Source: Anadara kagoshimensis
Taxonomy: Eukaryota; Mollusca; Bivalvia; Arcoida; Arcidae
Assembly: GCA_021292105.1 (NCBI GenBank)
Contig: CM037862.1
Location: forward strand, 3,232,501 to 3,296,500
Reading direction: 5' to 3'
Length of the DNA: 64,000 nt
Of the stretch, positions 1-64,000 are shown piece by piece. Within the stretch, counting starts at the first letter, position 1. Every line of letters begins with the position of its first letter. Under the pieces are notes generated by a model. The model worked only from the letters and a program-made list of their open reading frames with translations, was not told the DNA's origin and ran no database searches. The position numbers and the translations under genes are program-made.

Positions 1-112
1 TCACAAACAAACATACCAATCTATGTCCAAATCACAATCCTAAAGCAAAGTAAAAACTGTGAAATCTGTCAAATTAAGTTAATTAATAAATTGTTTTAGT
101 TCAACACGGCGA
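1..112 (-). repeat. Retroelement 3' tail fragment in intron 1 of USP gene A
   Basis: On the minus strand this matches the 3' tail that follows the RT fragments elsewhere in the window: a stretch equivalent to 'acttaatttg...tttactttgc', then 'ggattgtgattt', ending in 'tatgtttgtttgtga'. No RT coding part is attached. It lies 3' of exon 1 of gene A, so inside its intron 1, on the same strand as the gene. The same position in genes C, D and E carries a comparable tail. Confidence 0.6.
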
Positions 113-811
113 GCGAAAAATCACTGGTAAAAAAAGATGGAAAAACTTTACATTTTAGAGTTTACATTAGATGAGGGAAGTAGTTTATACAATATACATA
201 TGGAATGTTGTTCATCTGCTTCGGTTCCTGTTTTAGATTTGATTTATGACGGGAATCTTTATCTCTGTATCTTATTTTATAAAAGGTCAGAACACTGCTT
301 TATATATTATCTATCATTCATAGGTTTAATCAACTATGGATCGAAAGTAATAATCAGTGATTCCAATGTGTGTTTGTCTTATCTTAGTTTAACTTATTTT
401 GTCTTATTTGGTTTATTGTTAACTTCTATTGTGTTGTGTTCTTGGTTATGCTGGCTGCTGTCAAATACACGGTTTTACATATTGCGAAATTTTATGTCTT
501 CCATTTAAAATAAACAACAGGTTTAAATCAAAACAGATGTACTAAAAATAATGTGAAATAAAAAGAAATTGATCAATAAAATGTATGCAGATTCTGTTGT
601 TGTAGCTTTACTGCTGTTGTTGTGGTTGTTATAGCAGATTAGATAAACTTTTTAATTCTAAACACTGACACTTTTTTTACTAAATAAATGATGACCCAGT
701 TAATGTTACTTTAGCGAACTGCATAAGTTTAAATAAAAATGAAAGTTACACAAAATGATATCAAATAACTAATAAAATCTTAGAAATAAAATACAAATAA
801 AATATACTTAC
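113..811 (-). other. Intron 1 (5' part) of USP gene A
   Basis: This noncoding sequence lies directly downstream of exon 1 of gene A on the minus strand. It begins at a consensus donor GTAAGTATAT (complement of 802-811). Its homologues lie next to exon 1 in genes B-E. It contains a plus-strand open frame (137-508) rich in hydrophobic residues. That frame is not kept at equivalent length or reading frame in the other copies, so I do not treat it as a gene. Confidence 0.6.
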
Positions 812-905
812 AGTGAAGTGCACGTGTTGCATGTTCACTTCCATCAAAAGCTATTACAACTGTTTTAGGTTTTCTCTTCCTAGGTTTCGGTTCTTTAGCA
901 GCCAT
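812..905 (-). CDS. Universal stress protein gene A, first coding exon only (partial)
   Basis: This is the first coding exon of a UspA-family protein; the remaining exons lie left of the window. The ATG is the complement of 903-905 in a good context (AACAATGG). The exon encodes 31 residues plus one base: a lysine/arginine-rich leader (KEPKPRKRKPK), then the first beta strand and nucleotide-contact segment [17 protein letters not shown], as in USPs. It ends in CACT|GTAAGT, a strong donor, leaving phase 1 exactly as in copies B-E. The family binds ATP or forms dimers and is linked to stress resistance; the actual role here is inferred. It is one member of a tandem array transcribed leftward. Confidence 0.85.
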
Positions 906-1971
906 TGTTAACCAAGCCGACTACCTCCCTCCTCGTATCGACACCAATTGAATCATGTGGATATGTACTGGTATTGATCTATCGTACAGTAGAAATTCTC
1001 AAGCCAAACATTGTTTATATACAATACTCAGATTGTTTAATCAGGCCAAGTTGAACGTATTTTTTCAATATCGGTAAACTTTTTACCGTGAAATGTGATA
1101 ATATGATTGTTCTGCAGCATTGTTAATGGAAGCATAAATAGTCCCACTTGACTAAATAATGGAATAAAATGTCAATTGTATGTGAAATAAGTGATTCATT
1201 GTAAAGACGGTAAGGCAAAATAAGTGTAAATCCATATAATAAAATCTGATATGAGAGGAACAGATGAGATTTCAAATAAAGTTTTCGGTATCAGAATTCT
1301 CAGCATTCGTGTATTTTAAGTTTTGTCCATTGGAAAATCACATTTTATTGAGCTGATTTATGATATGCAACATTATACTGCCTATGAGGGTATTTTTGTT
1401 TTATTTTTTGAATACAAAATATTTCTAAGCTTCTCTGCCGTGACGCCATGTACCTGGAATGTTTTGAGTTTGTAAGAGATACGCAAATGTCGCTTCACAT
1501 ACTGTCTTTTACTTTGTGACAATTTTTATTTTCCATAATGTTCATAGAAAGTTTCATCTAAAAAATTTGGTACTATCCATTTAACTGAGCGTATATGTAA
1601 CGTTTTTCGTACCATCTAATACCATATCTAAATAGAAAAAACAAGTTTGCAGTTATTTTGCATGGTGTACGATATAGTTAACAAAAACAGCTGTGTGTTG
1701 ATGTAACACGTCACCATGAGTGTCACTTCTTGTGTAAACACGGTTCGTTTCTACATATATCATTACAATAATATTCTACATTAATCGAAGAAACGAACAT
1801 TGGTTTTCAATTTCGACTCAACTCTAGCAAATGAACAATATCAAACTTTATTGAAATGTATTCTTTTCTGTGAGTTATTTCCATATTTCGCTGTCAAAAA
1901 CACAGCGATAGAGACAGTTACCATCAAACTTGTTATTTCCTGTTTTAATGTTAATTTAGAGAAATATATCA
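906..1971. other. 5' flank of gene A (array unit sequence)
   Basis: The first ~200 bp are the conserved 5' UTR/promoter block of the USP unit. The rest is AT-rich and matches the flanks upstream of genes C, D and E, for example the block around 1441-1500 that recurs near 31403, 47574 and 61496. I see no coding exon in it. Confidence 0.5.
1014..1021 (-). promoter_or_regulatory. Putative TATA box of USP gene A
   Basis: The minus strand reads TATATAAA, about 109 bp upstream of the ATG at 905. The same motif lies at the same place in genes B, D and E, within a block of about 120 bp conserved in all five copies. A start site some 30 bp downstream would give a 5' UTR of roughly 75 nt, which is inference. 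Confidence 0.5.
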
Positions 1972-2690
1972 ACAACAAACATGCTTATCCATGTGTAAAT
2001 CACAATCCCAAACACAAACTTTAAAAAAACTTGAAAACCTTTTAATTTTATGTTTGTACTAGTAAGAAATTAAATGTACAACGCCAGATCAAACGATAGT
2101 AAAGCAAATTTCAACAGTGTAAAAAGAAAATTAAACTATAATATATCTAAATTAAGCAATTTGGGTAACTCGAAAATTTTTGGAAGTTATTGGAAATATA
2201 TTCAGGATGTCTTAAATTAAATGTTATTTTATATTTTTGGAAATTCAAGCAAAGTCAAAGTGTAAAAAATAGCCTAAAGTTGTAAACAATTTGAAAATTT
2301 AAAAGACATGTTTAAATTAATTACACCATGATTTCAGCAAACATCTAACTCATTTTATCAATATGCTTGGAATATACTGAAAAAGAATTTATGTGCTAAA
2401 TAACCATGCCGTTGAAATGTTATGTTTATATTGTATTACAAATTTGTATTCTAAATATGTTGAGTTATGATATTTTATGTGTGTTTTACAAAAAAAAACT
2501 TTCTTCAAACTTGCAAAATAAGTAAAAACAAGTAAACTTCCACCAAGGATATGAGATACGGTTCTCCTGAACAATAAACACATCCAGTTATCCACATCCG
2601 CCAAGGTTAGAATCAAATTAGAATTAAAAGAACAAGGAACCATGTCAAAGACGTCATATTTTATAACCATATTGTGTTAGCGACCATAAA
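1972..2690 (-). repeat. Minus-strand RT retroelement remnant (tail plus end of RT), interrupted
   Basis: Read on the minus strand, 2690 to about 2506 holds a decayed end of the RT coding region (equivalent to the 'KFYGRHH.IVDKYD' block) followed by its tail. The last part of the tail is at 1972-2035. The two tail parts are separated by about 470 bp (2036-2505) of unrelated AT-rich sequence, apparently an insertion. It abuts the plus-strand copy at 2691 head to head. Confidence 0.5.
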
Positions 2691-3060
2691 ACTTTTGATT
2701 CGAGCATCTCCGGTTTTTGGTGTATTTAATTCACAGATAATACGCTATGATAGAGTTTGTCTCTACTGTGGGAACTATATACAAAGATGAAAGCTCCTTA
2801 CAAGATAATTGCTGATCAAGAATACCGCAAGACTATGGTTAATAAAGTCCTCAAAAAGTTGAACGACCGTCATCATTATATTGTTGATAAGTATGATCTT
2901 TCTGTATCTAAAGTTGCCTTTTATATATTTAAAGTCCAATAGTGTAGCTATCTAAACAGGCGGTACCTACACTTTCGGAGCACTTGGTCTCATTTTCCTG
3001 GTAGAAGCTAACGTGTTTTACTAAATTTGCTTTGTTTTGTTTAGGATTTTGGGTTTTTTA
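2691..3060 (+). repeat. Plus-strand RT retroelement remnant with tail
   Basis: This holds the last ~85 codons of the RT region, broken by stops and frameshifts. An open stretch at 2757-2942 ends with LNDRHHYIVDKYDLSVSKVA, which matches the terminal block seen in the better copy at 7379-7915. The tail follows with 'gtgtagctatctaaacagg', then 'ggtagaagctaacgtgttttac'. It is a non-functional fossil. Confidence 0.55.
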
Positions 3061-5280
3061 TTTGTAGAAATTACACTCTTCAATCAAACTATAACAACAA
3101 ATATTTAATCAGTTACATTTATTTTCCACTCTTGTATTTGGATAAGTTTTGCTGTTTATCTCGCATTAATTATTTTGTTTCAGTTTTTTTTATTCGTGTT
3201 CGGGTTTTTCTCTCTAGTTTTTGGCTTTTGTGTTCGTGTTCGTGTTCTTAGTTGTATTCAATATTGAACATGTTCGTCATTATAAATACTATATTTGATT
3301 TCACAAAGCGTTCAATGTTTTGTTTATAGAATTTCTGAAAGGATCTATGTTTTAGAACGATAAACAACTGAATGGATTCATATTTTAGATAAGCGCCGTT
3401 TTCAAAAACTGTGGTCAGATTTCACATATGGGGCTTAGTTTGGTGTTTAACTTTCAAAATTATTCCTTCTATTTTTGACTAAACAACAACAGTTGTAATC
3501 GCCAAATCTTTATCAACAGAAATATACAACGGTTAGCCGGCACTGATACAGGAAATAGACAAAATCATAACTTCATTTATACACGACATTTAATGGTGCC
3601 TTAAATATTTTAAACTATATCTAGATGGCAATTTGAGGGGATGTATACAGAATACATAATAAGAATGAAGTCAATTTACAATACACTATTTTACTATTTG
3701 TTTTTACGGATTTTTATAGCGCATAATTCGATAGAATAGACAAAGATAGTTTTTAAGGACAATTTACAAGCAACCACCGTGCACCACCATTGCTTTCAAT
3801 AAGTGTAAACTGATTTGACACTAATATTTTAATCGTTGTTTTGCTTTTTTACAAATCGAAATTTAATTATTTGAAAAGTTGTAATATTTTAGGTTTAAAT
3901 ATATGGCCTTATTATAGGACCATTGATTTAACATGAACTTAATGGGTAACACTATACAAAATAATATAATATTCTTTCTTTTTGTTTAAAGTTTGGACAA
4001 ACTAGTTTATATATAATCAGTGATTGTGATATTTATCTTGCACATTTATTCTGCATAACCCTGTAACGGTCAAATAATTGTCATTAATTAAATCAAGTAC
4101 CAAACAAAAATCTTAAGTTTTACTATCAATGCTGTCAGTTTTGTATCCGTTTGTGTCCTGTTTTGGTTGCATTTTGTCTTTTATATCTATATACCCATTC
4201 TATATCTTCTTTTTCTGTATAACATTCTTTCAGAAGCAAATTTAAACTCAAGTTTACATGACCATTAATTCTCATTGTTGTAAAATGGCAATATCTTTAT
4301 TTTAAAAATTCCTATTTTGAAGGGGCTTATTCATATGTAATGCCTCTTTCAATATTATCGTTGAAATTGTTAGACTTTTTATTAAATAATAGATTTTTTT
4401 TATTTTCTGCTGGATGACGAATTAATGATCGAGTACAGTACAGACTTATACAAAGTTTAACAATAATTTAAATAATAAGTGTTAGATCGGCAGCTCACTG
4501 CTATCTTTTCGTCAGCTTCTGTCAATCTTTAAGCATTGTTCCGGACACAAGCTATCCATATCTCGACCCCATGGTCATTCGGCAGCCAAGCTTCGCCTCC
4601 CTGTACTTTACATTACAAATTCATTTTGATAATGTCGTTGATATGATTTATGGTATAAAACATGATTGTACATTCCATAATGTTATTATGATACAAAGAT
4701 ACATACAAAATGTCGACGACGTCAGATTTACTTAGACTTTTTGTTGCAATGTTTTATTTATTAAAAAAATCATTGAAGGTAAAATGCGTAGTACTAATGT
4801 CTAATGTAAAATTGAAAGAAAATATACCAATACAATCATATCTACAAAATATCAAGAATGTATTTTTGCGATAATCGAGAAGCAAAATAGATACGGCTAT
4901 ATAATAATTCTATGGATACTCTTGTATATTAATTCTATTTTGTCAAAGTCATGCTTTGTTTAATTGGAATTGGAATTTCAGTCTGTGTTTCAAAATTATC
5001 GTTAGCGTACTTCTACTTGGCATGTTGCTTTCTTGACTACAATTTATTATACAGAAGTATCCAGGCAAACTTCCAAGTTTATGGGTTGCTAAGTTGCTAA
5101 GTGTCGAAGGCATTCAGTATCATAAAGTAAATGAATATTTCTGAAAAATGTGTCTCAATTTTTTTTAAATTATTTTTGTTTTTGGTCGACAAATTTTCAG
5201 AACATATTTTTCAATATACAGCTGTATATATAATTCACGTCCCATAGTTTAATATTTTTCATTCTAAATATTGATTTGAC
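3061..5280. other. Intergenic array sequence between genes A and B
   Basis: This 2.2 kb is AT-rich. Most of it aligns by eye with the equivalent intervals upstream of C, D and E (for example near 19000-21200, 32150-34450 and 48840-51060). Recognisable blocks are one around 3480-3600 (cf. 19225-19350) and one around 4480-4600 (cf. 20440-20590). I see no exon, RNA gene or element boundary. Confidence 0.45.
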
Positions 5281-5450
5281 ATGTGGATGGCTTAGGTAGC
5301 TAAAGAGAAGGTGTTTGTCCTTCAGGAGTACCAGGCCTCAATTTCCGGGTGGAAATTCACGTGTTTAACTTAATTTATCAGTTCTTAAAGTTTGTTCTTT
5401 GCTTTGAAATTGTGATTTTGACATAGGTCGAAATTTTTGTGTTTGACATA
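5281..5450 (+). repeat. Retroelement tail-only fragment
   Basis: This has the tail signature: 'gtagctaaagagaagg', 'ccggagtacc'-like and 'ggtggaaattcacgtg' blocks, then 'ttgtgattttgacatagg'. It has no RT coding part. The same tail is present at the equivalent place in the other units (21278, 34459, 51081), so it predates the duplication of the array. Confidence 0.55.
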
Positions 5451-5796
5451 TACTATTTACGTCGAATTAAACAAGGTTACCAATTTATTAATAGAAATTA
5501 CTTTTACTTTGCATCAACATACAGGAAGTCTTTTTTATTCTTTTTTTTTAATGTTCTTCCCTGTGTTTGTCTTTGTATTTGTTCTAAGTGATGTTGTGAT
5601 TGTTAATTGAATTCGGATCAAATGCAGTCCTCCTTTTACAACGTTAGGCGATATCAATTTCAAACTAAAAACTTTATTTTGTCATAAATGTGCTTTTGGG
5701 ATTGCTTCATAAAAACCAAACGCCATTCAACAGTATTACACCTTGGGATTCATTGTCGACGACAATTCTAGGAACTGATCACAGATTAGGGTTTTT

Positions 5797-6408
5797 CATT
5801 AACAATTGAACTGTTTAGAAATGCGGTTCATAGTCGATATGAACGCAATTGATATGCAAGCAAACTGAATAACGCGCGTTAGCGAGTTATGATTAGTTTG
5901 CCTTGCATATCAATTGCGTTCATATCGACTATGAACCGCATTTCTAAACAGTTCAGTTGTTATATTTACGTTTAAAACTATTTTCTTTTCTTTTTCTTGG
6001 TTCAAAATCATTTTAGAAAATTTTAATTCCGTGTTTTGTCAACAACGATTTTCGATTCACGGAACAGCTGATGGAACAGCAGATCCAACTGATCAGCTGT
6101 GCAGTTTGGCGCCAGAAATTCTAGGACAAAATAGTGCGTGGAAAAAACAAATTGCATACAAAATTTCTACTAAATTGTTCAATTTTTTATTAAATACAAT
6201 TATTTCGGTAATAAATAATCACAATTATGCAAACAATCAATATAGTTCCGGTTTTGTGTATTTCATATTGTGTATTCATACGCCGATTGTTGTGAATGGT
6301 ATTCCCGTGACGTCACCAAGGTAGATCTTGCAGTTCATAGCCGATATGAACGCAATTGCTCTGAACCCTTGTGTAGAAGACAGAAAACAGACAAAATGTA
6401 AATATTAA
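5797..6408. mobile_element. Hairpin-bearing MITE-like insertion
   Basis: A near-perfect inverted repeat has arms at about 5799-5868 and 5892-5963. The ~70-nt arms differ by one mismatch and one gap, around a ~23-nt loop that is itself partly self-complementary (ATAAC...GTTAT). A third, shorter copy of the arm motif GTTCATAGCCGATATGAACG lies at about 6337-6365, in the orientation of the left arm, so 5892-6365 is also bounded by inverted repeats. The interval is absent from the matching sites near 21785 and 34965, which supports insertion. A 97-codon open frame at 6031-6324 has no family I recognise. No transposase and no clear target-site duplication are visible. Confidence 0.55.
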
Positions 6409-7378
6409 GTATTGAACGACAAAGCTTCCTCATACGACATACTTTTGTATTCTTAATTAGATCTTAAACCGCGTTGTTATTAACGTGGCATTAAAATACT
6501 TGGAACATATTAAAAAAGGAAGTCAGCCTTCAATCCATGTCTAATGCCACAGAATAATACTATTAACTTTATGACTTACAACTGACATTGTCATTTAGTT
6601 TTTATAGTAGAACAGGGGAATCTGTAACTTACAATATGTACATTATACTTCAGAAAACCTAAAACATCCAAGTAAATGAAACAATTAATGATAAATTCTG
6701 TTACAGAAATCAAGACAAGAATATACAAACAATCGCTTAACATGCATTGAAGCATTTTCAGTGCACACGCAGTAGTGAATGCATGCTTAATCTTCTATTT
6801 GCTGTGATCTGTTAGCACGAACTTTACACCACTCGAATATCGAGACCCCAAAATGTTTACGTTTTCAGTTGATTACGTGAGATGCATCGTAGACCCGTCA
6901 GTTATAATGTTACTACAGCTTTAGTGAACAATTTACTAAGAACACGTTGTGTTTTGGTACTGTATTTGCTATGTATTTTTGTTGTTTAATTAATTGATTT
7001 TACGATCCCATTTACTGTATAATGTTACTATTTGATTTTGTGATATTAGGAAATATTTAACAAACACGCCGCTTACTGTTGTCTGTGTTAATTCCTTACT
7101 CTAAATGATAGCCAGTAGATTAAATGACGTGTACATAAATATCAATTACTAAAATGCGAGGACTAAATAGATAATGAAATTGTTTTGTATAAAAAGCTGT
7201 CTGCGATATAGAAAAGATAAAAAAAAACCTATTTACTATCGTCTAACCATATTTGTTATACGTCCATGTTTAAGGCTTTGTTGGAGCATGATTTAGTTTA
7301 TTTCATTTGATAAACCCTATAAGAACTATTATCATCGTGCATCTAACAAAAAGTTAATTTGAATGGTCAATATATGAC
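6409..7378. other. Intergenic array sequence between genes A and B
   Basis: This matches the intervals near 21810-22620, 35000-36230 and 51350-52020. It includes a block starting ATGCATCGTAGACC at 6882 that stays open for about 28 codons and is kept in the other units (see findings). No splice-supported exon could be assigned. Confidence 0.4.
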
Positions 7379-8115
7379 ATGCAGAACCTTGTTAAATCTG
7401 GAGAGAAGACTGACGTCAAATCATCAACTCAACATACAGTTATATAGATGACGTTCTGTCTCTTAAAAATCCTAAATTTGGAGACTATGTAAATGTAATC
7501 TATCCTAGTGAGCTTGAAATAAAAGAAACGACTTATTCCTCAAGTTCTACTTCATATTTAGACTTATACCTGAATTATGACGCACACGAAAGGCTACATT
7601 TGAAACTTTATGACAAACGTGATGACGTCAATTTTTCTATTGTCAACTTTCCTTTTTTTATGCAGCAATATACCTGCTTCTCCTGCTTATGGTGTATTTG
7701 TTTCCCAACTAATACGCTATGGTAAAGCTTGTTCCCACTACGGAGACTTTGTACAACGAAGTAGGTTGCTTGCAAATAAATTGTTGTCTCAGGGATATTG
7801 CAAGCCTAGGCTGATCAAGGCCCTCAAAAAGTTTTATGGCCGTCATCACAGTATTGTTGATAAGTTTGATGTTTCTGTGTCCAGGATTGCCCTGGATATA
7901 TTTGACGTCTCATAGTTCGATGTTCCTTTCACACAATTTTGATTACACACGTGGCGGGTGTAGCTAGCTGCACAGGAGGTGCTTACCCTTCCGGAGTACC
8001 CGGCCTCGCTTCCCTGGTGGAAGTTCACGTGTCTAACCTAACTTGTCAGTTCCAAATTTTTTACTACGCTTCTGGATTGTGATTCGGACATGGATTAGTA
8101 TGTTTGTTTTTGATT
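7379..8115 (+). mobile_element. RT retroelement 3' fragment (YIDD reverse transcriptase C-terminus plus tail)
   Basis: This is one of the better preserved copies. Its decayed frame encodes ...[18 protein letters not shown].. (YIDD being the RT catalytic motif), then [49 protein letters not shown] and [26 protein letters not shown] before a stop at about 7913. Frame changes occur near 7420 and 7660. A ~200-bp tail follows, ending 'tatgtttgtttttgattga'. This protein type is common in bivalve and cnidarian genomes; whether it is Penelope-like or another LINE-related class I cannot settle. In units C, D and E only the tail survives at this site. Confidence 0.7.
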
Positions 8116-8586
8116 GATGCCTTATCTTTTTCCGAAAACTAAATGATGTTGCTTCGGTGATTGTCTTCAGTAGTGGTATGGTAAGGTTTATTGATTTAAT
8201 GATGATACACCTTTTCTAATTGCTTTCAGTGCTCTGTATGTGGATTTAATGCACGGTGTGACTTACATGCTTAATCTTCAATACAATTTTTTCCCTATAT
8301 TCATAACGTGTTTTGATGCCATGTATTTGATTCCGTTAGCAACCTGAGCACTTGAGCGTCCTTGTAGATTTAAATTTTGATTTTATGGTTTTAGTTATAA
8401 TATTGAAACTATTCGTATAAGCAAGGAAGCATTAATCATAATTTACGATGCCTATCTTATTTCTTTTTTCTTGAAATTTATCATTAAGCAGATTTCCTCT
8501 GTGTATATATAGTTTTTGATTTAATTCATCAAAATAAAAATATACTGAAGATACTATCATTAAATGATAAAGTTATTTTAGATAAT
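8116..8586. other. Intergenic array sequence
   Basis: This AT-rich block is shared with about 22700-23260, 36320-36870 and 52105-52640. I see no gene or element in it. Confidence 0.4.
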
Positions 8587-8594
8587 ATACTAGT

Positions 8595-9886
8595 CAGGCA
8601 TGGGGCGAATTACATTGCAATGTAATGCATTACATTACAATTACTTTGACAAAAGTAGCATTATATTACAATTACAATTACATGTATTTTGGAAAGTAAT
8701 GCATTACATTACAATTACTTTACCAAAGTAATGCATTATATTACACATTACATTTCATAAAGAATCCAAACATATAAATACAATATGTTTCGGATTCAAA
8801 ATTTGAAATTTAAATTTTGGGTTCTTTTTCTATAAAGTTCTTATGTTTTGATTTTTAACTGTTGAAAACAGGAGAATATATAGTCAATAAGTGTGTGTAT
8901 AGATTCTTTTTGCTTTGGGTCATTCAACTGATATTTCTGCTGTTTACCAGTAGGTTTTACAAAATTTGTCAAAGTTGATTGTTCATCTATGTCAGGCTTT
9001 TTATTATCCAAATATACATTTCTGTTTTACTTTAAAAATTAAGAAGAAAAAAAACCAGAGATGCTGTAAGGAATTTTTCATATTATATGTTTTTATTTTT
9101 TATTTATTTTATTCACTGAATGTTTCTTAATTACCATTAAATCAAAACAGTAAAAGGAGTTGATAGGTATACAAACTAATTAGTGGTATTGTCAGGTGTA
9201 AATTATAAACCATACTTAACAAATAACTTCTTTAATCATTAGATAGGTTACCTTAATAGCATATAAAAAGGATTACAAAAAACCAAAAAAAAAACCAAAA
9301 AAAAACAATTTCTGGTAAAAATAAAATTGTTTTCATTACAGGTTATCAGTTAAAGCAAAATTACAAATTATTGTAGTTACTGAAACTTATATTTAGATAT
9401 GTTGCAAATTTTGATGTGATCTTTAGACTTCCCGATAGTACTAATAACAGCATTTGCATTTTGCTTTAAAATGTATTTTTATCCTTTACATTTGTTGGAA
9501 ATTCAAAATGATCTGAAGTATACTAACTTTTAAGCATTTTATATAGTTTTAGTATTAAGGTTGAATGAGTTTGACAAATTAACAGTTCAAAGTTACAATT
9601 TTTCTAGACATCAATTTTCATATTTTATATTAGGGAAAAAAGTAGCCTGTAGGTACTTACTAGCCCTGAATTGTAATGGTAATAATATCTAACATTTAAT
9701 ACAGAGAAGTAATGCTATGTAATGCCATGTAATGCTTAAATTACATGTATTTTTGTCTATGTAATGCATTACATTACAATTACATGTAATGCAAAAATTA
9801 GGGCATTACACATTACATGCATTACTTTGAGAAATGTAATGCATTACAGGGCATTACAATTACAAATTAGCATTACCCCATGCCTG
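8595..9886. mobile_element. Non-autonomous hAT-type DNA transposon
   Basis: The element starts CAGGCATGGGG and ends CCCCATGCCTG, so its terminal inverted repeats begin CAG and end CTG. It is flanked by a perfect 8-bp direct repeat ATACTAGT at 8587-8594 and 9887-9894. An 8-bp target duplication with CA(G)...(C)TG ends is diagnostic of the hAT superfamily. Both subterminal regions carry many copies of TAATGCATTACATTACAATTA-like repeats (about 8610-8755 and 9710-9865). The central ~900 bp is AT-rich with no transposase reading frame. The equivalent site in unit C (near 23260) has no such element, so the insertion belongs to this unit. Confidence 0.85.
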
Positions 9887-9957
9887 ATACTAGTATGTTG
9901 TGTTTGACAAAATAACTATCCGTGTACCATTGAGAATAAACTGTGCACCAATGTGTG

Positions 9958-10515
9958 CTGATGTGTTTCTTCAAAGCAGAAAATATGTAAGACCTTGTAG
10001 ACTCGTTAAATCATTCCACCCTACATCTGCATTCTATCTCTAGATATTCATAAATTTGGAGAATATCTGAATGTCATCTAACAAACTTAAAACTGTACAA
10101 ACACAAATTTGGCAAATGCCCAATGTGCTTCATATTTCGAATTATATACCGATTGTGACAAACACTATGGGCTACATCTGAAGCTATATGACAATCTTTA
10201 TGATTTCAATATTTCCTTTGTCAGCTTATCTCCTCTATGCTACACTATACCTGCTTCTTCAGCTCATGTTATATTTGTGTTACTGTTAATATGCTATGGT
10301 GGTTACTGTTACCATTACACAACAAAACAAGCTGTGGATTCGGGGATAAATAAGCATAGGATTACCAAAGCCTTCAAAACGTTTCATGGTCGCCATCACA
10401 ACATTATTATTGAACAAAATGATGTCTCTGTATCCAAAATTATCCTGGATATACTTTTAGCCTCATAGTTCCATGTTCCTTTCATTCGCATTTTCCAAGT
10501 AGCGGGTGTAGCTAG
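9958..10515 (+). mobile_element. RT retroelement 3' fragment near gene B
   Basis: This decayed fragment has the same RT C-terminal region. The longest open stretch (10109-10468) reads through equivalents of LHLKLYDNLYDFNIS, TIPASSAHVIFVLL and FKTFHGRHHNII to a stop. The YIDD block upstream is destroyed, and only the start of the tail ('gcgggtgtagctagatca') remains. Orthologous fragments lie at 23320, 36930 and 52690, so it was present before the units duplicated. Confidence 0.6.
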
Positions 10516-11131
10516 ATCAGTCAACAAGACCTCAACATATAATTGTCCCATAAATTTTAATACAATATAACTAATGTATTATGAAGAGAAAAATTAATAT
10601 AAAACTCCTTAAAAATGAAATTTTGTACACAAATAAGAACGTAACTTTACAAAACCTTTTACGTCCCCGAAACATAGTCGTATCGTTCATTAGTGTTTTA
10701 ACAAATATGCGGTACACAATCATATCACAATTTTAGTTCAGATTGTATATTAATGAATACCTCTTTTTAAACTCAAATTTAAAAAATAATCTGAAACAAT
10801 ATGTAAAACTAAAAAAAACAAAAACGCCATTATATGGTTTTACAGTAGGCTAATACATAGGTTTATAATTCGATTATCACAACAACAGGACTAAAAACAT
10901 CAAACCACAACACGTCAAATCTGACTTGTCGATGATATATCATACATCATTTCTATCCAACAATTATCTTTTACCGACCTCATTGTCAATTCCTTGCACT
11001 AAGTATTTGATTCCTTGCATTAAAACTAGTATGTGTTGTGCCATTTAATGGAAAAAAGATACTCCAAGCATGCACTGGAACATTATAAAGGGTACATTAA
11101 CTGCCATTGTCTCCCGGGAAAATATTATCAT
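10516..11131 (-). other. 3' flank of USP gene B
   Basis: This lies downstream of the gene B stop codon. It should contain the 3' UTR and polyadenylation site. An ATTAAA-type hexamer on the minus strand occurs about 85 bp after the stop (near 11043-11048), but I cannot fix the transcript end. The block is shared with the 3' flanks of C, D and E. Confidence 0.4.
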
Positions 11132-14100
11132 TTAACCCTTTTCTGGTTTCTTGATAGGACACACAACAACGGGAACAGGAGAATGATGTAACAAATAGTC
11201 ACTAACACTTCCTAGCAACGTTCGTCTAATATTACCTTGACCTCTAGTTCCAGTAACAATAACTGTAGCATTAACCTCAACTGCTGCACTTAAAATACCA
11301 GCTCCGGGTTTAGGTGCATGTGCACTCTTCACTATCCCATTCATCTACAAAAGAAAAATGGAAGTAAACACCCAATGGAATAGTTTCAAAATGGGAATTG
11401 TCTTAAAACGTTCGAAAAATAGTCATCTATTTAAAGCACACAAAATATATAAATATGATGTAATTTATAGAGAATAATTAAGCTTCGTAGAATAATATTT
11501 AGACCATTAGGAGATTGTTTACATATTTATGATTTATTACGTAGTAATGGTTTTATGTTGAATGATTCCAATATGTGTGTATGCCTTTTCCTCTTTTACC
11601 CTTTATAATATTCTGCCGTGTTCAAGTACATGTTTTTTAAATACATTTTTTACTTCTTATTGTCAGTTCGATGATGTCATAAAAACATCAATTTAGCCTA
11701 TGTCTGAGTTAACAACTAAGGTCCTGTTCTCACTTACGGTCAATTTTGTATCATAATATGGGTTTTCTTAATGGGGTATACCTTGACGTTAATACACAAC
11801 TATTTTATCCATTGGATATGAGATAGCATCAGTTGAACTTCCGGGGACATGCGATGTTAACGTTTTAAAACATGCCTCGTAATATTCACTGATCACGTTG
11901 TACGCTAGCAAACCCCATTAAACCTCAACAAACTTGAAAAATCAAAACAAATGATAAAGCTGATAATGAAAGATTAAACGCAATGAAATAAGTTCTTTGT
12001 GAATTAAATGTAAGGTCGTCGATACTTTAAAAACGTGTCACATTCTTCTGGCGAGAATATTGTTTGTACAAAGTTCATATATTAACAGCTGACAGTCTCC
12101 TGGTGAAAAGCACGTATATCATTTCACTTAATGAGATAAAAAAATTAAATATCATAATGGGAGTAATTGTATGTCAATGGAAGGTTATGTAAAGATTTTT
12201 GCAGCAAACTTCAAACAATTTTATTCGAACAATGTAAATGATTTGATATATAGCACCTAAAGCATTGTTTTGTTTTCTTAAGATGACATACATGTATTTG
12301 TGTAGAAACCTTTATCTCAACACCAACGCGTACTCAAGTCAATATTCAAATGACAAATAAACAATTAAACAAGACCTGGTGAATAAATATTAAGCTCACT
12401 AAACCAAACAACCCCTTACCCCTAATGCTAAATAAACCCAATATTGACTTAATCATGATTGCAAGTCTAAGAGCAAAGCTTATGATAAAGAATAAACTTA
12501 AGAACATTCGGATATAGGGTAGATAAAATAATGAATTCATTACAAGAAGAAATAGCAATAGCAGAAATCGCCAATGCTTTCGTGAAACAATTGACAAGCA
12601 CCGGAATAGTCATTCAATGAAAGTTCAACCTTCCTATTGTACCTAAGCAATTTACACATTTAACCAGTTATAATATGCTCAAAAGGTCCAAAAAGGCTTA
12701 TGTTTTTAAATGTGTTTAGTACTCTGTAAAGTAAGAATTACCATGTGGTTTGGTTACACTATTTTTACTTTCCCATTGTAGTTTTCCAGCAATCCAACCA
12801 ATTAAAATGGTTTAGTTATAAATATTTCATAGAAAAAAGTATTAATACACTTAATAACTGTAAACCAAGTTCGATAATATAAATAAGATACTTACATTTA
12901 AATCTTTCAGTAATTTAGCATAATCTACCAGTTTACTTTGTATTCTTTTAACTTCATGTTGTAGTAGTAACTTAAAGGCTTCGTAATCTACAGAGTGTGG
13001 TGCTGTAACATAATAATGTAATTAGGTACGTTAGGTACGTGATTACAACATTGCATGACATCTGTAGTTCCACACAAATTAGTTCCAAAGTTTTTACTTT
13101 GCTTTTGGATTGTGGTTCGGATTAGTATGTTTGTTTTTTTTATTAATTGATTACTTTGGGAGCACCCAGCCTGATTTTCCTGGTAACAGTTTATGTGTTT
13201 AACCTATTTGTCAGCCAAAAAATTTTAACTTTATTTTGGAATTTTTGTTTGGACATGGCTTGGTATGTTTGTTTTTTATTTTTACTTTGCCTGTACCTAG
13301 TCTTTTTCTACATTTTGTTACAAAAGTTACTTATCCAAACAGTATTCATCGACCACCTTATTACATGTGTAATGTGGTATGTTTATCTTCCCTTGTTCTG
13401 TTCATTTTAATCGTGCTCTTAGTTGCTTATCCTATTATATAAAACATATGTGTTTCGTAGTTCAGTAAACTAAACATGATGATAGATGTTGTTAAAAGTA
13501 CAGTGCACGTCCATTGTATGACATTTTATAATCAGGTCTCAGCATTTGCGCGTCGATGGCATGGTAGATAGGTTACAGGACTTAAAATGTATTTTACAAT
13601 TTTAGGAGGTTTTAAAATCAGTGTTTAATGCTGGTGTTTCTCTTGTAACGTATTTTATATCCCACTTATCTTAATTACATTGGTTGTGATAATTTCCAAG
13701 AGTTTTCAGTTGCAATTTTCCATTTTGCACAGCGACAGTAATATGCACCATATTATACAATTATATCAATGCCCGTTCGACATAGAGATGAATTTATGTA
13801 ATCAATGGCCTCAGTATGTTTCTTTAGTGATTCATTGAATGCAGCTGTTCATTTCATATTTCGTTAATACATAAAATTTTGTTTTAATTAAAGATGGTGT
13901 GCTTGCTATAAGCTACTTATACTTAATAATAATTAAACTGCTCAATTATGCAGAATACCTGAAGTAATGACATCACTTAGTTCTACACAATACACAAGAA
14001 ATACTTTATCCTCGAACCTGTGAAGATGTTCCGCATAAACTAAAATATAAAAACGAAAAATCCAATAAGGCATGTTGTATTAATTACTCATTTGGGGAAT

Positions 14101-17100
14101 CCCTGGAGTTTAATTTATTAGGTGGTTAATCAGTGCTCAAAAAATAATTATAATGTTTGCTCAATTCATATTTACTTTTGACATGTATTGCTCTTTTAGT
14201 GGACATTTGAGAGAAAGCCTTGGTTTTACTACTGTCAAGTGTTACATTGTATATAGCTCTGTGAACATATTCAGCATAAACATAAACGTAGATACATTTT
14301 TCAGATAAAGGTTGTTCTTAAGATCAGGTGCAAATCTCAAAAAATAGAAAACAAACATTTTAATCTAACGGTTTTTACTTATTACTAAAATTACTAAAAT
14401 TTAAATAGCTACGTTATAATAAATATTTTCTTCTATTGTTTGTAAAATTAGTAATCTTTGATGATATAGTCACTAAAGCATCTGTGTAACTCTTTGCGAT
14501 AGTACGAAAATACATTTTTATTTCCCATTTGGAACCGTAAAGATGAAGTACCAGAAAGTATTGCAATAAATCATAAAGGGTTTGTTTATAATTTTATCTT
14601 AAAAGCAATCTGAAGAACAAAGGTTTTCATCATGTAATTCTGTTACTGAATCGTTTTACAAAATGTTATTTTATATACGCCAACACCTCAAGTAAAACCT
14701 GTTTTTGCTTTGAATCACATTTAAAACAACTGACTATAAAAACAAGCGCTGCGCTGAATGTATTTGGTAGTACCACCAAACCAGGGATAATTATAACCAG
14801 ATAATTCCTTACCAAATGATTGATGAACGTTTAATGGATTACACTTAACAATAAAAGAAGAAAAACTACGTGTAAAGTTTTTCACAAGCGCAATTATCCA
14901 CAGTTCAAATATCACAGCTTTAAAATACACAGCAGTTTATATAAAATATCCCATCTCCGAAGTAATGACTTTGTCACATTTTCTTTATTAGTGCTAATGG
15001 TTCTATATTATTCTTTGATCCTAAAATGTTTCAAAGCTTTAAAAATATCCAACCGTTTATATAAAATATTAGTATTCCATCTTTGATGTAATGCTTTTTT
15101 ATCACCCAGCTTATGTACTATAGTATTCTTTAAAACCTCCCATTGTAATGGTTTTCAGGTCGATATGGTTTCTGACTTGGTCCATCAAATGGCAAATTCA
15201 TTTACTCATAAAGTATGATTGTATAAAGCTCTATCGGTATTTCATGATAATATGTTAACACTGGGTATTGATTCACAATACTGTGTGATACACACAAATA
15301 CAAACGCTTCTGATTAATATTTTACCCCAAGTCAATTGAGAATGACATGTATTAATTTTTGGTCTTTTTATAAACATTTAATCGACCACAAACATACAAG
15401 TACATATCCAAATCACAATCCGACATGAAAAGTAAAGAATTTGAAAACTGAGAAATTAAGTTAAACACGTAACCTTCCACCATCGAAAGTTTTGTGTTCT
15501 CCGGAAGTATAACCATCTCGTATTTAGATAGCTACATCCGTCAAGTGTAAAAATCAAATTAAACACAAACATACCGCTCCATGTCTAAATCACAACCCCA
15601 AAGAAAAGTAAAACAGACATAAGATGAGACAAATGTTCTTTTCTCATAAACAAACTAAAAGTATAAATCATTTAAGCATTTAACGACATCAGAAGTGCTA
15701 GGACCAAAATTGAACATTTTGAAATATTTATAAGATGTTTAGATGAGAAAAAAGGATCAAAATTTATTTTACCAAATCCACGCTACGTAATATAAACAAA
15801 CAACATTATATAACGAAGAATGTGTCAAGATTTGATGCTGAAAATGTATGTTACACTTACAAGCCTAACGATAGATTTACTTAATTTTGACAACAAATTT
15901 ATATTAAGATGTGTTATAATAAATAATACCCACATACAGGTTCCCGAGAGTTTAATATATCTAGACTTTACTTCATCTGAATTTAAAAATACGAAAATAT
16001 ACACGTATTTTATAGACCGGTATGTTTTTGTCTGATTTATGCCATTGTTTGTTTACACAGAATCTGTATAAAATTAGTGACAATTGATAATCGATACTAC
16101 AAGTAGGAATAACGACATTTAAGATTCGATCTTGTACTTGAGTTTATAATGTCTTTCAGCAAATCAATTATCACGGACAAGTGTTCAGTAACAGATATTT
16201 GGTTCGTCCGTAATAAACAAGTCAAAAATTATTTTGAAATATTTTAAAAGGAAATTGCTCTTATTTGCATCGATATCAAAATTTATGTCCAACTCAAATT
16301 CCCAAAGCAATGTAAACACTGCGAAATCTGGCAAATTAAGTTAATTAATGGATTTGCTTAGTCCATCACGGCGAGGGAACCCAACTTTGATATCGCGGCT
16401 AAGAAACACACAATTACTGTTTATGCTAGATAAGTAGTACATTTTGTATATACAATATACATATGGTGTGATGTACATCTGCTTTGGTTTCTGTTTTAGT
16501 TTTGATTGATGAAAGAAATCTTTTTCTTCCATCTTCCTATGTTTGAGATAGAGGTTTTCGCTTGAAGAAACGATGGAAAAAATTGCTATCTTCACCTCCA
16601 CGTGCAGCTTTTAGTGACGTCACAATCAAAAGACCATTGAATGACGTCATATCGTGGAGACATGACGTCGTCTTGTGGGAAAATGACACCCGAGTCTCAA
16701 ATATTTAGATATTTTCACTGCGTTTCAAATGTTATTTTGGAAGATTAGAATAAATGGCTTTGTTTTCTAGTTTATACTTTTTGTATAAACCAAAATCAGG
16801 AACATTCTGTCCGATGGTCATATTTATTTTTATGTAAAACGTTAAATAACAAAGATGGCGTCGATGTCGATGTGACTGATCCTTCAAGCAAAACATTGTC
16901 ATCAAAATGGAAGAAAAAGAATAAATCATGAGTTTCTCCATGCCTCGTCTCCGACTGAAATATTCAACCCCTCCGGGTGAGATTTCCCTATCCTACATGG
17001 ATACTCATAATAGATTCTATTAATCTCCGTATCTTCATTTATAAAAGGTCGGATGGTAAAGTAAATTTTACTGCATTAAATAGCATGTATCTTTCTTTTT

Positions 17101-17481
17101 TTTTTTAAATAATCAACAGTTTCAATTCATAACAGTTATACTATAGTTAAATGTGAAAATAAAAGAAATAGTTTATCAAAAAGTATACATATTCTGTAGT
17201 TCTTGTTGTTTTTATTTATTTTTGTGTTTTCCAATTCTAACAACTAACACATTTTTAACTAATGCTAACCTCATTAATTGCACTATATACCGAGTTCCAT
17301 AAGTTTAAATAAAAATGAAAGTTACACAAAATAGCATCCAATAAGTAATAAAACCTTAGAAGTAAAATACAAATAAAATATACTTACAGTAAAGTGCACG
17401 TGTTGCATGTTCACTTCCATCAAAAGCTATCACAACTGTTTTAGGTTTTCTCTTCCTAGCTTTCGGTTCTTTAGCAGCCAT
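11132..17481 (-). CDS. Universal stress protein gene B (4 coding exons, 164 aa)
   Basis: The coding exons are 17388-17481, 13959-14039, 12896-13002 and 11132-11344; introns are 3348, 956 and 1551 bp, all GT-AG. The joined frame is 495 nt. Residues 1-14 form a Lys/Arg-rich leader. Residues 15-31 give the first strand and the VVIAFDGS segment. Exon 2 supplies KVFLVYCVE, and exon 3 a long helix (about 64-94). Exon 4 gives [12 protein letters not shown] and the UspA ATP-binding signature G126-x2-G129-x9-G139-S140, ending [16 protein letters not shown]. The length fits single-domain USPs. The ATG sits in AACAATGG. The family binds ATP and is tied to stress responses; the cellular role here is inferred. 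Exon 4 begins MNG, where C, D and E have ING. Introns 1 and 2 carry retroelement tails. Confidence 0.92.
13071..13280 (+). repeat. Retroelement tail fragments in intron 2 of gene B
   Basis: Two partial tails lie in a row: 'tttgcttttggattgtggttcgg...tatgtttg' (13093-13136), then 'gggagcacccagcc...cctggtaacagtttatgtgttt' with a second 'tttggacatggcttggtatgtttg'. They are opposite in strand to the gene. Copies C, D and E carry a tail at the same intron position (26885, 40361, 56901). Confidence 0.5.
14900..15215. repeat. Short tandem duplication inside intron 1 (about 110-130 bp units)
   Basis: The pattern 'ccgtttatataaaatat' / 'tcccatct..gaagtaatga' / 'tttattattct..' appears twice here (starting near 14930 and 15050), with a further partial unit to 15215. 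The same structure recurs in intron 1 of C, D and E (near 28720, 42210 and 58730). It is noncoding. Confidence 0.4.
15386..15610 (-). repeat. Two adjacent retroelement tails in intron 1 of gene B
   Basis: On the minus strand there are two tail ends ('ggttgtgatttagacatgg' and 'ggattgtgatttggatatg'), about 165 bp apart, with the 'acttccgg' and 'gtagctatctaaata' blocks between. They are in the same orientation as the gene. The equivalents are 29149-29395, 42621-42850 and 59149-59372. Confidence 0.5.
16265..16380 (-). repeat. Retroelement tail fragment in intron 1 of gene B
   Basis: The reverse complement shows 'cgccgtgatggacta...acttaatttgccagatttcgcagtgtttac', then 'tttgggaatttgagttggacata', a diverged tail. 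It is the counterpart of positions 1-112 in gene A. Confidence 0.45.
16522..17025. other. Gene B-specific ~500-bp insertion in intron 1
   Basis: Flanking sequence on both sides aligns with the uninterrupted stretches in C (30200-30250), D (43840-43880) and E (60320-60370), so about 500 bp has been added here. It is less AT-rich than its surroundings and includes 'ccccctccgggtgag'-like sequence near 16965-16982. Two minus-strand open frames (16341-16601 extends in, and 16732-16941) show no family I recognise. Its origin is unknown; no terminal repeats are visible. Confidence 0.4.
16615..16670. promoter_or_regulatory. Cluster of CRE/ATF-like sites in intron 1 of gene B
   Basis: There are two perfect TGACGTCA palindromes (16615-16622 and 16642-16649) and one TGACGTCG (16663-16670) within 56 bp. 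They are about 0.8 kb downstream of the gene B start codon and inside the B-specific insertion. TGACGTCA is the CREB/ATF consensus. Regulatory use is inference. Confidence 0.35.
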
Positions 17482-18001
17482 TGTTTACCCAGCCGACTAC
17501 CTCCCTCCTCGTATCAACACCAATGGAATCATGTGGATATGTACTGGTATTGATCTCTCGTACAAATTCGCAAGCCAAACACTGTTTATATACAATACTC
17601 AGACTGTTTAATCAGGCCAAGTTGAACGTATTTTTTCAATATCGGTAAACTTTTAACCGTGAAATGTGATAATATGATTGCTCTGTAGTATTGTTAATGT
17701 AAGCATAAATAGTCCAACTTGGCAAAATAATCGAATAAAGTGTCAATTTTATGTCATATGTAGTATCAGTATAATTTATTGACCGTGATAGGGCAAAAAA
17801 TTCATATAATACGTTTTGATATGAGAGGTACAAGATGAGATTTTAAATCAAGTGTTCGTTGTTCGAAGCATTGAGGTAGTAAGGAGTCACCTGATGAAAT
17901 AAATCCCATTTTACTCAGCTGATGTATAGCATGCAACATGACACCGCCTTTGATGGTTTTTTGTCTTATTTTGAATACACAAGAATATTATTATCTTTTT
18001 G
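17482..18001. other. 5' UTR/promoter flank of gene B
   Basis: This block is conserved in all five units and includes the TATA box. Further upstream is a conserved stretch with 'gcataaatagtccaact' (near 17702). I see no coding exon. Confidence 0.5.
17585..17592 (-). promoter_or_regulatory. Putative TATA box of USP gene B
   Basis: The minus strand reads TATATAAA within TGTATATAAACAG, 104 bp upstream of the ATG at 17481. It is conserved in A, D and E. Confidence 0.55.
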
Positions 18002-19640
18002 TGCTTAATTGGGTGTTTAACTTACAAATTCCTTCTATTTTGGATTGAACAACAACAGTTTCAATCACCAAATTTTTATCAACAGAAATAACTAACGATT
18101 TGTCGGCACTGATACAGGAAATAGACGCACTTGCGTTTGATGCATGGAAATATTTATAAATTTATAGCTCATGAATTCGTTGAAACAGACAAAGATAGTG
18201 ATTTAATGACAAATTACAAGCAATAACCGTGCATCACTATTGCATTCAATAATTGTTACATGATTTGAAGCTAATATCTTAATCGTTGTTTTGCTTTTTA
18301 GACACAGCAAAATAAAATTACTGTAAACCATGTTTTAGCGGCAGTTGTAATTTAGCGCAATTGACGATAAGAGTGTCAGCGTTAAAATAAAACTGCAGAT
18401 AAAATTACAAAAAGCAGTATTCTACAGCGCTTGGGCATTGACGTACGTTGAATGGTCATATAGTTGATTTTAAAAAAATAGCCTTTGTTCTGAATGACAC
18501 TGGTGTGAAAAAATGGTATGGCTTCCATCAATATATTCGCGTATGATAAGTAATAAGGGATTAATTACTCAGTCGACTAGCCACCGACAAGCGGATTTAA
18601 GGATAAATTAGGGAACGTTCTTGAAAATATGTTAATTACCAGCCATTGATGTGATACTTACATTTGGGCAAGTCTCATTTTCAGGTAATTAATTTTAATT
18701 TTCCAGTTGATGACTTCAATCATTAAAGAATTAACAATTAATATTAACAAATTAGACCCATTATGTTGGAATTGTTTATTTTTCTCTTTTCCCAAAACAA
18801 AGTACAAAAATTAGAAAACTAGCAGAATAAGTAAAATAAGTTAATTTCCATCAAAAATATGGGACATATCTCTGAACAATAAATACATCCAGCTTTCCAC
18901 ATCCACCAAATATGGAATCAAAGTTTAGAATTAAAGGTACAAGAAACCGTGTTTTTTCTTAGTGTTTTTGTATTTTTGGTTGTATTCAATATCATACATG
19001 TTTTGATTGTAAATACTTTATTTGATTTTAAAACCCATTCAATGTTGTCTTTTATTACATTTTAACGTTTTCACCATAGAATTGTCTGAAACCACTTATA
19101 TGTCTTAGAACGATAAACAACTCAATTATACTTTATTCATAATTACATAAACACCGTTGTTCGTTTCACAATGATTTTTGTGTTTAATTGGGTGTTTAAC
19201 TTACACAATATTCCTTCTATTTTGGATTGAACAACAACAGTTTCAATCACCAAATCTTTACTTTATCAACAGTATAACAGTATAGTTTTATAACTAACGA
19301 TTAGTCGGCACTGATACAGGAAATAGACAAAATCATAACTTCATTTATAAAACCACATATAATGGCGCCTTTAATAAATTAAACACTATGTGCAGTCTGA
19401 GGGGGTGTTTAACATATAGATTAATTATATTAATGAAGATAATTTACAATACACTTATTATTTGTGTTATTAAACCAACATACAACATACTTGCATTTGA
19501 TGCATTAAAATATTTATTATTAATAGCTCATAAATTCGATGAAACAGACAAAGAAAGTGCTTCAGTGACAAATTACATGCATCAGCATTGCATTCAATAA
19601 TTGCAACATAAATTGACACTAATATATTAATCGTTGTTTT
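18002..19640. repeat. Local duplication upstream of gene B (about 18002-18300 and 19184-19640)
   Basis: The two intervals share 'ttaattgggtgtttaact', 'ggattgaacaacaacag', 'tcggcactgatacagg' and the 'aaatagac' block. Units C and D have the region once (32387-32800 and 49070-49400). The B unit therefore carries an extra partial copy, separated by about 0.9 kb that includes a retroelement tail. Confidence 0.5.
18790..18945 (-). repeat. Decayed retroelement tail upstream of gene B
   Basis: The reverse complement shows the tail blocks 'ggatgtggaaagctgg', 'ttgatggaaattaactta' and 'ttttgtactttgttttggg'. It is the counterpart of 1972-2690 (A) and 31970-32150 (C). The head-to-head plus-strand partner seen in A, D and E is missing in B and C. 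Confidence 0.45.
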
Positions 19641-21277
19641 GCTTGTTATTTAATTATTTCAACGTTTGTTATATTCCAGAAATAATTGTATTCCTATATC
19701 GTAGGTATATTGATATAAGACAAGCTTTATGGGTAATACTTTACAAAAGAATGAAATATTCTTTGTTTTTGTTTAAAGTTAGGACAAGCTAGTTTAATAA
19801 TCAGTCATCTTTTTTCTTCATAACGCTGTAAAGAACCAAAAATGTTATTAATTAGATCCAGTGCCAAGTTAAAATCGAAAGTTTTACAATAAATGGTATC
19901 AGTCTTTTTATCTGTTTGTGTCCTGTTTTTGTTGCATTTTGTCTTTTATATCTACATTCCAATTTAATTTCATCTTTATCCGTGTAACATTCTCTCAGTA
20001 GCAAAATGTATTCTATTTATAATGCCATAACAGTAATAAAGTTGATAGGTTTTAGATATTGCAAAGATTTTGACATTATAAAAATGAAGATTGTATCATT
20101 CCATTTACTCATAAATATGAATACAGATGGTAATCACTCAGATTAATCATAGCCATAAACTTCTCTTGTAATAACCATTATTCTACACGACTATTATTAT
20201 AAACCACTTCCACAATACTAATGAGTTTAAATGGTCATTAATTCTCATTGTTGTAAATAAAAAATGGCAATATCAAAATTAATATTTGAAAGGGCTTTTT
20301 CAAATATAATGCCTCTTTGAATATTATCATTGAAATAGTTAAATAGACTATTTATTAGGTAATGGATGTTTTTATTTTTTGTTAGATAACGAAAATAATG
20401 AACTCGTAAAGATGCGTCTAAAGTATAACTCTAAGCCAACGAATAAGTGTCGAATCGGCATATCACTGTCGGTCTTTACTAGCTTATCTCGTTATCTTAT
20501 AGGCAGTTTCTATGTATCTTTCAGCAGATTTTCGGACACAACTATCCATATTTTGGCCTCACGGCAGCCAAGCTTCCTCTCCTTTCGTTAACTAGATGTA
20601 AAACTTTAAACAGATCAGTACTGTTTAATACAAATTCATTTTGATAATGTCGATGATAGGATTTGTTGTAGAAAACATGATCGTACATTCCGTAATGTAA
20701 TAAAGATACATAGATACATACGAAATGTTGACGACGACCATAGTTCAGATTTTCTTTCACTCTTTGTTGCTTTGTTTAATTTATTGAAAAAATCGTTGAA
20801 GGTCAAATCAGTAGCACTGATGTCTTACAATCAATTGAAAATTAATATATCCATACAATCATATCTACATAATATTTAGAATTTATTTCTGCAATAATCG
20901 AGAATCAAAATGGATACTGCTGTATATAAATTCTACTTTTTTCACGTTGATGCTTTGTTTGACTGGACATTGCAGTGTGTGCTTCTTTACAATTATTGTT
21001 AGCGTACTTCTTCTTGGCTTGCTGCTATTTTGCCAACAATTTATTATACGGTATTCACGCAAACTTCAAGTTACAAGTATATGGGTTGTTAAGTTGCTTA
21101 GTGTCGAAGGCATTTAGAATCATAAACTGAATGAATATTTCCAATCAATTCGAATGTACCTTAACTTTTATTTCTTAAATTATGTTTTGTTTTCATCGAC
21201 AGTTTTCAGAACATACATGGATTAGTATGTTTGTTTTTGATATACAATTGAATATAAACCACGCCAATTCTGATTTT
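19641..21277. other. Intergenic array sequence between genes B and C
   Basis: This aligns with 3840-5280, 32820-34450 and 49500-51070. I see no gene, RNA or element boundary in it. Confidence 0.4.
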
Positions 21278-21446
21278 ACATTTGGGTGGTGTAGCTAGCT
21301 TAAGAGAAAATACATGTCCTTTCAAAGTACCCGGCCTCACATCTTTACTTGTAATTCACGTGTTTAACTTAATTTGTCAGTTCCCAAAATTTGTTCTTTG
21401 CTTTGGAATTGGGATGGGACAAAGGTCAAAATGTTTTTGGTCATAC
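21278..21446 (+). repeat. Retroelement tail-only fragment
   Basis: The tail blocks are 'ggtgtagctagcttaagag', 'aaagtacccggcctcac', 'aattcacgtgtttaactt' and 'ggaattgggatgggaca'. There is no RT coding part. It is at the same place as the tails at 5281, 34459 and 51081. Confidence 0.55.
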
Positions 21447-22620
21447 ACTATTACCTCGAAATACTCAAGATGTTAACAATTGTTTAATATAAATTCCTTT
21501 TACCTTGTGTCAATATACGGGAACTTTTTCTCAATTCTGATTAATGTCCTTTACTGTGTTTGTATTTGTTTTGAGTGATGTTGCCATTGTCAAATGTATT
21601 CTGATCCACTGCAGATGTCACAACATTAGCTAAGTTTTATTTTAAACCAAAATCCTGTTTTTGTTATAGATGTGCTTTTAGGATTCGTATTGCTTAATCA
21701 AAACCAAACGCCATTCAACAGGATTACACCTTGGGGAATCATTGTCGACGACAATTCTAATAACTAATCACAGATTGGGTTTTTTATGGATACTGTACGA
21801 TACAGAATCCTTTTTACGACATTATTTTGTATTCTTAATTAGATTTTAAACCGCTTTGTTCTTAACATGGTATTAAAGTACTTAAAACATATTAAAAAAG
21901 GAAATCAGCCTTCAATATATGTCTTATGCCACAGAATATTACTATAAACTTTATGACTTACAACTGACATTGTCATTTAGTTTTTATAATAGAACAGCGG
22001 AATCTGTGACATACAATATGTTCATTACACTTCGCAAAACCAAAAGCATCCAAGTAAATGAAACAATTAATGATGAATTCTGTTAAAGAATACAAGACAA
22101 GAAAATACAAACAAATGCATTCATTGAGGTAGTTTCAGTGCTGACGCAATCCTGTCTCAATGCGATGCATCGTAGACCCGTCAGTTATAATGTTATTACT
22201 ACTATTGTAAACGATTTGCTGAGAACACGTTGTATTTTAGTGCTGTATGTATCTTTGTTGTTTAATAAATTGATTCTTTACGATCCCATTTACTGTATAA
22301 CGTTACTATCTGATTTTGTGATATTAGGTAATATCTAACAAAGAAGCAGTTCACAGCCATCTGATTTAATTCCGTACTGTAATTGATAGCCAGTAGATTA
22401 AATTGCGTGTACGTAATTATCAATTACTGAAATGCGAGGACTAAATAGCTACTGAAATTGTTTTGTATAAAAAAACTGTCTGCGACATAAAACAAATAAA
22501 AAACATATTTAATATCGTCTAACCATATTTGTTATATGTCCATGTTTAAATCCGTGTTGGAGCATTATTTAGTTTATTCCATTCGATATTCCCTACACGA
22601 ACTATTTAACAAAAAGTTAA
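21447..22620. other. Intergenic array sequence between genes B and C
   Basis: This is shared with the other units. It contains the ATGCATCGTAGACC block, here within a 66-codon open frame (22138-22338). I see no splice-supported gene. Confidence 0.4.
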
Positions 22621-22700
22621 TTCACGTGTCTAACCTAACTTGTCAGTTCTGCTTCTGGATTGTAATTCAGACATGGATTAATATGTTTGTTTATGATTGA
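22621..22700 (+). repeat. Retroelement tail, remnant of a deleted RT fragment
   Basis: Only 'ttcacgtgtctaacctaac' through 'tggattaatatgtttg' remains. In the unit before gene B the same site holds the full RT fragment (7379-8115). D (36238-36318) and E (52025-52104) have the same short remnant with the same left junction. Confidence 0.6.
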
Positions 22701-23319
22701 AAGGTCAAAAAAAAGATACCGTTCAATTTATTCCGATGTGCCATATAATAACATGTCAAATCTTATCTTCTTCTGGAAACTGAATGATGTTGCTTCTGAG
22801 ATTAATATTGTCTTCAGTGGTGTTATGGTAAGGTTTATTGTTGTAATGATGATAAAATTTTTCAGTGTCCTGTATATCGGTTAAATATACGGTGTGAAGT
22901 ACATGCTTTATCTTCTGTACAAGCTATTCCCTCCTATTACTAATTGTCAGTTTGGTAACTAAACTACGTGTTTTGATGTCATGTATTTCATATTGTTGGG
23001 TATTTGAGCTTTCTTATGGATTTAAATTTTAATGTTTATGGTCTCTTGTTATAATATTGATTTGATTCGTATTGGCAAAGAAACATTAATCACAATTACT
23101 GTAATGGCGATGCCTAGCTTAATTTTTTCTTCAAATTTATCTTTAAAGAGATTTCCTTTGGGTTTATATAGTTTTTTATTTACATCATCTTGATTCACAT
23201 ATAAAACAAAAATATAGTGACAAAACCATCATTAAATGATAGAGGTTTTTTACATAATATTTTGTTTGAAAATATAAATTTCCAACAACTACCGGTATAC
23301 TAATGTGAATAAACTTGCT
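22701..23319. other. Intergenic array sequence upstream of the RT fragment
   Basis: This is shared with 8116-8586, 36320-36930 and 52105-52690. It has no feature I can support; the hAT element present in the B unit is absent. Confidence 0.4.
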
Positions 23320-23920
23320 GATGTGTTTCTTCAAAACACAATTTATGTAGAACCTTGTCAAAACCTGAAAGAAGACTGTATCTAAATCATTCCACCTAAC
23401 ATCTACATTCTATCTGCAAATAATCATAAATATAGAGAATATGTGAATGTCATCTAACAAAGTGAGCTTGAAACTGTACAAACACAAATTTGGCAATACC
23501 CAAATAATTCTTCAATTTGTGCTTCATATTTCGACTTGTATCCCGATTGTGATTGAATACGATAGGCTACATCTGAAGCTATATGAAAAATTTTATGATT
23601 TCAATATTTCCATTGTCAACTTACCTTCTCTATGTCACAATATACCTGCTTTTTCTACTTATGTTATATTTGTTTTACTGTTAATATGCTATGGTGGAGA
23701 TTGTTGTCACTACGGGAAATAACACAACGAAGCACGCTATTGATTCAGGGATAAATAAGCCTAAGATTTCCAAAGCCTTCAAAACATTTCATGGTCGCCA
23801 TCACAATAATTTTGATAAATATGATGTCTCTCTATCCAAAATTACCCTGGATATATTTGACGCCACATAGTTTCATGTTTCTTTCATTCTCAATTTTATT
23901 TCCAAATAGCGACTGTAGCT
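23320..23920 (+). mobile_element. RT retroelement 3' fragment near gene C
   Basis: This decayed RT C-terminal region includes the blocks RLHLKLYEKFYDFNISIVNL and HNIPAFSTYVIFVLLLICYGG. After a frame change it continues with an FHGRHHN..KYDVSLSKITLDIF-like end and a stop at 23868. It is the counterpart of 9958-10515. It keeps about 123 bp (23493-23615) that D and E have lost. Confidence 0.6.
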
Positions 23921-24544
23921 GGATCAATCAAAAAGACCTCAACATATCTTTGTCCAAAAAAAATTAATACAATATAACAAATGTATTATAAAGAGAAAAA
24001 TTAATAAAAAAAAACTCTTTAAATTGAAATTCTCCAAATAAATTTGGAACTTATTTTTCAAAACTTTTAAACGCCCCAAAATATATACGTTCCACAGTGT
24101 TTTGAACAAATATGCGGTACATACTCTATAACACAATTTTAGTACAAAGTGCAGTTTTTAACTCAAACTTAAGAAATAATCTTGAACAATCTAAAACAAT
24201 ATGTATAATTAACTAATTGAAAAAGCCACCATATCGTTTTACAGTGGATCAATATTCAGGTTTATAACTCGATAATCACAACACAATGTTCTCTCGCGAA
24301 CAGGAATAAGGACATCAAACCACAGCACATCAAATCTGACTTGTCTATGATATATTATACTTGTTTTCAAGTTAAAGACGCCATTTGCATCCAACAAATA
24401 TCTTTTACCGAGTTCATTGTCAATTCCTAGCATCAAACGTGGTATTTGATTTTACTGTTTACTATAGAGTAGATGTGCAAGCATACAACAGAGCATTATA
24501 AAGGGTATAATAACTGGCATGGTCTTCCGAGTAAATATTATCAT
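23921..24544 (-). other. 3' flank of USP gene C
   Basis: This AT-rich sequence downstream of the gene C stop is shared with D and E at high identity and with B at lower identity. The 3' UTR must lie here; I cannot place the polyadenylation site. Confidence 0.4.
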
Positions 24545-27500
24545 TTAACCCTTTTCCGGTTTTTTAATAGGGCACACAACAACGGGAACAGGAGAATGAT
24601 GTAACAAATAGTCACTAACACTGCCTAGCAACGTTCTTCTGATATTTCCTTGACCTCTTGTTCCAGTAACAATAACTGTAGCATTAACTTCAACCGCTGC
24701 ACCTAAAATACCAGCTCCAGGTTTAGGTGCATGAGCACTCTTTACTATCCCATTGATCTACAAAGGAAAAAATGGAGGTAAATATGCACTGGGAATTGTC
24801 TAAAAACATTTGATAGATAGTCATCTAATTAAGAGGCACAAAATATATAAATATAATGGAAATATGTAGAAAATTATTAAATTTCGTAGAACATTAAAAC
24901 AACAGGGAGATTGTGTACATGTTTTGCGATGTTGTATTACGTAATTCTGATTTCAATTGTTCCTATATGTATGTTTGCCTTTTCTTTTATTGTTTGCAAG
25001 CCTCTACCATTTACTGGTGTTATATCGTGTTTTAACCTCAACCGCTGCACTTAAAATACTAGCTCCGGGTTTAGGTGCATGTGCACTTTTCACTATCACA
25101 TTGATGAACGAAGGAAAAAATTCATGTAAAAAATATGCACTGGGATTAGTTTTAAAACGTTTGAACGATAGGCATCTAACTTAGGCACACAAAATATATA
25201 AATATTCTGGAATATATTAAAAATAATTAAATTTCGTAGACAAATTGAGACCATCATTAACATGTTGAGCGATGCTTTATTACGTAATTCTGTTTTTATG
25301 TATAACGTTTCCTCTATGTGTGTTGTCTTTTCTTCTATTATTTGCACGTTTCTACCATTTACTGGTATTATCTCGTGTGTTAGTTACCAAAAACTCTTCT
25401 ATTGCCAGTTTGATGATGCCATTAAAAAAATAAGAATAGCTCAGGGTAAACCCAACAGGTGGGGACTCTTTCTCAATTAAGGTAAATTTTGCGTCATAAT
25501 CAAACAGTTATATTTTACGCGATACCCCTGAAAGTTAAATGCGTATTATTTCCATTTCATATGGAATCGCATCAGTTATTGTTTACTTTTGTGAAAGATG
25601 ATATAATTCCGAGAATTTCTGACGTAACCATTTTCCAAACCGTCCTCACAAAAGTTCATATGCATTGATCTTGTTGTACACTGTTGAACCCCATTATACC
25701 TCAACAAACTTGAAAATCAAACAGATGATACAGATGATAATAAGAGATTAATCCAATGAAACAGGATCTTTTGGAACTGTAAAATCATTGCCACTTTTAC
25801 AAAACAGGTTGTCTGCTTCTGGCGAGAATATTGTTTGTACAATGATTATATAATAACAGCTGACAGTTTCTTGAGGGAAAGCACGTATATCATTTCACTT
25901 AATGAGATAAAATATCTAATATCACAATAGAAATAATTGCATGTCAATGGAAGCTAATGTTAAGATTTTGCAGCAAAAATATATCTTGAATCTAGATAAT
26001 ATCATTTTAAGCAAAAATAGAATCTATACGTAATAATCATAAAAATAAATTACTTTATGTCATGTTTATAGAACCTAAGGCATAACATTGTTAACATGAC
26101 ATAAATGCATTCGTATAAAAAAATTGTACTTTAAAACGGAAAGATGTCCAACTATCCAAAGGGCTAAAAACAACTAAAAAGGACCTGATGCATGCATATT
26201 AAGATCATGGAATCCAACAACCACTCACCCCTAATATAATAAATGTAAATGCAATGTTGACGTAAACATGATTGCAAAGTATGCAAGCAAAGGTTATGAT
26301 AAACTAAAATACATTCAAATATGGTTTGTAGAGAACGTTTGAATTCATTACCAGCTGAAATAGTAAATGTTTCAATTGTCAATGCTTTCCCGAATCAGTT
26401 GAAACAAGCACTGGAATCGCCATCCAATGAGATCTAAACCTTCATATTGTAGTTGGGCCATTTAGACGGTTAAAATACGTTCGAATAAGCCATAAAAGTT
26501 TATGTTTACAATTGTAAAGTAAGAAGTACAAAGTGGTTAAACTATTTTTACTTTTCTTTTGTAGGGTTCTAGTCATCCAACTTACGTAATTAAAATGGTT
26601 ATATATATTTCATAAAAAATACTAGAATTAAATACACCTTATAACTAAACAATGTACCAAATTGTATATATAAATAAGATACTTACATTTAAATCTTTCA
26701 GTAATTTAGCATAATCTACCAGTTTACTTTGTATTCTTTTAACTTCATGTTGTAGTAGTAACTTAAAGGCTTCGTAATTTACAGAGTGTGGTGCTGTAAT
26801 ATAACAATGTACTCAGTTAATATCAGAATAATATAGTGAATAATTATAACATTGCATTATCTCTGTAATGTCTACACATAAATAGTTACTTCGGGAGCAC
26901 TTAGCCTCACTTCCCTGATGAAGTTCACGTGTTTAACCTAATTTGTCAGCTTCAAAGTTTGTACTTTGTTTTTGGATTTTGGTTTGGACATGGATTGATT
27001 TGTTGGTACTTACTAAGCAAGGTGTGCCTGTCACGACGAAACCAATAACAATACAGAAAACAAAACTGTACCTAATCTTTTTCAATATTTTTTCATAAAA
27101 GCTACTTATCCAAACAGTATTACCCGGCCACCTTATTATATGCACAATGGTTTATCTTCCCTTGTTCTGCTCATTTCAATCGTGCTCTTGATTGCTTAAT
27201 CTATTGTTTTACTATACACTAAATATATAAAACACTTTTTTCGTAGTTAAACATGTTGATAAAGTTTTTGAAAAGTACAGTGCACGTCCATGATGAGGCA
27301 TTTTATAATCAGCGGTCTTAGTATTTGCCCGTCCACGGAATGTATTTTGTAATTAGAGGGCGTAGAATGTGGTTTTATTCGTGTAAGGAGGTTTTGTAAT
27401 CACTGGTTAAAATCTGTGTTTATCCTGTGACGTATTGTATACCCGTTTTAAATAACATTGATTATGATAATTTCCAAGTTTATTTCAGTTGGCTTTTTTT

Positions 27501-30500
27501 CATTTTGCACAACGGCACGTACGTATGCATTCTTATGGAATTATATATAGGGCCCATTCGACATCGAGAATAGTTTTTGCCATTAGTGGCCGCAATATGT
27601 TGTTTCTTCAGTGCATATAATGCAGCTGTTCATTTCATATTTTGTAAATCCACACAGTTTTTATTTCTTATTAAAATATGCATGTTATAAGCTACTAGTT
27701 CTTAATGTTAAAATTATTGCTCAGTAATGCCAACAACATAGATTACCTGAAGTAATGACATCACTCAGTTCTACACAATACACAAGGAATACTTTATCAT
27801 CCGGTCTATGAACATGTTCAGCATAAACTAAAATATAAAACAAATCCAATAGGCATGTTATTTTAATTATTGATAGAGGAACCCCTGTAGTTCAATTCAT
27901 CAGAGGATCTTTGTCTATACAACACAACGCTCTTAAATGTTAACGTATTTAGTAATTATTTTTAACATGCATTGCACTATTAGTGGGTGTTTGAGAAAAT
28001 CGTTGATTTTACTGCATCTGGTGTTACATTATTTATTCAGGTCTGTGAACATATTCATAATAAACTGAAAAGTAGACCCAACAATAAGACAATGAAAATA
28101 TAAAGATCAGGAGAAAGAAATGTGTCATTCCTATATAGTGCAAATTACTATCAAATCAAAATCAATTGTTTTTATCTGATATTAATCAACATCTTCTTTC
28201 TTGTGTAAAATATCGAAGCTTTGGTGATATTTCCTATATCCATTTAGGATACAATCATTGCAACGTGTGTGCCGTTAACAATAGTACTTTATATACATAA
28301 TATATTTATTTTCGAGTGATGACCTTAAGTGTGCATTATCAAAAGTATTGCAATACTTCATTAAGGTTTTGTTAACAATTTTATCTTAAAAGCAACCTAA
28401 AGAACAAATCTTTTCATTGTATAATTCTTTAACAGAATAGATTTGCACTTGTAAATTAATATTCCTCAACATCTCCATTACATGCTCATTTTGCTTTGGA
28501 TAAAAGTTTAAAATGTTGAATGTTTAACATTATTATCAACACTATGCGATTGTAATAACATGAACTTGGCAGTACCACCAAACCACGGATAATTAAAACC
28601 AGATATTTCCTTACCAGTCAATGTTTAATGGATTAAACTTATTAACAAAAAGAGAAAACTACGTGTACAGTTGTTCACATGCGCAATTATCAGTTCAAAT
28701 ATTTAATCTTTAAAATATAAAGCCGTTTATATAAGATATCCCATCTCTGAAGTAATGAAATTGTCATACTGTTTATTATTCTTGGTGGCATCCTATTGTA
28801 ATGTTTCAAAGCATAAAAAATATCCAACCGTTTATATAATATACTAGTATCCCATCTTGGAACTAATGATTTTTATCACCCAGCTTATTGTACTACATTT
28901 TTCTTGGAAACCTCCTATTATAATGTTTTCCTAGTCGATATGGTTTCTGACTTGGTCCATCAAATGTCAAATTCGTTTCCCCATAAAGTATGATTGTATA
29001 AAGCTGAGGATAATATGTTAACGGTGGGTATTGATTTATGTCATGTGTGATATACACAAATACATGCACTTCTAATTGATATTTTACTCCGAGTCAATAT
29101 AGAATTACATATTTTAATAATTGGTCTTTTTATAAACGTTTTAATCGACCACAAACGGTCGCTCCATTTCCAAATCACAATCCCAAATGTCAATCAAAAA
29201 CATATCAGTCCATGTCCAAATCACAATCCGACATGCAAAGTAAAGACTTTGAATTCTGAGAAATTTATCCTCCGTCATCAAACTTGAAAGGATAAGCATC
29301 TCCTATCTAGATAGCTACATCCGTCAAGTGATAAATCAAATGAAAACATACCGGTCTATGTCCAAATTACAATCCAAAAAGAAAAGTAAGACGGATTAAG
29401 ATGAGACACATGTTTTAGTTCTCATAACCAAACTACGACATATAAATTACTTAAGCATTAGACGAAATTAGTAGTGCAAGGACCAAAATTGGAGAAATCG
29501 AAATATGTGGAGATGAAAAAAATTGAAGGATAAAAAATTATTTTACCAAATCCACGTTAAATAATATAAACTAACAACATTATACAACGAAGAACGTGTC
29601 AAGATTTTGCTTAAAAATGCATGTTACACTTACAATCCCATCGATAGATTTACCTAATTCGACAGCAAATTTGTATTAAGATTTATTGTAATAAATAGTA
29701 CCCTCATACGGGTTCCCGAAGTCTAATGGCGTGTAAGATTCGATCTTGTAAGTTGTAAAGTCTTCCAATGAATCAATTATTACATCCAAGTGTTCATTAA
29801 CAGATGTTTTAAATTCTATAAACTTCCCATCTTCTATTTCTGTCCGTCCATAATAAACATGTCGAAAATTAGCTTTATTTCAAAGAAAATTGCTCTAATT
29901 GTCATTGATAACAAATCACAAACAAACATTCCATACCATGTCCAAATCACAACCCCAAAAGCAAATGAAAACAAACATACAAATCTATGTTCAAATCACA
30001 ATCCCAAAGCAAAATAAAAATTGCGAAATCTGACAAATTAAGTTCATTAATGGATTGGCTCAGTGCAACACGGCGATGGAAAGATCGTTTTAGTATCACG
30101 GCTAAGAAACACAGAATTAATTTACGTTTTAGAGTTTACATTATAAACGTGGTGTAAACATTATAAACATATGGTGTACATCTGCTTAAGTTCCTGTTTT
30201 GGTTTGATTGATGAAAGAAATCTTTATCTCTGTATTTTCTTTTATAAAAGGTTGGATGGTCAATAAAATTCTTCACTGCAGTATATAGTATCTATTAGTT
30301 ATAGTTTTAACCAACAATCGCGGCTTCAAACATGTCCGGAGACGGAAATTATGTGTTTGTCATATGCTTGTTTAGCTTATTTTGTCTTGTTTGGGTCATT
30401 ATTAACTTCTATTGTAGTGTGTTCTTGATTATGCTGGCTGCTGCTAAGTACGTGATTTACATATTGCAAAATTATGTTTTTTCATTTAAAATAATCAACA

Positions 30501-30888
30501 GTTTAAAAACAAAACAGTTTTACTAAAATTAAAAGTGAAATAAAAAAAATTGTGTAATAAAATGTTTGCATATTCTGTTGTTGATATTTTTTCCTGCTAT
30601 TGTTGTATGCGTTATCGCAGATAAGATTAACTTTTCAATTTCTAACCACTGACACATTTTTTTTACTAATGATGACCCAATTAATTACACTGTTAAAACG
30701 AGTTCCATAAGTTTAAAAAAAAAATAAGTTACAAAAAATGATATCCGATTACTTATAAAATCTTAGAAATAAAATACACATAAAATATACTTACAGTGAA
30801 GTGCACGTGTTGCATGTTCACTTCCATCAAAAGCTATAACAACTGTTTTAAGTTTTCTCTTCCTAGCTTTCGGTTCTTTAGCAGCCAT
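24545..30888 (-). CDS. Universal stress protein gene C (4 coding exons, 164 aa)
   Basis: The exons are 30795-30888, 27747-27827, 26687-26793 and 24545-24757; introns are 2967, 953 and 1929 bp with GT-AG ends. The frame is 495 nt and the UspA motif G-x2-G-x9-G-S is intact. Differences from B include RKRKLKT instead of RKRKPKT at residue 13, HVHRPDDKV in exon 2 instead of [16 protein letters not shown] for SVDYEAF, ILGAA for ILSAA, and a first exon-4 residue of Ile. The C-terminus is full length (KKPEKG). The exon structure and phases equal those of the neighbouring copies. Intron 3 contains a dead partial exon 4. The TATA-like box is altered. Confidence 0.92.
25032..25105 (-). pseudogene. Dead partial copy of exon 4 in intron 3 of gene C
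   Basis: These 74 bp match the 5' third of exon 4 (codons for [21 protein letters not shown]). They lie about 348 bp upstream (in the gene's sense) of the real exon 4, as part of a tandem duplication of roughly 24690-25383. The acceptor AG is lost (TTGTAG changed to GTTC), and coding similarity stops after the VEV codons. It cannot be spliced as an exon. Confidence 0.7.
26885..27003 (+). repeat. Retroelement tail in intron 2 of gene C
   Basis: The blocks are 'cttcgggagcacttagcctc', 'cctgatgaagttcacgtg' and 'ggattttggtttggacatgg'. It is opposite in strand to the gene and shared with B, D and E. Confidence 0.5.
29149..29395 (-). repeat. Retroelement tails in intron 1 of gene C
   Basis: On the minus strand these are repeated 'ggattgtgatttggacatgg'-type ends with 'gtagctatctagatagg' between. 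There are three tail ends within 250 bp, one extra relative to B. Confidence 0.5.
29906..30075 (-). repeat. Doubled retroelement tail in intron 1 of gene C
   Basis: Two tail ends lie head to tail ('tttgggattgtgatttgaac' and 'ggggttgtgatttggacat'), about 55 bp apart. Gene E has a single one at 60078-60190 with otherwise near-identical flanks. Confidence 0.45.
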
Positions 30889-31969
30889 TGTTTACCCAGC
30901 CGACTACCTCCCTCCTCGTATCAATACCAATTGAAGCATATGGATATACATGTATACTGGTATTGATCAAATTCTCAAGCCAAACATTGTTTGTATACAA
31001 TGCTCATAGTGTTTAATCTAGCCAAGTTGAACGTATTTTTCAATATCGGTTAACGTTTACCGTGAAATGTGATAATATGATTGCTCTGCAGTATTGTTAA
31101 TGGAAGCATAAATAGTCCCACTTGACTAAATAATAAAATAAAGTGTCGGTTTTTTATGTGATATGTAGTATATGATTTATTGTAAAGACAGTAAAGCAAA
31201 ATCCGTATAGTGAGTTTTGATATGAGAGGTACAAGACAAGATTTTAAATCAAGTGTTCTGTATCACTGTTCCAAGCATTTAGGTAGTAAAGTGTTACCTG
31301 ATGAAAGAAACCACATTTTATTGAGCTGATGTATGACATGTAACATGATACCGCCTTTGAGGGTATTTTGTCTTATTTTTGAATACACAAGAATTCACAG
31401 CTTTTTTACCGCGGGGCCATGTACCCGAGGTGTTTAACGTTTGTAAGAGATACGCCAATATCGCTTCATAAACTGTCTACTGTCCGTATCACCTTGTGAA
31501 AATTTTGATCTTCCATAATTTTCATAAAATATCTTATTAATTTGAATAAAGCTTTGTATAATTCATTTAACGGAGCCTAGATGTAACGTTTTTCGCAATA
31601 TCTTATACCATAAATGTTGCAGGTATGGCAATTTTTGCATTGTGTACGATATGGCTTACAAAAAACAGCTGTGTGTTGGTGTATTATGTCATCATGAATG
31701 TCACTTCTTCTGTAAAAACAATTCGTTTTAACGTGCAAAATCCTCATATATCTTTACATTGACATTTTTCTATATTAATCGAAGAAACGGACATTGGTTT
31801 TCAAATACTACTCAACTCCAAGAAATGAACAATGTCAAACTTTATTCAAATTTATTCTTTCTGTGAGTTTTTTGCATATCTCGCTGTCAATAGAGACGGC
31901 AATAATCAAATTTGTTATACCGTGTTTTCGTGTTAATTTGGAGAAAAGAAATGAGCCACAAACATGCTT
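30889..31969. other. 5' UTR/promoter flank of gene C
   Basis: This is conserved with the other units. It includes the block around 31403-31470, where the Gypsy element sits in the D-E interval. No gene is seen. Confidence 0.45.
30990..30997 (-). promoter_or_regulatory. Altered TATA-like box of USP gene C
   Basis: The minus strand reads TATACAAA where A, B, D and E have TATATAAA, in otherwise conserved context 102 bp upstream of the ATG (30888). The T-to-C change may weaken the box. Confidence 0.4.
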
Positions 31970-32150
31970 ATCCATGTGTGAATTAGAGTCCCAAAAACAC
32001 AGTACAAAAATTAGATAACTGGCAGAATAAGTAAAACAGGTAAATTTCCATCAAGGATACGAGACATATCTCTAAAATAGTAAATACATCCAGCTATCTA
32101 CATCCACCAAATATGGAATCAAAATTTTAAGAATGAAAGGTACAAGGAAC
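31970..32150 (-). repeat. Decayed retroelement tail upstream of gene C
   Basis: This is the counterpart of 18790-18945, with the same blocks on the minus strand and no RT coding part. Confidence 0.45.
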
Positions 32151-34458
32151 CGTGTTTTTTTCTTAGTGTTTTTGTATTTTAGTTGTATTCAATATCATAC
32201 ATGTTTTGATTGTAAATACTTTATTTGATTTTAAAATGCATTCAAGGTTGTCTTTTATTACATTTTAACGTCTTCGCCATAGAATTGTCTGAAACCATTG
32301 CTATGTCTTAGAACGATAAACAAATCAATTAAACTTTATTTATGATAACATAAGCACTGTTGTTCGTTTCACATTTATTTTTGTGTTTAATTGTGTGTTT
32401 AACTTACAAAATTATTCCTTCTTCTATTTTGGATTGAACAACAACAGTTTCAATCGCCAAATCTTTAAATGTATCAACAGAAATAACCAACGATTAGTCG
32501 GCACTAAGGTCGATACAGAAAATAGAAAAATCATAACTTCATTTATAAACGACATAAAACGGCGCCTTTAACAAATTAAACGCTATGTGCAGTCTGGGGG
32601 GATGTATAACATATAGATTATATTAATGAAGATGATTTAAAATACACTTATTATTTGTGTTGATAAACCAACATACTTGCGTTTGATGCATAAAAATATT
32701 TATACATTTATAGCTCCAGACAAAGATAGTGATTGAATGACAAATAATTACAAGCAATAACCGTGCATCTCTATTTCATTAAATAATTGTAACATGATTT
32801 GACACTAATATTTTAATCATTTGTTTTGATTTTTTGAGAAAGCAAAATCAAATTACTGTAAACCGTGTTTTAGCGGAACATTTGTTATATTTCAGAATTA
32901 GTTTGTATTCCTATATCGTAGGACCATTGATTTAAGAGAAGCTTGATTGGTAATACCTTACAAAAGAATATACTACTCTTCGATTTTGTGTAAAGTTTGG
33001 ACAAACTGGTTTAATAATTAGTGATTGTAATAATAATGTTGCTTTTTTTCCTACATAACGCTGTGAGGGACCAATAATTAGCATCAATTAGATCTTGTAC
33101 CGAACAAAAATCGATAGTTTTACAATCAATGGTTATAAGTGCTTGTTTATCTATCCGTTTTGTGTTGTTGTTTTTATTTCTTTATCCCATTCTAATTTCT
33201 GGTCCTTCGATGTAACATTTGTTCAATAGCAAATGACTTCTACTTATAATGACATAGCAGTAATAATGTTGATATGTTTATGATATAGCGATGCTTTTGA
33301 CATGATAAAAGGGAAGATTATATCATCCCATTTATTCATAAATATGAATACAGATGGTAATCACTCAGTATAATCATAGCCATAAACTTCTCTTGTAATA
33401 ACCATTATTCTACATTATCATCATAATAAACCACTTCCGCAATGGTAATGAGTTTAAATGGACATTAATTCTCAGTGTTATAAATAAAATAAATGGCAAT
33501 ATCAAAATTAATATTTTAAAGGGTTTATTCAGATATAATGCCTCTTTGAATATTATCATTGAAATAGTTAAATAGACTATTAATTAGGTAATGGATTTTT
33601 TTTCGTAAAGACTCGTCTTAAGTATAACCATAAGGCAACGAATAAGTGTATTACTGGCTTATATCGTTATCTTTTGGCAGTTTCAAGGTATCTTTCAGCA
33701 GATTTTCGGACACAAACTATCCATATTTCGGCCGTACAGCAGCCAAGCTTCCTCCCCTTTCGTTAACTCGATGTAAAACTTTGAACAGATATGTACTGTT
33801 TATTACAAATTTATTTTTATAATGTCAATTATAGGATTTGTCGAAGGAAAACATGATAGTACATTCCGTAATGTAATTAAGATACATAGATACAACGTCG
33901 ACGACGTCCATAGTTCAGATATACTTTCACTCATTGTTGCAATATTTAAATTTGTTGAAAAAACGTTTAAGGTAAAATGCGTAGTACTAATGTCTTAAAA
34001 GTGATAATAAATATATCCATACAATCATATCTACAAAATATTAATAATTTATTTTTGCAATAATCGAGAAGCAAAATAGATATTGCTGTATATTAGTTCT
34101 ACTCTTTTCACGTCGATGCTTTGTTTGACTTGATATTTCAGTGTGTGTTTCACAATTATTGTGTACTTCTTAACTTGTTCCTGTTTTGACACAATTTATT
34201 TTATGTAGGTATCTAGGCAAACATCAAGTTACAAATATATGGGTTGTTTAGTTGCTCAGTGTCGAAGGCATTCAGTATCATAATCTAAATGAATATTTTC
34301 AATTAAAGCGGAAATGTACCTCAAATTTATGTTTTAATTATGTTTTATTTTCAACGACAGTTTTCAGAAAATATTTTTCAATATACAGCTGTATAAATTG
34401 TATATATAATTCAAATCCCATAATTCCATATTATTTTCATTCTTAATTCTGATTTTAC
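32151..34458. other. Intergenic array sequence between genes C and D
   Basis: This aligns with 18960-21277 and 48840-51070. A 'ttactgtaaaccgtgttttagcgg' block near 32855 also occurs near 18320 and looks like part of an old repeat. No gene is seen. Confidence 0.4.
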
Positions 34459-34626
34459 ATGTGAATGGTGTAACTAGCTTAAGAGAAGGTACATGTCCTT
34501 TCGAAGTACCCGGTCTCACTTCTTTACTTGTAATTCACGTGTTTAACTTAATTTGCCAGTTCTCAAAATTTATTCTTTGCTTTGGAATTGTGATTTGGAC
34601 GAAGGTCGAAATGTTTTTGGTCAAAC
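34459..34626 (+). repeat. Retroelement tail-only fragment
   Basis: This is the same tail as at 21278 ('gaatggtgtaactagctta' through 'ggaattgtgatttggac'), at the same position in the unit. Confidence 0.55.
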
Positions 34627-35387
34627 ACTATTTACCTCAAAATACACAAGATGTTAACAATTGTTTAACATAAATTCCTTATACTTAAATATACAGGCAC
34701 TTTTTCTTAATTCTGATTAATGTTCTTCACTGTGTTTGTCTTTGTATTTGTTTTGAGTGATTTTGCCGTTGTCAAATGTATTATGATCCACTGCAGATGT
34801 CACAACATTAGCTAAGTTTTATTTTAAACCAAAATCCTGGTTTTGTTATACGTGTGCTTTTAGGACTAGTATTGCTTCATAAAAGCCAAACGCCATTCAA
34901 CAGAAGCTTGGGAATCATTGTCGACTACAATTCTAATAACTAATCACAAAACAAATTAGATTTTTATGGATACTGTACGACAAAGAATCCTTTTTACAAC
35001 ATTATTTTGTATTCTTAATTAGATTTGAAACCGCTTTGCTCTTAATGTGACATTAAAGTACTTGAAACATATTAAAAAAAGGAAATCAGCCTCCAATCCA
35101 TGTCTAATGCCACAGAATAATACTATTGACTTATGACTTACAACTGACATTGTCATTTAGTTTTTATAGTAGAACAGGGGAATCTGTAACATACAATATG
35201 TACATTACACTTCGCAAAACCTAAAGCATCCAAGTAAATGAAACAATGATAAATTATGTTTAAGAATACAAGACAAGAAAATATAAACAAATCTTTATCA
35301 GTCATTGAGGTAGTTTCGGTGGTGACGCAATCCTGTCTCAATACGATGCATCGTAGACCCGTCAGTTATAATGTTATTACTACTATT
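34627..35387. other. Intergenic array sequence between genes C and D
   Basis: This aligns with 21447-22200 and 5460-6940 (without the hairpin insertion). No gene is seen. Confidence 0.4.
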
Positions 35388-35392
35388 GTGAT

Positions 35393-35814
35393 GAAAAACA
35401 AACATAGAATCACAATCCAGAAGCAAACAAAAAACTTTGGAACTGACAAGTTAGGTTAGACACGTGAACTTCCACCAGAAACGTGAGGCCGGGTGCTTCG
35501 GAAGGGTAAGCACTTCCTGTTTAGCTAGCTACATCCGCCACTTGTGTAATCAAAATTGTGTGATAGGAACATTGAACTATGAGACGTCAAATATAACCAA
35601 GGCAATCCTGGACACAGAGGCATCAAACTTATCAACAAAACTGTGATGACGGCCATAAAACTTTTTGAGGGCCTTGATAAGCCTAGGCTTGCAATATCCC
35701 TGAGTCAACAATTTATTTCCAAGCAGCCTACTTTGTTGTACAAAGTCCCCGTTGTGGGAACAAGCTCTAGCATAGCGTATTAATTGGGAAACAAATACAC
35801 CATAAGCAGGAGAA
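35393..35814 (-). mobile_element. 5'-truncated RT retroelement copy inserted on the minus strand
   Basis: Read on the minus strand, it starts within the PAYGVF block of the RT region. It continues through equivalents of LIRYARACS, SRLLGNKLL and KKFYGRHH, then the full tail, and ends in 'tatgtttgtttttc'. A 5-bp direct repeat GTGAT flanks it (35388-35392 and 35815-35819). The uninterrupted site is seen near 22210 and 51600. It is a recent, unit-specific insertion with 5' truncation, as expected for target-primed reverse transcription. It carries frame-disrupting changes. Confidence 0.7.
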
Positions 35815-35819
35815 GTGAT

Positions 35820-36237
35820 TTGCTGAGACCACGTTGTATTTTAGTGCTGTATGTATCTTTGTTGTTCAATAAATTGATTCTTTACGATCCCATTTACTGT
35901 ATAACGTTACTATCTGATTTTGTGATATTAGGTAATATCTAACAAACAAGTAGTTCACTGCCATCTGATTTAATTCCTTACTCTAATTGATAGCCAGTGG
36001 ATTAAATGGCGTGTACATAAATATCAATTACTGGAATGCAAGAACTAAATAGCTACTGAAATTGTTTTGTATAAAAAAGCTGTCTGCGATATAGAAAAGA
36101 TAAAAAATCTATTTACTATAGTCTAACCATATTTGTTATATGTCCATGTTTGAATCCGTGTTGGAGTATTATTTAGTTTATTCCATTTGATATTCCCTAC
36201 ACGAACTATTATCACCATGTATCTAACAAAACGTTAA
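35820..36237. other. Intergenic array sequence between genes C and D
   Basis: This resumes the unit sequence after the RT insertion (cf. 22210-22620 and 51605-52024). No gene is seen. Confidence 0.4.
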
Positions 36238-36318
36238 TTCACGTGTCTAACCTAACTTGTCAGTTCTGCTTCTGGATTGTAATTCAGACATGGATTAGTA
36301 TGTTTGTTTATGATTGAA
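36238..36318 (+). repeat. Retroelement tail, remnant of a deleted RT fragment
   Basis: This is the same 80-bp remnant as 22621-22700. Confidence 0.55.
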
Positions 36319-36929
36319 AGGTCAATAAGGAGATACCGTTCAATTTATCCCGATGTGTCGTATAATAACATGCCAAATCTTATCTTTTTCTGGAAACTTA
36401 ATGATGTTACTGTCAGATTGTCTTCAGTAGTGTTATGGTAAAATTCATTGTTTTAATGATGATAAAACTTTTTCAGTGACCTCAATGTCAGTTAAATATG
36501 CGCTGTGAAGTACATGCTTTATCTTCTGTACAAGCTATTCCCTCTATTACTAATTGTCAGTTTGGTAACTAAGCTACGTGTTTTGATGCCATGTATTTTA
36601 TATCGTTGGGTACCTGAGCTTTCTTGTGGATTTAAATTTTAATGTTAATGTTCTTTTGTTGTAATATTGGTTCGATTCGTATTGGCAAGGAAACATTAAT
36701 CACAATTACTGTAATGACGATACCTAGCTTAATTTTTTCTTCAAATTTATCTTTAAACAGATTTCCTCTTGGTATATATAGTTTTTTATTTAAATCATTT
36801 TGATTCACATATAAAACAAAAATATATTGACGAAACCATCATTAAATGAGGGTTTTTTAGATAGTATTTTGTTTGAAAATATAAGTTTCGAACAACTATC
36901 GGTATACTAATGGGAAAAAACTGCTTGCT
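36319..36929. other. Intergenic array sequence
   Basis: This is shared with 22701-23319 and 52105-52690; no feature is seen. Confidence 0.4.
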
Positions 36930-37440
36930 GATGTGTTTCTTCAAAACAGAATTTATGTAGAACCTTGTTAAAACCTGAAAGAAGACTGTAACTAAATCAT
37001 TCCAACCAACATCTACATTCTATCTATAAATAATCATAAATATGGAGAATATGTAAATGTCATCTAACAAAGTGAGCTTGAAACTGTACAAACACAAATT
37101 TGTCAACTTACCTTCTCTATGTCACAATATACCTGCTTCTTCTACTTATTTTATATTTGTTTTACTGTTAATATGCTATGGTGGAGATTGTTGTCACTAC
37201 GGGAAATAGCACAATGAAGCAAACTATTGATTCAGGGATAAATAAGCCTAGGAATGCCAAAGCCTTAAAAAAGTTTCATGGTCGCCATCACAATAATTTT
37301 GATGAATATGATGTCTCTCTATCCAAAATTACCCTGGATATATTTGACGCCACAAAGTTTCATGTTTCTTTCATTCTCAATTTTATTTCCAAATAGCGAG
37401 TGTAGCTGGATCAATCAAAAAGACCTCAACATATCTTTGT
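36930..37440 (+). mobile_element. RT retroelement 3' fragment near gene D, internally deleted
   Basis: This is the counterpart of 23320-23920. It lacks the 123 bp from CAAATTTG to TCAACTT, with a TTG microhomology at the junction (near 37100). The end block (KKFHGRHHNNFDEYDVSLSKITLDIF-like) is still readable at 37178-37360. Gene E's copy has the identical deletion. Confidence 0.6.
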
Positions 37441-38041
37441 CCAAAAAAAATTTAATACAATATAACAAATGTATTATAAAGAGAAAAATTAATAAAAAAA
37501 ACTCTTTAAATTGAAATTCTCCAAATAAATTCGGAACTTATTTTTCAAAACTTTTAAACGCCCCGAAATATATACGTTCCACAGTGTTTTGAACAAATAT
37601 GCGGTACATACTCTATAACACAATTTTAGTACAAAGTGCAGTTTTTAACTCAAACTTAAGAAATAATCTTGAACAATCTAAAACAATATGTATAATTAAC
37701 CAAATGAAAAAGCCACTATATCGTTTTACAGTAGGTCAATATTCAGGTTTATAACTCGATAATCACAACACAATGTTCTCTCGCGAACAGCAATAAGAAC
37801 ATCAAATCACAACACACCAAATCTGACTTGTCTATGATATATCATACTTGTTTTCAAGTTAAAGACGTCTTTTGCATCCAACGAATATCTTTTACCGAGA
37901 TCTTTGTCAATTCCTTGCATTAAAACTGGTATTTTATTTTATTGATTACTGGAGAGTAGATACGTCAAGCATACAACAGAGCATTATAAAGGGTATAATA
38001 ACTGGCATTGCCTCCCGGGGAAATATTAATATTTAACCCTT
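37441..38041 (-). other. 3' flank of USP gene D
   Basis: This is the downstream flank of gene D, very close to the flanks of C and E. It holds the 3' UTR, with its end not determined. Confidence 0.4.
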
Positions 38042-41000
38042 TTACGGTTTCTTGACAGGACACACAACAACGGGAACAGGAGAATGGTGTAACAAATAGT
38101 CACTAACACTGCCTAGCAACGTTCTTCTGATATTTCCTTGACCTCTAGTTCCAGTAACAATAACTGTAGCATTAACTTCAACCGCTGCACTTAAAATACC
38201 AGCTCCAGGTTTAGGTGCATGGGCACTCTTCACTATCCCATTGATCTACAAAGGAAAAATTGGAGGTAAATATGCACTGGGAATTGTCTAAAAACATTTG
38301 ATGGATAGTCATCTAATTAAGACGCACAAAAAATATATAAATATAATGGGAATATGTAGAAAATTATTAAATTTCGTAGAACATTAAAACAACAGGGAGA
38401 TTGTTTACATGTTTTGCGATGTTGTATTACGTAATTCTGATTTCAATTGTTCCTATATGTATGTTTGCCTTTTCTTTTATTGTTTGCAAGCCTCTACCAT
38501 TTACTGGTGTTATATCGTGTTTTAACCTTAACCGCTGCACTTAAAATACTAGCTCTGGGTTTAGGTGCATGTGCACTTTTCACTATCACATTGATGAACG
38601 AAGGAAAAAATTGAGGTAAAAATATGCACTGGGATTAGTTTTAAAACGTTTGAACGATAGGCATCTAACTAAGGCACACAAAATATATAAATATTCTGGA
38701 ATATATAGAAAATAATTAAATTTCGTAGACAAATTGAGACTATCATTAACATGCTTTGCGATGCTTTATTACGTAATTCTGTTTTTTTATGTATAACGGT
38801 TCCTTTATGTGTGTTTGTTTTTTCTTCTATTTTTTGCACGTTTCTACCATTTACTGGTATTATCTCGTGTGTTAGTTACCAAAAACTCTTCTATTGCCAG
38901 TTTGATGATGCCATAAAAAAATAAGAATAGCTCAGGGTAAACCCAACAGGTAGGGACTCTTTCTCAATTAAGGTAAATTTTGCGTCATAATCAAACAGTT
39001 ATATTTTACACGATACCCCTTAAAGTTAAATGCGCGTTATTTCCATTTCATATGGAATCGCATCAGTTATTGTTTACTTTTGTGAAAGATGATATAATTC
39101 CGAGAATTTCTGACGTAACCATTTTCCAAACCTTCCTCACAAACGTTCATATGCATTGATCTTGTTGTACACTGTTGAACCCCATTATACTTCAACAAAC
39201 TTTAAAAATCAAAACAGATGAAACAGATGATAAGAAGAGATTAAACACAATGGGGACCGTAAAGTCATTGACACAGGTCGCCTGTTTCTGGCGAGAATAT
39301 TGTTTGTACAATGATTATATAATAACAGCTGACAGTTTCTTGAGGAAAAGAACGTATATCATTTTACTTAATGAGATAAAAAATCTAATATCATAATAGA
39401 AGTAATTGCATGTCAGTGGAAGCTGATGTAAAGATTTTGCAGCAAAAGAATATCTTGAATCTAGATAATATCATTTTAAACAAAAATAGAATCTATACCT
39501 AATGAACATAAAAAATGAATGACTTCATGTCATGTTTATAGAACCTAAGGCATTACATTGTTAACATGACATAAATGCATTCGTATAGAAACGTGTACTT
39601 CAAAACGGAAAGATGTCCAAAATATCCAAAGGGCCAAAAACAACTAAACAGGACCTGATGCATGCATATTAAGATCATGAATCCAACAAGCGCTCACCCC
39701 TAATATAATAAACGTAAATGCAATGTTGACGTAAACATGATTGCAAAGTATGCAAGTAAAGGTTATGATAAACTATAATACATTCAAGTATGATTTGTAG
39801 AGAACATTTGAATTCATTACCAGCTGAAATAGTAAATGTTTCAATTGTCAATGCTTTCCCGAATCAGTTGAAACAAGCACTGGAATCGCCATCCAATAAA
39901 ATCTTAATCTCCATATTGTAGTTCGGCCATTTAGACGGTTAAAATATGTTCGAATAAGCCATAAAAGTTTATGTTTACAATTGTAAAGTAAGAAGTACAA
40001 AGTGGTTAACCTATTTTTACTTTTCCTTTGTAGGGTTCTAGTCATCCAACTTACGTAATTAAAATGGTTATATATATTTCATAAAAAAGTACTAGAATTA
40101 AATCCACCTTATAACTAAACAATGTACCAAATTGTATATATAAATAAGATACTTACATTTAAATCTTTCAGTAATTTAGCATAATCTACCAGTTTACTTT
40201 GTATTCTTTTAACTTCATGTTGTAGTAGTAACTTAAAGGCTTCGTAATCTACAGAGTGTGGTGCTGTTATATAACAATGTACTCAGTTAATATCAGAATA
40301 ATATAGTGAATAATTATAACATTGCATTATCTCTGTAATGTCTACACATAAATAAGTTACTTCGGGAGCACTTAGCCTCACTTCCCTGATGAAAGTTCAC
40401 ATGTTTAACCTAATTTGTCAGCTTCAAAGTTTTTACTTTGTTTTTGGATTTTGGTTTGAACATGGATTGATTTGTTGGTACTTACTAAGCAAGGTGTGCC
40501 TGTCACGACGAAACCATTAACAATACAGAGAACAAAAATGTACCTAATCTTTTTCAATATTTTTTCATAAAAGCTACTTATCCAAACAGTATTCCCAGGC
40601 CACTTTATTATATGTACAATGGTTTATCTTCCCTTGTTCTGCTCATTTCAATCGTGCTTTTGATTGCTTAATCTATTGTTTTACTATACACTTAATATAT
40701 AAAACACGTTTTTCGTAGTTAAACATGTTGATAAAGGTTCTTAAAAGTACAGTGCACGTCCATGATGTGGCATTTTATAATCAGTGGTCTTAGTATTTGC
40801 CCGTCCATGGAATGTATTTTGTAATTAGAGGGCGTAGAATGTGGATTTATCCGAGTAAAGAGGTTTTGTAATCACTGGTTAAAATCTGTGTTTATCCTGT
40901 GACGTATTGTATACCCGTTTTAAATAACATTGATTATGATAATTTCCAAGTTTATTTCAGTTGGCTTTTTTTCATTTTGCACAACGGCATGTACATATGC

Positions 41001-44000
41001 ATTCTTATAGAATTATATATATATAGGGCCCATTCGACATCGAGAATAGTTTTTGCCATTAGTGGCGGCAATATGTTGTTTCTTCAGTACATATAATGCA
41101 GCTGTTCATTTCATATTTTGTAAATCCACACAGTTTTTATTTCTTATTAAGATATGCATGTTATAAGCTACTTATTCTTAATGATAAAATTATTGCTCAG
41201 TAATGCCAACAACATAGATTACCTGAAGTAATGACATCACTCAGTTCTACACAATACACAAGGAATACTTTATCATCCGGTCTATGAACATGTTCAGCAT
41301 AAACTAAAATATAAAACAAATCCTATAGGCATGTTATTTTAATTATTGATAGAGGAACCCCTGCAGTTCAATTCATCAGAGGATCTTTGTGTCTATAGAA
41401 CACAACGCTCTTAAATGTTAACGTATTTAGTAATTACTTTTAACATGCATTGCACTATTAGTGGTTGTTTGAGAAAATCGTTGATTTTACTGCATCTGGT
41501 GTTAAATTATTTAATTAGGTCTGTGAACATATTCATAATAAACTGAAAAGTAGACCCAACAATAAGACAATGAAAATATAAAGATCAGGAGAACGAAATG
41601 TGTCATTCCTAAATAGTGCAAATTACTATCAAATCAAAATCAATTGTTTTTATCTGATATTAATCAACATCTTCTTCCTTGTGTAAAATTTCGAAGCTTT
41701 GGTGATATTTCCTATATCCATTTATGACACAATCATTGCAACATGTGTGTGCTCCTTAACAATGGTATTTTATATGCATACTATATATTTATTTTTGAGT
41801 GATAACCTTAAGTATGCATTATCAAAAGGTATTTCAATACTTCATTAAGGTTTTGTTAACAATTTTATTTTAAAAAGCAACCTGAAGAACAAATCTTTTC
41901 ATTGTATAATTCTTTAACAGAATAGTTTTGCACTTGTAAATTAATATTCATCAACATCTCCATTACATGCTCATTTTGCTTTGGATAAAAGTTTAAAATG
42001 TTGAATGTTTAACATTATTATCAACACTATGCGATTGTAATAACATGAACTTGGCAGTACCACCAAACCACGGATAATTTAACCAGATATTTCCTGACCA
42101 ATCAATGTTTAATGGATTACTCTCAACAACAAAAAGAGAAAACTACGTGTACAGTTGTTCACACTCGCAATTATCCACAGGTCAAATATCAAAGCTTTAA
42201 GATATAAAGCCATTTATATACGATATCCCGATCCGAAGTAATGAAATTGTCTTTCTCTTTATTATTCTTGGTGACATCCTATTATAATGTTTCAAGGCTT
42301 AAAAAGTATCCAACCGTTTATATAAAATACTAGTATCCCATCTTGGAACTAATGATTTTTATCACCCAGATTATGGTACTACATTTTTCTTGGAAACCTC
42401 CTATTATAATGGTTTCCTAGTCGATATGGTTTCTGACTTGGTCCATCAAATGTCAAATTCATTTCCCCATAAAATATAATTGTATAAAGCTGAGGATAAT
42501 ATGTTAACGGTGGGTATTGATTTATATCATGTGGGATATACACAAATACATGCACTTCTAATTGATATTTTACTCCGAGTCAATACAGAATGACATATTT
42601 TAATTATTGGTCATTTTATAAACGCTCCATTTCCAAATCACAATCCCAAATGTCAATCAGAAACATACCGGTCCATGTCCAAATCACAATCCGACATGCA
42701 AAGTAAAGACTTTGAATACTAAGAAATTTATCTTCCGCCATCAAAATTGAAAGGATAAACATCTCCTATCTAGATAGCTACATCCGTCAAGTGTTTAATC
42801 AAATGCAAACATACCAGTAAATGTCCAGATTACAATTCTAAAAGAAAAGTAAGACGGATTAAGATGAGACACATATTCTAGTTCTCATAACCAAACTACA
42901 ACGTATAAATTACTTAAGCATTAGAAAAAATCAGTAGTGCAAGGACCAAAATTTGGGAAATCAAAATATTTCTAAGATGTTGAGCTGAAAAAAACAAAAA
43001 GATCAAAATTGATTTTACCAAATCCACGTTAGGTAATAAAAACTAACAACATTATACAACGAAAAACGTGTCAATATTTTATGCTGAAAAATGTATGTTA
43101 CACTTACAATCCCATCGATAGATTTATCTAATTATGACAACAAATTTGTATAAAGATTTGTTGTAATAAATAGTACCCTTATACGGTTTCCCGAGAGTCT
43201 AATATATATATATATATATATTATATATATTATATATATATTATAATATATATATATTATACTTTAACTGAATTTAAAGAAACGAAAATATGCACTTATT
43301 TTATGGACCAGTATGCTTTTGTCTGATTTATGCCATTGTTTGTTTACACAAAATCAGTACAAAAATAGTTAAATTGTAATTCAGTACTGTAAGTAGGAAT
43401 AATCATTACTTGATGGTGTTAAAGATTCGATCTTATAAGTTGTAATGTCTTCCAATATATCAATTATAGCAGGCAAGTGTTCATTAACAGACATTTTAAA
43501 TTCTATAAACTTCCCATCTTCTATTTCGGTCCGTCCGTTATAAACAAGTCAAAAATTAGCTTTAAATATTTCAAAAGAAAATGATCGAATTGGCATCGAT
43601 AGCTTATTAAAATTCATGTCCAGCTCAAAATCCCAAAGCAAAGTAAAAACTTTGAACATCTTGCAAATTAAGCTAATTATTCCATTCTCTTAGTGCAACA
43701 AGACGAGGGGAAAATCGTTTTGATATCATGGCTAAGAAACGCAGAATTACTTTAGAGTTTACATTAGATAAGTAGTGTATATATTAATATATGGTATGAT
43801 GAACATCTGCTTCGGTTCCTGTTTTCGTTTTGATTGATAAAGGAAATCTTTATCTCCGTATTTTCTTTAAAAAAAGGTTGGATGGTCAGGAAAATTCTTC
43901 ATTGTAATATCTATTATCTATCATTCATAGTTTTAATTAACTATTGCTTCAAAGCTTGTCCAGGGACCGATAGTAATAATCAATCATACCAATACGCGTT

Positions 44001-44541
44001 TGTCTTATCTTACTTCAGTTTGTTTCGTCTTATTCGGTTTATTATTAACTTCTATTGTGTTGTGTTTTTGGTTATGTTGGCTGCTGCCAAGTACATGGAC
44101 TTACATATTGCAAAATTATGTTTTTTCCCATTTAAAATAATCAGCAGATTAAGACAAAAACAGTTTTACTAAAATTAAATGTGAAATAAAAAATTGTTTA
44201 ATAAAATATGTGCATATTCTATTGTTGTTGTTTTTCTTCCTATTGTTGTATGCGTTATCGCGGATAAAATTAACTTTTTAAATTCTAACCACTGACACAT
44301 TTTTACTAATGACAATAATGACAACCCAATTAATTACACTGTTATAACGAGTTCCATAAGTTTGAATAAAAATACAAGTTACACAAAATGATATCTAAAA
44401 ATTAATTAAACCTCAGAAGTAAAATACACCCAAAATATACTTACAGTGAAGTGCACGTGTTGCATGTTCACTTCCATCAAAAGCTATCACAACTGTTTTA
44501 GGTTTTCTCTTCCTAGTAGCTTTCGGTTCCTTAGCCGCCAT
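38042..44541 (-). CDS. Universal stress protein gene D (4 coding exons, 162 aa)
   Basis: The exons are 44445-44541 (97 nt), 41223-41303, 40157-40263 and 38042-38245; introns are 3141, 959 and 1911 bp with GT-AG ends. The frame is 489 nt. Exon 1 carries one extra codon, giving KATRKRK instead of KARKRK in the basic leader. The codon for Glu162 of the B/C form is TAA here, so the protein ends ...VVCPVKKP and lacks the last three residues (EKG). The UspA motif is intact, so function is probably retained. Exon 2 is HVHRPDDKV, as in C and E. Intron 3 holds the dead partial exon 4. Confidence 0.91.
38522..38595 (-). pseudogene. Dead partial copy of exon 4 in intron 3 of gene D
   Basis: This is the 74-bp counterpart of 25032-25105, offset by about 350 bp from the real exon 4 and with the acceptor AG likewise lost. 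Confidence 0.7.
40361..40474 (+). repeat. Retroelement tail in intron 2 of gene D
   Basis: This is the same tail, place and orientation as 26885-27003. Confidence 0.5.
42621..42850 (-). repeat. Retroelement tails in intron 1 of gene D
   Basis: These are minus-strand tail ends, as in 29149-29395. A short stretch just before them ('cgaccacaaacggt' in C) is missing in both D and E. Confidence 0.5.
43201..43260. repeat. (TA)n microsatellite in intron 1 of gene D
   Basis: This is about 60 bp of near-pure TA/ATT alternation. Gene E has a much shorter run at the same site (about 59716-59730), and B and C have almost none. It is a copy-specific expansion. Confidence 0.85.
43612..43712 (-). repeat. 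Retroelement tail fragment in intron 1 of gene D
   Basis: This is a diverged tail on the minus strand, the counterpart of 16265-16380. Confidence 0.4.
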
Positions 44542-45061
44542 TGTTTATCCAGCCGACTACCTCCATCCTCGTATCAACACCAATTGAATCATGTGGACAT
44601 GTACTGGTATTGATCTATCGTACATATTCTCAAGCCAAATACTGTTTATATACAATGCTAAGGGTGTTTAATCAGTTCATAATGAACATATTTTTTTTCA
44701 ATATTGATAAGCTTTTTATTGTGAAATGTGATAATATGCATAATAATACTCTGCAGTATTGTTAAGGGAGGCATAAATAGTCCCACTTGGCAAAATAATG
44801 GAATAAAGTATCAAATTTTATGTGAAATATACTAGTATGATTTATTGCAAAAATCCATATAATGAGTTTTGATATGATTGGTACAAAACGAGATTTTAAA
44901 TCAAGTGTTCGGTATCAGAGGTCCAAACATCGTGGTAGTTAAGTGTAACCTGATGAAAGAAATCACATTTGTATTGAGCTGTTGTATGACATGCAACATG
45001 ATAAACCGCATTTGAGGGTATTTTTGTTTTCTTTCTAAATACACAATATTTCACAGATTTT
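44542..45061. other. 5' UTR/promoter flank of gene D
   Basis: This is the conserved unit flank, cut at its right side by the Gypsy-type element. Confidence 0.5.
44645..44652 (-). promoter_or_regulatory. Putative TATA box of USP gene D
   Basis: The minus strand reads TATATAAA, 104 bp upstream of the ATG (44541), conserved with A, B and E. Confidence 0.5.
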
Positions 45062-46405
45062 TGTTACCAACGGCTCGGTAGATTGGCAACAACTTAATTT
45101 TTTTAAAAAGAAAAAACCAACTCACATATACAAAATGTTCATAATTATTCAGGAATTTCAGTTTTAAACTACATTCATCAAAATACTCAAAACTTCAAAT
45201 ATAGATTGTCAAATCCTACATAGTTCAACTTCACAACAAAATAATTCTTTACAATTACATCAATTCATTTCAGTTCGTTTTTCACTCAACAGTTCAATAA
45301 TTTCACTGTATCACAATATTACAACAATTCATTTCAGTTCGTTTTCCACTCAACAGTTCAATAATTTCTCTGTATCACAATATAACAGTTCAATAATTTT
45401 ACTGTATCATTTCACATTTCAGTTCATCATAATCGATTTAACACAAACATTTTCTATATCAATTAAATTTTCAGCATTTACACAGAATTATTCAGTTCTT
45501 TTTACATAATTCAATTCTTCAATTTTCAGTTCACCAATACATCACATAAATTTTCTATGTGCAAACTATTCCACAATAATTATTTTTTTATTGACTTTTC
45601 TTCTGCTCAAGGTATCAAGCCAAACTAAAATTATCAGAAACAAACAATTTGTAAGAAATTTGAGATTTTAAATGACTATATTATTATTTAAATTTCCAAA
45701 TAAAACAAAAGGTGCCTAATATGGTGCTCAATTAACACAATAATTATAATAGTTCCCCATTAATTATGTAATATGACGTCATTACTAAATCACGAAAATA
45801 TCACCAATATATATCTCAGTATTTCACAAATACATCTCTATATCACATCTCATTATTTCACAATTGCATCTCATTATTTTACAATTACTCAATATAGCAC
45901 CCAGTGCAGAATTTGCAGATTTAAATTTTAAATTACAATGTAATTACTTTCTTTAATGAATTTAAGTATAGCAAGTGCTAAACTGGTTTTTTTATTTAAA
46001 ATAAGTAAAAAATGTACTCACACTACCCATATCTTCAAAAATTCCTTCAAATATATTTCTCAGCACCTCTGTCATTCTTTCTGATCATATCATACTCCCT
46101 CCAAGTTAAACTTTCACACCTTTTTTTATACCTTCAAAATCATTCATCCATCAAAAATCCATGCACTCACACACTTAAACTATTTTATTGACAACATGAA
46201 AAGTGGACTTCACATGGACAAGTTAAACTATTAGATAAAAGTACAAATGACCTAACAAAATCATTACTGGACAATAGATGAACTGGACATATAAAGATTG
46301 ACACTTATTGATTTTAAGAGGTACCTTTAGGGATAATTTTGGTCCAATTAAATTAAACAGGTAGTTTTGGCTTAAACAAAATAAAATAAAATAATTACTG
46401 TAACA
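45062..46405 (-). repeat. 3' LTR of the Gypsy-type element (1344 bp)
   Basis: It is bounded by TGTTAC and GTAACA and preceded by the polypurine tract. It contains two 64-bp tandem units (45261-45324 and 45325-45387) with the blocks 'catttcagttcgtttt' and 'actcaacagttcaataattt', plus a partial third. Its last 201 bp in plus orientation (46205-46405) match 47372-47572 almost exactly. Confidence 0.75.
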
Positions 46406-46438
46406 CATCCCTCCTCCTTATGAACTGACCCATCAGTT

Positions 46439-47371
46439 CTACAAAGTCGGACACCTAGAAAGTATATCAGCGCCTAAATTATTGATGCCTGTAATCGAAC
46501 GCGTGCGAAACGAAAATTGCTGTAGAAATAAAGCCCACCTAGTGATACGCGGATTTTTTAACCGTGCGGTGTTCAAGAAAACAAGAGGTTTGTGGTCCGT
46601 CTCAAGGATAAAAGTACGGCCATACAAATACTTTGACAACTTGTCAACTGCCCAGACGATACTCAGACATTCCTTTTCAATGATGGAATAATTCTGTTCC
46701 CTATCCAACAACTTTCGACTAATGTAACGAACTGGGTGATACAAAGCATTGAAATCTTGTAGTACAACAGCCTCTACACCTTTATTTGAAGCATCTGTCC
46801 TTAATACAAATTTCAAATCAAAATCAGGAAGAATTAATATAGGCTTGGAAGATAGGATTCTTTGAATGGCTTCAAAAGCTAACTGGCAATCAGGAGTCCA
46901 TTTGACAATTGAAGATTTCCCCTTTTTAGTTAAATCTGTGAGTGGAGCAAGTAAAGTAGCAAACTTTGATACAAAGTGTCTGTAATATGAACAAAACCCA
47001 ATAAGACTGCGGACTTCCTTCTTTGTAACTGGAAAGACATATTTAAGACTTTGTCAATTTTTTAATCAGCAGGGCGTATACAACCTTCACCAACAACATG
47101 ACCCAGAAATTCAATAGTAGTAAACCCAATAGAAACCTTTGAAGGTCGAGCTGTGATATTTTCACTACGCAATCGATCCAAAAATGATCGTAAATGAACA
47201 AGATGTTGTTCCCAATTCAGAGAAAATATCAATGCATCATCAAAAAAATTGACTGTAAAATCCAAACCTTGAAGTAACAGTCTCATCATGCGTGCAAAAC
47301 TAGCACGAGCTGTTTTTAAACCAAAGGCTAGAACAGTAAATTGAAATAAGCCCTGTGGAACTTGAAAAGCT
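46439..47371 (-). pseudogene. Gypsy pol fragment: partial reverse transcriptase and RNase H
   Basis: This begins mid-RT with FQVPQGLFQFTVLAFGLKTA and continues to the catalytic FFDDALIFS block and the FLGHVVGEG segment. There is an in-frame stop near 47062 and a frame change just after it. The frame then resumes with VRSLIGFCSYYRHFVSKFA. RNase H follows (46439-46816) with its acidic residues in place: TDAS, IEKEC, ETDHKPL and the late D of GADILSR. It ends at a stop only 33 bp before the LTR. The product is not functional because of the truncation, stop and frameshift. Confidence 0.85.
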
Positions 47372-47572
47372 GGATTTCACATGGACAAGTTAAACTATTA
47401 GATAAAAGTACAAATGACCTAACAAAATGATTACTGGACAATAGATGAACTGGACATATAAAGATTGACACTTATTGATTTTAAGAGGTACATTTAGGGA
47501 TAATTTTGGTCCAATTAAATTAAACAGGTAGTTTTGGCTTAAACAAAATAAAATAAAATAATTACTGTAACA
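47372..47572 (-). repeat. Truncated 5' LTR of the Gypsy-type element
   Basis: These 201 bp are nearly identical to 46205-46405 and end in the same GTAACA terminus. The junction to the RT fragment at 47371/47372 marks a deletion that removed the rest of this LTR and the front of the internal region. Confidence 0.8.
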
Positions 47573-48109
47573 GCCATGTACCCGAGATGTTTGAAGTTTG
47601 TAAGAGATACGCCAATGTCGCTTCACATACTGTTTTCACTTTGTGATTTTTTTTATTTTCAATAATTTTCATAGAAAATATAATTAACTTAAATATTAAG
47701 TTTTTTTTTGGTACTTTTCATTTTACCGAACGTAGATGTAACGGATAATCGTTTTTCAACTGTTACAATGTTTTAGTCATAGAGATTTCTCATTGTGAAC
47801 GATATGGTTTAAAAAAATGTGTATTGTTGTAATTTGCCACCATGAGTTTCACTTCCTGTGTAAACACGGTTCGTTTTAACGTGCAAAATCCTCTTATGTC
47901 TTTACATTCATATTATTCTTCATTAATCGAAGAAACAAACATTGGTTTTCAATTACGACTGAAATCAAGCAAATGAACAATATCAAACTTTATTCAATTT
48001 TGTTTCAAATGTATTCTTTTCTGTGAGTTATTTGCATATTTTGCCGTCAAAAACACAGTGATAGAGGCAATAAACTTGTTATTCTGTGTTTTAATGTTAA
48101 ATCAACACA
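47573..48109. other. Unit flank between the Gypsy element and the RT dyad
   Basis: This resumes the unit sequence ('gccatgtacccgagatgttt', cf. 31413). No gene is seen. Confidence 0.4.
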
Positions 48110-48330
48110 AACGTGCTTATCCATGTGTCAATCACAATCCTAAAAGCAAAATTAAAAATTGGAATACTAGTAAGTAAAACAGTTGAACTTTCCCAAGGGT
48201 ATGAGACATGGTACTCCTCCTGAACATTTAGCACGCCCGGCTAATTGCATATTTCCACGTATGAAATGAAAATTAATAATTAAATGAAAAGAACAAGGAA
48301 TCGTGTCAAATTCTTTTTCGATACAGAGAC
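48110..48330 (-). repeat. Minus-strand retroelement tail, left half of a head-to-head pair
   Basis: The reverse complement carries 'ggattgtgattgacacatgg' and further tail blocks. It is the counterpart of 1972-2690 and 61930-62150. Confidence 0.45.
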
Positions 48331-48650
48331 ATCATGCTTATCAAATATATTTGCTTATGGTGTATCTGTTTCACAAATAATACGCTATGGTAGAAGTTTG
48401 TCCCCACTGTGGGAACTATATACAACGATGAAAGCTGATTACAAATAAATTGTCAAGAATATTGCGAGCCTAGGGTTCTCAAAAAGTTTTATTGCCGTCA
48501 TCACAATATTGTTGATTGTATGATGTCTCTGTAAACAGGAGGTGCCTACCTTTTTGTGCACTGAACCTCAATTCCGTGGTAGAAGCTCCATTTCCTGAAT
48601 TTTTCAGTTTTTTATTTTTTTCCGGACGGGTACGTTTGTTTTTTTTATTA
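48331..48650 (+). repeat. Plus-strand RT remnant, right half of a head-to-head pair
   Basis: This is a decayed end of the RT region: the equivalents of AYGVSVSQIIRYG, PHCGNYIQR and KKFYCRHHNIVD are in broken frames. The tail start ('aacaggaggtgcctacc') follows. Confidence 0.5.
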
Positions 48651-51080
48651 TTATTTATTTGTAAAAATTAAACCCTTCCAGCAAAAAACATTCAATCTGT
48701 TACAGTCTACTCTTGTGGTTGGATCAGTTTTGCTGGTAACCTCGCATCAATCATTTTGTGTCAGAATTCTTTTATTCATGTTTTTAATGCTTTCAATTTG
48801 GTTAGTTTTTTTCTAGTTTTTGGCTTATTGTCTTCTTCTATGGGCCTTTGTTGTATTCGATATCGTTCATGTTTTTCATTATAAAAACTATATTTGATTT
48901 CAAAACCCATTCAAGGTTGCATTTTATTACATTTTAACGTTTTGATAATAGAATTCTCTGAAACAATCTATGTGTTAGTACGATAAACAACTGAATAAAA
49001 TTTTATTCATAATTACATCGCCATTTTTCAAGACTGAGTCACATTTCACATTTATTTTTGCGCTTAATTGGGTGTTTAACGTATTAAATTATTCTTCTAT
49101 TTTTGTATAAACCATAACAGTTTTAATCACCAAATCTTTACTAATAGAAATAACTAACGATTAGTTGGCACTGATACAGGAAATAGATAAAATCATAACT
49201 TCATTTACAAAAGACATCCAATGGCGCCTTGAAATAAATTAAACGCTATGTGCAGTCTGAGGGGATGTATAAAATATAAATTATATAAATAAAATTAATT
49301 TACAATACACAATTTTAGTATTTGTTTTACAACTGTACTTGCATTTGATGTATAAAATATTTATTATTTTAGCTCATAAATTGATTTAAACTTATCAAGA
49401 TGTGTTTCTTTAATTAATAACAAACAAATAAATTGTATAGTTATACTATATTAAATAATTGTAACACGATTTGACATTTATATTTGAAACGTTGTTTTGC
49501 TTTATTGGCAAAGCGAAATGAGTTGTATAGTATGTTTCATTTTAGGATTAATTTTTATTTTTATTCGTAGGGAAATTTATTTTAAACAGGCTTAATGGGT
49601 AGGACTTTACAAAAGTATAAAACGTAAAGACAGGACAGGGGATCGGTAATTTTGAATTTTATCTTGTACATTGTTTCTCATAACGCTTTAAGAGACCATT
49701 ATGGACATTCAGGATATTATCATACAGTGTCTATCCAAATTCGGAATTTTTTAATCAATGCTTTCAGTACTTGTTTGTTTATCCATTTGTGTCGCATTTT
49801 TTTGTTTTACTTTCTGGTCTTTGCATGTCACAATATTTAGTAGCAAATGTCTTCTATTTATAATAATAGTAACAATGTTGATAGGTTTTAGATATTTAAA
49901 TGCTTTTGACATCATAATAGGAAAGGTTATATCACCCAATTTTTCCATAAATATAAATACATATGGTAATCCTTCAGTATAATCATAGTCATTAACCTTT
50001 TTTTTAATAACCATTTTTCGTATATGCCCATCATAAAAAACCACTTCCGCAACAATAATGATTTCAATTTGTCACTATTGCTTATTGTAAATAAATATGG
50101 CAATATCTCTTTTCTAAAAATTAATGTTTTGAAGGACTTATTCATATATAATGCATCTTTGAATACTATCATTGAAATAGTTAAATAGACTACGTATTAG
50201 ATAAGGGATGTTTTTATTTTTTGTTAGATAACGAACGCAATGAACGAGTACATTAAAGACTTGTCCAAAGTTTAACACTAAGCTAAATAATAAGTGTCGA
50301 ATCGGCAGGTCACCCCTATACCTCATTAGCTATACTTGGGTAGCTTCTACGTATCCTTCAGCAAATTTTCGGACATATGCTATCCATATCTCGGCTACTC
50401 GGCAGCCAAGCTTCCCCTTGTTTCGTTACCGCGATATTAAATGTTAAATGAAACTGTAAATCTATTTTGATAATGCCGATTATGGGATTTGTTATAGAAA
50501 ACATGATCTTAAATTCCGTAATGTGATTAAGATACAAAGATACATACAGAATGTCGACGACGTCCATAATTAAGATTTACTTTCACTCTGTTGCAATATT
50601 TAATGTTATTGAAAAATCGTTGAAGCTAAAATGCTTAGTTCTGATGTCTTAAATTGAATATAAATATATCCATACAATCATATCTACATTATATCAAAAA
50701 TTTGTTTTACAATAATCGAAAAGCAAAATGGATACTGCTGTATATTAATAATACTCTTTTCACTTTGATGCTTTGTTTGAATAGACATTTCAGTCTGGGT
50801 TTCACAATTATTGTTAGCGTACTTCTTCTTGGCTTATTTCTGTCTTGTCTACAATTTATTATAAGGAGGTATCAAGACAAAATTCTGGTTACAAATATAT
50901 GGGTTGTTTAGTTGCTTAGTGTCGAAGGCATTTAGTATCATAAACTGAGTGAATATTTCCAATCAATTCGAAAATTTACCTTAATTTTTATTTTATAATT
51001 ATGTTTTGTTTTCATCGACAATTTTCAGAACATATTTTTCAATATACACTTCTATATATAACTCACGCCCATTCTGATTT
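48651..51080. other. Intergenic array sequence between genes D and E
   Basis: This aligns with 3100-5280, 18960-21277 and 32151-34458. Several open frames of 60-97 codons overlap on both strands near 49650-50330. They are not kept in frame in the other units, so I call no gene. Confidence 0.4.
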
Positions 51081-51250
51081 TACATTTGGATGATGTAGCT
51101 AGCTAAAGAGAAGGTGTTTGTCCTTCCGGAGTACTCGGCCTTACTTCCCTGGTGAAAATTCACGTGTTTAACTTAATTTGTCAGTTCTTTAAGTTTATTG
51201 CTTGGTTTGAAATTGCGATTTTGACATAGGTCGATATTTTTGTTTTTGAC
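51081..51250 (+). repeat. Retroelement tail-only fragment
   Basis: This is the same tail as 5281, 21278 and 34459 ('gatgtagctagctaaagag', 'ccttccggagtactcgg'). Confidence 0.55.
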
Positions 51251-52024
51251 ATATACTTTTTACCTCGAATATTACAAAGTGGTAACAATTTATTAATATA
51301 ATTTTTACTTTGCATCAACATACATAAATTTAATTCTGTGCTTTAATGTTGTTCTCTGTGATTGTCATTTAGTTTTTATAGTAGAACAGGGGAATCTATA
51401 ACATACAATATGTACATTATACTTCGAAAAACCTAATGCATCCAAGTAAATGAAACAATTAATGATAAATTCTGTTTAAGAATACAAGAAAATACAAACA
51501 AAGGTTTATCATTCATTGAGGTAGTTTCGGTGCTGACGCAATCCTGTCTCAATGCGATGCATCGTAGACCCGTCAGTTATAATGTTATTACTACTATTGT
51601 GAACGATTTGCTGAGAACACGTTGTATTTTAGTGCTTTATGTATCTTTGTTGTTTAATAAATTGATTCTTAACGATCCCATTTACTGTCTAGCGTTACTA
51701 TCTGATTTTTTGATATTAGGTAATATCTAACAAAGAAGCAGTTCACTGCCATCTGATTTAATTCCTTACTCTAAATGATAGCCAGTAGATTAAATTGCGT
51801 GTACATAAATATCAATTACTGGAATGCAAGAACTAAATAGCTACTGAAATTGTTTTGTATAAAAAGCTGTCTGCAATATAAAAAAGATAAAAAACCTATT
51901 TACTATAGTCTAACCATATTTGTTATATGTCCATGTTTGAATCCGTGTTGGAGTATTATTTAGTTTATTCCATTTGATATTCCCTACACGAACTATTATC
52001 ACCATGTATCTAACAAAACGTTAA
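51251..52024. other. Intergenic array sequence between genes D and E, internally deleted
   Basis: Compared with 21447-22620, about 0.4 kb is missing at 51357-51362, where 'ttctctgtg' joins 'attgtcatttag'. The ATGCATCGTAGACC block is kept (51557). No gene is seen. Confidence 0.4.
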
Positions 52025-52104
52025 TTCACGTGTCTAACCTAACTTGTCAGTTCTGCTTCTGGATTGTAATTCAGACATGGATTAGTATGTTTCTTTATGA
52101 TTGA
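52025..52104 (+). repeat. Retroelement tail, remnant of a deleted RT fragment
   Basis: This is the same 80-bp remnant as 22621-22700 and 36238-36318. Confidence 0.55.
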
Positions 52105-52689
52105 AAGGTCAATTTATTCCCATGTGTCATATACTAACATGCACAATCTTATCTTTTTCTGGAAACTGAATGATGTTACTTGGAGATTGTCTTTAGTGTT
52201 ATGGTAAGGTTCATTGTTTTAATGATGATAAAACTTTTTCAGTGCCCTGTATGTCGGTTAAATATACGGTGTGAAGTACATGCTTTATCTTCTGTACAAA
52301 GTATTCCCTCTATTACTAATTGTCAGTTTGGTAACTAAGCTACGTGTTTTGATGCCATGTATTTTATATCGTTGGGTACATGAGCTTTCTTGTGGATTTA
52401 AATTTTAATGTTAATGTTCTTTTGTTGTAATATTGATTCGATTCGTATTGGCAAGGAAACATTAATCACAATTACTGTAATGACGATGTCTAACTTAATA
52501 TTTTCTTCACATTTATATTTAAAGAGATTTCCTCTGGGTATATATGATTTTTTATTTAAATCATCTTGATTCACATATAAAACAAAAATATAGTGACGAA
52601 ACCATTATTAAATGATAGAGTTTTTTTAGATAATATTTTGTTTGAAAATATAAATTTCCAACAACTATCGGTAAACTAATGGGAATAAA

Positions 52690-53200
52690 CTGCTTGCTGA
52701 TGTGTTTCTTCAAAGCAGAATTTATGTAGAACCTTGTTAAAACCTGAAAGAAGACTGTAACTAAATCATTCCATCCAACATCTACATTCTATCTTAAATA
52801 ATCATAAATGTGGAGAATATGTAAATGTCATCTAACAAAGTGAGCTTGAAACTGTACAAACACAAATTTGTCAACTTACCTTCTCTATGTCACAATATAC
52901 CTGCTTCTTCTACTTATTTTATATTTGTTTTACTGTTAATATGCTATGGTGGAGATTGTTGTCACTACGGGAAATAGCACAATGAAGCAAACTATTGATT
53001 CAGGGATAAATAAGTCTAGGAATGCCAAAGCCTTCAAAACGTTTCATGGTCGCCATCACACTAATTTTGATGAATATGATGTCTCTCTATCCAAAATTAC
53101 CCTGGATATATTTGACGCCACATAGTTTCATGTTTCTTTCATTCTCAATTTTATTTCCAAATAGCGAGTGTAGCTGGATCAATCAAAAAGACCTCAACAT
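52690..53200 (+). mobile_element. RT retroelement 3' fragment near gene E, internally deleted
   Basis: This is the counterpart of 36930-37440, with the identical 123-bp deletion junction (CAAATTTG/TCAACTT near 52868). The decayed end block FKTFHGRHHT...EYDVSLSKITLDIF is still traceable up to 53125. Confidence 0.6.
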
Positions 53201-53810
53201 ATCTTTGTCCAAAAAAAATTTAATACAATATAACAAATGTATTATTAAGAGAAAAATTAATAAAAAAACTCTTTAAATTGAAATTCTCCAAATAAATTCG
53301 GAACTTATTTTTCAAAACTTTTAAACGCCCCGAAATATATACGTTCCACAGTGTTTTGAACAAATATGCGGTACATACTCTATAACACAATTTTAGTACA
53401 AAGTGCAGTTTTTAACTCAAACTTAAGAAATAATCTTGAACAATCTAAAACAATATGTATAATTAACCAAATGAAAAAGCCACTATATCGTTTTACAGTA
53501 GGTCAATATTCAGGTTTTTAATTCGATAATCACAAACACAATGTTCTCTCGCGAACACGAATAAAACCAACAAATCACAACACGTCAAATCTGACTTTGC
53601 TATGATATATCATTCTTGTTTTCAAGTTGAAGACGTCATTTGCATCCAACGAATATCTTTTACCGAGTTCTTTGTCAATTCCTTGCATTAAAACTGGTAT
53701 TTGATTTTACTGATTACTGGAGAGTAGATACGTCAAGCATACACCGGAACATTATAAAGGATACAAATAACTGACATGGTCTCCCGGGGAAATATTAATA
53801 TTTAACCCTT
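53201..53810 (-). other. 3' flank of USP gene E
   Basis: This is the downstream flank shared with C and D. It holds the 3' UTR with its end unknown. Confidence 0.4.
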
Positions 53811-56800
53811 TTACGGTTTCTTGATAGGACACACAACAACGGGAACAGGAGAATGATGTAACAAATAGTCACTAACACTGCCTAGCAACGTTCTTCTGAT
53901 ATTTCCTTGACCTCTAGTTCCAGTAACAATAACTGTAGCATTAACTTCAACCGCTGCACTTAAAATACCAGCTCCAGGTTTAGGTGCATGGGCACTCTTC
54001 ACTATCCCATTGATCTACAAAGGAAAAAATGGAGGTAAATATGCACTGGGAATTGTCTAAAAACATTTGATTGATAGTCATCTAATTAAGACGCACAAAA
54101 TATATAAATATAATGGAAATATGTAAAAAATTATTAAATTTCGTAGAACATTAAAAACATTAAAACAACAGGGAGATTGTTTACATGCTTTGCGATGTTG
54201 TATTACGTAATTCTGATTTCAATTGTTCCTATATGTATGTTTGCCTTTTCTTCTATTGTTTGCAAGCCTCTACCGTTTATTGGTGTTATATCGTGTTTTA
54301 ACCTTAACCGCTGCACTTAAAATACTAGCTCCAGGTTTAGGTGTATGTGCACTTTTCACTATCCCATTGATGTACGAAGGAAAAAATAGAGGTAAAAATA
54401 TGCGCTGGGATTAGTTTTAAAACGTTTGAAAGATAGGCATCTAATTAAGGCACACAAAATATATAAATATTCTGGAATAAATAGAAAATAATTAAATTTC
54501 GTAGACTTGGGAGAATGTTAACATGTTGAGCGATACTTTATTACGTCATTCTGTTTTTATGTATAACGGTTCCTTTATGTGTGTTTGTTTTTTCTTCTAT
54601 TATTTGCACGTTTCTACCATTTACTGGTATTATCTCGTGTGTTAGTTACCAAAAACTCTTCTATTGCCAGTTTGATGATGCCATAAAAAATAAGAATAGC
54701 TCAGGGTAAACCCAACAGGTAGGGACTCTTTCTTAATTAAGGTAAATTTTGCGTCATAATCAAACAGTTATATTTTACGCGATACCCCTTAAAGTTAAAT
54801 GCGCGTTATTTCCATTGCATATGGAATCGCATCAGTTATTGTTTACTTTTGTGAAAGATGATATAATTCCAAGAATTTCTGACGTAACCATTTTCCAAAC
54901 CTTCCTCACAAAAGTTCATATGCATCGATCTTGTTGTACACTGTTGAACCCCATTAAACCTCAACAAACTTTAAAAATCAAAACAGATGATACAGATGAT
55001 AATAAGAGATTAATCGCAATGAAACAGGATCTTTTGGAACTGTAAAGTCATTGACACTTTTACAAAACAGGTTGTCTGCTACTGGTGAGAATATTGTTTG
55101 TACAATGATTATATAATAACAGCTGACAGTTTATTGAGGGAAAGCACGTATATCATTTCACTTAATGAGATAAAATATCTAATATCACAATAGAAGTAAT
55201 TGCATGTCAATGGAAGCTAATGTTAAGATTTTTGCAGCAAAAATATATCTTGAATCTAGATAATATCATTTTAAGCAAAAATAGAATCTATACGTAATAA
55301 ACATAACAAATAAATGACTTTATGTCATGTTTATAGAACCTAAGGCATTACATTGTTAACATGACATAAATGAATTCGTATAAAAAAATTGTACTTTAAA
55401 ACGGAAAGATGTCCAACTATCCAAAGGGCTAAAAACAACTAAAAAGGACCTGATGCATGCATATTAAGATCATGGAATCCAACAACCACTCACACCTAAT
55501 ATAATAAATGTAAATGCAATGTTGACGTAAACATGATTGCAAAGTATGCAACCAAAGGTTATGATAAACTAAAATACATTCAAATATGGTTTGTAGAGAA
55601 CGTTTGAATTCATTACCAGCTGAAATAGTAAATGTTTCAATTGTCAATGCTTTCCCGAATCAGTTGGGCCATTTAGACGGTTAAAATACGTTCGAATAAG
55701 CCATAAAAGTTTATGTTTACAATTGTAAAGTAAGAAGTACAAAGTGGTTAAACTATTTTTACTTTTCCTTTGTAGGGTTCTAGTCATCCAACTTACGTAA
55801 TTAAAATGGTTATACATGTATATATTTCATAAAAAATACTAGAATTAAATACACCTTATAACTAAACAATGTACCAAATTGTATATATAAATAAGATATT
55901 TATTTCTTTGTTTATTTCTGTGTTTCTTTATTCTTACGAAGCAGAATTTATGCAGAACCTTGTTAAATCTGGAGAGAAAACTGTCGCCAAATCATTCAAC
56001 TCAACATACAGATACATAGATGACGTTCTGTCTCTTAACAATCCTAAATTTGGAGACTATGTAAATTTCATCTATCCTAGTGAGCTTGAAATAAAAGACA
56101 CGACTGATTCGATAAGTTCTGCTTCATATTTAGACTTATACCTGAATTATGACGCACAAGAAAGGCTACATTTGAAACTTTATGACAAACGTGATGACTT
56201 CAATTTTTCTATTGTCAACTTTTCTTTTTTATGCAGCAATATACCTGCTTCTCCTGCTTATGGGGTATTTGTTTCCCAATTTAATACGCTATGGTAGAGC
56301 TTGTTCCCACTACGGGGACTTTGTACAACGAAGTAGGCTGCTTGCAAATAAATTGTTGACTCAGTGATATTGCAAGCCTAGGCTTATCAAGGCCCTCAAA
56401 AAGTTTTATGGCCGTCATCACAGTATTGTTGATAAGTTTGATGTCTCTGTGTCCAGGATTGCCTTGGATATATTTGACGTATCATATATAGTTCCATGTT
56501 CCTTTCACACAATTTTGATTACACACGTGACGGGTGTAGCTAGCTAAACAGGAAGTGCTTACCCTTCCGGAGCACCCGGCCTCACTTCCCTGGTGGAAGT
56601 TCACGTGTCTAACCTAACTTGTCAGTTCCAAAGTTTTTACTTTGCTTCTGGATTGTGATTCGGAAATGGATAAGTGTGTTTGTTTTTGATACTTACATTT
56701 AAATCTTTCAGTAATTTAGCATAATCTACCAGTTTACTTTGTATTCTTTTAACTTCATGTTGTAGTAGTAACTTGAAGGCTTCGTAATCTACAGAGTGTG

Positions 56801-59800
56801 GTGCTGTAATATAATAATGTACACAGTTAATATCAGAATAATATAGTGGATAATTACAACATTGCATTATATCTGTAGATCCTACACACAAATAAGTTAC
56901 TTCGGGAGCATCCAGCCTCACATCCCTGCTAAAAGTTCACCTAATTTGTCAGCTTCAAAGTTTTTACTTTGTTTTTGGATTTTGGTTTGGACATGGATTG
57001 ATTTGTTGGTACTTACTAAGCAAAGTGTTTCTGTCACAACAAAACCAATAACAATACAGAGAACAAAAATGTACCTAATCTTTTTCAATATTTTTTCATA
57101 AAAGCTACTTATCCAAACAGTATTCCCGGCCACCTTATTATATGTACAATTGTTTATATTTCCTTGTTCTGCTCATTTTAATCGTGCTCTTGATTGCTTA
57201 ATCTATTGTTTTACTATACACTAAATATATAAAACACGTTTTTCGTAGTTAAACATGTTGATAAAGGTTCTTAAAAGTACAGTGCACGTCAATCATGTGG
57301 CATTTCATAATCAGCGGTCTTAGTATTTGCCCCTCCATGGAATGTATTTTGTAATTAGAGGGCGTAGAATGTGGTTTTATTCGTGTAAGGAGGTTTTGTA
57401 ATCACTGGTTAAAGTCTGTGTTTATCTTGTGATGTATTGTATACCCGTTTTAAATAACATTGATTATGATAATTTCCAAGTTTATTTCAGTTGGCTTTTT
57501 TTTCATTTTGCACAACGGCATGTAAATATGCATTCTTATGGAATTATATATATAGGGCCCATTCGACATCGAGAATAGTTTTTGCCATTAGTGGCCGCAA
57601 TATGTTGTTTCTTCAGTGCATATAATGCAGCTGTTCATTCCATATTTTGTAAATCCACACAGTTTTATTTCTTATTAAGATATGCATGTTATAAGCTACT
57701 TATTTTTAATGATAAAATTATTGCTCAGTAATGCCAACAACATAGATTACCTGAAGTAATGACATCACTCAGTTCTACACAATACACAAGGAATACTTTA
57801 TCATCCGGTCTATGAACATGTTCAGCATAAACTAAAATATAAAACAAATCCAATAGGCATGTTATTTTAATTATTGATAGAGGAACCCCTGTAGTTCAAT
57901 TCATCAGAGGATATTTGTGTCTATACAACACAACGCTCTTAAATGTTAACGTATTTAGTAATTATTTTTAACATGCATTGCACTATTAGTGGGTGTTTGA
58001 GAAAATCGTTGATTTTACTGCATCTGGCGTTACATTATTTGTTCAGGTCTGTGAACATATTCATAATAAACTGAAAAGTAGACCCAACAATAAGACAATG
58101 AAAATATAAAGATCAGGAGAAAGAAATGTGTCATTCATATATATTGCAAATTACTATCACAATCAATTCTTTTCATCTGATATTAATCAACATCTTCTTT
58201 CTTGTGTAAAATATCGAAGCTTTGGTGATATTTCCTATATCCATTTAGGATACAATCATTGCAACATGTGTGTGCTGCTTAACAATAGTACTTTATATAC
58301 ATAATATATATTTATTTTCGAGTGATGACCTTAGGTGTGCATTATCAAAAGGTATTGCAATACTTCATTAAGGTTTTGTTAACAATTTTATCTTAAAAGC
58401 AACCTGAAGAACAAATCTTTTCATTGTATAATTCTTTAACAGAATAGATTTGCACTTGTAAATTAATATTCCTCAACATCTCCATTACATGCTCATTTTG
58501 CTTTGGATAAAAGTTTAAAATGTTGAATGTTTAACATTATTATCAACACTATGCGATTGTAATAACATGAACTTGGCAGTACCACCAAACCACGGATAAT
58601 TAAAACCAGATATTTCCTTACCAATCAATGTTTAATGGATTACACTTAACAACAAAAAGAGAAAACTACGTGTACAGTTGTTCACTCGCGAAATTATCCA
58701 CAGTTCAAATAGCAAAGCTTTAAAATATAAAGCCGTTTATATAAGATATCCCATCTCAGAAGTAATGAAATTGCCATACTCTTTATTATTCCTGGTGACA
58801 TCCTATTATAATGTTTCAAAGCTTAAAAAAATATCCAACCGTTTATATAAAATACTAGTATCCCATCTTGGAACTAGTGATTATTATCACCCAGATTATG
58901 GTACTACATTATTCTTTAAAACCTCCCATTGTAATGGTTTCCTGGTCGATATGGTTTCTGACTTGGTCCATCAAATGTCAAATTTGTTTCCCCATAAAGT
59001 ATGATTGTATAAAGCTGAGGATAATATGTTAACGGTGGGTATTGATTTATGTCATGTGGGATATACACAAATACATGCACTTCTAATTGATATTTTACTC
59101 CGAGTCAATACAGAATGACATATTTTAATTATTGGTCTTTTATAAACGCTCCATTTCCAAATCACAATACCAAATGTCAATCAAAAACATACCGGTCCAT
59201 GTCTAAATCACAATCCGACATGCAAAGTAAAGACTTTGAATACTGAGAAATTTAACTTCCGCCATCGAAATTGAAAGGATAAGCATCTCCTATCTAGATA
59301 GCTACATCCGTCAAGTGATAAATCAAATGAAAACATACCGGTCCATGTCCAAATTACAATCCAAAAAGAAAAGTAAGACGGATTAAGATGAGACACATGT
59401 TCTAGTTCTCATAACCAAACTACAACATATAAATTACTTAAGCATTAGACGAAATCAGTAGTGCAAGGACCAAAATTGGAGAAATCGAAAGATGTAGAGA
59501 TAAAAAAAATTGAAGGATCAAATATTATTTTACCAAATCCACGTTAAATAATATAAACTAACAACATTATACAACGAAGAACGTGTCAAGATTTTCTGCT
59601 TAAAAATGCATGTTACACTTACAATCCCATCGATAGATTTACTTAATTTGACAGCAAATTTGTATTAAGATTTGTTGTAATAAATAGTACCCTCATACGG
59701 GTTCCCGAAAGTCTAATATTATATATATATAGACTATACTTTAAATGAATTTAAAGAAACGAAAATATCCACTTATTTTATAGACCGGTATGCTTTCGTC

Positions 59801-61025
59801 TGATTTATGAAAATATTTGTTTACACAAAATCAGTATAAAATTATTTACAGTTGAAAATCAATACTGCCAGTAGGAATAATCATTAATTTATGGCGTGTA
59901 AGATTCGATCTTGTAAGTTGTAAAGTCTTCCAATAAATCAATTATTACATCCAAGTGTTCATTAACAGATGTTTTAAATTCTATAAACTTCCCATCTTCT
60001 ATTTCGGTCCGTCCATAATAAACATGTCGAAAATTAGCTTTATTTCAAAGAAAATTGCTCTAATTGTCATTGATAACAAATCACAAACAAACATTCCATA
60101 CCATGTCCAAATCACAACCCCAAAAGCAAATGAAAACTGCGAAATCTGACAAATTAAGTTCATTAATAGATTGGCTCAGTGTAACACGGCGAGGGAAAGA
60201 TCGTTTAGTATCATGACTAAGAAACATAAAAATACTTTACGTTTTAGAGTTAACATTAGATAAGTAGTGTCTAAAATATAAACATATGGTATGGTGTACG
60301 TCTGTTCCTGTTTTAGTTTTGATTGATGAAGGAAATCTTTATCTCAGTATCTTCTTTTATAAAAGGTTGGATGGTCAAGGAAATTCTTCACTGCAGTAAA
60401 TAGTATCTATTATTCATAGTTTTAATCAACAATCGCGGCTTCAAAGCATGTCAGAAGAACGAAAGTTATAATCAGTAATTATGTGTTTGTCATATCCTTG
60501 TTTAGCTTATTTTGTCTTTTTTGGGGTTATTATTAACTTCTATTGTGTTGTGTTCTTGATTATGTTGGTTGCTGCTAAGTACGTGAATTTGCATATTGCG
60601 AAATTCTGCTTTTTCCATTTAAAATAATCAGCAGATTGAGACAAAAACACTTTTACTAAAATTAAATGTGAAATAAAAAAAGTTTAATAAAATGTGTGCA
60701 AATTCTATTGTTGTTGTTGTTTTTTTTTCCTGCTATTGTTGTATGCGTTATCGCGGATAAGATTAACTTTTCAAATTCTAACCACTGAAACAATTTTTTA
60801 CTAATGATGACCCAATTAGTTACACTGTTAAAACGAGTTCCATAAGTTTAAATAAAAAATACAAGTTACAGAAAATGATATCAATTACCTAATAAAACCT
60901 TAGAAATAAAATACAAATTAAATATACTTACAGTGAAGTGCACGTGTTGCATGTTCACTTCCATCAAAAGCTATCACAACTGTTTTAGGTTTTCTCTTCC
61001 TAGCTTTTGGTCCTTTAGCAGCCAT
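53811..61025 (-). CDS. Universal stress protein gene E (4 coding exons, 161 aa)
   Basis: The exons are 60932-61025, 57751-57831, 56697-56803 and 53811-54014; introns are 3100, 947 and 2682 bp with GT-AG ends. The frame is 486 nt. The leader reads [12 protein letters not shown] (Glu5 to Gly). Exons 2 and 3 are those of the C/D type. Exon 4 ends ...VVCPIKKP at the same TAA as in D, so three residues shorter than B and C. The G-x2-G-x9-G-S nucleotide motif is complete. Intron 3 is longer because an RT fragment inserted a few bases from the exon 3 donor; the donor AAT|GTAAGT itself is intact. It is the most upstream copy visible, and array homology ends beyond its promoter flank. Confidence 0.92.
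54298..54371 (-). pseudogene. Dead partial copy of exon 4 in intron 3 of gene E
   Basis: This is the 74-bp counterpart of 25032-25105. The coding part still reads [13 protein letters not shown]-like, but the acceptor TAG is changed to TAC, so it cannot splice at the normal place. Confidence 0.7.
55899..56690 (+). mobile_element. RT retroelement fragment inserted in intron 3 of gene E
   Basis: This is the longest RT coding stretch in the window: [28 protein letters not shown] (catalytic YIDD), [32 protein letters not shown] and [14 protein letters not shown]. Then an extra T (near 56280) shifts the frame, and a CAG-TGA change adds a stop (about 56366). The full tail follows, ending 'tgtttgtttttgat' directly at the exon 3 donor. 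A 4-bp GATA flanks it (55895-55898 and 56688-56691). It is opposite in strand to the gene and absent from intron 3 of B, C and D. Confidence 0.75.
56901..57005 (+). repeat. Retroelement tail in intron 2 of gene E
   Basis: This is the same tail and place as 26885-27003 and 40361-40474. Confidence 0.5.
59149..59372 (-). repeat. Retroelement tails in intron 1 of gene E
   Basis: These are minus-strand tail ends as in genes C and D, joined to the flank by the same short deletion as in D. Confidence 0.5.
60078..60190 (-). repeat. Retroelement tail in intron 1 of gene E
   Basis: This is a single tail where gene C has a doubled one (29906-30075). The flanks are almost identical to C and unlike D. 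Confidence 0.5.
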
Positions 61026-61929
61026 TGTTTATCCAGCCGACTACCTCCCTCCTCGTATCGACACCAATTGAATCATGTGGATATGTACTGGTATTGATCT
61101 ATCGTACAAATTCGCAAGCCAAACACTGTTTATATACAATGCTCAGAGTGTTTAATCAGGCCAAGTTGAACGTATTTTTTCAATATCGATAAACTTTTTA
61201 CCGTGAAATGTGATAATATGATTGCTCTTCAGTATTGTTAGGGGAATCATAAACAGTCCCATTTAGCAAAATAATGGAATAAAGTGTCAATGTGATTCAT
61301 TGTAAAGACAGTAAGGCCAAATAAGTGAACAATATAAAATGTCGGTATCAGAAATCCAAGCATCGAGATAGTAAGTGTTACCTGATGAAAGAAATCATAT
61401 TTTATTACGCTGATGTATGTTATAAAACATGATACCGCCTTTGATGGTATTTTGTTTTCTTTTTAATACACAATAGTTCATAGCTTTTTTACCACGAAGT
61501 CAAGTACCTGAGATGTTTGAAGTTTATAAGAGATACGTCAATGTCGCTTCACATACTGTCTTTCACTTCGTGAAATTTTCTATTTTCAATAGTTTTCATA
61601 GAAAATCTAAATAATTTGAATATAAAGTTTTTTATTATTTATTTTATTATTATTAAAATTTATTTATTTTAGTTACTTTTCAGATGTAACGCATAATTGT
61701 TTTTCGACAATGTTTAGTTATGAAGATTTCTCATTGTGTACGATATGGTTTACAAAATCCAAATGCGTATTGATGTAATTCGCCACCAAGAGTGTCACTT
61801 CCTGTGTAAACACGGTTTGTTTAAGCGTGCAAAATCCTCATATATCTTTACATTGATTTTCAATTACGACTCAACTCAAGCCAATGAACAATGTTAAATT
61901 TCATTTAAATTTATTCTTTTCTGTGTAAA
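61026..61929. other. 5' UTR/promoter flank of gene E
   Basis: This is conserved with the flanks of A-D. A short low-complexity run of T/A lies near 61628-61670. No gene is seen. Confidence 0.45.
61129..61136 (-). promoter_or_regulatory. Putative TATA box of USP gene E
   Basis: The minus strand reads TATATAAA, 104 bp upstream of the ATG (61025), in the conserved promoter block. Confidence 0.55.
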
Positions 61930-62150
61930 TCAACCACAAACATGCTTCTTCGTGTGCAAATAACAATTCTAAAAGCAAAGTAAAACATTAGAATTGGAAT
62001 AGTAGATATGAGATATGGTATTCCTCCTGAAGATTAAGCACCTCAGCTATTCACATCCGCCATTTATGAAATCTAAAAGAACAAGATACAATGTCAGATA
62101 CAGAGACATCATACTTACAACCATATTGTAATGACAACCATAAAACGTTT
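61930..62150 (-). repeat. Minus-strand RT/tail remnant, left half of a head-to-head pair
   Basis: The minus strand shows the tail and, near 62090-62155, the complement of the KRFMVVITIW-like end of RT. It is the counterpart of 48110-48330. Confidence 0.5.
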
Positions 62151-62520
62151 GATTCCCGCATCTCCGGCTTGTGATGGGTGTATTTGTTTCACAGATAATA
62201 CTTTATGGTAGAGTTTGTCCCCACTGCGGGAACTATATACAACGATGCAAGCTGCTTACAAATAAATTGTTGATCAGGAATATTGCAAGCCTATGGTTAT
62301 CAAGGTCCTCCAAAAGTTTTATGGCCGCCATCACAATATTGTTAATAAGTATGATGTTTCTGTATCCAAGGTTGTCCTTGATATGTTTCACGCCCAATAA
62401 TGTAGCTAGCTAAACAGGAGGTACCTACACTTTCGGAACACACGGTCTCACTTCCCTGGTAGAAGCTCACGTGTTTTACTAAAGTTGCCAGTTTTTTACT
62501 TTGTTTCGGAGTGGTATGTT
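62151..62520 (+). repeat. Plus-strand RT remnant, right half of a head-to-head pair
   Basis: The equivalents of GVFVSQIILYGRVCPHCGNY, KLLTNKLL and FYGRHHNIVNKYDVSVSKVVLDMF occur in broken frames. A tail follows ('gtagctagctaaacagg', 'ctggtagaagctcacgtg'). Confidence 0.6.
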
Positions 62521-62964
62521 GCACCCTTCAATCAAACTGTTAGCAATACACATTCAATCAGTATATATATATATTGGCTTTGTTTTGCCGTTTATCTTAA
62601 ATGAAATATTTTATTTCAGAATTCTTTTATTTGTGGTTTGAATGCGTTAAACTAGTCTCGTTTTATTTTTTATTTTATTCATTTTTTTTATTTTTTTTTA
62701 TTAGTTTCTTTGAGTTATTGTTTTGTGTTCTATTGTATTGAATATTGTACATGTTTTGATTATAAATACTATATTTGATTTTAAAACCCATTCAAGGTTG
62801 TCTTTTATTACATTTTAATGTTTTCACCATAGAATTGTCTGAAACCATCTGTGTGTTAGAACGATAAACAACTGAATTAAACTTTATTCATAATTACTTA
62901 AACCTCGTTTTTTCAAAAACAGTGATCACATCTTGGATACTTGTGTTTAATTGGGCGTTAACCT
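62521..62964. other. End of the array-homologous sequence
   Basis: This still aligns with 3100-3440, 19000-19200 and 48700-49080 ('acccattcaaggttgtcttt', 'gaacgataaacaac'). No gene is seen. Confidence 0.45.
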
Positions 62965-64000
62965 TATGTGCAATGACAGTCTTTGTTTAAAATTTCATTT
63001 CAAGAAGTTTGTAGACTCCGTTAAATGTCCAGTGCAAACTGAAATGGACAAGTTACATTTGGATATGTAGTTCTTTCTGGTCGACACATGTATTGTATAT
63101 ACGTACAGGTAAACTATCGGGAATTTAGTTGTATGAACTTTTCTTTGTCCAAAAACTCTACAGGTTAACTGGAACATTGAAAATGTTCAGCTAAAAGTGA
63201 TCACTGAAAATTTTAATGAGTGTTCAGACAGAGATTACTGTCGTACGTTGGGTCACCACCTAATAAAACTACAACTCTATGGAGATTGTTACTTTTATAA
63301 ACATGTCTACAATGTTTGCAAAACGGGGCTTAAGTAATTCTGAATGCAGTTTAGTGTAAGAAAAACAACGTTTTAATTAGATTGATCTTTGGTCATCACG
63401 CTATATTGCGGAAAATAAAAGTATATAAATTATTGTAATGGTGGAAACATGCACGCTACATCGAATATTACTAGTAATTAAACGTTAATGTCTAAAATGT
63501 CAGTGAACTGATAATTGACATTCAATGTTGTAATCCATACTGTCGATAATGTCACGCGAGGCAGTAAAATTTAGAACTAAGTAAATACAGATGACTGACA
63601 CTTACAACGAAAAGATCTCACGTTTACTGAGTTTTTTCTAAAAAAAAATAGTGACTAAGTCAACAGAGGATTATAATTTCAATACAATGAAGAAATACAA
63701 AATCATTTTAAAACACTATTTTCACATTGTATACTTATTGGAATATATTACTATATTACAAAAAATGAAGTCAAATAGGCTGTATATTTTAAGTTGTTTG
63801 ATGGCTAAACAACTTTAAAGCTTAATTGGAGGTGTTCATCTAGTCGATCACTTTAAGAATCGCAATGTTTTTAATGGTAGTGGGAATGTTTCAAACGAAT
63901 ATACACAAACGTTTATTTTATCCAATCAAATACCAGTTTGTATAGCCGTCATAAGTAGTGGTTATATTATGCATTAATATCAATGACAGGGTGACGTCAT
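62965..64000. other. Sequence beyond the array homology
   Basis: I find no match to the repeat units or the retroelement tail in this last ~1 kb. It is AT-rich with only short open frames. No gene, RNA or element can be supported. The last bases include a TGACGTCA palindrome (63992-63999). Confidence 0.4.

Follow-up and report, generated by a model that had tools for sequence, protein, structure and literature searches.

Five Usp genes in one direct tandem array

The locus on C6 raises the question of whether the near-identity of tandem genes encoding universal stress proteins (Usp) tells us when the genes were amplified. In the stretch of DNA analysed here (the window; 64,000 nucleotides, C6:3232501-3296500, in an assembly of 1.115 Gb and 36 contigs), an earlier note had described first exons at five positions and four complete genes of four exons each, all in the same orientation, with identical intron phases and a period of 13.4-16.6 kb. 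Our rebuilt models agree with this description and supply the strand, which it had left unstated: the five positions at which first exons had been placed are the exact 3' ends of minus-strand first exons, genes A, B, C, and D are complete in the window, and the first exons are spaced by 16,576, 13,407, 13,653, and 16,484 bp (range 13,407-16,576 bp). A fifth gene, E, begins in the window and is completed in the left flanking contig. The array as a whole comprises five intact genes, E, A, B, C, and D, on the minus strand of C6:3221223-3293525 (Table 1).

The self-comparison of the window that had been proposed as a check returned 37 repeats of at least 600 bp, all 37 of them direct, which excludes a chance origin of the pattern; nearly all of their offsets are compatible with one to four unit lengths. 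Taking a tandem array to be at least three direct paralogues with homologous spacers, the locus is one: five units lie on one strand and their spacers can be aligned. Homology between units starts near window position -16,900 and stops near 61,290, with patches up to 62,488, and to the right of the array the sequence is unrepeated except for short unit patches and elements.

A search of the 264 kb around the window (C6:3132501-3396500) found no sixth gene of the array and revealed a divergent Usp neighbour on the plus strand, at about C6:3192199-3194517. This neighbour has the intron positions and phases of the array for exons 2-4, which supports the array gene model, and its exon 2 ends with five additional codons; no exon 1 was found for it. 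The only other matches of that search were short pieces resembling exon 2, among them two weak plus-strand matches between the array and the neighbour (C6:3203380-3203418, E 0.011; C6:3210846-3210884, E 0.17). Farther to the right of the window is a separate large direct-repeat array (C6:3336165-3382670, window +103,665 to +150,170) with many matches of ~3-5 kb at 93-97% identity among the matches listed.

Table 1. Coordinates of the features of the Usp array, in window positions unless prefixed with C6.
Feature	Position	Strand	Remark
Gene A, whole	17481-11132	-	rebuilt model
Gene A exon 1	17388..17481	-
Gene A exon 2	13959..14039	-	81 bp
Gene A exon 3	12896..13002	-	107 bp
Gene A exon 4	11132..11344	-	213 bp
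Gene B, whole	30888-24545	-	rebuilt model
Gene B exon 1	30795..30888	-
Gene B exon 2	27747..27827	-
Gene B exon 3	26687..26793	-
Gene B exon 4	24545..24757	-
Gene C, whole	44541-38042	-	rebuilt model
Gene C exon 1	44445..44541	-	97 bp, one additional Thr codon
Gene C exon 2	41223..41303	-
Gene C exon 3	40157..40263	-
Gene C exon 4	38042..38245	-	204 bp, early stop
Gene D, whole	61025-53811	-	rebuilt model
Gene D exon 1	60932..61025	-
Gene D exon 2	57751..57831	-
Gene D exon 3	56697..56803	-
Gene D exon 4	53811..54014	-	204 bp, early stop as in C
Gene E exon 1	812..905	-	94 bp, rebuilt model
Gene E exons 2-4	-7396..-7476, -9086..-9192, -11065..-11277 (C6:3225104-3221223)	-	left flank
Homogenised tract, unit B	21800..29800 (approximate)		91-99% to C and D
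Exon-2-start relic, gene B	28036..28062	-	duplicated start within intron
Exon-2-start relics, other units	C 41514-41540, D 58039-58068, A 14258-14278
348-bp local tandem duplication	B 24684..25382; C 38172-38874		copies exon 4 start
Truncated exon-4 relic	B 25031-25105; D 54371-54297
RT-like fragment	D 55921-56690	+	intron 3, D only; a few bases beyond intact exon 3 donor
RT-like fragments	A 7379-8116; C 35407-35815; E -8437..-7738		copy-specific
Older RT-like remnants	~23507 (B), ~37100 (C), ~52868 (D)		downstream of exon 4; common to B, C, D
Reverse transcriptase/RNase H remnant	46442-47376		Pfam match

Gene structure and predicted products

In all five genes the introns are GT-AG with phases 1, 1, and 0 and the frames are uninterrupted. 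Exon lengths are 94, 81, 107, and 213 bp; C has a longer exon 1 (97 bp), and C and D have a shorter exon 4 (204 bp), both genes ending in KKP and an early stop codon where E, A, and B read on to KKPEKG. The products are 164 residues long in E, A, and B, 162 in C, and 161 in D. Genes A, B, C, and D span 6.3-7.2 kb, and E spans 12.2 kb. RNA genes were looked for in the unit and none were found.

The universal stress protein identity that had been proposed is well founded. A composite spliced product, assembled from array exons, matched PF00582 (Usp) at 2e-24 over residues 14-157 and 139 of the 141 profile positions, scoring 87.2 bits against a curated cut-off of 24. Matches in the Protein Data Bank comprised five distinct sequences; three of these, the two best among them, bear the name universal stress protein, and the other two are unnamed hypothetical proteins. 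Entry 1wjg ("probable ATP binding protein") gave a match at 1.3e-7. The pattern G-2X-G-9X-G(S/T), which we take to be the Usp ATP-binding signature, is found as G-2X-G-9X-G-S in 5/5 products, and still matches in gene E, where Ser replaces Gly inside the 9X stretch (GQSN). From this signature the products are predicted to bind ATP. The N-terminus is basic (KARKRKPK), extends ahead of residue 14, outside the Usp domain, and may act as a nuclear signal. Each gene would encode a single-domain Usp of 161-164 residues that, judging from its family, is expected to be a nucleotide-binding stress protein acting as a dimer. Compared with the single-domain ATP-binding type of PF00582 (e.g., PDB 1wjg), the array proteins are alike in profile match and signature but differ by the basic N-terminal extension, and the array gene differs in being split into four exons.

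Nei-Gojobori counts over 161 codons (the additional codon of C was excluded, as were the terminal EKG codons) revealed 2 to 11 nonsynonymous differences per pair, in keeping with the earlier statement that the proteins differ by few residues. With dS of 0.046-0.215 across the ten pairs, dN/dS was 0.109-0.236 in every one of them, indicating purifying selection, which fits five functional proteins.

Identity between units changes along the unit

The array had also been described as recent. We aligned the five units and followed identity in bins and sliding windows, several far-upstream bins (43-57%) being poorly aligned. For pairs that include E or A, identity is mostly 63-90%, with exceptions for A-B far upstream (91%) and E-A in one bin (94%), and the array is therefore not uniformly recent; only B, C, and D are mutually 91-99% identical, over ~8 kb (29.5-21.9 kb in B) spanning exons 2-4. 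Beyond this tract on the spacer side, B, C, and D drop to 68-90%, with the highest identity between B and C. On the 5' side the first copy to diverge is C, inside intron 1 (B-C and C-D: 79-90%), and B-D stays at 91-97% through exon 1 before diverging in the promoter bin, where all ten pairs are 83-86% identical. The spacer edge of the tract is clear; the 5' edge varies by pair and is unsharp for B-D.

Sites that divide the five units two against three gave the same picture. In the tract (B 29,800-21,800), 386 of 529 such sites separate B, C, and D from E and A, as against 28 of 311 beyond it (far-upstream bin included). The leading split changes along the unit, that is, the trees are incongruent, as in concerted evolution. 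Since simple duplication would give one tree for the whole unit, inter-unit recombination is the better reading of the changing splits. In six of the ten pairs the longest shared run exceeded the maximum of 2000 shuffles, and in the remaining four it was reached by 3, 10, 22, and 34 of 2000 shuffles, in a test that assumes exchangeable sites and in which the B-D run partly overlaps exon 3 and the A-C run bridges a large gap. A mosaic of this kind would be expected of gene conversion or (repeated) unequal crossing-over.

Our preferred reading, to which we give a probability of about 0.88, is that a Usp unit was duplicated in tandem and that recombination between units later homogenised exons 2-4 of B, C, and D. 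The order of events that we infer would be as follows. A unit of ~13 kb (gene and spacer) was duplicated, probably by unequal crossing-over, to give five Usp genes. The resulting array is of uneven age, with promoters and spacers ~10-30% different between copies. Gene conversion or further unequal crossing-over would then have re-homogenised ~8 kb (exons 2-4) of B, C, and D; the spacers stayed divergent and, on the 5' side, C parts from B and D within intron 1. With five intact copies, a bounded tract, and copy-specific insertions, the locus is a clear natural case in which the age of duplication can be separated from later homogenisation, and near-identical proteins in such arrays need not imply recent amplification.

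Relic exons and retroelements

Relics of the start of exon 2 occur in A, B, C, and D. Those of B, C, and D retain the AG acceptor but run into a stop a few codons on; the relic of A is missing the AG acceptor, and its frame is open over the stretch inspected. The 348-bp duplication present in B and C, together with the relic in D, fits common descent within the tract. The exon-4 relics of B, C, and D are without an AG acceptor and meet a stop after ~30 codons. In view of the early stops or absent AG acceptors, we reject alternative splicing through the duplicated exons 2 and 4.

According to the earlier note, whole units were amplified together and recently, with their introns, flanks, and old retroelements. 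Introns and spacers were indeed duplicated with the genes, but a recent date is unsupported for the array as a whole, and part of the retroelements came in afterwards. Fragments in A, C, D, and E carry a YIDD-like motif, which we take to mark them as reverse-transcriptase-like; none has a Pfam match. None of them is matched by a fragment at the corresponding position of the other units, and their differing places indicate insertion after duplication. They are also better preserved than the related older remnants, which, being common to B, C, and D, agree with the joint amplification that had been claimed. The amplification thus appears to have carried some retroelement remnants, with others arriving later. 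Of eight long frames compared with Pfam, two match, both being pieces of one retroelement remnant, and the other six frames of the unit have no match at E 0.01. The reverse transcriptase/RNase H remnant at 46442-47376 has no self-match of at least 600 bp within the window.

The same observations bear on whether the array could be an assembly artefact, in which one or two genes would be represented by tandemly placed haplotype copies. In favour of it are the similarity of the bodies of B, C, and D (91-99%), and of B-D through exon 1 as well (91-97%), and paired Usp loci elsewhere in the assembly, 91-97% identical, which could be unpurged haplotypes. However, haplotypes placed in tandem would be uniformly alike and have repeated flanks, and neither is seen: along the unit, identity among B, C, and D varies between 68% and 99%, falling to 68-90% in the spacers and standing at 85% in the promoter bin, and the flanks beyond the unit are not repeated as a block, the right flank being free of repeats apart from short unit patches and elements. 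The retroelement insertions are moreover unit-specific, and the subfamily occupies a single place in the assembly (best candidates among 67 scored). We consider the artefact very improbable; judged from the assembled sequence, haplotype duplication is unlikely, the worry being largely answered by the divergence between copies and the single location. Duplication followed by partial homogenisation remains the preferred reading.

Promoters, dosage, and regulation

We scanned 500 bp upstream of each of the five genes with simple consensus motifs and compared the counts with expectations from mononucleotide shuffles. Across the 5 x 500 bp, heat-shock, metal-response, and hypoxia motifs were each found 0 times (expected: 0.04, 0.61, and 3.64, respectively), an antioxidant-type motif once (gene A; expected: 0.47), CCAAT seven times (expected: 5.30), and TATA-like motifs four times (expected: 4.88), and we take no scanned motif to be enriched in the five promoters. 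The proximal promoter still aligns well across the five copies. A TATA-like box lies at the same position in E, A, C, and D, with B having an altered version; such motifs are no commoner than chance in this AT-rich sequence.

A recent adaptive amplification for dosage or stress resistance, as had been suggested for the array, is in our view unlikely. Five intact genes under purifying selection, their near-identical proteins, and a genome with at least 50 matches to Usp-coding exons are consistent with it. The array is nevertheless not recent outside the B-C-D tract, heat-shock, metal, and hypoxia motifs are absent upstream of 5/5 genes, the lone antioxidant-type motif of A stands against 0.47 expected, and conversion can keep copies nearly identical without selection for dosage.

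It is also conceivable, and in our judgement quite doubtful, that divergent promoters on homogenised bodies allow the copies, all encoding one protein, to be active in different tissues or under different conditions. Such a division would accord with a promoter bin at ~85% in all pairs versus bodies of B, C, and D at 91-99%, and with the TATA-like box of E, A, C, and D being changed in B. Against it, the 91-97% identity of B-D through exon 1 means that the promoter is no fixed boundary of the tract, the five proximal promoters are still well aligned, and TATA-like motifs are not enriched. That recombination keeps the coding body identical while copy-specific promoters are retained, so that several differently regulated genes would serve one stress protein, is an equally doubtful proposal.

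The Usp repertoire and other tandem families

The globin, opsin, and heat-shock type arrays are tandem gene families under concerted evolution. The Usp array likewise consists of direct whole-unit repeats with a mosaic of converted and unconverted parts under purifying selection; its homogenised tract takes in exons 2-4 in three of the five copies. The array is real and well formed; it belongs to an established family, shows the usual marks of concerted evolution, and is ordinary in kind.

A genome-wide protein search (67 candidates scored, lower bounds) returned five exon-4 matches from the array at 140-141 bits and no sixth copy of the array subfamily among the best candidates. Next by score among these candidates is a match of 88.3 bits and 38% identity at C6:28854158; next by exon-4 identity, truncated relics inside the array aside, is the neighbour at C6:3194320 (68%). 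The former (C6:28854158-28854604) covers residues 9-158 in one stretch at 38% identity with three internal stops, and may represent either a less intron-rich gene or a decayed copy. A plasmid search with a first-exon peptide gave no match.

Usp genes of animals, namely Hydra, Aplysia, the annelid Pomatoceros, and Ciona, are treated in PMC2762978, which reports presence and loss. The array belongs to the same Pfam family, likewise in an animal genome, and tandem arrays are absent from that account of presence and loss. The matched text of PMC8382680 has the searched phrase once, in the title of a plant reference, and no title among the literature matches listed describes an animal Usp tandem array. 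With this locus the Usp repertoire of the animal gains a well-defined array. Its detected Usp exons lie mostly on one chromosome: genome-wide, at least 50 exon matches score above the Pfam cut-off, and of the 50 listed, 41 are on C6, eight on C15, and one on C18. Distant Usp pairs, alike over 2-3 kb, lie at C6 46.2/48.9 Mb (91%), C6 54.5/55.4 Mb (95%), and C15 50.85/51.26 Mb (97%), the last pair being inverted; they could be segmental duplications or unpurged haplotypes. Six Usp exon matches on the same strand are clustered within 47 kb at C15:49246990-49294424.
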